A stretch of 64,000 nucleotides of DNA from Schoenoplectus triqueter (taxonomy: Eukaryota; Streptophyta; Magnoliopsida; Poales; Cyperaceae): contig CAXKVV010000062.1 in NCBI GenBank assembly GCA_964058805.1, positions 496,001 to 560,000 of the forward strand, written 5' to 3'. Position numbers and translations under genes: made by a program. Shown here one piece after another: positions 1 to 64,000 of this stretch. Positions within the stretch are counted from its first letter, which is position 1. Each line of letters begins with the position of its first letter. The notes under the pieces were generated by a model that worked only from the letters and a program-made list of their open reading frames with translations, searched no databases and had not been told where the DNA came from.

Positions 1-222
1 TAAGGTACTTTACTGAAATTTCAAGAACAAACAAACATCATCAACTGTCCTTCCTAAATTGCCCCCCAATATGAAATGAGTACGACATAAATGATCTCGT
101 TGACTAGTCTATTGACTAATAATACCTTCCCACAACCAATAAAGGAAAGATTTTTCATTAATGACCGCTTGATTGGTTGAACAGCTCCTGTGAATTTATG
201 CTTAAAAAGCAAACCGATTTTA
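1..222. other. Left flank of copia-1, no gene recognised
   Basis: AT-rich sequence in front of the first copia LTR. An open minus-strand frame runs from 299 to 54 but crosses the LTR boundary and has no recognisable domain, so I do not call it a gene. It may be part of whatever copia-1 inserted into. Confidence 0.5.
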
Positions 223-685
223 TGTTGAAAGATAAACTTAATTTTAGCATTAAAGTTAAATAAATTAGGAAATAAAGGGAGACTCTTTGGGTTCAGCATT
301 TTGGCAGAATTTTGAGGCTGATTAATGATAGTATTTGAAGGGAAAAATGGACGTAAAATTTAGCATGCGACCTATGTCTGAAAAGGTCTAGAAGTCTAGT
401 TTTTAATTGTTCAAGTCTTAAGTCGTTTGGAGTTCTCAATAGAAAGTTATGATGAATTTAGTGAAATGATGTCAGCTGAAAGGGTACTGTTTAGAATTTT
501 ATTTTTATTATATATTTTTATTACGAATTTCTAGAGTCTTCTCAGATGTTTTAGGCTATATAAAGAGTTATATTATGTTGTTTTGTAAGCAAAAAAATTA
601 TAATAGTTAATAGAAAGTATTTGCTTATTTTTATCCACCTTTCTCTTATCTTTTCTCATTTATCTACCAACATCTAATTCTATCA
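223..685 (+). repeat. copia-1 5' LTR
   Basis: Begins TGTTGAAAGATAAAC and ends TCTATCA, about 463 bp, directly before a primer-binding site. The same sequence, slightly diverged, recurs at 51721-52185 in front of copia-2. The opening TG and closing CA are both present. No matching 3' LTR exists in the window because the element is truncated near 10803. The match to copia-2 is seen directly; the LTR call follows from position and ends. Confidence 0.85.
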
Positions 686-688
686 AAT

Positions 689-700
689 TGGTATCAGAGC
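689..700 (+). other. copia-1 primer-binding site
   Basis: TGGTATCAGAGC, complementary to the 3' end of initiator methionine tRNA and typical of plant Ty1/copia elements, lies three bases after the LTR. Confidence 0.9.
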
Positions 701-708
701 AAGGTTCA

Positions 709-2003
709 AATAACCACAAAAATCTCAAATATTTTCTTCCAATATCCAGTTCTAACCAAAACCAATTATGATAAATGGTCGCTGCGAATGAAGGTTATCA
801 TTGGCCCTTATGCCTTGTGGTACTTTGTCGAGAAGGGATACGAAACCTCCGAAGACGAGACCGGTCTTACGGTGGCTCAAATATATAGCGGCGCTGCAAA
901 AGAAGAGAAAAGACGATCAACGCGCTCTAAGTATCATTCATCAAGGTGTGGATGACGACATGTTCGAGAAGATTGCTAATGAGACGCGAGCAAAAGATTC
1001 ATGAGAGATTGTAAGAAATTCGATGGTTGGAACTGAAAAAGTGAAGAAGGTGCGGCTTCAAACTTTAAGAACCGAGTTTGAGTCGATTGTGATGAAGGAG
1101 AGTGAGTCGATAGGAGATTACTTCATGCGAGTATTGGCGATGGTCAATCAAATGAAGCGACTTGGTGAAAAGATAGAAGATGTGAGAGTAGTAGAGAAGA
1201 TTTTGCGATCTCTCAATCCGAAATTCAACCATATTGTGGTGGCAATTGAAGAATCGAAGGACCTTGAGTCCATGACGGTTGATGAGTTGAATGGGTCTTT
1301 GTTAGCACAAGGGAAAAAAATGAAGAGAAGCCAACAAGAGCCGGTGGATCAATCATTGCAAGCAAGGTTTTCCTTTAATCAAAAGGGAAACGACAAAGGA
1401 GGCCGATGTCAAGGATGAGGAAGAGGCCGAGGTCGAGGAGAAGGTCGTGGACAAGGTTAAAATGATGAAAGAAGTAACAACAAGAACAACAATACATGCG
1501 GTAGAGGACGCGGTCCTGGAAGAGGCGGCCGATCAAATAGGTACAATGTTGATTGTTATAATTGTGGCAAATATGGTCATTATGCAAGTGAATGTTATTC
1601 CGAGAAGAAGGTGGAGGAGAATGCTAATTTTATAGTCAAGGAGGAAGTCGAGAACAATGATGTGGTGTTATTGGCTAACAAGGAGAACGGTCCTAAGAAG
1701 GATAATGTTTGGTACCTCGACACGGGTGCAAGCAACCACATGTGCGGCTACAAACATATATTCACCGAATTGAAGGAAGTAACAAATGACCATGTTTCTT
1801 TTGGTGATGCCTCCAACGTGCGTGTAGAAGGTGAAGGTAACATTTTGATTAAATTGAAAGATGTGACACAAAAGTTTATTTCAAGTGTTTATTATGTCCC
1901 GGAAATGAAGAGTAACATTTTGAGTTTGGGATAATTATTAGAATGTGGTTACATGGTGTTTAAGAAAGACCGATCTCTTTACGAGATAATAGTAATCGGT
2001 TAA
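709..2003 (+). pseudogene. copia-1 gag and protease region, broken
   Basis: Encodes the Gag of a Ty1/copia retrotransposon followed by the start of pol. The start codon corresponding to copia-2 ATG 52209 is ATA here. About 5 extra bases (atata) near 880-890 shift the frame, so gag is read in pieces (about 801-1004 and 1023-1418). A CCHC zinc knuckle, CYNCGKYGHYASEC, is visible near 1555-1600. The aspartic protease motif YLDTGASNH follows near 1712-1740. A TAA at about 1932 ends that frame, and the coding sequence is then cut by the insertion of LTR-A after 2003. Copia-2 at 52209 is a close relative with different lesions. Certainly non-functional. Confidence 0.85.
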
Positions 2004-2308
2004 TGTGCGACCCTTTTTCGCGCGCTCCGCACCGCCGCTGGGCGATGGGTTGCGGAAGAAGGACACGGAGATCCCTCCCGAGCGTGCATCTGCTAAGTGC
2101 CGGCCGATTCTGCCGTTTAGAGATATTTGGATGCACATTCAGGGGGTTTTTTAGTGATTGTGAGTTCTTGTAGATTCCGGTGGGCGCAAGCCCCCACCGT
2201 TAATTACCCTGGGCTACTAACCTCGAGGCACCTCTGGATCTTTGAAAGAGAGAAGCAAATAGTGTAGTTAAAAGATGGTCAAGTGGTCGTCTGGGTTCGC
2301 AAAAGGGG

Positions 2309-2480
2309 TCCATGGAAGACGAACCTACAAACAGATCGGTTCAGTCTTTACTTAATTCTATGGAAGACGAACCTACAAACAGATCGGTTCGGTCTTTACT
2401 TAATTCTATGGAAGACAAACCTACAAACAGATCGGTTTTGTCCTATGGAAGACGAACCTACAAACAGATCGGTTCAGTCT
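2309..2480 (+). repeat. Tandem repeat, about 48-bp unit, in LTR-A
   Basis: The motif ATGGAAGACGAACCTACAAA starts at 2312, 2360, 2408 (one change) and 2444, giving steps of 48, 48 and 36 bp. Degenerate relatives (gaaccgatctgtagtaggtt and variants, in opposite orientation) recur in LTR-B at about 50620-50990. Confidence 0.85.
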
Positions 2481-3099
2481 ATGCCACCTCGAAATGTAAC
2501 CTTACTACAGACCAGGTTAGTCTCTTCAGAGGGGCTTGAGGTGAGTCTACATACAGAACGACTCGACCTCCGTTGATCTAGAAGATAAACCTACTACAGA
2601 ACAGTTCAATCTTAACTAGTCAACAACCAATCACACAAAATACAACTCGAAGCGCTGAGCCGGTTGACCTTGAGGTTGGTGAATCAGGAGAAGGGTGGAT
2701 ATGGCCCACGTGTTTCTTCTCACCGATCTTCTAAATCATGAATTCGAAGCACTAAGCCGATTCATAAACCTAGGAAACACAGTTACGCACAATGTCAAAC
2801 CTGAAGCGCTAGGCCAGTTCAACATTGAGGTATGTGTTAGTGAAGGAACCTACCTACAGAACGGTTCACATTCACTGTTTTGTGGATGAATCTACTACAG
2901 AACGATTCAATCTCACAGCCTCGGGAAATGAACTAGGAGACAAACTCATCGATGGGTGAATTCAGTCTTGCTAGCTCAAATGGTCATGAATTACTTGTTC
3001 ATGACACCGAGTCATTAAGATGTCACTTCTCTCGGACATCATAATGTTCTTCTTCTTCAAAGTCGACATATCCCTCCATGCTGATGTCGTAGCTTTAGT

Positions 3100-3660
3100 C
3101 ATTCTTCAGTGAGCGTCAAGATGTTCTTGTCCCGACTAATCATTCTATATGTTGCATTACTATGTTGCCCTACACCCCTTGTGTGAGCGTATTTAGTCAT
3201 GAGTTACTTGCTCATGGTAATGAGTCATTAAGATGTCACCTCTCTAGGACACCGTAATGTTCTTCTTCCTCAGAGTCGACATGTATCTCCGTGTTGATGT
3301 CGCAGCTCTGGTTATTCTTCATCAAACGTCAAGATGTTCCTGTCTCGACATATCTCCTCATGTTGCTATCGAAGCCTTAATCATCCTACGTCAAGATGTT
3401 CCTGTCTCGACGTATCTTATTATTCTTCATCAAGTGTCAAGATGTTCTTGTTTTGACATATCTTCTCATGTTGCTATCAAAGCCTTAATCATCCTACGTC
3501 AAGATGTTCTTGTCTCAACGTATCTTCTCATGTTGCTATCGAAGCTTTAGTCATCTTACGTCAAAATGTTCCTGTCTTGACGTATCTTCTCGTGTTGCCG
3601 TTGCAACCTTGTTTATCCTTCGTCAAGATGTTCTTGTCTTGACTAATCGTTCTAAAGGTT
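3100..3660 (+). repeat. Tandem repeat, about 60-bp unit, in LTR-A
   Basis: TCAAGATGTTCTTGTCTCGAC and close variants occur seven times between about 3117 and 3640, mostly 48-62 bp apart, linked by CTCATGTTGCTATCGAAGCC-like spacers. The matching part of LTR-B (about 50095-50200) holds essentially one unit, so the array expanded in A or contracted in B. Confidence 0.8.
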
Positions 3661-3788
3661 ATATTATGTGTGCAAACATTCTCATGTGGCTCTACAACCC
3701 TTATGTGAGCTTATTTATTCATTTCTAAAATGCACAAAGTCTATTATATAATATCTTCCATTATTATTTTTATTATAAAGATGCATTC

Positions 3789-3789
<1 letters not shown>

Positions 3790-3842
<53 letters not shown>
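3790..3842. repeat. (TTA)n microsatellite
   Basis: Uninterrupted ATT/TTA repeat of about 17 units, followed by roughly 1.1 kb of very AT-rich sequence (to about 4950) within LTR-A. LTR-B has a matching AT-rich block at about 48800-50000. Confidence 0.95.
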
Positions 3843-3844
<2 letters not shown>

Positions 3845-6800
3845 TTTTTTATTTCTTAAACTCTATTTATCTATGTAGAAAAATTACTTACAAAAATAAT
3901 AGGAAAAGGGGTTAGCTAATAACTAGAATTTTATTTATATTTTTGGGATTTTTATAATAGCTAAAATAGTAGAATTTTTATTTTTATTATTTCTAAACTC
4001 TATTTATTTTGTAGAAAATCACTTACAAAATACTAGAAAATAAAATGGCTATGATTTTTATTTGTATTTTTTAAAATATTTATAATAGCCAAAGTAATAG
4101 AATTTCATTATTATATTGAACATTATTCATTATGTAAAAATTATTTACAAAATCAAAAGATGGTTAGCTATATTGTTTTTATTTTTATTTTAAAATCTAT
4201 CATAGCTAAAAGAAATCATTATTAATATTCTATCCTATTTATTATACTATTCATTATATTTTTTTATTATTTCTATTTATTATCTATAAAAAAGTATAAG
4301 AGATTTTTTTATTATCATCATTATTACTTGAAAATAGCCATAAGAGATGAAATTCATTATATTTTTATTACAATTATTATTTTTATTGCATTTTTATTCA
4401 TCAAAAATATTTTTATTGTATATTTGCATAGAAATATCAAAAGAAATGCAATTCATATTATAAAACTATATTATTATTCTTTATTATAAAGGAAAATGTA
4501 TTTACTATCTATTATCATGGTAGTATATATTTTTGTATATTTTGTGCTATTTACTTTTATTATTCTTTTTACAGAAAATATCAACATAATATCTATTATT
4601 ATTTATGTATATATTTTTTTTATTTATCAAAGAATATAACTAATCTCATTATTTATTATGGCATATTACTATCATCATTATTATTTCATGGAAAATCACT
4701 TGAAAAATTAGTAAAATATATCTAGTTATTATTCATGATTTTTATTTGAATTTTTAGGATTTTTATAGTATTTAAAACGACAAGTCAAAGCTAGGTCAAA
4801 CATATTAATATAGGTAATGTCTTTTGCTTTTAAATTGTTTTATTATGATTATATTTTTAAAGTTGGAATATTATCATATAGAAAAATAGTATGAAAAATA
4901 AGGAAATTTTAGAAACAAATTTGAGTTAATTTGGAGTTTGGGAGAGTCTCCAAATGATTTATTTATTCTACATCATCACTATTCTGTTATTATTTAATTA
5001 ATGGACCTAATCTGGGCCGTCAGATCTATATCAAGATTGGCGCCTATCTTTTATTTAACTTTGTTCTTATTTGGGCCGTCCGATTCGCTTCAAGATTAAA
5101 CCCTATGAGATGTAAGGCCCAGATTCATTCTATATCTTTATTTAAAAACAGTGCTTTATTTCATACGTCCGATCTCTTCAAGATCCGCACGCGCGCATCA
5201 ATATCTGTGCTGCCGCGATTCTCTGACTCTCCAGTCAACATAAGCTCCAAGATTCGTGCCATTGGCAGCGCCGGCGACTGCGGCCATCTTCCTCCGATCA
5301 GGCAACTGCCCTAGTGTCGTCTTGTCATGGAGAATCATTCTACGGTGTCTGATCGACGATCTATCCGGTGAATCGTGATGTATGCCACTACCAGATGAAC
5401 TAATTTGGTACCAGTCGGTATCGAGTTTCATATCCCGTAAATTCGAAGCAATTGATCATCTTTTCCAACAATTAATCACTCAATTAACATCGCATATACA
5501 TGTAAATGCCTTCTAACATGATTAGAACGATTCAAATTGGTCTATAACTCCATTACTTGGGATAGTTGCCGAAGTGCAATAGAAGCCGTCGGTACCGATT
5601 GCAATTTACCTCAAATTCTTGCTATTCATTGATCAACATTGACATTGTCGTGTTTAATACTCTTTATGACACTTATTCAAACCATGATACACATGAATAT
5701 GCTTATGATCTCCCCTAATTCTCAATCTAAAACTCAATTTCAGAAACGGGACGCGATATCAGTATTAGAACTCTAAATCAGTCGAGTTCTCAAGATTATA
5801 TCTGAGATCAATCGACTTCAAATGATTATATGGACTCTGATATATATGGTGTCAACAAAGATTAAGATAATTCCCACTCAAGAATCAAGAATTGATCAAT
5901 GAACTTGACTGTCACCGAGTTCTCAAGTTGAACTGAGATCAATCGATTTAACAGCCTCATTCATCAATCTTTAAGCAAAATTCATCAAAAGGAATGAAAG
6001 ATTCATACTCTACAAACTCGCAATGCATGAAATAAAGAAGAAAATCATGAAGAAATAGTTGAAATTTGAAGAAATTCAAGAACAGTACAGTAAAATACTG
6101 ATATTCAGTGGCGATTACATCTCTAAAGCTCCGATCTTCAAAAATTAAACCCACTAACTCCCAATTAGCAGATAATAGAGTATAGAGCTTACCTCCAGAC
6201 AAGTAATTGAAGCAAAGGAATTGAGTTCTCAAGTTAAAACTGAGATCAATCAATTCTATCAAGTTTCTCTCGGTTCTTGCCTCTTTCTTTGCTCTCTCTC
6301 TCTCTCTAGACTCTATATGCAATCTCTAAAGTATTCTCTCTCTATCTCTTATCTTCTGTATCGTCTTTTTTTTTTATTTCCATGGATTAGGGGTTTATAT
6401 AGCAATAAAAGGGTGTATCAAAGGGGTTAGAGCTATACACCATCCATGCACCAGCAATTGGACTCCCTTGGCTCATGAACATGGTTCTCCAATTCTGTTA
6501 GCACTTCTGTTATGATGTGGGCCCCATCTAAGCGAATCCAAAGTGATTCCTTGACTGTTGACTAAGTTTGACTTACCTCTTATCTTCCATTCGCTGTTGG
6601 AACCTTCTAGAGCATATAAACATGCTATATATACTCAAATCAATGCATCTAATGCACCCCTTTGCTCTCTGCCATTACCACTCTTCTTCAAAGCTGTGAA
6701 TTCAATCACCCGATTTCCACCTTTGGTCAAAAGCATATCTCCACCATCCAATTGAGAACCTCTATCACTTAGACAGCATCGTATAAGCACATGGAAGCTA

Positions 6801-7559
6801 CAAGCATTGTCAATTCGAGTTGAAAATGCAAGGTTTTGAATTTTCTCCATTTGCCCGACTTCACCACTTCTTCTCAATTACTTCAACTCATCCTATAATT
6901 GCTGCTCCTTTCTTCATCTACAGCGTCGCCTAAGTGAATAGAAGGAGTCTGCATCATCAATTTTCGATTTTGAAGCAAGAATTGAAGTGCTTCATTAATC
7001 ACCCGAGGTATTCATCTCTCTCAATAACCCTATTCACTCATTACTTTTCAATTTTGATCAATTGCACATACTCTCCCATGTATAGGCTAACTCTGACTGG
7101 AAAGAATTGAAGTTGCGAGCTTTGGAGAGCTTGATCAGTGTTAATGGCGCCTTCTGCTTCGTCGAGAAGAAGAAAGAAGAGAGGGAGGGGAGAAGGAGAA
7201 GAGAGGGAAGGAGGCGCGCCTGGCGCACAGAGTCCACAACTAGGTGGGACCCACAGTCAGAGGCGCAATATGAATGGGCCAGGTGCACATCGTTTCTTCC
7301 TTTTGATTTAAATCTCTGTTTAGATCTGTGCATAAGCTTGGTGCATGATTGCCTGTGTGAGCTATACATTCATAAACCTGACAAATGGGCCCCACATGTA
7401 AGTATATGAATCTCGGCCCATTAGTCCAGCTGTGGATTGATTAACTCCCTGCTTAAATCTAATTAATCTGACTTGGCACACTCTGATAGGTCCACTTGTT
7501 TAATCAATCCATTAATCATCTGCATTAGTGTTAAGCATGCTGAGGTGGCTCTGTAGTGT

Positions 7560-7830
7560 AGTGCCATGTGGCTTAACCCTCTGTGATGTGGCACCAATGG
7601 CCAGCTGCCATATGGCACTGGGGTGTTGAGGTGTGATGCTGTGGTGTTGCCATGTGGCATATGGAAGGGTGAGGTGGGCCTGTCAGGTCGTGCCACGTGG
7701 CATGTTGGTGGGGCCCACATGTCAGGTCAGTATGGTGGTGGGGCCCACACGGCTGAGGTGGACCAATAGGGTGCTGACACGTGGCATGAGGTGGCCCAGT
7801 GAAATGCTGACACGTGTCACACCCTCTCTC
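7560..7830. promoter_or_regulatory. G-box (CACGTG) cluster in LTR-A
   Basis: GC-richer tract with repeated TGCCACGTGGCA-type motifs (near 7691 and 7777) and GACACGTGTCAC (near 7809), plus degenerate GCCATGTGGC copies. CACGTG is the core bound by plant bZIP and bHLH factors. The same cluster is inverted in LTR-B. Activity is inferred only. Confidence 0.45.
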
Positions 7831-8839
7831 TTCCCTGCTTCTGCGTGTATATGTTTGGGATCCCCAGTTTGCACCCAGATGTGTCTCTGTCCCCAAGTTG
7901 CACCCAGATGAACCCTTGATTGAATCTCAGCCTTTGATTTTCCCTTTTTAATCTGTTTTATCTTCCCTGAATTTATTCTGATAGCTCCACTTATCCAAAA
8001 ATCATGAAATTTTCACCAAAAATCCCTAAATTCATGATAATCATCCCTGTAATTTTTAATTCCATTTTTACCCCTGTCTCTCTGAATTAAAAATTCTTTT
8101 ATCAAATAAACCCTATTATTTCTTCTGAATTAATCCCAGATTTCATTTGTAGCTCTGTGTCTCTGCCAATTATCTCTCTCTTGCAGAAACCACCCTAACT
8201 AAATACCAATTAGACTTATATTGATATCCATTAGGGTTTGATCTGATCAAAAGTTGATTACATGTCAACAATTGATACAGATCTAGACTTGATCAGATGG
8301 TTGCTCCCAGCTTTGGCACCTGATCAGTCTTGTGAAATTGACTTTCAATCCCTTAACATGAGGGTGACTTGGTCAAAGAACTGACTACTTATCAGTAATT
8401 GACACAAATCAAAGCATGGTTAGGTGGTTGCTCACAGCTTTGGCACCAGGTCAGCCTTGAAAGCAAAATCACATCTAGAATTTCTCATGACTAGTTGCAT
8501 CAAAATGCTAGCTTGGCATTGACATCATTTCATGTAGCATAGGGATTATACTGCTTCAGCTCCTTTCTAGGGTTAGCTCCAAAGGCAGGTTTTTAGGGTT
8601 CAATTCTGACTCCCTCAATAGGTCATTGAGGTGTGGGGTCCACCTGTCAGTGAAAATGGTCACATGGGTGACTCATCAGATAGGCTAGGTTTATGTTGTC
8701 AGGTTCATCTACAAGGGACTGCCAGGTGGGTCCCACTTGTCAGAGAAAATATAATCAAATGGCTGACCCATCAGGAGATTTTCTCTCTCTGAAATCTCCC
8801 GAGGGTCAGCCACCTCGAATGAGTAGGAGGTGGTGGGGG

Positions 8840-8847
8840 TATTTATA
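8840..8847 (-). promoter_or_regulatory. TATA-like box of LTR-A
   Basis: TATAAATA on the minus strand, inside the unit that is present three times in LTR-B. It lies about 195 bp from the 9040 terminus, which supports minus-strand transcription of LTR-A. Confidence 0.45.
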
Positions 8848-9045
8848 TCCTCGTCTTTCACCCTAATATTTCATTGTGGGATTAATGGATTTGTTCCGGG
8901 GTTAAGCAGCGACCTCTCCTGATTAGTGGGCCATCTTTCATTGCTTTCTCTTCTTCCCTCTTCTTATGATTTATCATTAATCATCAATTTTATTTTCATT
9001 TATTCATCTATTCATCCTTGAAATCTTTCAAGGGTAAACAGTTAA

Positions 9046-10803
9046 TAATTCAAGTTGAGATGGCCAATAATAGAATGTTTCAATTGAATTTGATGAATAT
9101 TGAGGCAACATGTTTAAAGGATTGTGTAGAAGATAAAAATTGGTTGTGACATTTAAGGTTTGGTCACAAGAATTTTGGAGGACTAAAAGAAATAATTAGT
9201 AAGATGATGGTGCGGGGATTGTCATCGATTGATTTTCATGACAAATTTTGTGAAAGGTGTGTGATTGGCAAGAACTTAAGAAATAGTTTTCCAAAGATGA
9301 CGGAATGTCGAGCAAAGAAACCTCTCGAGTTGGTGTATACCGACATTTGATGGACCGATCAAGCCGAACTCAATTGGTAAAAATCGGTATTTCATAACCT
9401 TTATTGTTGATTTTTTTTTCGTAAAACTTGGGTTTGTTTCTTGAAAGAAAAATCGGAGGCTTTTGCAATTTTTAAAAAAATTAAAGTTTTTGTTGAAAAG
9501 CAAAGTGGTTTTTATATCAAGGTTTTGAGATCGGATCGAGGCGGTGAATTTATTTCGGCCGCATTTAACTCTTCTTGTGAAGAACATGGTATTCGGCGTC
9601 ACTTGACGGCGCCATACTCGCCACAACAAAATGGAGTCGCGGAGCGCAAGAATCGGATCATTCTCAACATGGTTCGAAGTATGCTTAAGAGTAAGAACAT
9701 GCCAAAAGATTTTTGGGCGGAGGTGGTAGATTATGTCGTTTATTTGTTAAATCGGTGCAATACATCAAGATTGGAGAATATAACACCACAAGAGGCATGG
9801 AGTGGTTTTAAGCCTTCGGTATCACATTTAAAAGTATTCGGTAGGGTAACATATGTGCACATACCGGACCAAAAGCGTGTGGAATTGGATGATAAAAGTT
9901 TAAAGTTGATCTTTGTTGGGTATGATGAGAGGTCTAAAGCATATAAACTTTTTGATCCCACTAACAAAAAGATGCATATTAGTCGTGAGATACAGGTGAA
10001 CGAAGAAGCGATGTGGGATTGGAGCACAATGATGGAGATTTATCATAAGAAGACAAAAGATGAGATACACACACTGATGAGCATTCCATGCAACAATGAT
10101 GAAGATGTGCCACCAATTACACCACATGAAGCATCTTCATCAGATGATGAGATGAGAACCCCCAAAATAAGGAGCATTCATGACTTGTACGAGGCGATAA
10201 GTGAGTTATATTTGGTGTGTCTCTTGGCTCAAGGCGAGAACATCTCCTTTGAAAAGGCGATTAAAGATGACAAATGGCGAGCCGCCATGGATGATGAGAT
10301 ACGTGCAATCGAGAAGAACGACACTTGGGAGCTCACCTCTCTTCCCAGAGGTCATAAGGCAATTGGTGTCAAGTGGGTGTATAAGAAGAAGATGAACCCT
10401 CAAGGTGAAGTTGAGAAGTACAAAGCAAGATTAGTGGCGAAGGGCAACAAGCAACAAGTCGGTGTCGACTATGAGGAGGTTTTTGCACTGGTGGCTCGAA
10501 TGGAGACCATTCGACTTTTAATTGCTCTTACGGCTCAATCAAAATGACGTATTTATCAAATGAATGTGAAGTCGGTCTTTCTTAATGGTGTGTTGGAAGA
10601 AGAAATTTATACATTGAGCAATCTCTCGGGTATTTGAAAGAAGACGGTGAAGATAAAATTTTAAAATTAAAGAAGACTTTTTATGGTTTGAAGCAAGCTC
10701 TTAGAACTTAGATATCCGGATTGATCAATACTTTAAATTACACGATTTTATGCAATGTCTTTATGAACATGTGTTATATGTGAAGATTGAAAATGGAGAT
10801 ATA
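9046..10803 (+). pseudogene. copia-1 integrase and reverse transcriptase region, truncated
   Basis: Continuation of copia-1 after LTR-A. An integrase zinc-finger region is readable near 9140-9275 (WLRFGH-like, then CERCVIGK), with a stop in it at about 9148. The DDE core follows with a TGA after YTDI near 9348. An open frame from 9441 to 10547 carries RSDRGGEF, PYSPQQNGVAERKNR (catalytic D and E) and the first reverse-transcriptase blocks (KWVYKKK, KARLVAKG). A TGA at 10545 replaces the Trp codon found in copia-2, and frameshifts follow. Homology fades near 10803 before the YVDD box. No RNase H or 3' LTR remains. Confidence 0.85.
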
Positions 10804-11838
10804 TTTATCTGACTTCAAAGTTTGTTGAGGTAATCAATTAATTTTTTAAGGGCTTGAGACTAAAATTTATCTCAAATTTTATTTCAACTATTGAATTAAT
10901 ATTGAGATTGAAAAAAATATAGAATGAAATATGAGTTGCATTGAGATTAGTGAAAAAAAATTGATCCAATGATTGAAATAAAATTTAAGACAAATTTTGG
11001 ACCTCTAAACTATGAGCAAATTAACCGGTTCCTTTGTTGAGAACCTCGGATCGTCGATGAAATACCTTGTTGGTATGATATATTCAAGTTTATACCAAGT
11101 ACAACAATCTCGAAAACAGCATCCGAGTGGCGTGTGGATAGAATTCAACCCAGAAAACCGCATATCGAAATACTTACCAAAAATTTTGCTATATCCAGAA
11201 CTGTAGATAGCATATCGAAATACTTACCAAAAATTTTGCAAATTGGCTGACGGAGTTTGACACATTTTAAGCCTTCTTTCGAGGCCCGCCTAAGCTTTGT
11301 GCGGCCTGAAAATATTATCATTCGGCCCACATGCTGCCCCAAACTCAACAAGCTAATTAGGACTACCATACTTTAGCAAAAGTTCACAACAAAGAGTAAA
11401 TAATAAAAATTAATAACATATTTTTTATTTGACCAATTTTATTTCCTTTCACGTCTGAACTGTTAAAGTTAAATTAGAGATTTAGTGGTAATAATATTGA
11501 GAAAGACCATAAATGTAAGAAAGAATGCAAAGAAACAGATTAAAACCAGACGAAAACCCTACCTCAAAATGAAAAAAAAAAGTTTAATAGACCAAAATCA
11601 GCCGGCATATATTTAAATTTTAAAGCAAGAACATAACAGTAGATAATTACACACATATTGAATTGTCTTCCAAAAAAAAAGCACACACCAAGAGAGTACG
11701 TTTTTCTCACGAATACAAAATTATAATACATTTCAGATCTTATTGGGGCATCATAAACAGAGCTAACATACATCACAATATAAAGTGTACGAGAAAGACA
11801 AACAGTTCACTATACGTACACACACATAAATACGTAGA
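10804..11838. other. Spacer, likely includes the 3' UTR of the GTPase gene
   Basis: No coding domain recognised. The part nearest 11838 is the expected 3' UTR of the minus-strand gene. I could not identify a convincing polyadenylation signal. Confidence 0.4.
11160..11239. repeat. 30-bp direct repeat, 50-bp period
   Basis: A 30-bp block beginning GCATATCGAAATACTTACC is repeated exactly at 11160-11189 and 11210-11239, separated by 20 bp. Confidence 0.95.
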
Positions 11839-11994
11839 TCAATTAAGTGACGCAAGGTTGATACCTTGGTTGATTAATGCAAGTGCGGATACACCAGAGA
11901 TCAAAACTGAAGAATCCCAGGTGGCAAACGCCCAAGCTGTACCTATAATTATTTGAGTAATAGCTCCAAGACCTTTCCATATGGCGCGTCTTTT
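11839..11994 (-). CDS. GTPase exon 21 (618-668), C-terminal membrane segment
   Basis: [20 protein letters not shown], then a second hydrophobic stretch [14 protein letters not shown], ending ASLN and TGA. A basic start followed by two short hydrophobic runs fits the ER hairpin of the family. The phase 0 entry agrees with exon 20, which supports this frame over the two alternatives. Confidence 0.78.
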   Translation of the reverse strand, partial: KRRAIWKGLGAITQIIIGTAWAFATWDSSVLISGVSALALINQGINLASLN

Positions 11995-14900
11995 CTGCAA
12001 TGAAATAAACAAAAGGTTATAGCATATAGTGATATCATGTAGACGGCTCTATACGCTCTGTCGCCTCTTCTACTCTATGTTATAATATAATTGGGCTACT
12101 TTCTGTGTGCTGGTTGATTAATTCTTGTATCTGTTAAGATTAAGAATAAGGACAAATTTAATAAAGACAGTACGTAATGGATGGAATGCATGCCCTATAT
12201 AATTACAACGAAGTAGTAATACTGAAAAATTTATGAAACTTCGAGAGACCAATGTTAAGGTTGAATAAATATTCCCAATTCAATGATATGTACGGAATTC
12301 CAACTATGTACATGCAAAAGGACTCAAGTCAACATGCACCGTTGTTGCCAACTACTTGCCATTTAATAAATTTCAAGCCTATCACAAGCAAAATAAATTT
12401 CCTAGCTAGACAACAAAATTAAATAACATATTTTTTATTCTCAAAGAACTATGCCAGCGGGGCAGAACTTATGAGGGACCGGAGGGGTTGCAGTCTCTCC
12501 AAAATTTTAGAAAACTAGCTATATACCCGCGCGTTGCAGCAGACTCTTTTATTTAAACAATAAAACATTATAAGATAAAAAATTGACATTTATCTAATAT
12601 TAAATTATAAATTCACCAAATTATAGAGAAAACCTATAATAAAGACTATATTTAATCTTGAATGAGATTTTTGCACAATATGAGTTAATGATTCATGATT
12701 TTTATGGCAAAAAAAGTAAATTATTCTAACATATATTATCACCATTAATTTCTTCCCAAATATGCACAAGGTTGCTAAATAAAAATAATAATATTATGGA
12801 AATAATAGTATATAAGGGAAATAAATGGAGAGAAAGAGGGGATCAATGGACGCGATCACATACGTTCGATCGATCAAAAATAAATATTATCCGTCTAATT
12901 GAGGGATAAAATGGGTATAATAAAAAATTACAATGACAAAAAATGGACTCTCCAATTCTTAGATGCTTTATATAATAGTATAGATATAGATTAGTGCATC
13001 TAGTAGAGGTTTAAGAAATTTCATGACAAATTATACTACATATAGTTTTATCAATCCCCCTTCTCCCCAAAAAAATATTAAGTCTTGATATCTTAGGTTT
13101 AGAGTTTGTCTAACATGCTTGTATTTTGACCCAAAATATTAATAAGTCGAATTTTAATTTTTCATGCTCGAAATTTTAATTTAATCAGTTCAATAAAATA
13201 TTTATATCATAATCTTTTAGAATACTAATTTTTACCATGTTTAAAATTATTTTACTATACTTAATGATTTTTAAAATATAACAAAAAAAAAATACTACGA
13301 TTTGTATGTAAAAAAAATCATTTTTTAAAAATCTATTTAAAACATAATAAAACTTAGTGTCCTACAATATTATGGTATAAATATTTTATTGAGGTACTTA
13401 AAATTAAAATTTTGAGTTTGAAATATAAATGAAAACATGCTAGACAAAATCCTCCAAAATATTTTTGTCCCTCATAATTTTGATTCAAACTCCATCACCA
13501 TATGCTAGCATCTCAATAAACTCAATTAAATATATATATATATATATATAGAAGGCGAACCTCGATTTTGTTTGCCTTTGCCTCCGCAAAATGGATGAGA
13601 TCAGTTATGAACTTCTCTCGGATTTTTTTAAGCTCCACTAGACAGTCATCATTTGGATACCATTTTAGATCTGAAAACAGTCGTGTGAAAGAAAGAAGAT
13701 ATTACATAGAGTGTAGAGTTGATTTCACAAAAAAAAAAAAAATTAATCTATGACATTTTATAAAAAAAACAAAAATATATATATATTTTTCACGAGACCA
13801 GTTTGGCTCTAAAAATGATAACTTGTATGCTTTTGCCAAAACGACCCAGAACGAAAACCATCTTTTTTTTCTCCGACTAAACCGTATCAATCGACTTCGG
13901 ATAAAAAACAGCCTTTTAGTCGACGGCGAGGAGACCGACTAAACCGTCACTCGACTCTTTTCTCTCGAGGCGAGGAGAGCTCACATCTACTGCCCGGACT
14001 CTCTCTCTCTCTCGACAACAAAAAGGCCTTGTATTGACCCCCCAACTTTGTCTCATGTCAGGGACACAACCTCATGTCTCGCCCCCGCACGCGACCGGAC
14101 CTCATATCTTCCACCCCATTTTCCATCTCTCGCTGACAAGGGGACTTCAAATCCGCCAACCATCTCTTTTAAGGAGAATAGTTTTAAACTGTGTCACTTT
14201 GAAGCGATCATCTACGTAAAGATATGCAAAAATGATTTTTTTATTGTCACATTGTATGTACATAATTTGATTTTCAAGGATAACAATTAAAGGCTAATTT
14301 ATCAGTTCAAGAAAGCAATGAAACTCGAGTTTGAGATGTTAAATCTCATAATGATAAGTTACTTTCTCGATCTTGAGATTAAGCAGGAGATATTGAGAAT
14401 ATTTGCATCTCAAGGAGCATACGGTCGGAGAATTCTTCAAAAGTTCGGTATAAAAGATTGCAATCCTGTGACAATACTAATGAAATTCAGTGTCAAGCTC
14501 TCAAAACTCAAAGGAGGAGATACTTGACTTGTACAAGATCCGACATTACAAAGTAATGATCAAATTGCAGGTATTTTTGTAAAGACTTTGTCAAAAATCA
14601 CTATTGGAGAACTATAAACAGATGCTCGGAATGATAAATCTGTGAAACTTGAGTTTAATGGAGGATGTTGGTGTAGCAAACTCTAAGTTTTGATCTCGAA
14701 GGAACAAGAGCTCGAAAACACAACCACCTCGACAACCTTGAACCTGAAGAAGTAGCAGCAACAAGGACGAGCACAAGGTAAAGATAAAACTCAAGATGAA
14801 CTAGAGCCTAACCACTCAGGAACTTTAGAGAGCTTGGGATGAACTCTTACCCCGATGATGAAAAAGAACACTTCTGACATCTGTCGCGTGTGTCAGAGAT

Positions 14901-17900
14901 AATTGATAAAAGAAACAGTGAAATTGACAGAAGGCTAGGCAATTAATATATTGTATAGTTAGGATTAGATTGATTGTATAGGTAGGTCAGTGCATTTATG
15001 ACACTGAGAGTATATACGTAGAGGAGTAGTGTAGCGTAGAAAAGACAGAGAACACTTTGTTAACACAATTAAGTTATAAAAAAACCTAAAAAATTATTTT
15101 TAATCTCATTTTAAATTCAATTCTTCGTTTGTTCTTTAGTAGTGAGTTGAGTGAAACCTATGACAAACACTAAGATAGTGACCTCGAATTCAAAGACTTT
15201 GAGATGTATACTCGAGACAGATATAACGGATCTATTAAAATGTGAGTTCAAAGAGTTTGAGACATATGTTGAGGATTCTTAAGAGAGTTGCTCTTTTAAT
15301 AAGTTTTGGATCAGATCTCCATGTAATACAAATGGATCTGTTAAAATGATGTTCTTGTTCGCTTGGTTGCTCCAATCAAACAACTGAATAAGATGACAAC
15401 TTTCACTTGTTCTTTATTCTTCTTTCTTCATATGTATGTTTATATTTGTTTGACTTCTATTTTAGAGCTAATTCTCTCTCTTACTGTCAGTTTACTTATT
15501 TTCTATATTCTCTATAATTTTCGATTTATATATAAAACAATCAATGTGTTATATCATGTTGCTAACTTTTTGATAAATTCTAGTTCTTTTTTATTTTTCG
15601 CAAGTTAATTTTCTGATAGCTCAGTTTAGTTGTCAGATGTCCCCATTAAATTGAACTTCATTGTTTTATCCTATAATTAGGTTCAATACTTGTACTGCCC
15701 GAACTGTGCAAGATTTAATATAGTAAATCAACTATAGTAAATCCCAACACAGAACACACTGTTTGTAATTTTCCATTGTAGCACAGCAGATAATTAATGT
15801 TTCCTCACCGCTAACACAATTTTGCATTGCCTACCTAGCATAGCGATCCGTTTCGTGCGGGACGGGATAGGTTAGATATAATGCATTCCTCACCAGCGCC
15901 ATACATATTTTTTTTTCTTGTAGTGATCTCAATTAAAAAGTTAGTAACAATTCAGATAAGTCAATGACAAAAGTGTGTGTGAAATTTTCTTAGAACAAGT
16001 ACCTGCAGCTGTAGGTGTTTGATCATCAAATCGTTTTAGGTAAGATTGAAGCACTTCAATTACAGTAGATTCATTCAGTTTCTTAAGCTTCTTCAATTCA
16101 GATGTGAGATTTGACGTTGCCCAGAAATGTATTTCACGTACCATGTAGTTCATCCTATCATAAAGTCCTTCTGAAAACCTCTGGGATCATGGAAAAAGAG
16201 AAATTAATGATGTCAATCTATGATAATCATATGGTATTTCTTTTCATCATGTTCCGCTCAAGATAAAAGAAAGACCTAACAACAACTTTTCGAAAAGGGG
16301 CCCGGAATAAAACTGAGGAATGCATATGCCTTAAAACATTGTTTAACTTATGTATTGGTTGCGTTTCAATTTTGGTATAATTTGAATATAATTTGATATT
16401 CTATAAAAAATCATCAAATTTACCCCGTTAAAATTGTCATATTATTTTGATTGTATTTGATGAAATATCAAATGATATTCAATATACACTAAAATTGAAA
16501 TACAATCAATCCATAAGTTCAATAATGTGTTTGTATTTTCTTTCTTTCTACTTTTAAGATTTTTTATAAATTTATATGAAGTTGGTTATCAGGGTTATCA
16601 AAAAAATATTTTCAAGGGATCGTGGCCTATTTAGTCTATGCATTCTTCATGTACTTTTTTAAATTAATTGATAAAATAAATATATTAGTTATTATTTCTT
16701 ACCATAAGTAAATTATATAAATTGAAATATCTTTATCCATTAAGTACTGACTTTCAATTATACAATAACGTTAACATCTCTAATTAAATTGTGAAATTTG
16801 AAATTATTTGAAGTTTAGCAACTAAAAATCTATCGGAAAGGAAAACTAATAATATATGCCATGAATGAATAATAAAAGTTTATAACTTATCAATCTTTCT
16901 TAAAAATTTAATTAACATACATGTTCATATAATACTATAAGATTTCCTAAGTTTGGATAGAAAAACTAATGGAGTGATCAAACATCAATATGAAGAGACT
17001 AAAAATAGATAAATAAAAGTTGAGTGATCAAATATAGATTTGAGACATAGTTAGTGACATTTCATGAAATTTATTCCAAGGAAAGTAATTATATGTACAA
17101 GATACTATAATGGATAGTGTTTCATATATGTATAAATTAAGAACAATCCAAAATATTTCCACACGATGTGTGTTATGTTTGCATTGCAGACATGATCAGT
17201 GTTGTGTTTAGTTTCTTCTCCCTTGATTTTCATGAATTTTATATTGCTTGTGGGGAGCTAGGACAGATATAGAACTCACCGATAGGAGTCTCATCTCTAG
17301 ATCGGCCTTCTCTGCATTCCTCCTAGCACTGTTAAATGATGCAGTTTCTTTTTCGTACCTATATATGTTTTATCACATCATTGAGACAGTAACAAGGTCT
17401 TGAAATGCCGGTCTACCAAGCATGTGAATCATGCTCGAACTAAATTTTATATATTTTTAATTTTTTTATTATTTTATAAAATAGCTAAAAAATCTCTTAA
17501 TTAAATTATTATGAGTCATTCAATAGGAGTCATTTTTTAACTATCTTAAAAAATATAAAATTTGATCTCTAATTAGATTTTCATTTGAAAAACACTTTGA
17601 CCGGTCGGATCAACCATTTAGACTTTGAAGACGGAGAAACGGTCCGTAGCACACGAGTCATCCGTGCTACGCGTAGCACCGTAACCAAACTCATATATAT
17701 ATATAGTCCGACTATGGTGTTTTGCAAAGAACAGAGGCGTTGTGTGCTTTGTACTCTATTTTTAATTTTAAGTCAGAAATAATCGATCTGAACCGTTCAA
17801 TCTAATTTCACATAAAAATCTATTAGTAAACTAAATTTTATATTTTTTAGAATTTTTCGCTATTTTTTCTGATGAGGAAAAAATGACTTGATATGAGAAT

Positions 17901-19674
17901 TCTAGTTCATCAAAAAATGACGGTTTTCAAATAAATTCCAAAAAATATAAAATTTGGTTTACTAATATATTTTGATATGGATATTAGATTGAGCGGTTTG
18001 AATCAATCACTTTTGACTTAAAATAAAAAATAGAGCGCAAAGCACACAAAACTTTTATGCTTTGCAAAGTACTAATGCCTAATTTTATATATATAGTTAT
18101 TCTACAGTTAGTCGCGAAATACAAAACGTTTTTATACTTCGCATCGTATCTTTCATTTTCGAATTCAAAATACTGATCCGACCGATCAAAGTGTTCTCCA
18201 TATTAAAATATATTAGGAGATCAAATTTTATATTTTTAGAATTTTTTTTCTATTTTTTTGAGGATTAGAAAATTATTCTTATTAGAAATCATAAATTTAA
18301 TGCATTTTCATTCACTCAAAAAAATAGTAAAAAAATTCTAAAAAATATATAACTTGGTCTAAAAATATATTTCAAGGATCGGTGTTTTAGCATAACTCTG
18401 TGACAAATTTTCATTATAATAATGAAGATAATATTAAGAATTTGGGTGCACCGATTCTTGCGGATCCCCAGATATTACAAGTGGCTTATTTGCTGAGGAA
18501 TGACAGAACGAGCAGGAGTCCCAATGTGCTCAATGTTTACGCGAAAATATTTTTATACATCTTCATATACTTAAAATTATCATAATAGGTCGTGAAACAA
18601 ACGAAAAATAAATTGTCACCATGTCATTTTTGTTACCGAATATATAGTAATATGTAATTGTCTATTCTTTTTATTAGAAAGAACTATTATTTTCCTTTTC
18701 TATCACCAGAGTTTATACAATTTGTATACAACATTATTCGAAAGGAAGGACTTAGTTGATCGAAGAAATTTACTTCAACGTATAAAATTGTAGATTAATG
18801 CATCTTTTTACCCTATTCATTTACCTGGTAAGTATTTCTATGCGAAGAACGGAAAAATCTTCGGTGAACTTATTCGCGGGAATATTAAAAAAATCATTCA
18901 ACCAAAATGCCTGCAATGCATAACGACTAGAAAATTATTATAGTATTCCGTACTTACTATAAGTTCTAAAAAGGCTAAGGGATAGAAGTAACAGAATCAT
19001 GAAGGGATATTTTTAACATACCTTTTCTTGCTCAAATGAATCTAGAATCTCTTTCTTAATCTCTTTACACTTGAATTCGGAGTGCACATCCTACACACAC
19101 ATTATGCATATAACTTATATGGTGAAATTAGTGATTGTACGTACTATATACTTATAAATTGGATAAAAGAAGAACAAAACTTTATAAGCTAGATAATAGT
19201 TAACAAGCGCCTCAAAGTACCACTAATTGGGTTACCGTTATTGATATCAGTTTTATTATTCAGGTTTAAAAAAATTAATATAATTGTGAAAAAAATTAAT
19301 TTAATTATTATTGATCAACTTAAAACTCATTTACAATAAGGTAAAAAAAACTCATTTATAATTGTGAATGATATCAGTTTTATTATCAGTCATAACATTA
19401 ATTAATTAAAACTCATTTACTTTTCTTTTTGGAGGAAAAAAATGAGGGCATATACTTTTATTATTCAGCGCGTGTACGGGTGCATTCATTTGACGATCGT
19501 CCCAGTTCATTGAAATGTTTGGATTTCCATTTTCCAATAAGGTAAAAAAACACCATCTTCCAAGGAATTGCAATTTAATTAATTAACTTCGAGCCCTCCA
19601 ACCAACAGACTATATTTCCTTGTAGGCTTAATAATAATTATTAATGCAGAAAAAACAACGAAGTTAACATTTCT

Positions 19675-19711
<37 letters not shown>

Positions 19712-21944
19712 GAACCTGAATAATGGTTGCCACTTCTTCCGCATGTTTTGTGAGGTTAGTGACAAACTTAGTCCGAATATTTGGGAGTTCAGCATCCTGA
19801 TATCGAAACCTTTGTAGATCTGAAAAATAATCACGCGGAAATCAGTGATATGGCCATAAAGATTAATTAGAATTTATTTCCATCAAATATGATTAAACTT
19901 GAAACCCTTGTAGATTTCATACAATATCTTTGTGTTCGATAAAATATACCAAATGACATTAAGTTATATTATATTTGAAACACGATAAATGTACAAGTTC
20001 AAATGGCATTTTGCATATATGAATATAAAAAAAAGAATCCGAAAATTGAAAAATTAACTGTACACTTTTTTTTGGATTTTTTCGGTTTTTTAGAATTGTT
20101 TGAAGCTGTTAATTTGCTAATGTTTTCAATGGATCCCTAGCTTATATGTTAAAACTTAACAATAAATTGAAATACAAAAATTTCTATACATTTAATCTCA
20201 CAGTTTTATGAATTTCTATATATAAAGTTATGATACAAAGAGTCACAGATTATAAAATATCTTTTATACTTCGTGTCATATCTCTCATTTTTCGAATTTA
20301 AAATACTGATACAACCGTTTTAGTATTCCACATATTAAAATATATTTGGATATCAAATTTTACATCTTTAGAAAAAAAATATTGTGTTTATTTGTAGAAA
20401 ATTATTATTATTGAAAATTATTAGATCAATGTAAAATTGTAAATTTTGAGCGATTCGGATCAATCATTTTAATTTGAAAAATAAAAAAATAGATCCGTAG
20501 CACGGACATGATCCGTACTATACACAACGCTATAATCCAACTCTCTCTCTCTCTGATAGGGGTTAGTGCTCGACACCATCAAATGGGCTCGAGTAGGCCC
20601 ATAAACCGAACTCGGGGCTTCTACAAGTTCATAATCCTTTTTACCTTATACAAAGACCCAACCTCGAGATCCTATTCTCGAGAGTCCTGCTTCGAAGAAC
20701 CAATCTCGAAGTTGGAGTCTTCAATGTCCTGTTGCGATATTTAATGCCATCAATGATTATACACGACGTGACATTAAGACACATGCACGACATTAAATGT
20801 CATAATTGTCGTCTGAGAGACGACGGCTGAAACGACCCAACGGTCATATGATGCAAGATGATGCCTATATAAGATCCGACCCTCGACACATGGAAGGAGG
20901 TTGAACAACAGAATGCTTACATACTCTTGTACACATACATTCTCGAGATAACTCATAGAGAAAAATAAAAATATGTCTTTACTCTCATTTCCATGATTGG
21001 TATTTCTACCTTACCGGAAATTATCCGTATCACTCTCCATATATATATTGACACACACACAACAATACGAGAATCAACGAAAAGATGTACACGTGAAAAA
21101 TAATAGGAAAGTTACCAGGTGTATAGTCATCGAACTCTTTCAGGTAGGGCTTTATAGCATTCTCTATTGCAGAATTATCCATTGCTGAATTATCCAGCTT
21201 AAAGAATTTTTCCAACTCACGACGGATTTCTGACCTTGCCGAGGAAAGTATTTTACTTGCCAAGTGGCGCATCCTAGCATGAAATCCCTTTTGGAACCTC
21301 TGCGAGAAAGGACAAGAGAAACTGAAGTTAGTTATTTACTTAATCCATTATATATAATCACCTCATTCTTTTTTGTTTTTGTTACGGCATGCTCGAGATA
21401 AAAAAAAAAAAACAAAGACAGCGACCTATAAAAAAAAAACTGCCCCGGCAAATAAACTGAGGATCAGGAAAATCCACATGCCCCCGAGGACTTGAGTTGC
21501 ATTGGAACATATATGAGGGATTTTTAACAATTGGTTATTTTGAAAATACTATTTTAAAAAATATATAAAAAATTATTTGAAGGCAGAGTAAGTTTATACA
21601 TATGTTATTCAACTTATAAATAGATAATTTCTCAAATTTCATATAATTTAGATACTGTTTGATAGTCTATCAAAAATAATTTATAATAATTATAATTTTA
21701 TGTTCTTTGAGGAACCATTAAATAATAGCTAAATTTAAGCATTATGAATCTATAAATTAAGGAATATATTGATAAATTATGTTTTATTTTTAAGATTCAT
21801 TTAGAATTTTATTGTCAAGGGATCGAAGTAATATCTTCATCAATCTCTCATTCGTCCATGTTTAAATCAAAATGATATGGTAGAACAATGACACTCCACT
21901 GCATTCTTTATATGTCAAGGGAACTGATCGCGCGGGCCCAATAA

Positions 21945-21996
<52 letters not shown>

Positions 21997-24900
21997 CTGT
22001 TTGCTATATATTAATTAGATTTGTTTAGCAAATGAAGTTACTCTGCACATTATGATCTCTAATGAAGGAATGCAGCAGCTGTGTTGTATGTATAAACTGT
22101 AAATAAAACATAATCAAAACGGAATTGCACCTGATATAGCGTAATTGATTTTGCTTGTGCTAATAGTTAATGTTATGTTTTTTTTTTCTTCCGACGCATG
22201 CGTATCCTCAATTAATTTTATAAATGAGCAGTAAAAACTGACAAAGAACTCACATGAAGAAGCTGCATCTCCAACTTGGTCCTCTTTCTGTCCCGTACGG
22301 AAGTTATAACTGATGTAGTTCCCACATCATACCTGTGTTAATAAGAATATCTTCAAATTTTTAATCAACAATATGGACCTACTTTAGCACAATAGTCTCT
22401 CTCTCTAGCTATTCAGTAACTTGTACAATTTGGATAACTATTTTCTATTGATATATAGTACTCTAAAGTCTAAATTAACGACATAAAATTGGCTATAATT
22501 TTAAAATACTTACTGTTCAAATTTCGAAATTTTTGTATCCCAACATAAACCCACATAGATCAAACAAAAATTATCATACAAACTTTATGAATTTTAGAAT
22601 TTTATTGAATTTTTGTGATTTTTTATACTTAATTTGTCCTAACTATAATAGAAAGACATCACGTATGTGTGTCAAAAAGGTTAATCGCTCGGAAATCACT
22701 AAAAATAGTTATAAATTCTAAAAGTAGTAATAAAATATTATCCAAGAAGTTTATTACACAAAAATTTTCTTGAGCTAATTAAATCAACATTGTGGATATG
22801 ATTTGTAATTTAAGCTAGCTATAAGCATTCCGATCCAAATTCTAGTGAAACCAAGTAATTAGACAATAGCTACAGATGATTTTTTTCTTTTATTTACTTG
22901 TATCCAAACTGAGGATAAATTTGCTGACTCTCAGCGCATTATATTTATAATTTTAAATTCTATTTATTTACCTGGTAAGTATTTGTTTCTGAAGTAAGAA
23001 AAATTCATCAGCGAACTCTTTTACAGGATTGCGTAAATCGATCAGCCAATTAACCTGCAAAGCATAGCAATTGGAATACTCTTTCGTTATTAATTAATTA
23101 ATGTTCTTAGTTAGTCAATGAGAAATAGAAACAATGAAAACATGGAGATAGTTTTACACGACCTTCTCTTGATCAAACGAGTCAAGTTCCTTTCTTATAA
23201 TTTTTGCACACGTGTATTTAGACTTTGCAACCTGCACATATAAATGAATCTAGAGGTGATTAAAATAAGATCAAACTGTGAGGAAGATAAAATGTAGCCA
23301 TTAATCAAAATTAAATATATAACAACCTTTTGATCGGCAGCTATAATCTTTTTATCGCAACAGATGTGATCCCATATATTTTTTGAAGAAATGGCAAAGG
23401 ACGTCGAAGTATATTCTGTTTGTTCTAGATTTTCTTTCGCAGCAAAAGCGGAAAAGTAATCTGAAGAACTTTTACACTGCAGACGTAGAAAAATAATTCA
23501 GCGAATTAAGTTAACAGATTCTGTTTCAAATTTTATAATTTTAGTTAACATTCAGTAGTAAGATTATTAAAATTTTATATAACATACAATGATTATAATA
23601 ATAGTCTTTAAATCTATCAGTTGAAAAATATTTTTTTGATTTTTAAGATTTTTGAGTTGCATTGTCAAAATTGTCTAAATAATCCTTTGTAATATGTATA
23701 GACAGAGTTATGGTATGGTGCTACGCATAGCACGAATCATTCCCCGTTCTATGAGTCATTTTTTCATTTTCAAAATTTAAAAGGTTAATCCAAGCACTCA
23801 GTATGATTTCCATCTAGAGTGTCATATGTAAATCATATTGAACAGTTTGGATCAATCATTTATACTTTGTAATGAAGAAATAAATCCTAATATAGATGTG
23901 ATTCGTACTATATATAGTACATTGATTGATCTGAACCGCTCACAATATTGTTCATATAAAAATTTTATATTTTAGAATTATTTTACTATTTTTTTAGAAA
24001 GCTACAAAATTACTTCTTTTGAAGGACTCATAATAATAAATTCAGTGATTTTCTAACTATCCAAAAATAATAAAAATATATAAAATTAGTCTACAACTAG
24101 CTTTTTATATGAAAATTATTTTCGGTGATATAAATCAACTATTTAGACTTTTAAAAATGAAAAAAACATTCTATAGAACGGAGGTAATTAATGTTGTACA
24201 TGCAAAGCAGATAGGCCAACTCAAATATTTATGGTGCTTCGTGAAGCACCGTGAAAATGGTAATTCGTACTCAAATATCTAATTTTAAACTACATATGAC
24301 CGATTTGTATCACTTAATTTAATCTCCATATGAAAATGTATTATCAAGCCAAATTTTATATTTTTTGAAATTGATTTACAATTTTTTCGGATGGAAAGAA
24401 AATCAATATTTTTGGATAAACTAAAATTCTCAGATAAAGTCATTTTTCTCCCCATTTGAAAAAATAGCAAACAAATTTCAAAAAATGTATAATTTAATTT
24501 GCTAATATATTTTTATATGAAGATTAGATTGAACGGTTCAGATTGATCATATCTAGTTTGAAATTAGATACTTTGGTCTAAAGTACCACATCCATAGTGC
24601 TTAGCACCATAACATAGTTATATATAGAGAGAGAGTGTGTGTGAAACTATAGTGCTTTGCGAAGCACAAAATCTCTCGTGCTTCACATCTATATCTCGAA
24701 TTTAAAAGTTCAAATATAAAATCCAAACGTTGAATATGATCCTCATATTAAAATATCTTTGGAGATCAATTTTTTTTGCTATTTTTAGATGGGGACAAAG
24801 TTTGTCAATCTAATGATTTCTGCACCATCCAAAACTAATCATTTTTTGCTCATCTAAAAAATAGCAATAATTTAAAAATATATATAATTTGATCTCCAAA

Positions 24901-25016
24901 TATATTTAAATATAAAGATCATATTCAACGGTTTGATCGGTCATTTGAATTTTTAAATTTGAGATACAGATGTGAAGTACGGTAGATTTTATACTTCGCA
25001 AAACAATATATCCTCG

Positions 25017-25096
<80 letters not shown>

Positions 25097-26175
25097 TAAT
25101 GCTATGGTGCTTCGCGTAGCAAAAAATCTTTTGTACTTCGCGTCCGTATCTCGAATTTAAAAGTTCAAACGGCCGATCCAAACCGTTGAACATCATCTTC
25201 ATATTGAAATATCCTTGGAGAACAAATTTTATATTTTTTTTGAATTTTTTTGATATTTTTTAGATGGGTACAAAGTTTGTTAATCTAAAAATTTCTGCAC
25301 CATCCAAAACAAGCGACTTTGTACCCATCTAAAAAATATCAAAAAAATTCAAAAAAATATAAAATTTGATCTCTAAGGATATTTCAATATAAAGATGATG
25401 CTCAATGGTTTGGATCGGCCGTTTGAACTTTTAAATTCGAGATACGGACGCGAAGCATAATTTTTTTTTACTTCGCGAAGTACCATAGCATTACTCTATA
25501 TATATATATATATATATATATATGGATGGCAATGGGCTAGGTCGGGCCGGGTTTATATCAAATTTGGAGCCCGACCCTTACCTCCGGGCCTAAAATTGAT
25601 AACCTGGCTCGCCTATGATGCTTGACGGGCCTACCCGCCCGTACCCGTCCCGACCCGACTTTATCAATGATATTTTATTGCTAGACTTTTTAATTAAATT
25701 ATTACATAATTAATTAATAATTTCTTTGGTTAATGATTTCTCTCTTCTTAATATTATATCTTTAGAGATTGATTATTGTATTTAAACTAAAATGTTATTA
25801 AACATTTGTACTATCATAGTATAAGTTATTTTTTAAGTCTAAAAATTATTAAAAATTTCCACAAACTCAAGTACTCAATTTATAAATTGTAATATTTAAT
25901 TAAAAGAATTAATTTAAATGAACATTCTATTAGTTAAATTATTAATTTTATCCAATTTGATAAGTTTCTTATATACAATTATACAATTATACATAACACA
26001 CATAAATATATATTACATATTATCGATATTACGGGTCGGGTGGACATGCCTCACCCTAAACCCGTACCCGCCCGGCCCGTACTTTGACTTGGCCTGGCCC
26101 TACCCGTTTGACCTCTTGGCCGGGTGGGCTGGCCGTGTCCGGCTAGGTCGGATGGGTCATAGGCTTTATTGCTAT

Positions 26176-26224
<49 letters not shown>

Positions 26225-27038
26225 GATAGAGAGAGATTATTATGAAGACGTTTGCATTTCAGCTCATATGCAAACAGATCAAAACCTATATTTTAAAATC
26301 TCAAAATTTTAATTTATGATTTCCATTAAATTCTTCATATGAAAACCTTATGGGATACAAAAATTTAGAGTGTTTTGAGATTTTTAAGTCACTCTTTTGA
26401 ATTTAAAAAAAAACGACACAAACATTAAATATTTATTATTATTTTCAGGGCTGTTATTTCAAAAATTCAAAAAAGTGGCTTAAAAATTTAAAAACACTCT
26501 AAATTTTTGTATCTCATAAGATTTTCATATGAAGAATTTAATGAAAATAATAAATTATTTTTTTTGATATTTTAAAATATAATTTTTGATCCGTTTGCAT
26601 ATCGGTTGAAATACAAATATTTTCGGAGTTGTCTCTCTCTCTCTCTATATATATATATAGAGAGTAAAGATACCGTGAGTTTAACTCAAAAAGTAAATCA
26701 AATCATCTCCAAATTTTAATTTATCATGCTCATTAAATTCTTTATATTAAAATCTTGTGGGATGCAAAAATATAGAGTGTTTTGAGCTTTGTAACCCACC
26801 ATTTTTAATTTTCTAAAGTGATGTTCAAATATTAAATATATTATTATTATTATTAGAGTTGATTTTCAAAAATTAAAAACCACGACTTAAAAAACTCAAC
26901 ATGCTCCAAATTTTTACATCCCATGAGATTTTCATATAAAGAATTTAATGAGAATGATAAATTAAAATTTGGAGGTTTGATATATTTTTTTAGTTAAACT
27001 CACGGAAGGCGTCCGTGAGGTTAAACTCACTGTATATT

Positions 27039-27080
<42 letters not shown>

Positions 27081-30000
27081 GAAAAAACCGATTTAAAAAT
27101 TATTAGAGGCTGTTTTTGAAAAAAAACGCTTTTAAAGAATTGAAACGGGTTTTTAAATTAATTTTTAGAGACGTTTTTTTTAAGAATCCGGTTTTAAAAT
27201 GGTTGAGTTTAGAATGTTAGAGCCGGTTGTTTTATAAAATCGATTCTAAATTTTAGAAACCGAATATGGGCCTCCGTATATGACTCAATTTTAGGATCGG
27301 TTTTATAGTAAAATCGGTTTTAAAAATTTTAACAAAATTTACAATCATGCCATTAAAATCTTTTAGCAGATCTAGTCTATAAAACTGATTTTAAATAGGT
27401 GTTTCTAATTTTTTTTTTGCTGGTAGTGATATATATATTACCTACGTACTTTGGCATATATATGATCATGTTTGATGTTGATAATTAATAATATCATAAT
27501 ACTCTTGATTCATGATTAGCAAATAAAGTAAAAAAACGAAAGAAACGATATCTCAAGTGTTACACATAAGACATGGATAATTTGGGTATTGAACTTTTGT
27601 TATATGAGTAAAGATCAATTAATTGCACGTACGCTAGCTGGCTTGTAATTATTTAATTTGTACGTACCTTCTGCTCGAATTCCCGTTCAAATCCACGCTT
27701 ATTAGAAGGAAAGTCCCACACGATGAACTGCATGCATATACACATATAGATCAGTGTTTTTTTTTTTTCCTCAAAATATGCCACGAGAAAAAATGTTTTG
27801 TTCAACAAAAATGTAATTAAAATACTAATTTTCCCTCAATAAAAAAAAGTTTTCCTTCCAGTGAAATCCTTCTTTCGACAAAATTAACTTGTCTGATACG
27901 AGGGATACTATTTATTATTTTATTGTATACCGTCATCTTATAATTATGAAATGCATGCGTGGTTTACCTGGAAGTAATCGTCCATGGTCTTGTTGTCTGG
28001 AGCTGGATGCACTTTATTTTCCCATATCTGTAAGAGTTACACACACACATACACATACATATATATATATATATATATTTATTTATTTATTATCCTAGAA
28101 GCACCAATCTATCCATTCTCTTTACTTGATGACATATCTAATTATTTCTGAATTTTAACTTACTTATTTAAATAATTTTTTTATATCAAAATTTTATGGG
28201 ATAAATTTTTTTTTTCAGTTTTAGAGTTTCATATATATAGTCTGCTATGTTTCCAAAGTTCTGTGTCCGGAATGTTGATACATGTAGGTTGAAATATTCT
28301 TCATGTCAATAACCTATTACCAACTTTTACTATTATTATCATGTAATTATTGTATTTAATAATTTTTAAAAGATGACATTATTGACATAAAAAAATTGAT
28401 ATATTTTTTATTATTTTCATAGTCATCTTTCAAAATCATTAGAAATGAGAAATAAAATTATTTAAGTATTTTAAATATTGGTAACATAAAAATCTATTGA
28501 TTTGAAGAATTTAAAAAAAAATACCTGAATCAATATTTTAGAAACAAAATTTTGAAATTTAACATGTAAACATTTCGACCTGATCGAAAAGGTTATGGAT
28601 GCACCCCAGCCGAACTAGATAATTAAATAATATATTACGTACCGTTTTCATGTCCCACAGTAGCTGCTCCTTGATGACCTCGACTGGAGTCTAGATGATT
28701 AAAAAAAAAGTGAACATTCCGTCATCCGGGAATTTAAAGTGTGTATGTTCCATATTTAAAGGTGTCAATCATTTATCTACTTTTTATGTATTAACTATTA
28801 TTATTTTTAATTATAATGAACAATTATTAATTACAAATATATATGATTGTCAAATGTTGAATTTTAAAATTTTTATTTACAAAAAAATATATAAAATACT
28901 TTAACTTTAATCAGTAATAATTACACCTTTTATTTAATAATTGTATTATTATACTTAAGAAATCCTATTTATTGTTCTATTAGTGGATCAACATTGAGGT
29001 TAATTCTTCAAGGTCTACCTCATAATCATAGTCACGCACTACAATGATAATTGTAGTTTTTGTTGCTTCAATCTTTAACCTTCCCTGCAATTGCAATATG
29101 AAGTCAGTGAGAGAAAGTCAAGGCTTTGTGGATAGTTAATTTTCATTCTTTTTTAAAATTTTCTTTTGAAATAATCCAATATTATCTACATTTTTTCCTC
29201 TAAATAAACATAATTACAGTTTGACGCACAAAACTGGTAAAAGTATTTAAAACTGGAATAAACTGAGCATACTTCGGATAAAATTATCACCTGTACAATG
29301 TGGTGATAAACAAAACCTTATGAGTTATGAAATCACGAACCTTAAACTGTCACTCTGATTTGACAAAATAATCAACTATTCAATTCGAGACATATCCAAG
29401 AAATTCTAGGGTGTCAAAACTTTAACCCAATCTGATTCAATTCGAATTTGATCTTTAAATTGACTCGAAAATAAATAAATTGGTATGGATAAAGATTTAT
29501 TGATCCATTGCGGATCAGGTCGGATATATATAAAAATTAACGAATTAATTTATAATTAATGTTAACTGATATATGATTAAATCTTATTTATACACTAACT
29601 ATATCAATTAACATTAATTAGAAATTAATTAATATTTAATTTACTTAAAAAAATTAAAAATAATAAATGAATACATAATTATTTTATATGGGCCAGATCA
29701 GATGACCTGTGACCCGTTTGGGTCGAGTCAGGTCAAAGAAATTATGACCAATTTTAAACAATTCGGATTGAATCAGATTAAGAAAAATAATAAAGTATTG
29801 ATGATCCGACCCGACCGCATTCATTGACACTCTTTTCATTTCTTTCATCGGTGACTTCTGTGTTGGGGTGTCAAAAATTAATTTGACCCGGATCAAAATG
29901 ATCTGAGAATAAATGGGTTCGGATATTTATTAAAATTTTTTGATCTATTATGGATCAGATCGGATATGGATCGACCCGACCAAACCAATTTAATTATGTT

Positions 30001-33000
30001 TTTTATGTTGTGATTTCATGCTAATCAAATATAATATATATACTAATTAAAATTAATTATTTATTAAATAATAATAAATTACTTACAATATACAAAAATG
30101 ATGAACATATACTTAATTAGTTTATTTTGATCAGATTGACCTGTACTACATTTGAGCTAGATCGCATCAAACAAAAATTTTAACCTGATTTTAAACGAAT
30201 CGTATCAAATAGAAATAGATCGATTAAAAAATAATAAAATAATAATGATTCGAATCAAATCTAATGGGACGTAACCCCCCAATTAACACCCCTACTTTTA
30301 AGTCATCATTAGTAACTTTCCGGCCCTAAAAGGAAAGAATGGCAATCCCCCCTTTTGGATAGACGACGCCGCCTCAGCGATTTAGGATTGTTGGACGTTG
30401 GACATCTGATCGTACCACCGTGCTTTGATCTTACGATTTCCGTGCATCTGAATATTAACTATTATATCCTATCTATTTTACTTTATACAATGGATATTTA
30501 GATATAGGTTCCGCATATGGATTGCATCTTCTTCGTCGCTGCTCCAATTCTTATTTGGTTTCCTCACAGATACTCTCTTTTGACTTGGGATTGAACAAGG
30601 TCCATCTAGAATCGCCAGTCTAAGTCGGTCTCCTTGCTTGTCTCTCTCCTTAATTTCTTCGTTACACGCAAATTTAATTTGCCTCTCTCTCTCACCGTTT
30701 GCATCGATATAGATCTAATAGTTTCCATTGCTTTTGAAAAACGAAAATATTTTGCGTCCATCAATCATTGCTTTTGAAAAACGAAAATATTTTGTGTCCA
30801 CCAGTAGATTGTAAACAAGTTGAGTCGAATTGAGTTGGATCAAGTTCGTGCTCAGTTCATTAGTTTAAGGAGTAGAGCTGAGTTGGCTCACTAATTACTT
30901 CTGAACTAAAATTTTAGTTGGAGATCGACCCGTTAAATTAACGAGTTAATCAAAATGGCTCGTTAAGGCTCATTAATAATATTTCTTATAATATTTTATA
31001 CTAAAATTTATATAAAAATTATTAAAATAACTATTAAAATATATTTCATAAATTTTAATATAATAATTAAAGTATATATCATACTATAAACTAGTTACTA
31101 TACTAAAAATTATTATAATAAAAATATATAAATAATAAATATTAATAGTTAACAGAGTTAAACGATCTGAGTCAGCACAAGCTCAAGCTTGACTCATTAA
31201 CTCAATGAGTTTAACTCGTAAATGAATTGGTTTATTAAGTTAACAAGTTTATGTAATATTTGGGAATGAGAAAACCTGTACATGTATGCACATTAATTTC
31301 TTGCTCCGCGCGAGGAGCCATTCGATGACAAACAAAAAGATATAAAAAAAAAAGAAAAAAGAAAAAGAGAGAGAGAGAGAGAGAGAGCCAATCGTACGTG
31401 ATGTGATTTGTAGTTTTGTTTTGTTTAATAACTCATAACTTGTATATATTTAATGGCGAAAATAACAGTGTACGTACCTGAAAAATTAATTCAATGAGCT
31501 CAGCATTTGCGGCATCCGAGCGACCAATGTCATGAAACCACCTACAAATATATAATATGCACTGTTGTATCACATATATTAAATCATCTATATCTGGACA
31601 AATTAAGATCCACTTTTTTGGTTTTCCTTTAATATATCTTTTCTAAATATATAACTAATTAAATCCATGCAGAAAAGTATTAAATGAACTAACATGTTTA
31701 GTAGCAGAACGTCCGAAACAACCAATGCAAATAGTGCGGTTTGCTTTTCAAATTTTGTTTCACCCTACAAGTAAAACAAATAAAATTATCAAAAGATGTA
31801 CAAGCAGAAATACGATATGCGCGCGATTGCGTCTGCAATAAACGAAACAATATACTTTCGTTTATAAGAAACTAGCTACAGTAATTTTGTTTTGGGTACA
31901 TCATTCAACAAGATAAATTATCAATTTAACATTGCAATCAGTTCAATATTTATTTTATATGAAAAACATAATTATGCATTGCATAACAAATGTTATTGAA
32001 AAAAAAATAAGGTCTAAATAATAATTTCGAGTCATCACCATAATATTTCAAAAAGCAATAGCGCTATAGCCAGCGGAAGCTATCATATAAATTAGACTTT
32101 CATAGAGTATTAAATAATAACAAATTGATTATGGACTTATAAATTTATAGTTAATCAGTAAAAACTCAAGTTTGTTATTCATAATATCACTGATATCGTA
32201 AAATTTAAATTATTTTTCTATTCAAAATAATCTAAATAACCATAAATCATGTCATTTTCTTTATTAAGATAAATAATAAAATAATATTATATAAGTTTGG
32301 ATCTCTCAAGTTATACAAAATTAATTTTAAACAAAAATAATAAACTATATCGAATAACGTATTATTTTATTGTTGCATGCTATACGCTATTGCGGCCCAC
32401 TATTACCCTATAGTGATCATAGTTTGAAATAGCTAGCGCAAAGTTAGCATATAACATAGCTTTTGATATTGGAAAATACTATAATGCGCTATTTAGAACC
32501 TTAGTTATTGGGACATATGGATATAGCTAGGGTTAGATTTAGGAAGGGATGAAATATTCTTGGAGAGAGAGTAGAAGGAAATCAAGAGAAGAGATCAAAA
32601 CGGAGAGTAATACTTTTTATTCTTGTTTTTCCAGTTTCTTTATTTAATCATGAATATTTTTTATTTCTCCTCACCATAAGAGAGAGTAGTTATGTATCTA
32701 GTGTTAGACATTTTAGACTCGATACTTGGTATGTAATTAATCTTATCCTTTATATTTTTATCTATTATTTCAATGAATTACATTGTGGTTAAATTAAACT
32801 TGTGCTTGATTAAATTGTTTAATATTAGATTAGTAATCCACTTAGGATTGAAAATTCTAAATAGAATATATTTGTAAGATGCAAATTAATAGTAGGATGA
32901 TGACAAACTGAGATAATTATTCATATTACTAACCATAATCTGATAATACTCAGATCGAAAAGCAGTATCTATTTCTTGGTGAAATACTCAACCATGATTT

Positions 33001-36000
33001 TAGTCTAGATGGGATTTTCTCTAAATTTTTAGAGTAACTAGTAAGAAGTACCTAACCATGAATAACCAATCTTTAGTAGTTTTAGAAGTACCCAGCACTT
33101 AAGGGCTTGAATCACTGGAGCGAAGTACATAATTGTAAAGTCTAAATTGATTTCAGTACTATATTAAATCCTAATCGGATAATTAATATTAAATTAGACG
33201 ATAACCTCACATACCTAAGGGCAAAAATATAAACTAAGATTAATGCTCCAATTGACAGTAAAGCCGAATCCCTAAGTTTTCGCCAATTTGTGTTAAGTCA
33301 AAATTATGTTCAAGTCGATCTTTAGTTTAGAATTAATTTAGTTCGAATATGAAATCAAATTTACTGGTTATCTTAGGAAAATTATCAACATCTAATACTT
33401 TAAACCAGTCCTTGTAGGGTAGACACTAGTACACAATAGATCATACGCTGATGGCTATCTACTGTATGTATTTAGGTTTAAATTATTAGTTTGTAAAATT
33501 CACATTTGATAATTAGTGTCATTTTTTCCTAAAAATCCGACATTATTATCACTTTTGTGTCGATTTTTGTTGTCTAATAGTATGATCGATGCTATTTGTT
33601 TATATTAGTACAAGATTTTTTTTCATTACATCAGTATCTTATTATGAAACAAAATCTTGTACTGATATAAACAAATAGCATCGATCGTACTTTTAGAGAA
33701 AAAAATCAACACAAAAGTGATAATAATGTCGGATTTAAAAAATCTAAAAAATATTTTTTTATGAAGATATTCTTAAGTTAATTGGCTGTGTTTCAAATTC
33801 ATATTATTTGGATGTCATTTGAAACTCCATCAAAAGTCATCAAAATTATAATATAACTTTAACGGTTTAACTTTAGTGATCTTTGATGGAATATCAAATG
33901 ACACTCAAATTATATAAAATTTAATACACGATCAATTAATTAGCTTCTGAATATATTTATAAATATTTTTATAAATTTATATAAAATTAATTGTTCAATA
34001 GGACTAAAATAAATATTGTCGAAGGATTTCCACCTTTTTTTATCTAATTTGCCTAGAAAACAATGAGCGTCTGTTCTTTTTTCGATACAGTGCGCTTGGA
34101 CTATCATTAGTTGTGGCAATCAATAATTTTTTTTTAAGTAACAAGTAGAGCCTGTTAGTTGTATTAGAGCAAAGAAGATGGCAATCAATTTAATTGGGCC
34201 TGACTGGTTTGGTTGACGAAGAATTTCGGGACAAATGTTGAGTTGGATTGGGTCTCGGATCTCAAGTCAATCTGGATCGGGCCGAATTGAATTTTCCTTA
34301 GTTTGACTTCTAAAAATATCGGGTTGGAACTTGGAACTGCCGATCTAGCTCAATTATGGAATATGATATCTTCTGATGGGGTTTACTTTTACTTGAATTT
34401 TTTGTTCATTCTACTCCATTTTCTATTAAAACTTTAGTCAATATTTATTCTTTGCACAGAAAGATGCTATATGAGATTACAAATAAATTATTAGTATTTT
34501 CTTGTGTGCATATAATAAGTGTAAATATTTAATGGACAGGAATATTTATTAAAGCATCATGCTCATTTTAGTGGTAATTAGTGTAGCTGTGATTATTTGA
34601 TTTTCATGTTATTAATTCAATCGCCTAAACGCTAATTATTTGATATGTTGCACTATAATATGAAGTCAATATTTTCACCAGAATACGAAGTCAATATTTT
34701 CACCTAGAACAACTTATTAATCAAATATGATATCTTCTGATGGAGTCTACTTTTATTTGAATTTATTGTTTGTTCTGCTCCATTTCCTATTATTTATTCT
34801 TTGCACAGAAAGATGCTATATCATGAGATTACAAAAAAATTGTTAGTAAGAAGAAAGCTACCTCTGCTCTTTCCTTTCCGTCACAACCTTCGACATCCAT
34901 AATAATCATGTTAGGATTGATACATTTAGCTATCCAGATCCCTTTTGTGGTTTGCTTCCTACATATTGATGCATTCAATATGAAATATTAATCACCTAGT
35001 TACTTCGCTAAAAGGCTAAAAAGGCAGTTGTAATTATTTAAAAATCAAGGTAGACAATTTGAGATGGAAGTAAAATGGGAGAAGAAAATATCATACGAAG
35101 AAAGAAACACATTTCAGTATGCATAAATGTAAAGATTAATATATTAGAATAAGTAATTCTAGTATGAGTTTTAACATCTCCAAATTAAGTTTGATGAACT
35201 TAAAATCCAAAGCACTTCGATAAACTTAACTCAAAGGTATATTTTTATATTTTCGGATTTGATTTGTGTTGCTTAATAAATTCTTTAAAACAAAATCTCA
35301 TGGATACAAAAAAAATATTTTTCATTTTTTTGAATATTTGTTTCTAATTTATAAATTACCTATATTTGTATGCAAGTATTCAGTATTTTATTATTATTTT
35401 AGAATCATGTTCAAAAATTGAAAACAAATAATTAAAATATTAACAAAGAAAATTTGTGTATTCGATGAGATTATGAGATAAATAATTTATTATGTATAAA
35501 TTAAATTTAAAGATGTTAAAAAATATTTTTGAGCTAAATTCACCAAGAGCTCAGTGAGCTTGAACTCATAGCAGCTTCACTCAATATTTTCTTTATGTGA
35601 GCGAACTTGAAACAGATACAAACCAATTTTGGTTCCTAGAAGTGCTTAAACTGCAAGTATTGTATATTAATAAACTTATTACCTTCCTTTAGTAGCATTT
35701 AGCACGTCGAACTTGGTCTTAAATAACTTGTTTAGCAAATAGCTTTTACCTAGAATTGAAGATGTGAAAATCAAAACTATCAGCAGTTTAATTTGCTCAT
35801 CAAATTAATATAATTTTCAAAGGAAAAGCTTCTTGAGGGAGCAAAAGTTCCACAACTAATTCCTATTTATTTTGAATATCTTAATAATCTTCAGGAATGA
35901 GAGCTTATTTAATCATATATTTCAAACATGACTAGGTGACAGATGTACAAAACTTGGAATCGGTATCGGAATCGGAATGTTGTCCATGGAATCAGAAATA

Positions 36001-39000
36001 GGTGACTCGGTTGGAATGGCCGAATGGATCGAACCTACTGGACTGACTTCAAAAAAGTATTTGATATTTTTGTACAATAAAGAAAATATGAGAAGACAAT
36101 AACTTCTAATGATATAGTATACGATGTGTACGTATGAAAACCCAAAAATTGTTAATTAGCCATTTTCAAAGATGGGACAGCATGAATAATTAATTAATTT
36201 AGAAATAAATATGTAAGAGTTATAAATCCCAAAATTTTGAACTTTGCTCCTATATTGCCCCGTCACGAGTACATTATGACCTAGCTAGTTAACAAATTGT
36301 AACAAACAAATATTTTTTTCGACATCGATGCTATCATGGTTTTTGACGAACCACAAGTAATATATTAATGTTTACAAGTCTATATATATGGTCTATGACT
36401 CTATGCCTCTATACCTCAAGCTTGTTAAAAAGGATCTGATAATTGTCCCTCTTGAAAACCTCTTAACGGCACTCCAACAGGATGTGAACGAGTATTCGAT
36501 CTCCACCTCACACGAATATGGCTCTAAATCTGCTGTTTTTCTTGGAGAAAAAAGAGGATCCTCCTTTTCTTTGTTAAAAAAAAATTGAATTATAAAAATA
36601 GAAAAAAAAATATATATGTTCTTTTACTTCTAGATTGATAGTCTGTCAAATTTTATTTAATTTCATTAACGTTTGGTAGTTCATCAAAGAGTGTCAAATT
36701 TAACGGTCTTTCATTGATTTTTGCAACGGTTCCAATTTAACGGTCTTTGATGAACTAGCAAACGTTAATGAAATTGAATAAAATTTGACGGACTAGCAAC
36801 CAACAAGTAGAATAACATATATATAATTTTTTTTTCCTATTTTTATAATTTTATTTTTATTTTTTTACAAAGAAAAGGAGGACCCTCCTTTTCTCCAACA
36901 AAAAAAACAGATTTGGACCCCACGAATATATCTTCCCGTGTTTACAACTCCACGACTTTCAAGAAACTAGGGTTTTGACTCTACCCGATCTGATCCGAAC
37001 TCGATTCGACCCGAATGATCCGAAAATAAACGGGTCGGGTATGGGTTTAATTTTTTGACCCAAATCGGGTCGGGTCGGATTCGGGTCAACCCGACCCGAC
37101 TTATTAATTATATTTTTTGATGTAATTTTGTGATTTAATACTAACACAAACTTAAATATACACTAATTATATACTAATTAAGATTAATTATAAATTAATT
37201 AATATTTTATTACTTAAAATTATATAAAAATAATGAATAAATATTGAATTATTTTACATGGGTCAGGTCGGATATAGGTCAAGATTTTTTAACCCGAATT
37301 TGATCGGGTCGGATCAAAAAAAATAATAAAATAATATGACCTCACCCAAACCCGACCCATTGATACCCCTACAAGAGACCAACACTTTTAACGGCCGGAG
37401 GAGGAATAATGATGGAGGATGGGAGGGGAGGATGTGGTAGAGGTTGCAGAATTCGATCTGATTCGAGAAACCCGTCCGATTTGTTTGGATCCGGTCCGAT
37501 CTGATTTGATTTTTAAAAAAAGTCAAACTTATCCGACTCGACATGAACCTGATCTGACCAGACCTGATCTGAGATCAAATGACTTTCAATCTAATCAAAA
37601 TCTATCAAAGATCTGAAAAAACACAATAAATAAATTGATCCGACTCAACCCGACTGTGATTCGACCCAGCCCGATTGCCACCATAAAATGTGGGATAAAG
37701 TATAGAGATGTGGGAGGAAGAAAGAAGAAAAAAAATTAGATAAAAGGGGACGCCAAGTCACAAATAATTTCTCATTAACATATTAAGAAATCTCAAAACT
37801 TTTTATTTTTTGAAAACTTTTATTTTTTTATCAGAATGTCGTATGAATATTCATTTTTTTTCGACTGACTAAAAGGAACTGAATTGTTTTTTTTCAATCC
37901 CTAGCATTTTTTTGAGGAATCAAAATAATATTTGGGGCCCTAAAAAAAAAATCACTTAGGACCTAAATTTATATTTCGGATTCTTCAATTATTTTTGTCC
38001 CGATTATATTTCATCTTTTTCACAAAAATCGGTGAAGACGGCTCCAGTTAAAAAAAATGACATTTGACTTGAGAAAATAAATTGTGCAACAGAAGCTTTT
38101 GTTGAACAAAATGATTAATTAGGCGCATAACTCTGAGAGGTTGTCTCGGGTCTGGCCAATTCTGACCCACTCGGCTGAGTCGACTTCAAATAGTCTGATT
38201 CTTTAAACAATGGATTTTATGAATTACTCTCTGCCGTAAAAATGCAACCACGGGAAAAAAATTATGGAGCAAAAAAACATTTTTTAAAAAATACAAAAAT
38301 AGAAAAGTATCTTGCATATAATAGAATAATTGAATTATTTTTTTGATGTTGTAGCAAGGACCAGAATTCGTTTCCGGGTCAGGGCCCTAGTCCGGAAAAA
38401 AAATATTTCGGACCATCATCTATTTTCCAATCAAAACATCTATTAGTCACACAAAATCACGAGGTGTCATAGAAAATCTGAAATTTATTGACTGGCCTGG
38501 GTTTTCTTTACGGACCCGGGGTGAGAGTTGGCCCCGATTTTATTTACGGACCAGGGTTGAGTTCAATATTTGTGTTATTACAATTAAAAATAAATATTAG
38601 TTTTTGTCTGCATACTCAAATTGACCGATATTGTACATGTGTTTGATCGATCAAGCTAATCTATATAGATTAATTATCACACATTAAGTTTTGGATGATT
38701 AGCCAGTTATAAATTATTTAATTTTACAAGTTTGGTAAAGTTATAATATTTAGTGCAGTGCAACATGTTTATAAAAGAGAACGATCATTTAAGTTGTATA
38801 TATTTTGGATCCATGTGTTTGATCAAGGAACTTATTGGTTCTCCTTCTCCCTTGACTTTTGTTGAAAGTACAAATTCTGCTACTGATGAAGGAAACAAAT
38901 TAAATACTAGATATAGAGCATATAATTCATACAGTAACTTAATTAATGTCAAGCTAATACTGCACAATTACGTGCGCAAATTACCAGGACTCAAAATCTG

Positions 39001-39239
39001 CATTGATTTTTCAATATCTAGCAATTTCAGCAGACAAGTTAGTACTTTAAAAGAAGAAAGAATATATGGGGGGTTGTGGAAACCAATACATGGATAGAGA
39101 TTTATTAACTACCGCTGCTTTGTGGACCAATGATGGAGATCACAGTGTAGTTCTCCATGTGCTTGACGAAACTCGCAGTTTCACTTGAGAACTTGCCATC
39201 TCCGCTTATCATCTGTATCTTCCTGTGAAAAACCTCCAT
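11839..39239 (-). CDS. RHD3/Sey1-like dynamin-family GTPase, 21 exons
   Basis: Predicted ER-membrane GTPase of the RHD3/Sey1/atlastin family, whose members tether and fuse ER tubules in a GTP-dependent way. All 20 introns are GT-AG. Coding exons sum to 2007 nt, giving 668 residues with no internal stop. The ATG at 39239 is preceded in frame by TAA. The G domain shows GPQSSGKS at 38-45, QTTKG at 67-71, DVEG at 86-89, [10 protein letters not shown] at 102-111, WFHDIG at 122-127 and VRD at 158-160. Residues 250-617 form a helical stalk with an internally repeated exon pattern. Residues 618-668 contain a hydrophobic stretch resembling a membrane hairpin. From memory RHD3 has about 800 residues; the shortfall falls between stalk and membrane part. 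Introns are packed with transposons. Expression is untested. It may be a divergent functional paralog or a recently decaying copy. Confidence 0.85.
11995..13560. other. GTPase intron 20 with an unclassified repeat
   Basis: No further exon found by reading the minus strand. The stretch from about 12518 (CTATATACCCGCGCGTTGC) to about 12990 (TATATAATAGTATAGATATAG) resembles a widespread plant repeat, class uncertain. A (TA)n run lies at about 13530-13549. Confidence 0.4.
13561..13670 (-). CDS. GTPase exon 20 (581-617), start of a third repeat
   Basis: [20 protein letters not shown] and on to EAKANKIE. Same entry and exit phase as exon 15. Exons matching 16-19 do not follow. Confidence 0.82.
14207..15067 (+). 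mobile_element. Truncated copia 3' end with LTR, in intron 19
   Basis: Degenerate reverse transcriptase (LYVHNLIF, corresponding to [17 protein letters not shown]), RNase H tail remnants (GIFVKTLSK, compare DIFTKPLPK) and a TTTAATGGAGGA polypurine tract. An LTR starting TGTTGGTGTAGC at 14666 follows. The LTR end is uncertain, perhaps near 15067. The active-site YVDD is YVHN here. A different family from copia-1 and copia-2. Confidence 0.6.
16003..16180 (-). CDS. GTPase exon 19 (522-580), stalk repeat 2
   Basis: [19 protein letters not shown] and on to [12 protein letters not shown]. Paralog of exon 14, two codons shorter, same exit phase. Confidence 0.87.
16345..16515. mobile_element. Hairpin MITE in intron 18
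   Basis: Inverted repeat: GTTTCAATTTTGGTATAATT pairs with the region ending TAAAATTGAAATACAATC. A similar hairpin sits at about 33783-33935. Confidence 0.55.
17280..17358 (-). CDS. GTPase exon 18 (495-521), stalk repeat 2
   Basis: [19 protein letters not shown] then DLEMRLLS. Paralog of exon 13, same 79 bp and the same GTGAGTT donor. Confidence 0.87.
17585..18400. mobile_element. Composite hairpin repeats in intron 17
   Basis: Several inverted modules with terminal GTGCTACGCGTAGCAC- or CTTTGCAAAG-like ends and internal GATCGGT...AAATATAAAATTTGGT arms. They belong to the same family as the hairpins at 23700-25493. An open frame across them is not a gene. Confidence 0.5.
18825..18910 (-). CDS. 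GTPase exon 17 (467-494), stalk repeat 2
   Basis: [19 protein letters not shown] and on to RIEILTR. Paralog of exon 12 with one extra codon. Confidence 0.87.
19022..19090 (-). CDS. GTPase exon 16 (444-466), stalk repeat 2
   Basis: [19 protein letters not shown] then EQEK. Paralog of exon 11, with equal length of 69 bp. Confidence 0.87.
19680..19709. repeat. (TA)n microsatellite beside exon 15
   Basis: About 15 TA units ending seven bases before the exon 15 donor boundary at 19716. Confidence 0.9.
19716..19819 (-). CDS. GTPase exon 15 (409-443), stalk
   Basis: [19 protein letters not shown] and on to ATIIQ. Opens the second repeat; exon 20 is its parallel. Confidence 0.86.
20220..20545. mobile_element. 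Hairpin repeat in intron 14
   Basis: Member of the same hairpin family as 17585-18400: TAAAGTTATGATACAAAGAG on the left and TATACACAACGCTATAATCC on the right, with AT-rich arms carrying the GATC-containing family motif. Confidence 0.4.
20554..21032. mobile_element. Solo LTR with 5-bp target duplication, in intron 14
   Basis: Begins TGATAGGGGTTAGTGC and ends TTATCCGTATCA, 479 bp, with inverted TGATA/TATCA termini. The flanks are ctctc at 20549-20553 and ctctc at 21033-21037. A CTATATAAG box lies near 20865. Because the left flank is itself a CT repeat, the duplication is less decisive than it looks. No internal domain is present. Confidence 0.7.
21116..21299 (-). CDS. GTPase exon 14 (348-408), stalk repeat 1
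   Basis: Begins [18 protein letters not shown] and ends [14 protein letters not shown]. 184 bp, parallel to exon 19. Confidence 0.88.
21949..21993. repeat. (TA)n microsatellite in intron 13
   Basis: About 22 TA units. Confidence 0.9.
22254..22332 (-). CDS. GTPase exon 13 (321-347), stalk repeat 1
   Basis: [20 protein letters not shown] then LEMQLLH. 79 bp, identical in length and phase to exon 18. Confidence 0.87.
22972..23054 (-). CDS. GTPase exon 12 (294-320), stalk repeat 1
   Basis: [19 protein letters not shown] and on to QKQILTR. Parallels exon 17; both end in the same TTACCAG/GTAAAT junction. Confidence 0.88.
23163..23231 (-). CDS. GTPase exon 11 (271-293), stalk repeat 1
   Basis: [19 protein letters not shown] then DQEK. 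69 bp, the same length and phase as exon 16, which ends ILDSFEQEK. Confidence 0.88.
23327..23476 (-). CDS. GTPase exon 10 (221-270)
   Basis: Linker into the stalk. [13 protein letters not shown] corresponds to SFSAQEIWKVI in RHD3. Confidence 0.85.
23704..24613. mobile_element. Two adjacent hairpin repeats in intron 9
   Basis: One starts at 23704 (GGTGCTACGCATAGCAC). The second starts at 24230 (ATGGTGCTTCGTGAAGCACC) and ends near 24613 (AGTGCTTAGCACCATAAC). Arms contain AAATTTTATATTTTTT and its complement with a poorly paired centre. Confidence 0.5.
24645..25010. mobile_element. Hairpin MITE in intron 9
   Basis: Left end ACTATAGTGCTTTGCGAAGC pairs with a right end reading ATACTTCGCAAAACAATA. 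It carries the same internal sequence as the element at 25097-25493. Confidence 0.6.
25097..25493. mobile_element. Near-perfect hairpin MITE in intron 9
   Basis: Begins TAATGCTATGGTGCTTCGCG and ends CGCGAAGTACCATAGCATTA, with arms of about 190 bp. (TA)n and (GA)n runs lie before it and (TA)n after it, so insertion into TA repeats is likely. Confidence 0.75.
25524..26179. mobile_element. hAT-like MITE rich in GGGTCGGG, in intron 9
   Basis: Left end GGATGGCAATGGGCTAGGTC; right end, reversed, GGATAGCAATAAAGCC. GC-rich CCCGACCCG ends enclose an AT-rich core. This is a common plant repeat style, usually assigned to hAT derivatives. Both ends sit in (TA)n, so no target duplication can be read. Confidence 0.6.
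26225..26640. mobile_element. Hairpin MITE in intron 9
   Basis: Left GACGTTTGCATTTCAGC...CATATGCAAACAGATCAAAA pairs with right TTTTTGATCCGTTTGCATAT...GAAATACAAATATTTTC. Arms are about 190 bp. Confidence 0.65.
26660..27045. mobile_element. Hairpin MITE in intron 9
   Basis: Left AAAGATACCGTGAGTTTAAC pairs with right GTTAAACTCACTGTATATTT. The inner arms contain ATTTAATGAGAATGATAAAT and its complement. Confidence 0.6.
27080..27428 (-). mobile_element. CACTA-derived MITE or fragment in intron 9
   Basis: Read on the minus strand it starts CACTACCAGCAAAAAA and continues ATTAGAAACACCTATTTAAA. This closely follows the 5' end of CACTA-2 (CACTACCAGAAAA, then ATTTAGAAACGCCTATTTAG). ATCGGTTTT-type subterminal repeats fill the body. 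The opposite terminus is not clear. Confidence 0.7.
27668..27727 (-). CDS. GTPase exon 9 (201-220)
   Basis: [20 protein letters not shown], the end of the G domain. Exactly 20 codons between a GCAG acceptor and a GTACGT donor. Confidence 0.85.
27968..28027 (-). CDS. GTPase exon 8 (181-200)
   Basis: [20 protein letters not shown], parallel to [20 protein letters not shown] in RHD3. Confidence 0.87.
28643..28690 (-). CDS. GTPase exon 7 (165-180)
   Basis: [16 protein letters not shown], a 48-bp in-phase exon matching TPLENLEPVLREDI of the family. Confidence 0.85.
29019..29084 (-). CDS. GTPase exon 6 (143-164)
   Basis: [14 protein letters not shown] supplies the G4 RD motif that reads the guanine base in atlastin-type GTPases. 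Confidence 0.88.
29405..30295. mobile_element. Two adjacent hAT-like MITEs in intron 5
   Basis: About 29405-29832 (GGTGTCAAAAC to ATTCATTGACACTC) and about 29876-30295 (GGTGTCAAAAATTAATTTG to CAATTAACACCCCTAC). Both have GATCCGACCCGAC-type subterminal sequence and AT-rich cores, and belong to the same family as 36970-37372. Confidence 0.5.
30295..31477. other. Rest of intron 5
   Basis: Contains a direct repeat (CATTGCTTTTGAAAAACGAA at about 30727 and 30768), a degenerate repeat rich in GAGTTAACTCG-like words (30810-31240) and an (AG)n run near 31366-31388. No exon seen. Confidence 0.45.
31478..31541 (-). CDS. GTPase exon 5 (121-142)
   Basis: [19 protein letters not shown], matching MWCHDIGREQAANKPLL of RHD3. 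Confidence 0.92.
31694..31764 (-). CDS. GTPase exon 4 (98-120)
   Basis: [20 protein letters not shown], almost identical to the family signature FEKQSALFALAVSD. Confidence 0.93.
32500..33490 (+). repeat. Gypsy LTR-like relic in intron 3
   Basis: Shares ordered blocks with 40240-41030 (for example GATTAGTAATCC...AGGATTGAAAATTC and GGTTTAAATTATTAG), the sequence upstream of the gypsy gag relic. No coding part is present here. Similarity was judged by eye. Confidence 0.45.
33520..33755. mobile_element. Hairpin MITE in intron 3
   Basis: AATCCGACATTATTATCACT on the left pairs with AGTGATAATAATGTCGGATT on the right. Arms are about 100 bp, including ATCGATGCTATTTGTTTATA and its complement. Confidence 0.75.
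34362..34856. repeat. Tandem segmental duplication beside exon 3
   Basis: ATATGATATCTTCTGATGG starts at 34362 and about 34727. TTATTCTTTGCACAGAAAGA starts at about 34447 and 34795. The second copy lies directly against the 3' end of exon 3. Confidence 0.8.
34862..34958 (-). CDS. GTPase exon 3 (65-97)
   Basis: Contains the switch I threonines (KQTTKGIW) and the G3 motif [13 protein letters not shown]. Confidence 0.92.
35683..35749 (-). CDS. GTPase exon 2 (43-64)
   Basis: Completes the P-loop Lys and Ser and continues [19 protein letters not shown], matching the STLLNHLFGT region of the family. Phase 1 in, phase 2 out. Confidence 0.9.
36520..36920. mobile_element. MULE-type hairpin MITE in intron 1
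   Basis: Ends GGCTCTAAATCTG and, reversed, GGGTCCAAATCTG. Long arms include GGAGAAAAAAGAGGATCCTC, and the centre lies near 36720. It is flanked by the 9-bp duplication cacgaatat at 36511-36519 and 36921-36929. A 9-bp duplication with long inverted repeats is typical of Mutator-like elements. Confidence 0.8.
36965..37690. mobile_element. hAT-like GGGTCGGG repeats in intron 1
   Basis: About 36970-37372 runs from AGGGTTTTGACTCTACCCG to CCCGACCCATTGATACCCCT. A second degenerate copy runs about 37440-37690. GC-rich ends surround AT-rich cores; family assignment is by style only. Confidence 0.5.
37691..39112. other. Remainder of intron 1
   Basis: No exon or named element. A plus-strand open frame at 38753-39097 shows no family motif and ends just beside exon 1; I treat it as chance. 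Confidence 0.4.
39113..39239 (-). CDS. GTPase exon 1 (residues 1-42)
   Basis: Starts [17 protein letters not shown] and ends inside the P-loop (GPQSSG). The donor is G/GTAGTT. ISGDG matches the LIDGDG opening of RHD3. The usable ATG lies just upstream of a TTTTTCACAG tract that could be mistaken for an acceptor. Confidence 0.85.
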
Positions 39240-39297
39240 TTATCAATTATTGATGTAGTTGGAATACCTAGGTGTGGATTATGCTCAGCAATGTTCC

Positions 39298-39831
39298 GAA
39301 CTTATGATGATATAAGAAAGTGCTTTATTTAGTTATTTATAGGGCTCTCAATGGGTGTTGGGTAAGATACCCGTTAATTAGACGAAGGCTTATCCGGCCC
39401 GTTGAAAAGTCCGCCCTTGACAGCCATAAGTAGCTGAGTCGGTCTTGCTGCGGGGCCATTGAATGCACCGATGATCTCTATCTCCTTGGAGAACCCAAAC
39501 TTTACTTGACTCCGGGGCCATTCTTTCTTTTCAATTTGTCTTATTATTTTATTTCTTTTTCATGCATTGGTAGCCCGAAAAGAAATTTCAAATTATTGTG
39601 GCCTGTGCTTAAGAGTTGACCCTGGAGTCAAGTAAAGTTTGGGTTCTCCAAGGAGATTGAGATCATCGGTGCATTCAATGGCCCCGCAGCAAGACCGACT
39701 CAGTAACTCGGCTACTTATGTGTTAATGGCTGTCAAGGGCAGACTTTTCAATGGGTATCTCAACCAACACGGCAACACCCTTTGAAAGCCCTGTAAATAA
39801 ATAAAGTACTTTCCTGTGTCATCACAAGTTC
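39298..39831. mobile_element. Fold-back element 58 bp upstream of the GTPase start
   Basis: Starts GAACTTATGATGATATAAG and ends GTGTCATCACAAGTTC, with arms of about 230 bp around a 70-bp AT-rich loop. The arms are GC-rich and share GGTCTTGCTGCGGGGCCATT and its complement. Reading outward, each arm keeps an open stretch VKFGFSKEIEIIGAFNGPAA, which might be captured coding sequence. It occupies the expected promoter or 5' UTR of the gene. Confidence 0.75.
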
Positions 39832-40029
39832 AATTAAAAGGTTGATACTATTTTGGTTTAATTTCATTTTTTAGTTTTTTAGAATTTAAATAAGATTTAA
39901 ATCATGAAGTTTAAGTTACTATCTAGATTTTATTATTTTTCATAATTAGATAGGCAATAGAAAATGAAAACGAAGATGCAAATTTGAGTTAAAACGGAAA
40001 TCGAATAAGAAAGTTACAAACAAAACGGT

Positions 40030-41135
40030 AAAATTGAGTGCCAGAGTCAATATCTGCGGACTGCAGATGGTCAGAACCAGAGCGCTAGAAATGATTTTCT
40101 ACGGACCGAAGTCAGATGGGCGGTTTCAGTTTGACCTCCTAATGGTTATTTGCAGCTTTTTGGAGATTCGTTGGGAGTTTTTGGGCGTTCTTGGTATCCT
40201 TTTTCTCCTTATAACGAGAGGAATCAGAAAAATAACTGTCCTGGACATTATTGGGCAGTTTCTAGAGAGAAAATTCATTTTTCTTCAAGAGAGAGAAAGA
40301 AAGCACATGAAAAGGATATCAAAAATTGGGTGTAACTTCTTTTTATCATTGATTTTATTTGTAATTTTCTCTCTTTCATGGAAGAGTAGTTGTTATTTTA
40401 GGGTAGTAAGTATGTAAATTTAAAACTTATTGCATTTAATTGTATTCATTTGTTCTTAATTTCTGTGAATTATTTTTGTGATTGAAATTGAATTGTGCTT
40501 GAATTGAATTCTTATGTTTGTATTAGTAATCCGTCAGGATTAAAAATCCTAGATAGCGTAGATTCATAAACTACAAATAACTCTTAGAATGGTACATATT
40601 TTGAGATAATTAATTAGATTTTTAACCTAAATCTAACCGTACCCGGACCCAAAAGCGATATTTAGAGTACTGTGTTAAACCCTAATCAGGAACTTGACAT
40701 AAAAATAGATGATAATCCTCACTAAACTAAGAATATACCTATGAATAGTACGATTGATGCACAGGTAGATAGTGATGTCGAAACCCTAGATCCTTTCCAT
40801 CTTGATAAAACCTCATTTTTTGTCCAAGCCACTTTGATTATATTCTAATTAGTTTAGATAAAATCTCAGATTTTACTATCTAGCTTATGAAAATTATTTA
40901 TGTTAATGATTTAAATTAGTCTATGTGAAAATGATACCTAAGTACTACGCAGTAGGTCATGCGGTTGTGGCTGAATTAGGATAAATTATTAGTTTAAAAA
41001 TTAGGATAAATTATTAGTTTAAAAAATATCACAATAAGTTTTTTGGTGTCGTTGATCCCCGTAGTTTAAACATCAATAGAGCCAAAAGTATTTAAGACTA
41101 TATGTACTTTAGATTTTTCTATATTTTATTATGTT
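40030..41135 (+). repeat. Gypsy LTR and leader relic
   Basis: Noncoding sequence before the gag relic. TTTGGTGTCGTTGATCCCCG near 41041 resembles the tRNA-Asp-type primer-binding region (TGGCGCCGTTGCCGGGGA) of Tat/Athila gypsy elements. LTR limits are not resolved. Confidence 0.45.
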
Positions 41136-41139
41136 TTTA

Positions 41140-41975
41140 CCCTTTTTTGATGTTCTTGCAGAGCGAACACTGGCTAGTGACCGGCTGTTGCTAATCAACA
41201 TGAGATCGAAGCAAAGACGCCACACACCCGCTGCGAAATGACTACCTCAGCGTCTAGACTTTGGTGACATGATCAACATGGTAGTGAATGACAAAGATAA
41301 CCGTCTTTTGAAGGATTTCACTACATCTCATGCGGGAGAACTTAACGTGAGATATACCATTTTCTGCGGTGGCAAATAACTTCGAGTTGAAGCCGACCCT
41401 TATCAACATGGTCTATCAAAATTAGTTTGTCGGTCGTCCACATGATAATCCAACTCAACACCTTGCTAACATTGAAGAATTATACAACACATTGAAGATG
41501 AACAAAGTTGCTTAAAATGCAATCAAGCTTCTCTTTATGTTCTTTTTGCAAGATTGAGCGAAGGGATGCTCTAATCTCTAACACCAAATGTAGTGATTGC
41601 ATGGGCACACATGTCTTCGCTATTTTTGTCCAAGTATTTTTCTCCTTATAAAACTACAGTAATAAGAAATCAAATTACTAATTTCAAGCAGAAGGAAGAG
41701 AAGCCCTTAAACGAAGCTTGTGAAAGATATCAAGAGCTTCTAGGGATGTGTCCCCATCATGGCTTCGAGAAGTGAAGGCTTCTTCAGACTTTCTATGAAG
41801 GGCTCACAAACAACAAAACGATGACAATTAATGTGGCAACCGGTGGGAGTCTCATGAATAGAAGGATTTATGGTGTTTACAACCTTATTGAAGAGATGAC
41901 CTTAAATCAAGTGCACTGATCAACTGAGAGAGAACCAACAAGAACCCAAGCACCTGGTAGAATTGAGACAGATCT
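41140..41975 (+). pseudogene. Ty3/gypsy (Tat/Athila-like) gag relic
   Basis: Translations in shifting frames give FELKPTLINMVYQNQFVGRP, HLANIEELYNTLKMNKVA, CERYQELLGMCPHHGFEK and TGGSLMNRRIYGVYNLIEEM. These match the conserved gag of plant Tat/Athila elements. Many stops and frameshifts are present. The reading is cut at 41975 by the CACTA-1 terminus, so no pol is present. Confidence 0.75.
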
Positions 41976-42249
41976 CACTACTAGAAAAAAAATTTATAGT
42001 TGCGGTTAAAATTAACTTTGCAGCGGCTATAATAGTCACTACAATATCTGAGTAGCGATCTTTTTGTATCTTAATTTCCGCCACTATATATTTGTACCAA
42101 AAGAATGTAGTAGCGGAGTATAACCGCTACAAGATTTCACATAGAAGCACTTATTGCCGCTACTAGACTTAAAAATCTGCTGGTGAGGATTTCTTAATTG
42201 TGACAATAAATATCGCTACTACTGAAGTACAAATAGCACTATATGTGTG

Positions 42250-43627
42250 AGGATAATCATGTTACTATAGAAATTTAAGTAGCAATTATATAATTATATA
42301 TTTTTTTCACCATTATAAAGATCATACTAACAATTTTAATAATTTAACATCTTTTACCATTCTGACAATTAAATACTTTGAACAATATATAAAAGAGTCA
42401 TAACAAATATACATGATTTTAAGATCAATTCAGCATAAAAAAAAATTATCATATATAATATATATGGTAAAACATTCACAGATATACTTCATCCAACATA
42501 AATAATCTTTTGAGGACTAAAATGCTTTAAATCCCATATGTCGATGACAGTAAGCTTCCTCTCCCAAACTTGAAGAGCACTATATTATGAGTGAGGATCC
42601 TTCAAATACTTCTAAAAGCTATGCATTCATAAGAACTCGGCATATATCGGTCCATACAGTCCTGTTTTCATTGAAAAAAAATAATTATGTAAGTTAATAC
42701 ATAATTAGGTTGTCATGCACTCTAAGAAGTCAATATGTGCAATGCAATTTAGAAAAATGCACACTCACTATTATTGGGCAACATTCACATGCAATGTATG
42801 ATTTAGTTGAATAATGCAAAAATCACAAATTTTGAACCTAATAAATTTGTCAAAACTATAAGAATGCTACACTCAAAATTTCATATAAAAAATTAGACAA
42901 AAAATCAAATACCGATTAAAAATAATAAATATGCACATACATATAGAAAATCACGTCATTTGGGGTATTTTGCTCTCTTTTGTTTGGGCAGCGGGCGAAC
43001 AGAGAAAATAGGGTTTTAAGGGCGTGAGTTGAACTCAACTCACGCCCTTTGTTAAGGCGTTTGTGAAAATAAATTTGCTCTTAGACCGTCTCTGTAATTA
43101 AGATCTATTTTTGGTCCGTTTAAGTAAAAAATCCACTAAATGGGACAACAACTTTTTTTTAAAAATCTTCTCGTTGAGAAATAAATGGAGACAGCAGTTA
43201 ACTATAGTTTATAGCAACTATTTATAAAGTTTATTCTAGTTAACAAAAAGTGATTACACATTTTCATACTGAAATTTGTCCAGTATACATTTTATCATTA
43301 ATGAATAACAATCAAGAAAAAATTATATACAATAAGTGAACATCAAGAAAAACAATCATAAATAAAATTAAAAAATATCATACATATTTGACAACATTTA
43401 TTTTGATTAAAAATACAATGAGAAAATGAAGAATTTATATTAAATTTTCATATCTTATTTGCTAATATGAAGAATTAATATTACAACTACAACAAGAAAA
43501 ACAACTAAAATATGTAATAGAACAAAAAATATCAAGTATAAATTACACAACAATTAAGAAGAAATACAATAATGCTATTTATTGAAATATCTCTACAATG
43601 AACATTATATTACTGTAAAGAAAATAA
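42250..43627. other. AT-rich body of CACTA-1, no gene seen
   Basis: Low-complexity AT-rich sequence on both strands. A short palindrome, GGGCGTGAGTTGAACTCAAC, lies near 43020. No coding motif recognised. Confidence 0.4.
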
Positions 43628-44158
43628 AATTAATTGGCTTTTTCTTTTCCTTTAAGAATCTTCATTTGCATGTACTTCTTGAAAGCTTCCATAAATTTGT
43701 CTACAAGATGTTTGTATCGTGAATTGCGCGGTCCCCCCCCCCCCCCCCGTAATTTAAGAGGAGGTTTTAAGTAAATCCCAACAGGTGTACAATTAATCAA
43801 ATCTCAAACTAACATTTTTGATGCACCTTTCCTTCTAATTAATACATTTGGATGATTGTCAAAGTAGCAACATTAGAACCTATAAGTGCATCATCAACAA
43901 CATTATAAGCACCATTTACTTCTACAAATTCACTTCGATCAATAACACCATTTGAATCCCGAACTTCATTTAAACATTGACCTTGAACTATATTTTCAGT
44001 TTGATCTTCAACTTCATTTACACCTCTCCCTCTACCTCTACCTCTTTCTCTACCCCTTTCTGCACCAGCAACATTTGCAACACTTCTTCCTCTTCCAACT
44101 CCTCTCCCACTTCCTCTACCCCTACCATTTCCTGCATCTAGACAATAAAATAATATGA
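43628..44158 (-). pseudogene. CACTA-1 protein fragment with RG-rich tract
   Basis: Minus-strand reading from about 44137 gives AGNGRGRGSGRGVGRGRS, then a second RGRERGRGRGRGVNEVE tract and an acidic stretch. After several stops and a poly-G run (43735-43748) it ends NSRYKHLVDKFMEAFKKYMQ and KGKEKAN, then TAA. The RG repeats suggest nucleic-acid binding, but I do not recognise the family. The upstream part lies across LTR-B at 51276-51613. Confidence 0.45.
43734..43748. repeat. Homopolymer C run
   Basis: About 15 consecutive C bases inside the CACTA-1 gene piece. Likely an unstable site and a possible assembly-length error. Confidence 0.9.
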
Positions 44159-44436
44159 ATTACAGAATTATATCAGTGTATATTAAAGAATTATATCAGT
44201 GTATTTCAGGTTAAGGTCTGTGCCAGGTTAGGGTTTGCACCAGTTTATATTAAAGCATTATAACAGTGTAAATTATAGAATTTTATAAATATATATTAAG
44301 GGTTATAAAATATTACCAGTGTTTACCCTTGGAAAATCTCAAAGATAAACGGCTGAGTAAATGAAATAAATATCAATTATTGATAATAAACATAAGAAAG
44401 AGAGAAGAGAAAGGGCAAGAGAAAGGGCCCACTGAT

Positions 44437-45150
44437 CAGAAGAAGTCGCTAACGGAACTCCGGAGCAACTTCATTTATCCCACAAGGAAACTCTGGGCAT
44501 GAAGTGAAGAGTATAAATACCCCACTATCCTCTATCCACTCAGCATGAGTGACACCCGAGAGGATCGAGAGAGAGGAGAGATCTCTCGGATGTCACCATG
44601 TGATTATATCTTTTCTGACAAGTGGGACCCACCTAGCAGTCTCTTGAAGACGGCTCCAACAACATAGACCTAGCCTATTTTACTAAGAAACCTAATCAAC
44701 CCGGAACAGGGGTTAAGCAATAATCCCACAAGGAAATATCAGGGTGAGAGACAGAGATATAAATACTCCACCACCTCCTGCTCATTCGAGGTGGCTGACT
44801 CTCAGGAGATTCCAGAGAGAGAAATCTCCTGATGGGTCAGCCATCTAATCACATTTTTTCCTGACAAATGGGACCCACCTGGCAGCCCCTTATAAGTAGT
44901 TTCAACAGCATGAACCTAGCTTATCTAATGAGTTTAATCAACCCGGAACAAGAGTTAAGCACTAATCCCACAAGGAAATCCTAAGTGCAGAGCAAGGATA
45001 TAAATACCCTGCCATCTCCCATTCATTTGATGTGGATGACGCTCAAGAGATTCAGGAGAGAGGAAGAGATCTCTTGATGGGTCATCCATGTAATCATTTT
45101 TCACTGACAGGTGGGCCCCACACCTCAGTGACCAAGTATCAAGGGAGTCA
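44437..45150 (+). repeat. Three tandem promoter-like units in LTR-B, about 243 bp each
   Basis: Each unit has GGAACAGGGGTTAAGCA-like sequence, ATCCCACAAGGAAAT, TATAAATA, a CCATT/CCACTCA stretch, and GACAAGTGGGACCCACCT. TATAAATA starts at 44512, 44758 and 44999, giving spacings of 246 and 241 bp. LTR-A keeps one TATA copy plus part of a second unit. Confidence 0.8.
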
Positions 45151-45929
45151 GAATTAAACCCTAAAGATTTACCCACAGAGTAAACCTTAAGGATTGAAGC
45201 AATATAATCCCTATACAACTAGAACTGTGTCAATGCCAAGCTAGTATTCTGATACAACCAATCATGGGAAATTTTAAATGTGATTTTGCTTTCAAGGCTG
45301 ACCTGGTGCCAAAGCTGTGAGCAACCACCTAACCATGCTTTAATTTGTGTCAATTACTGATAAGTAGTCAGCTCTTTGACCAAATCACCCTCATGTTAAG
45401 GGATTGAAAGTCAATTTCACAAGACTGACCAGGTACCAAAGCTGGGAGCAACAATCTGATCAAGTCTAGATTTGTATCAACTGTTGACAAGTAATCAACT
45501 GTTGATCAGATCAAACCATAATGAATATCAATATGAGTCTAATTGGTATTTAGTTAGGGTGGTTTCTGCAAGAGAGAGATAATTGACAGAGACACTGAGC
45601 TACAATTGAAATATGGGATTAATTCAGAGGAAATAACAGGGTTTCTTTGACAAAAAAAATTTTAATTCAGAGAGACAGGGGTAAAAATGGAATTAAAAAT
45701 TACAGAAATGATCATCATGAATTTAGGAATTTTTGGTGAAATTTTCATGATTTTTGGATAAGTGGAGCTATTAAAATAAATTCAGGGAAGATAAAGACAG
45801 ATTAAATGGATTAATCAAAGGCTGAGATTTGATCAAGACAACTCTGGGTACAACTTGGGGATAATGGCAGCTCTGGGTACAAACTGGGTGTAAGAAACAC
45901 AGAGGATATAAAATAGATGAAGAGAGAGG

Positions 45930-46200
45930 GTGTGCCACGTGGCAGCACCAGATTGGACCAACTCAGCAGCCGAGTGCCACGTGGCAATCTCTCACTGGGC
46001 CACGTCAGCAAGTGGGCCCCACCCTGGTACAAGTCACTGACAGGTGGGCCCCACCTCAGTGCCACGTGGCAGTCAGCCAGTGGTCCACCTCATCTCAATA
46101 CATGCCACACGGCACAACCAGAGAAGGCCACCTCACCCAACCCTATGCCACATGACACAACTACATCAAGCCACCTCAATCCAGCTGTGCCACATGGCAA
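45930..46200. promoter_or_regulatory. G-box (CACGTG) cluster in LTR-B
   Basis: GTGCCACGTGGCAG occurs near 45934 and 46060 and GCCACGTGGCAA near 45976, with degenerate GCCACATGACAC and GCCACATGGCAAG copies downstream. Counterpart of 7560-7830. Regulatory activity is inferred. Confidence 0.45.
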
Positions 46201-49200
46201 GCTCTGGTTCAACCACTTTAGCACTTATTAACATATCATTAGGGTTAAGAAGGGAGTGTTTAACTTAACAGTCAATCATAACATGCCAGATCATATCAAT
46301 TAGCCCTAATCATGCACTAATCGGTCACTAATGATATCTATAAACCTAGACTCAGTAAACTTACAAGTAGGGCCCACTAGTCAGGTTCATGAGTCTGCGG
46401 CATACAAGAAGATAACAAACCAAGTCTACACAGATCTATTGGCTGGAATTTAAATAAAAGGAAAGAGGGTGCATGCACCTGGCGCCTGGGGACTCTCTCT
46501 CTGCACTCTCCTTCTCCTTTGCTTTGGTGCATGAACGCCGGATGCAGGCACACTTGTGGACGCCTCACCCTTCTTCCCTCTTCTTCTCTTCTTCTTCCCG
46601 ATCACCTCCACAGCCGATGGCGCCATCAATGGAGATCAAGCAAAGGGCCTCGCTTAGAGTTAATTGCTTCCAGCCTTGGCTACATTATACAAAGGAGAGA
46701 AGATATGTGAATTCAGATTTTAAAATAATACAGTGGAAGAAGAGATATGGCAGAGATAATTACCTCGGTCCAAAATCTTGAACTTGTCAATTGAAGCTTA
46801 AAACTTGCAATTGATGGCTGGGAAAGCTTCCTAGGTCCAAGGCGACGGTGTTAAAACAAAAATTGAAAAGATTTGAGTGTTGGAAATAAGAGATAGACCA
46901 ATTCACCCTTCGGCCTAGAAGTGAGATGACCTAACACTATGTTAGAGCTAGTAAATCGACAGAGAAGATGTACAGGGAGTTGCCTAACTCTAAAAGAATG
47001 AGAATGAAGCTTTAAAGTGCAAGAAATGGTCAAAGGGTTGAGATGAAAGTTTGAAACTTGATTATAGGCTGATAATGGAGAAGAAGGTGAAAACAAGATC
47101 AATTCTGTGAAATGGAGTTAAGGAAGTATATAAGCAGCTTATATAGGCATGATATAATATCTAGAAAGGTCCAGAAGAGGCTAGAAGGGCCTGAGTAAGT
47201 GTGAGAACTAATTAGTGGTAAATCAGTAAATAAATGGAAAAGCTTAACAAACCCCAGGCAGTTACACATGACTCTGGTAATTAGAAACTTGGTTCAATGA
47301 ACCATAAGCCACAGAGGGAACAGTTCGAATGAGTAAGGCAATGCACCAAGTGCAAATGAATTATGAAGTCAAAATCAGTCAAACCAATTGATTTCTATAT
47401 AAACCTCAATCCAGCAGATAGAAATAAGAACAACCAGCATATACACAACCTACAAATCCTCAAGATCATTCAAGAGAGCAAGGGAGAAGCTAGTCGGCCA
47501 ATTGATCTCAACAAGTGTTGAGAACTTGGCAAACAGTCACCTCTTTCCACCATTAACGATCAATTCAAGGAGATAGAGCTACAGAGAAGGAGGATAGGTG
47601 AGTGTAATCAATAGAGACAAGAGCTTGGAATGTAATTGCATTCAATTTCGATTAATTTCAGTAAGATCTGGTACTGTCATCAGTTATTTGCAATTTTTCT
47701 TTAAATTCTATCGAATTTCTTGATTTCTTTGATTAAATATTTTCAATACACTGTCGCCTTGCTATCAAAATCGCTTCTTTGATGTTTCTTTACATTTTTC
47801 TCAATCAAACCAAATAAATGGCGATTGAGTCGTGATTGTCAGTAAAGTTAGTCGAAGATCTATTGATCTCCTAACCTAAACCACAGTAATCGATTGATCG
47901 AAGGTCGATGACCTCTCAATATCTGTGTTTTCAAGTAATTGCCTCAAAGATTCAGCTTTGAATTGATCAATTGATTGAAATCTTTGAAGAATTTTACTGG
48001 AACTCGAAACAGTATTGCAATTGTGCTTTAAAGCATCATAATTGATCAAGTTATCTGCTTTGAATAAGGCACATTATATAAACGACGAGTTCTGTACCAA
48101 AGAGGTTGAGTGAATCTTGGCAATTGGTTGAAAACATTGAGATGAATACTGAATTGGCGATCGGTACCAGTTATAGCTACTGTTGAATCATGATATCAAG
48201 CAAAATAAAAGCAATTACATCAATTTAATCACTAGTAATGATGACTAAGACTTAGAATCACATAATTGAACTAACAATTATAAGAAAACATGGTTAAAAT
48301 AACTCAATTTGAAGGAATAGTGCGATCGGTACCAACCGGTACAAGACTATTGAAAGGTAAGGTCAATATCGGCGATTCACCGTACTGATGCATGATCTGA
48401 GCACACCAATCGATTCTCCATACTCAGGCGATGCTACAGGCAGTGGCCGATCTCCGATCAGGTCGCCGGAACATCAAGATCGTCTCTACGGCGCGTATCT
48501 TGAAGCACGGGAAAGAGAGACAGGAGGGGACGCTCTCCACACGAATCTCAAAGAGTCACACGAATGTTGAAGCAAATCCAAGGGAGCTAGGCCATCGGAC
48601 ATTTAGAAAATTAAAGCACAAATCAATCTGGGTCTTTGATCCATTCAGTACCAATCTTAATTTAATCTGGCGGCCCAAATGAGTATGAAAGTTAAATAAA
48701 AGAGTTGTGCTAATCTCAATACAAATCCGAAGGCCCAGGTTAAGCCCAATAATCAAATAATAACAGAATATTGAAAGTATAAAGTAAATAAATCATTTGA
48801 AAATGTTCCTAAACTCCAAATTAACTCAAATTTGTTTCTAAAGTTTCTTTGTTTTTCATAATATTTATATATATAATAATATTTCAGTTTTAAAAATATT
48901 ATCATATTAAAACAATTTAAAAGTAAAAGATACTATATGCATTGACATATTTGACCTAACTTTGACTTGTCATTTTAAATATTATAAAAATTCCAAAAAT
49001 TCAAATAAAATCATAAATAATGATTAAATATATTTTAATGATTTTTCAAGTGATTTTCATAAAATAATAATAATAATAATAATAATATTTAATAAGAAAT
49101 AATAAGATAAACTCTATTCTTTAATTATAAAAGAGAATAAAATAATAATATCAAATAAATATTATGTTAATCTTTTCTGTAAAAATAAAAAAAATACATA

Positions 49201-51289
49201 AATAAATAATCATGATAATAAATGATAAATATATCTTATTCTAGAATAAAAATAAAAAAAAATATATGCATATAATAAAATAAATTGTATCCCTTTGGTT
49301 ATTTTTAAAATTTGAATAAAAATATAATAATAATGGAATAAATTTTATTATTATTTTCTGCTTAAAAATATTAATAAAATATAATAAAAATATTTTGATA
49401 AATAAAATATAATAAAAATAATAATTGTAATAAAGAATATAATGAATTTCATTCTTTGATTTTTTTTTCTACAAATAATAAATAGAAATAATAAAAATAT
49501 AATAAAAACTATCATAAATAGAATAGAATAATAATAATGATTTCTTTAGCTATTATAAATCCTAAAAATCAAAATAAAAATAATATAGCTAATTCATCTT
49601 TTGTTTTGTAAATAATTTCTACAAAATAAATAGAATTTCAAAATAATAAAAATATAATAATAAAATTCTATTACTTTGGTTGTTATAAAATCCAAAATAA
49701 AATTATAAATAATAATCAATTCATTTCCTATTATTTTTGTAAGTGATTTCCTACAAAAATGAATAGAGTTTAAAAATAATAAAAATAAAAATTCTATTAC
49801 TTTAGCAATTATAAAATCCCAAAAATGTAAATAAAATTCTAGTTAATAGCTAACTCATTTCCTATTATTTTTGTAAATAATCTTTTACAGAAGTAAATAG
49901 AGTTTAAAAATAAAAAATATATAGATATGATCACCTTTGTAATATAGATAATAATGAAAGGCATTATCTTAATAATAAAAAAAATCAATAAAAATGTAAT
50001 AATCCTTTTTACATTTTAGAAGTGAATGAATACGCTCACACAAGGGGTGTAGAGCAACACAGTGATTTTGCACAAGTAATGCAACATATTAGAATAATTA
50101 GTCGGGACAAGAACATCTTGACGCTCGTTGAAGAATAACCAAGGCTGCGACATCAACATGAAGAGATATGTCGACTCCAAGAGATAAGAACATTATGATG
50201 TCCGAGAGAAGTGACATCTTAATGACTCGGTGTCATGAACAAGTAATTCATGACCATTTGAGCTAGTAAGACTGAACTCATCCGTCGATAAGTTTGTCTT
50301 CTAGTTCATCTCCCGAGATTGTGAGATTGAATCGTTCTGTAGTAGATTCATCCATAAAATAGTGAATGTGAACCGTTCTGTAGTAGGTTCCTTCACTAAC
50401 ACATGCCTCAATGTTAAGCTGGCTTAGTGCTTCATGTTTGACTTTGTGTGTAGTTGTGTTCCTAGGTTTATGAATCGGCTTAGTGCTTCGAATTCATGAT
50501 CTAGAAGATCAGTGAGAAGAAACACGTGGACCAAACCCACCCTTCTCCTGATTCACCAACCTCAAGATCAACCGGCCTAGTGCTTCGAGTTGTATTTTGT
50601 GTGATTGGTTGTTGACTAGTTAAGATCGAACCGTTCTGTAGTAGGTTTATCTTCTAGATCAACCGAGGTTGAGTCGTTCTGTAGTAGACTCACCTCAAAC
50701 TCCTCTGAAGAGATTAATCTGATCTGTAGTAAGGTTATCTCTCGAGGCGGTAAAAGACTGAACCGATCTGTAGTAGGTTCATCTTTCATGGGATTAACTT
50801 CTGAATCATTCTGAAACAGGTTTATTTTCTGAATCAATTGAGGTTGAGTCGTTCTGTAAGTAAACTCACCTCGAACCCCTTCGAAGAGATTAATCTGATC
50901 TGTAGTAAGGTTATCTCTCAAGGCGGTAAAGACTGAACCGATCTGTAGTAGGTTCGTCTTTCACGGGATCAACCTTTCGGTGAATCCAGACGACCACTTG
51001 ACCATCATTTAACTATACTATTTGCTTCTCCCTTTTAAAGATCCAGAGGTGCCTCGAGGTTAACAGCCCAGGGTAATTAACGGTGGGGGCTTGCGCCCAC
51101 CGGAATCTACAAGAACTCACAATCACTAAAAACCCCCTAAATGTGCATCCAAATCGTTCTAAACGGCAGAATCAGCCGGCATTAAACAGATGCACGCTTG
51201 GGAGGGATCTCCGTGTCCTTCTTCCGCATCCCATCGCCCAGCGGCGGTGCGGAGCGCGCGAAAAAGGGTCGCACAACCAGCAACTTCAA

Positions 51290-51613
51290 TAACTGAGTTC
51301 TTATAATCACCATTTGCACCATTTTCTCCTCATGTCTTAACCCTCCCTCTACAAGAAACTTGATTAACTGACATTTCAGAATTAACAATAGCTTGAGAAG
51401 AACAATGATCACCAACACCATTACATTAATTACAACATTATATAAACAAAAGTGTTCTAAGAAATATGAATTGATTATAAAAAGCATAAATATGTTACCA
51501 TAAAACTTATTTCTCATAGCAATAAATCCATTATATACTTCATCAGCAATTTCTTCATTAAAATAACCATAATCAAGTATTTCTTCAATCATTCCATTAC
51601 ATTTCATGTACAA
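51290..51613 (-). pseudogene. CACTA-1 protein fragment, upstream piece
   Basis: MYMKCNGMIEEILDYGYFNE and IADEVYNGFIAMRNKFYG, then a likely intron (donor ATG/GTAACA, acceptor TTCTTAG). A second exon reads SSQAIVNSEMSVNQVSCRG, has a stop, and continues to EVAG at the LTR-B junction. Joined across LTR-B it would lead into the RG-rich piece at 44137. Family not recognised. Confidence 0.4.
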
Positions 51614-51720
51614 AAGGTTATACCTGCAACATTAAAAAAATAAAAACAAAATAAATCATATGATATTAATATTGAAGGAGAAGGTACTTATATAAAAAAT
51701 AAATATAGTTACCTTGTATC

Positions 51721-52185
51721 TATTGAAAGATAAACTTAATTTTAGTATTAAAGTTAAATAAATTAGGAAATAAAGGGAGACTCTTTGACTTCAGCACTTG
51801 GGCAGAATTTTAAGGCTGATTAATGACAGCATTTGAAGAGGCAAATGGACGTGAAATATAATGTATGACCTATGGATGGAAAGATTTTGAAGTCTCGTTT
51901 CTAATGGTGTAAATTATAAGTCATTTGGAGTTCGCTACAGAGAGTTATGACGATTTTAGTGAAAGAGTGTCAGCTGAAAGGGTGCTGTTTAGAATTCTGT
52001 TTTTTTTATTATATGTTTTTATTACGAATTTCTAGAGTCTTCTCAGATATTTATGCTATATAAAGAGTTTTATTCTGTTGTTTTGTAAGCAAGAAAGTCA
52101 TAAGAGTCAATAGAAAGTATTTGCTTATTTTTATCCATATTTCTCTTATCTTTTCTCATTTATCTACCAACCTCTAATTCTATCA
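51721..52185 (+). repeat. copia-2 5' LTR
   Basis: 465 bp, homologous along its length to 223-685. It begins TATTGAAAGATAAAC, so the canonical first TG has become TA, and ends TCTATCA. This may be a G-to-A change at a terminus needed for integration. Confidence 0.85.
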
Positions 52186-52188
52186 AAT

Positions 52189-52200
52189 TGGTATCAGAGC
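52189..52200 (+). other. copia-2 primer-binding site
   Basis: TGGTATCAGAGC, identical to the site in copia-1. Confidence 0.9.
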
Positions 52201-52208
52201 AAAGTTCA

Positions 52209-53160
52209 AATGACCACAAAAACCTCAAATATTTCCTTCCAATATCCAGTTCTAACCAAAACCAATTATGATAAATGGTCGCTGCGAATGAAGGCTATCA
52301 TTGACGCTCATGGCTTGTGAGACATTGTCGAGAAGGGATATGAAACCTCCGAAGACGAGACCGTTCTTACGGTGGCTCTAATAGCGGCGCTGCAAAAGAA
52401 GAGAAAAGACGATCAACGCACTCTAAGTATCATTCATCAAGGTGTGGATGACGACATATTCGAGAAGATTGCTAATGAGACGCGAACAAAAGATGCATGG
52501 GAAATTCTAAGAAATTCGGTGGTTGGAGCTGAAAAAGTGAAGAAGGTGCGGCTTCAAACTTTAAGAGCCGAGTTTGAGTCGATTGTGATGAAGGAGAGTG
52601 AGTCGATAGGAGACTACTTCACGTGAGTATTGGCGGTGGTCAATCAAATGAAGAGGCTTGGTGAAAAGATAGAAGATGTGAGAGTAGTAGAGAAGATTTT
52701 GCGATCTCTCAATCCGAAATTCAACCATATTGTGGTGGCAATTGAAGAATCGAAGGACCTTGAGTCCATGACGGTTGATGAGTTGAATGGATCTTTGTTA
52801 GCACATGAGGAAAGAATAAAGAGAAGCCAACAAGAGCCGGTGGATCAAGCATTGCAAGCAAGATTTTCTTTTAATCCAAAGGGAAACGACAAAGGAGACT
52901 GAGGTCAAGGACGAGGAAGAGGCCGATGTCGAGGCCATGGGCGCGGCCAAGGACGAGGAGAAGGTCATGGACAAGGGGAAAATGATGAAAGAAGTAACAA
53001 CAATAACAACAATACACGCGGTAGAGGACGTGGTCATGGAAGAGGCGGCCGATCAAATAGGTACAATGTTGATTGTTATAATTATGGTAAATATGGTCAT
53101 TATGCAAGTGAATGTTATTCCGAGAAGAAGGCGAAGGAGAATGCTAATTTTGTAGTCAAG
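52209..53160 (+). pseudogene. copia-2 gag, broken by stops
   Basis: Begins MTTKTSNISFQYPVLTKTNY and reads in one frame with stops at 52318 (Trp to TGA), 52624 (Arg CGA to TGA) and 52900. Includes a UBN2-type Gag core ([40 protein letters not shown]) and a zinc knuckle in which the second Cys is Tyr (CYNYGKYGHYASEC). A GRG-rich tract precedes the knuckle. Non-functional. Confidence 0.88.
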
Positions 53161-55031
53161 TAGGAAGTCGATAATAATGATGTGGTGTTATTGGCTAACA
53201 AGGAGAACGATCCCGAGAAGGAGAATGTTTGGTACCTCGACACGGGTGCAAGCAACCACATGTGCAGCTACAAATATATGTTCACCGAATTGAAGGAAGA
53301 AGCAAATGGTCATGTTTCTTTTGGTGATGCCTCCAAAGTGCGTGTAGAAGGTGAAGGTAACATTTTGATTAAGCCGAACATAATTGGTGAAAACCGGTAT
53401 TTCATAACCTTTATTGATGATTTTTCTCATAAAACTTGGGTTTATTTCTTGAAAAAAAAATCGGAGGCTTTTGCAATTTTTAAAAAATTTAAAGTTTTTA
53501 TTGAGAAGAAAAGTGATTTTTATATCAAGGTTTTGAGATCGGATCGAGGCGGTGAATTTATTTCGGCCGCATTTAACTCTTTTTGTGAAGAACATGATAT
53601 TCGGCGTCACTTGACGGTGCCATACTCGCCACAACAAAATGGAGTCGCGGAGCGCAAGAATCGGATCATTCTCGACATGGTTCGAAGTATGCTTAAGAGT
53701 AAGAACATGCCAAAAGAGTTTTGGGCGGAGGCGGTAGATTGTGCCATTTATTTGTTAAATTGGTGCAAGACATCAAGCTTCGAGAACATAACACCACAAG
53801 AGGCATGGAGTGGTTTTAAGCCTTCGGTATCACATTTGAAAGTATTCGATAGCGTAGCATATGCGCACATATCGGACTAAAAGCGTGTGAAATTGGATGA
53901 TAAAAGTTTAAAGTTGATCTTTATTGGGTATGATGAGAGGTCTAAACCATATAAACTTTTTGATCCCACTAACAAAAAGATGCATATTAGTCGTGATGTA
54001 CAGATGAACGAAGAAGCGATGTGGGATTGGAGCAAAATGATGGAGATTTGTCATGAGAAGACAAGAGATGAGATACACACACCGATTAGCATTCCATGCA
54101 ACAATGATGAATATGTGCCACCAATTACATCATATCAAACATCTTCATCAGATGATGAGACGAGAACCCCCAAAATAAGGAGCATCCATGACTTGTACGA
54201 GGCTACAAATGAGTTACATATGGTGTGTCTCTTGGCTCAAGACGACAACATCTCCTTTGAAGGGGTGATTAAAGATGACAAATGGTGAGCCGCCATGGAT
54301 GATGAGATACATGCAATCGAGAAGAACGACACTTGGAAGCTCACATCTCTTCCTAGAGGTCATAAGGCAATCAGTGTCAAATGGGTGTATAAGAAGAAGA
54401 TGAACCCTCAAGGTGAAGTTGAGAAGTACAAAGCAAGATTAGTGGCGAAAGGTTACAAGCAACAAGTCAGTGTCGACTATGAGGAGGTTTTTGCACCGGT
54501 GGTTCGAATGGAGACCATTCGACTTTTAATTGCTCTCGCGGCTCAATCAAAATGGCGTATTTATCAAATGGATGTGAAGTCGGTCTTTCTTAATGGTGTG
54601 TTGGAAGAAGAAATATACATTGAGCAGCCTCTTGGGTATTTGAAAGAAGGCGGTGAAGGTAAAGTTTTAAAATTAAAGAAGGCTCTGTATGGTTTGAAGC
54701 AAGCTCCTAGAGCTTGGAATACCTAGATTGATCAATACTTTAAATCACACAGTTTTGTGCAGTGCCCTTATGAACATGCATTATATGTGAAGATAATGAA
54801 GATAAGTTGATTGTATCTTTGTATGTTGATGACTTAATTTTTATGGGTAGTAGCGGTGCAATGATTGATGAGTTCAAAAGGGTCATGAAGAAAGAGTTTG
54901 AAATGACCGATTTGGGACTTATGTCCTATTTTTTTGGTCTTGAGATAAAGCAAGGAGATGAAGGAATTTTTGTTTCTCAAGAGGGTTATGCAAAAGGAAT
55001 TTTGAAAAGATTCTAGATGGAGGATTGCAAG
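53161..55031 (+). pseudogene. copia-2 pol, internally deleted and truncated
   Basis: After a TAG at 53161 the frame 53182-53880 carries the protease motif YLDTGASNHMC. It jumps from EGNILIK directly to PNIIGENRYFITF near 53373, skipping the protease end and integrase zinc finger that copia-1 has. The DDE core follows (FIDDFS, RSDRGGEF, SPQQNGVAERKNR). Reverse transcriptase spans 54295-55016 with QMDVKSVFLNG and the active-site LYVDDLIF. Stops lie at 53878, 54286, 54724 and 55014, and a frameshift near 54797. CACTA-2 cuts it at 55032, so RNase H and the 3' LTR are not visible. Confidence 0.88.
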
Positions 55032-55049
55032 CACTACCAGAAAATTGGA

Positions 55050-55395
55050 TTTAGAAACGCCTATTTAGAACCGGTTTTTAAAAAACATATGTTAAAAGGT
55101 GAGAGTGACATATTTATATATTTTATTAAAATTATTAGAACCGATTTTGTTTAATAACCGGTTATAAGTTTTTTTATTAAAACCAGTTTTTTAATAACCG
55201 GTTCTATTTCATTTTATTAAAATTGGTTTGTTACAACCGGTTCTAAAATATTTATTTTAGAACCGGTTTTATTAAAACCGGTTTTAAAACAATAATTTTA
55301 GAACCGGTTTTATAAAAACCGGTTCTACAATTTTTATTTTAAAACCGGTTTTTAACAAAATCAGTTTTAATTGAAAAACAAATTATTCCCATTTT
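55050..55395. repeat. CACTA-2 5' subterminal repeats
   Basis: At least ten AACCGGTT or near copies (for example AATAACCGGTTCTA, TTAAAACCGGTT), in both directions because the core is palindromic. Subterminal arrays bind the element-encoded protein in En/Spm elements; that role is inferred here. Confidence 0.9.
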
Positions 55396-55562
55396 AAAAA
55401 ACTGATTCTAAATTAAGATTAGGGTTATTTATCACACCTTCCTCTCACAGCACTGCTCTTTCATCTTCATTTTCACTATTCACCATTAGAAGCTCTCTGT
55501 TCCATCTGTTCCGAGCTGCAACAACATTCACTTACTGATTAATATTTTGAGATATCTTAAAG

Positions 55563-56143
55563 GTAATTTTTCTGTACATAATTTAAATTTAAGTTCATTT
55601 TCTTATTTTCTTATTTAAGTACATCCTTGTTAAATTTTAACACCCATTAATTTGCATAATTATTGCATAAATTGATTACATATATATAAATAAAATTATA
55701 TATGTGTAATTGATAGTATTGTCATATAAGACCAAACTATCGGAAGTTTTATTAATTTAGGTTCATACTCGTTCGGGATTAATCCAATAGGGATTAATCC
55801 CGAATAGTCCATGATTTGGAATTGCTTTTTGAATACTTTGTCTCATTTAGGATAGTGAACATATACTAGCAATAATTTGATGTTTGAAAAAAAATTGGTT
55901 AGTCTTTTCCCTAATGTTCCTACGTGTACGTACGTATATGAAAATTTACGTTGACGTACTCAGGGAGCATAGGGGAAATACTGCCGAATTTTTTTCAAAC
56001 ATCAAATGAGCTTGTATATGTTTACTAATGAGACAAAGTATTTAAAAAGTGAGTTAAGGTGGTTGACCGGCCCAGAATTAGACCTTAAATCTGAAACCCT
56101 TAATTCTAAACCCTAATTGTGAGATTGATGTTTTTTTTTACAG
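55563..56143 (+). other. Probable 5' UTR intron of the transposase gene
   Basis: Donor AAAG/GTAATTTT at 55563 and acceptor TTTTTTTTTACAG ending at 56143, immediately before the ATG at 56144. Predicted from splice signals only. Confidence 0.5.
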
Positions 56144-57404
56144 ATGGATCGCAATACTTGAATATTCAAAAGGAATACAATTGAATATTTGAGAGGAATT
56201 GATGAATTTTTGGAATGTGCCTCAGAAGATATGAGAAAAAGGGGTGCACGGACACTTGTTTGTCCTTGTGAACATTGTCAAAATTTACGGAGATTTAGAA
56301 ATATCAAACAAATGAGAGATCATTTAATTCGTCGTGGGTTTATGGATTGATACACCGATGGGTACGGCATGGAGAAAATATTGAAACTGTTGATAATACT
56401 GAAAATAGTAGAAATATTGAAAATATTGTACGAGATGAATCTGAAGGTGATGACTTAAATTTAGATAATGATGAATGAGATGTATTGGAGAATGAAAATG
56501 TGGGAAATACAAAAATATAGACAATGTAGAAAGTGAACAATTGGATGAAATTATGAATGATATTGCAGCGGATTTTGTCGATATTCTTGAAATTTTTAAA
56601 AATTTGGGTAATGATTCCAATGTGCCATTATTTCCCGGTTGTACAAAATTTACGAAAATATCTGCAGTTTTTAAATTGTATAACCTGAAAGCTAAAAACG
56701 GATGGAGCGATAAAAGTTTTACCTCTTTATTAGAACTTCTAGGAGAAATGCTTCCAGAAAATAATTTAATACCGGACTCCACATATAGAGCGAAGAAATT
56801 ATTATGTCCCTTGAGTATGGAAGTGGAGAGAATTCATGCATGTCCGAATGATTGCATATTATATCGAAATGAGTACAATGATTTGGATAAGTGTCCGAAA
56901 TGTAACGCTTCACGGTACAAACCGAGAGATAATGAAATAGAAGTTCGAAAACGACCAGCAGCAAAAGTGTTATGGTATTTACCAGTTATTTCAAGATTTC
57001 AGCGTCTATTTGCAAACTCAAAAGACCTTCACTTATTACGATGGCATGTGGATGCCAGAAAAGATGATGGAATGCTCCGTCACCCTGGGGACTCTCCCGA
57101 ATGGAGAAACATTAACAGAATATTTAAAGATTTTGGCGATGAACCAAGAAATTTACGATTAGGGTTATGTACAGACGGGATGAACCCTTATGACCTTATG
57201 AGTAGTGGTAACACAACATGGCCTGTTTTATTGTGTATTTATAATCTCCGCCCCTGGTTATGCATGAAAAGAAAATACATAATGTTGTCGTTGTTGATTT
57301 TAGATCCAAAACAACCTGGTAATGATATAGATGTTTACTTGGCTCCATTATTGGAGGATCTGAATAAATTATGGAAAGATGGTGTGAGGATATTTGATGC
57401 TATT
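56144..57404 (+). pseudogene. CACTA-2 TNP2-type transposase, N-terminal half
   Basis: Catalytic transposase of plant CACTA elements. ATG 56144 opens MDRNT then TGA, then continues a transposase-associated domain (CPCEHCQNLRRF, DHLIRRGF) with further stops to 56540. From 56541 an open frame carries CPLSMEVERIHACPNDCILY, DLDKCPKC, LPVISRFQRLFAN, LRWHVDARKDDGMLRHPGDS, LRLGLCTDGMNPYD and PGNDIDVYLAPLLEDL, the Transposase_21 region. It stops at 57405, where related proteins continue; the 57408-57500 sequence (LFFARLMIFPPMVTY) shows a frameshift. Confidence 0.85.
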
Positions 57405-58794
57405 TAAAAGAATATTTTATCCTTCGTGCAGTTATTTTTTGCACGATTAATGATTTTCCCGCCTATGGTAACTTATCGGGTCATAGAACAAAAGGAGAAA
57501 AAGCGTGTCCAATTTGTGGAGAAGAGACTCATACGATACGATTGAAAAACTGTGGAAAAATGTTTATTTGGGACACCGTAGATTTCTTAATCATAATTAC
57601 CCCTACCGACGGAAGAAGAAAACTTTTGATGGTACGATTGAGCTAGAGAAAGCACCAATATCATTATCCGAAAAACAAATATATTCTATTGTGAAAGATA
57701 TAAATGTCCAATTAGGTAAGAAGTTTCAAAAGAATATCCCTAACGGTGTTTGGAAAAAGAAATCTGTATTTTGGGAGCTTCCTTATTGGCCGTATTTGGA
57801 TGTTAGACATTGTTTGGATGGAATGCATATTATTAAGAATATTTGTGAAAGTTTGGTTGGGACTCTATTGAATATTCAAGGAAAAACGAAAGACAGGGTG
57901 AATGCAAGAAAAGACATGGTTGCTATGGGAATTTGGTCAGAGCTAGAACCACAAGAACATGAAAAACGAAATTACTTACCCTCAGCGTGTTATACATTAT
58001 CGAAGAAGGAGAAAATTAGTTTGTTGGAGTGTCTAAAGTCGATTAAGGTTCCATCCGGTTATTCCTCGAATATCTCCAAAAAAGTTTCGATGAATGATCT
58101 AAAGTTGATTGGTATGAAGTCACATGATTGTCACGTTTTGTTGACACATCTACTTCTTATTGCAATCCGAGGAATTCTCCCTCAAAATGTCAGACATTCT
58201 ATCAATAAATTATATTTTTTCTATAACTCGATCGGCTCGAAAGTGCTTGATCCCGTCACGCTTGGCGAACTACAGTCAGATATCGTGGTTACCTTATGTG
58301 AGTTAGAAATGTATTTTTCGGTGTCATTTTTTGACATAATGATTCATTTAACTGTTCATCTCGTGAGAGAGATACGATTATGCGGTTCTATGTTTTTACG
58401 GTATATGTATCCATTTGAGAGAGCGATGGGTCAATTAAAAGGATTAGTCCGAAGCCGATCGAGACCCGAAGGAAGCATAGTTGAAGGATATATTGCAGAA
58501 GAGGTTATTGAGTTTTATACCAGTTATCTAGAAGGAGTTGAACCGATTGGTCTGCCTAAGTCTCGACATGAGGGTAGACTCCAAGGTGTTGACACAATCG
58601 GATATAAATTGGTAACGGTTGGTCTTGAATTGCGACAAAAAGCATATCTTAATGTTCTGCAACAACTCGCTATTGTGGCTCCTTACGTGAATGAGCATTT
58701 AGCAGTTATAAGAGAAAATAATCCTTTGAAAGATGAAATATGGGTCATCAACGAACATAATTTAAAATTTATAAATGGTTTACCGACAGAGTAA
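57405..58794 (+). pseudogene. CACTA-2 transposase, middle and DUF4218 region
   Basis: After the frameshift, a 429-residue open frame from 57505 carries GHRRFLNHNYPYRRKKKTFD, ELPYWPYLDVRHCLDGMHI and IKNICESLVGTLLNIQGKTK, then LKLIGMKSHDCHVLLTHLLL. MYPFERAMGQLKGLVRSRSR and PEGSIVEGYIAEEVIEF of DUF4218 follow. These blocks follow Transposase_21 in TNP2 proteins. TAA at 58792 probably reflects a new stop, since homology resumes at 58857. Confidence 0.87.
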
Positions 58795-59570
58795 ATTCTC
58801 AGATATCCAACACAATCGATGAAACAGTTAAATGGTTAGCATATGGCCTAGGTGCGATGATGCATACTTATCAAGGGTACGACATAAATGGTTTTAACTG
58901 GTATACTAAGAAACAAGATGGAAAAAGTATTGTTCAAAATAGCGGAGTAACAGTAGTTTCTATGTCCGGTGATGAAGACATGTCAATGTCATATTACGGG
59001 TGGATTGAGGAAATATGGGAGTTAGATTTTATGAAATTCAGGATTCCTTTATTTTTGTGTAAATGGATTGAAAATCGACGTGGCGTAAAAAAAGATAAAG
59101 AAGGTTTTATCTCTGTTGATTTCAACCGATTATGTTATCAGCATGATCCTTTTATACTAGCAAATAGAGAAGCCAAACAAATGTTTTATATCACTGATCC
59201 AGCCGATAAAAAATGACATGTTGTTCTTCCGGGCAAAAGACGTATTGTAGGTGTTGGAGATGTTGTTGACGAAGAAGAATATGATCAGTTTGATGAAATA
59301 CCACCATTTTCTACAGGTTTCAAATCCGTACCCGTTACTGATAATAATGAGACAAATTATTTGCGTTCAGATCATGAAAAAGGTATGTGGGTCAAAGGAA
59401 AATCGAACAAAAAGAAATCTTAATGTGAGTTACCTTATGTTTCACTTGTATATTCATCATTTATCATTTTATATGATTATATTACTGATTTTTTTTAAAA
59501 TAATGCAGATGAAAAATGAGAAAATGACGTGCGATGAATCTTACTATGTTGTTTATGTATAATTTATTTA
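58795..59570 (+). pseudogene. CACTA-2 transposase C-terminus (DUF4216)
   Basis: YQGYDINGFNWYTKKQDGKS, QNSGVTVVSMSG, YYGWIEEIWELDF, VPLFxCKW-like PLFLCKW, and FILANREAKQMFYITDPADK match the DUF4216 C-terminal domain. A TGA at 59214 stands where relatives usually have Trp (KKW); the frame then continues HVVLPGKRRIVGVGDVVDEE. The last part is weakly conserved. Confidence 0.82.
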
Positions 59571-59990
59571 GAGTTTTATTGAATATTTTTTTATTAATTA
59601 TGTTGTATTATTTATTATATATGAATGTAACCGGATCTAATTCTTAATTGTGTTGTATTATTTATTATATATGAACGCTAAAATAAAATGGATACTTTGA
59701 AGATATTTAACTTTTTAATATAAATTAAATTTAGATATAACTATTTATTTTATATAATTTATATTTTAAATATATATATAACTAATTATTTTATATAATT
59801 TATATTTTAAATATATATATAACTATTTATTTTATATAATTTATATTTTAAATATATATATAAAACTATTTATTTTGTATAATTTATATTTTAAATATAT
59901 ATATATATATATATAACTATTTATTTTATATAATTTATATTTTAAATAAATATATATATATAACTATTTATTTAAATCGATTTTATAATT
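59571..59990. repeat. AT-rich minisatellite between the CACTA-2 genes
   Basis: A unit of about 55 bp (AACTATTTATTTTATATAAT, then TTATATTTTAAATATATATA) repeats about five times from 59730 to 59965. Confidence 0.85.
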
Positions 59991-59996
59991 ATATTT

Positions 59997-60305
59997 TGTA
60001 AACCGAACCGAACCGGTTAATTGGAATTCACCGGTTATTTGAAAAACCGGTGTTGAAATTCCATTTAGAACCGGTTTTACAAATAACCGGTTCTAATTGA
60101 ATTTTCCAATTAGAACCGGTTATTTGTAAAACCGGTTCTAATTGAGTTTTCAATTAGAATTGATTTTTCAAATAACCAGTTCTAAATGAATCCAATTAGA
60201 ACCGGTTATTCAGAAAACCGGTTCTAATTTATTTTATGCGGCGGAAAAGGTATTATTTTATATATTAATTTTAGAGCTGGTTTTGAAAATATTCGGTTCT
60301 AATTC
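59997..60305. repeat. Internal AACCGGTT array in CACTA-2
   Basis: About nine AACCGGTT or near copies (TTAGAACCGGTTATTTG and reverse) in the middle of the element, matching the arrays at both ends. Confidence 0.9.
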
Positions 60306-60857
60306 TTATTTTACCGACCCACCAAACCATTCTTCCCATTCTTTCCATCTCATTTCTACCAGAGAACCCGGGAGCCGCACCTCCTCCATTAAACCCTAAA
60401 TCTCTCTTTCATTTTTTTTCTCCTCTTTCCTAGCTCTCTCGCCCTCCTTCGCTACCTTGCCCGCCGCTACCTCGCTCTCCGCTGCCTCTTGTGCTTCTTC
60501 GTTGCCTTTGTGCTTCCCCACTGCCTCTTGTGTGTAAGGTAACAAATATTATTTTTTTATTTCATAATTTTTGAGGTGTCAACCCTATAATGCAAAATCA
60601 GTAAATTAATGGACAGTTAAGAGTAATTAAGCCAAATATGTAGAATAAAAATATGAAATAAAATTTATGTGTAAAATTAATTACTGTTATCGATAAATAA
60701 AGTATAAAATAAATTTATTTGTAATTGTTATTTGTTTACTCTTATCAACCATAGTTCAAAATTTCTAAACCCTAATTGGATATCATAATATATCTGAAAA
60801 TTTATTATAAATATGCTAATTGAATTCTTTATAATTTTATATAGTACTTTGACAATA
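60306..60857 (+). promoter_or_regulatory. 5' region of the second CACTA-2 gene
   Basis: A C/T-rich leader (60390-60530, CTCTTTCATTTTTTTTCTCC and similar) ends GTGTAAG/GTAACA at 60538/60539, a likely donor. A possible acceptor lies at 60844 before ATG 60858. The layout of leader plus 5' UTR intron mirrors the transposase gene. Confidence 0.4.
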
Positions 60858-61650
60858 ATGGAAGAAGGAACAGGAAAAAGATCAAGAACATCTTTGTCGG
60901 ATTTTTGCGGGAGTAAAAGAGTTGATGAGAGACATATTGAGTTTAGAAGTGACGGCGTACCGATTGGTGATAATGCATCAAAATTTGTGAATTATTATGC
61001 TATCTTGGTAAGAGATCGGGTACCATGCACAATTCAAAGTTGGAAGAATGTCAATGTAGAGCTTAAAAATGAGCTTTGGAATGAAATTAAGGTATCTCCT
61101 AAATCATACACTAGTTAATACTATATTTATGCACTAATTTATTTGTTTATTTCAGGAATGGTGGAACATAAAGGACGATAAGTATAAAAGAAAAATCCTA
61201 GTGTTAATGGGTGCGCGTTGAAAATCTTGGAAAACTAGATTGGTGAGATAATACATCACCAATGCAGATCCGAAAAAATTGAAGACTTCGTGTGATGACT
61301 TCAATATCACATTGGAGCAGTGATAAAAGTTTGTGAATAAAAAAACCAGCGATGAGTTTAAAGTAACCAAAAAAACTTTCTAATGTAATATTTGTCCATT
61401 AGTATTGACATGCGATAAGTGTGATTAGTATTAACCAAAAAACTTTCTAATGTAATGATATTTTTCAATTTGTATTGACAGACGATAAGTGCGCAAGCAC
61501 GAATAAATGCTGAAAAGAATTTACATCCTCACAGACTAGGTTCGGGCGGTTATAACACCGCAGAGAAAAAATAGAAGGAGAGCGACGTTGTTTCATCGTC
61601 CTCATCCTCTTCGGGCATCACTTCAAAAGTCGACATTAGAAGCTTTAGAT
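60858..61650 (+). pseudogene. Second CACTA-2 gene, N-terminal part
   Basis: MEEGTGKRSRTSLSDFCGSK, VDERHIEFRSDGVPIGDNAS, then VPCTIQSWKNVNVELKNELW to 61091 (donor AAG/GTATCT). After acceptor TTTCAG at 61155 it reads EWWNIKDDKYKRKILVLMGA with stops, then RINAEKNLHPHRLGSGGYNT. This resembles the plant En/Spm ORF2 (Ptta-type) N-terminus, which is usually followed by a C48 peptidase. Several stops make it inactive. Confidence 0.6.
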
Positions 61651-61689
61651 GGTGCATGGCTAGGTCAAAGCCGACAGCCGAGGGAACTT

Positions 61690-62040
61690 ATGAAATTGTG
61701 AACTTAATTGGTTGTGAGGCGAACGCCAATTGAGTGGCTTGAGTTGAACCCGTAGCGAGTTTTTTGAAAAGATGACCTGTAAGGGATCTGATTTCAAAAA
61801 ATGAGCACTGAGCCCACCGACGCTTGAGGTAACCTTCCCCTTAGCAGCGAGGCCGAGTGCCGATTGAACGAGCGAGCCCTATCCTTTGTCCTAAGGTCGG
61901 GACAGGGGCAGGCTGCCCTTCTCCTCAGTCAGTTGTTCCCTTTTGGGTTCACCTGACTTTGGTCGAGGCATGGCGCTGAGCCAAGTTCTAAGTTTTGAAT
62001 GATTACTGAAGTATAATTCATATACTTAACAATTAATTAT
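61690..62040. other. GC-richer block of unknown origin in the second CACTA-2 gene
   Basis: Between homologous stretches lies a tract with GCTTGAGGTAACCTTCCCCT, GAGGCCGAGTGCCGATTG and GGTCGGGACAGGGGCAGGCT. Its composition differs from its neighbours. No coding match recognised; it may be a small insertion or decayed exon. Confidence 0.35.
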
Positions 62041-62052
62041 TTTTTATTTCAG

Positions 62053-63670
62053 GAATCTACACCCTGCAATATCCTTGTTGAGATAGATGATAAACGATAT
62101 GAGGCGACAATCGGGAGGATTATTCCGACTGGACTCGCCGAGTATATGCACGGCTCTCCAGTCTTACTCGATGAGGTCCGTGTTACTCCCGATGAGGTTA
62201 AAGATGGATTTCACCACATTTGTGTTCTGTTTCCGCCGCCAAATGGACCGGAGTGGCTCGGTGAGCTTGTTGGATTCTTTATCAAATGGCTTATACACCT
62301 TATCGAGCTTTGTGAGGTATTTTTTATTTATCTCTATAATTTTAAAATTCATAAATTATTTGTTCACTAATATGTTTAAATGCAGGATAATACACCAAAA
62401 AAATCTATGTCCAACAAGAAAAAAACATTCGAGCCAGACCCAATTTTAAAATCTCGTAGAGAGTCGCTTCTTGATGATGACACCTTACAACGTCTTTCTA
62501 GACGTTCATTATTTCTATATAAAGTGATCATGACGCAGTCCGTTAGTATGACTTATTTTCCTATCGCATTCTCGGAGCTATTCTTCTACGATGGTGATGC
62601 TTATGTATACGTGACGGATATCATCGAGGTTTTTAAGGATGAATGGCTCAATGTCTCGATTCTACAGATTTTCTGCATGTAAGAATAGAATCATAATATT
62701 TCTTTTAGCATTTTAATAATTATTTTAAGACTAATTATTGTATATATTGTAGGGTTTCCCACGATACGTGCAAGAGTTTCTTAATTGACAATTGTAAATT
62801 TATCGATCCATATTTTTGCACGAAAACACAAATTCAAAGTGATATCGAGCGCACAGTCAATTATTTGGGGGCAATGCTTTGTTAAATGCGAGAATCCAAA
62901 CTCCTACATGTTTCTTCCGTACATTGAAAAGTTAGAACTTCAAAACTTAATTCATTTGCTTATTTATCTATTTCTTAATTGCTTAATCTCTCCATATTAA
63001 TACGTATAAATTGTAGGGGGGCATTGGATTCTTTTGATTGTGCGGCTCAAACCCTCTGTTGTTTATGTCGTGGACTAATTGAATCGTAAAGATGAAACAT
63101 ATATTATCCAACCAGTATTAAATATGTAAGTTTTTTCTATTATCTTCGACAATTTATTATGTACTGTAATTGATAACTCATATCATTGTTATATAAGAGC
63201 CTTACGCTATTATTGGATTGAAAAAAATTCGCTCAAGAAAAAAAACTCAAGTTCACTTGGAAAACGATTCAGGTGTGTAATTCCAAATTTTAAATGATTT
63301 GATTTTTTTCAGGTGTGTAATTTCTAACTTTAAATGATTGTTATATAAGGGCCTTACACTATTATTTTATTTTTTTTCTTGTAACATTTTAGAGTCCAAA
63401 ATAACCAAGCGGTAAAGAGTGCGGCTATTATGTTATGAAATCGATGCATAATATAATAACTACATATTCTAGCAACAAAAATTTACCACAGGTATAAAAA
63501 ATAAATTTCATATTAATCTTTAATTCTTTTACATATTTGTTTGCTTAATCAAACTAATGAAATTTTAATTTTTTAATAGGCTATCAAACCAGCTCCTCAA
63601 TCTTATTCACCGGAAGATATCGAAGAAATTAAGGAGATGGTTGTAAATTATATTGCATCTAATATTTGAT
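62053..63670 (+). pseudogene. Second CACTA-2 gene, C-terminal part with Ulp1-like C48 peptidase
   Basis: Exon 62053-62316 (TPCNILVEIDDKRYEATIGR, PPNGPEWLGELVGFFIKWL), exon 62386-62678 (FEPDPILKSRRESLLDDDTL, FKDEWLNVSILQIF) and exon from 62753 (FIDPYFCTKTQIQSDI). The protease core follows: GHWILLIVRLKPSVVYVVD with catalytic His at 63022 and Asp at 63073, then ECGYYVMKSM with catalytic Cys at 63420. The last exon reads YSPEDIEEIKEMVVNYIAS to a stop near 63670. Stops follow the Asp (63076) and precede the Cys exon core (63402). Ulp1-like peptidases remove SUMO-type tags; their role in CACTA elements is unclear. Confidence 0.75.
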
Positions 63671-64000
63671 AATTTATTTTATATTTTTTTTCTGTTATTT
63701 GTAATGTTTAGTTACTTATATGATATTGATCAGTTATTTAGTGAGTTATATCAGTTTATTTGTGTTATATTTTTGTATGTGTTTGTTTATATATATGGCT
63801 GTATATGGACCAGTCACAGAAAATAAAAAATTTATTAAAAAAATTAATATATTTAGAGCCGGTTATTTAAAGAAACCGGTTTTATTGTGTTATTTTATTA
63901 GAATCGGTTATAAACATAACCGGTTTTAATTCTAAAAGAGATTAGCACCGGTTTTAAATGAAGTAAAATAGAACCGGTTATTCAATAACCGGTTTTAATT
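63671..64000. repeat. CACTA-2 3' side and subterminal repeats
   Basis: AT-rich to 63845, then AGAGCCGGTTATTTAAAG and at least six AACCGGTT-like words up to the window edge. The terminal inverted repeat itself is not reached. Confidence 0.85.

What the first reader, a model, noticed from the sequence alone, without database searches (positions are those of the whole stretch)
11839..39239. Uninterrupted 21-exon RHD3/Sey1-like GTPase gene hidden in transposon-filled introns
Seen: 20 GT-AG introns, consistent phases, total 2007 nt, all GTPase motifs intact (GPQSSGKS, QTTKG, DVEG, VRD), and an in-frame TAA just before the ATG. Known: RHD3/Sey1/atlastin proteins shape and fuse ER tubules. Inferred: a real, selected gene, because chance would not leave 21 matching junctions. 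Exons average under 100 bp in 27 kb, so ORF-based annotation would miss it.
Basis: partly seen in the sequence, partly recalled or inferred. Interest (0 to 1): 0.8.

Follow-up and report, generated by a model that had tools for sequence, protein, structure and literature searches.

The report
RHD3-like GTPase with doubled stalk
A 27-kb plant gene split into 21 small exons really is there; it belongs to a little-described, fast-changing branch of the proteins that fuse membranes of the endoplasmic reticulum, sits in a repeated gene array, and has had its stalk region duplicated.

Summary
On the minus strand, 21 exons (39239 to 11839), all GT-AG and phase-consistent, join to 2007 nt and 668 aa. 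Twelve of 13 comparable introns sit where this genome's canonical RHD3 has them. A second copy 457 kb away keeps the 21 exons; exons differ at 15 of 2007 sites, introns at 501 of 24300, with 0 versus 77 gaps. The gene is real and constrained.

Exons 16-20 are a phase-preserving duplicate of exons 11-15: the helical stalk is doubled. The gene sits in a recently amplified array of related genes and fragments. It belongs to a clade whose named members here are all Poales, outside canonical plant RHD3. Against middle-aged paralogs omega is about 1, with no stops where about 6 are expected: fast protein evolution with an open frame.

Function is inferred: a GTP-driven ER-membrane tether or fusogen with a rebuilt stalk. 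It has almost no C-terminal tail, so full RHD3 activity is doubtful. No expression data for this gene.

The parts
39113..39239 (-). exon 1 (ATG; GPQSSG of the P-loop)
   Evidence: in-frame TGA TAA before the ATG
35683..35749 (-). exon 2 (KSYLLNKLF)
34862..34958 (-). exon 3 (QTTKG switch I, DVEG)
31694..31764 (-). exon 4
31478..31541 (-). exon 5
29019..29084 (-). exon 6 (VVRD, G4)
28643..28690 (-). exon 7
27968..28027 (-). exon 8
27668..27727 (-). exon 9
23327..23476 (-). exon 10 (end of GTPase domain)
23163..23231 (-). exon 11, stalk module 1
22972..23054 (-). exon 12, stalk module 1
22254..22332 (-). exon 13, stalk module 1
21116..21299 (-). exon 14, stalk module 1
19716..19819 (-). exon 15, stalk module 1
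19022..19090 (-). exon 16, stalk module 2 (duplicate of exon 11)
18825..18910 (-). exon 17, stalk module 2 (duplicate of exon 12)
17280..17358 (-). exon 18, stalk module 2 (duplicate of exon 13)
16003..16180 (-). exon 19, stalk module 2 (duplicate of exon 14)
13561..13670 (-). exon 20, stalk module 2 (duplicate of exon 15)
11839..11994 (-). exon 21: two hydrophobic stretches, very short tail, stop TGA
25105..25470 (.). palindromic 366-bp repeat (MITE-like) in intron 9, 41 other places at 95-98% identity among the candidates scored
14291..14524 (+). Copia reverse-transcriptase fragment (RVT_2) in intron 19

Best explanation
A functional nuclear plant gene for a divergent RHD3/Sey1-type large GTPase: GTPase domain (exons 1-10), a helical stalk made of two tandem copies of a five-exon module (exons 11-15 and 16-20), and a probably membrane-anchoring C-terminus (exon 21). 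It is one of a recently and repeatedly amplified set of paralogs. Shown: exon structure, intact frame and motifs, exon constraint, module duplication, clade. Inferred: GTP-dependent dimerisation of the G domains across two membranes, the stalks swinging to draw ER membranes together as in Sey1p and atlastin. The duplication would restore most of the reach of a stalk that one-module relatives (Z, Typha) have only in its near half. The tiny C-terminal tail suggests tethering, or regulation of canonical RHD3 by hetero-dimerisation, rather than full stand-alone fusion.
Confidence: 0.72

Rival explanations
1. Two units merged: a gene with exons 1-15 (its membrane exon lost) followed by a 5'-truncated second gene (exons 16-21); the 668-aa protein would be an artefact of joining them.
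For: Exons 16-20 duplicate exons 11-15; in the same array X shows only exons 1-14 and c only exons 12-21, so broken halves exist here.
Against: Only 625 bp lie between exons 15 and 16; exon 16 opens in phase 0 behind an acceptor; both modules stay open with conserved splice sites in Y2 and c; within Y1 only one membrane exon was matched, behind module 2 (one query only); symmetric phase-0 block.
Confidence: 0.17
2. Recently dead copy: an array duplicated with its TEs, frames open only because the copies are young.
Against: Even the youngest pair shows exon constraint (15 of 2007 versus 501 of 24300; 0 versus 77 gaps); no stops where about 6 are expected (P = 0.003 and 0.001); all 20 introns keep GT-AG.
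Confidence: 0.1
3. Diversifying gene family in an arms race (for example against viruses that build replication sites on ER), evolving by module duplication and amino-acid change. This is compatible with the best explanation and adds a selective cause.
For: Omega at or above 1 with open frames (Y1-c module 2 1.81, p = 0.08; Y2-c 2.01, p = 0.047); repeated recent duplication; RHD3 is recruited by turnip mosaic virus 6K2 (passage read in PMC8071230).
Against: 22 comparisons were run, so p = 0.047 does not survive correction; no site test; no host-virus data for this clade; synonymous divergence Y1-c differs between modules (0.31 and 0.11), so they may have different histories, which disturbs such ratios.
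Confidence: 0.2

Closest known systems
Plant RHD3 (ROOT HAIR DEFECTIVE 3) and RL1/RL2
   Same: GTPase domain family, intron positions and phases (12 of 13), overall order GTPase - helices - hydrophobic end
   Different: Separate clade, 100/97; 668 versus about 800 aa; stalk of two duplicated modules; almost no C-terminal tail
Sey1p (PDB 5ca8, 5ca9)
   Same: Best solved relative by sequence (2.1e-35, residues 29-383) and, for the Typha relative, by fold
   Different: The sequence match stops in module 1; for the far half of the Sey1 stalk there is no match, a second copy of the near half stands there (inference)
Poales RHD3-like proteins (Typha 473-477 aa, Carex rostrata 407 aa isoform X4, Ananas 589-682 aa)
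   Same: Same clade; Typha has GTPase, one module, hydrophobic end
   Different: No double module in those seen; Ananas and the 629-aa Typha protein carry a long charged, coiled-coil-like end instead (read by eye)
Metazoan atlastins
   Same: Likely mode of action; short-stalk layout resembles Z and Typha

Membership tests
RHD3/Sey1 GTPases | RHD3-type GTPase domain (PF05879) above the curated cut-off | tested here: met
   195.1 bits, cut-off 42.4
RHD3/Sey1 GTPases | G1-G4 motifs intact | tested here: met
   GPQSSGKS, QTTKG, DVEG, VVRD in the model; core letters of each invariant in the 7 rows of A1
RHD3/Sey1 GTPases | Sey1_3HB domain (PF20428) above the cut-off | tested here: not met
   20.5 bits versus 24; of four clade members scanned, P0005 (44) and P0007 (24.7) pass, P0002 (20.3) and P0003 (not listed) do not
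RHD3/Sey1 GTPases | Intron positions of plant RHD3 | tested here: met
   12 of 13 canonical introns within one column and same phase
RHD3/Sey1 GTPases | Two closely spaced transmembrane segments | tested here: inconclusive
   Two hydrophobic stretches at 625-642 and 646-663, Kyte-Doolittle peaks 1.46 and 1.57 only; a G-domain stretch reaches 2.0
RHD3/Sey1 GTPases | Cytosolic C-terminal tail with amphipathic helix | tested here: not met
   About 5 residues after the second stretch; feature as stated in passages of PMC9804665
RHD3/Sey1 GTPases | Falls inside the canonical plant RHD3 clade | tested here: not met
   12-row clade 100/97, sister to 20 other plant rows; again 100/97 with other rows; closeness supports kinship, not orthology
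RHD3/Sey1 GTPases | Mediates ER fusion / restores the ER network in a mutant | not testable with these tools
   needs experiment
Guanylate-binding proteins (GBP) | GBP N-terminal domain as the best match | tested here: not met
   PF02263 30.4 bits (over its 21.1 cut-off) but far below RHD3_GTPase 195.1

The most novel reading that the evidence does not exclude
A plant lineage shortened an ER fusogen to about half its stalk, then lengthened it again by tandem duplication of a five-exon cassette, and now runs an amplified, quickly diversifying array of such GTPases, possibly decoys or antagonists in a conflict over ER membranes. In that array X (exons 1-14) and its downstream neighbour c (exons 12-21) may be one gene of about 70 kb with alternative stalk cassettes.
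Probability: 0.15. Interest if true: 0.75.

Novelty: new variant of a known kind. Interest (0 to 1): 0.45.

Why it matters
RHD3/Sey1 proteins are mostly thought of as few and conserved (recalled; Salix and Populus hits show that paralogs occur elsewhere too). A clade with modular stalks (one copy, two copies, or a coiled-coil-like end) that changes this fast is a natural experiment on what stalk length does in membrane fusion. It also shows how a gene with exons averaging 96 nt in 27 kb of repeat-rich DNA can escape ORF-based annotation.

Full report
OBSERVATION. The window is C60:496001-560000 of an 82-Mb, 2086-contig assembly. A splice aligner written here, led by the canonical RHD3 protein read from contig C889 of the same assembly, found a chain of RHD3-like exons on the minus strand, good to about exon 14 and weak beyond.

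IT IS NOT CHANCE. Pfam gives RHD3_GTPase 195.1 bits against a cut-off of 42.4. Of 13 introns in the comparable part of the C889 RHD3, 10 fall in the same alignment column with the same phase in the window gene, 2 more within one column with the same phase; the remaining one is where C889 lacks an exon. So this is a DNA-level descendant of an RHD3-type gene, not a retrocopy.

THE STALK IS DOUBLED. Exons 16-20 repeat exons 11-15 one by one (43.5, 42.9, 37.0, 43.9 and 42.9% identity) with the same phase series; the two modules score 280 in local alignment against at most 63 in 500 shuffles. Module 2 of Y1 and of c form one group (100/100), and Z has one module with a membrane-type exon after it. 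The duplication therefore probably arose in this lineage after Z split off (support 86/85 for that split, so not certain). One wrinkle: c's module 1 groups with the second modules (89/90), not with Y1's module 1. The block begins and ends in phase 0, so it could be inserted without breaking the frame.

HOW IT LIKELY WORKS. From the family (passages of PMC9804665 and PMC3866526): G domains dimerise across membranes on GTP, helical bundles come together, two membrane segments anchor the protein, and an amphipathic tail helps fusion. The window protein keeps the motor, has about 347 stalk residues in two modules, a borderline hydrophobic hairpin and almost no tail. I therefore favour an ER tether or modulator of canonical RHD3 over a full stand-alone fusogen; this step is inference.

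LIMITS. No expression data for this gene; a relative (P0002) looks like a spliced RNA contig (inferred). Copies beyond the fetched stretches were seen only as matches. Contrary results are gathered in Tried and rejected.

Noticed in passing
L009:2799-3612 (C889:19799-20612): The canonical RHD3 of this assembly lacks the exon with QTTKG and DxxG; the stretch between its neighbours shows no such exon, and skipping it breaks the frame. Broken gene or assembly loss.
   Followed up: partly
C60: X at 486.0-461.1 kb and 250.1-225.7 kb; c at 428-418 kb and 199-185 kb: X matches only exons 1-14, c only exons 12-21 (exon 12 seen in c1 only), and c's exon 14 lies about 33 and 29 kb beyond X's exon 14 in the two units; c1 keeps an acceptor before its exon 12. 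Possibly one long gene with doubled exons 12-14.
   Followed up: partly
[not shown]
   Followed up: partly
window 41659-41765 minus: Plant C/D-box snoRNA snoR71 (Rfam RF00097, 42.6 bits, cut-off 40).
   Followed up: no
window 56496-58791 plus: CACTA-type transposase frames (tnp2, PF02992, and DUF4218; CACTA is recalled).
   Followed up: no
window 1461-10544 and 53164-54723 plus: Two Copia-type retroelement regions, interrupted frames; described as they stand.
   Followed up: no
window 25105-25470: Palindromic 366-bp repeat with 41 other places at 95-98% identity among the 40 of 1248 candidate stretches scored: a recently spread MITE-like family.
   Followed up: partly
P0075 (Quercus suber, 909 aa): A canonical RHD3-like protein in the database with an apparent internal repeat of its stalk region; could be real or a gene-model artefact.
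   Followed up: no
P0001, P0004 (Salix dunnii, 974 and 1131 aa): Database proteins with two RHD3-type GTPase domains each, beside many Salix and Populus paralogs in the same listing: another expanded RHD3-like group, or fused gene models.
   Followed up: partly
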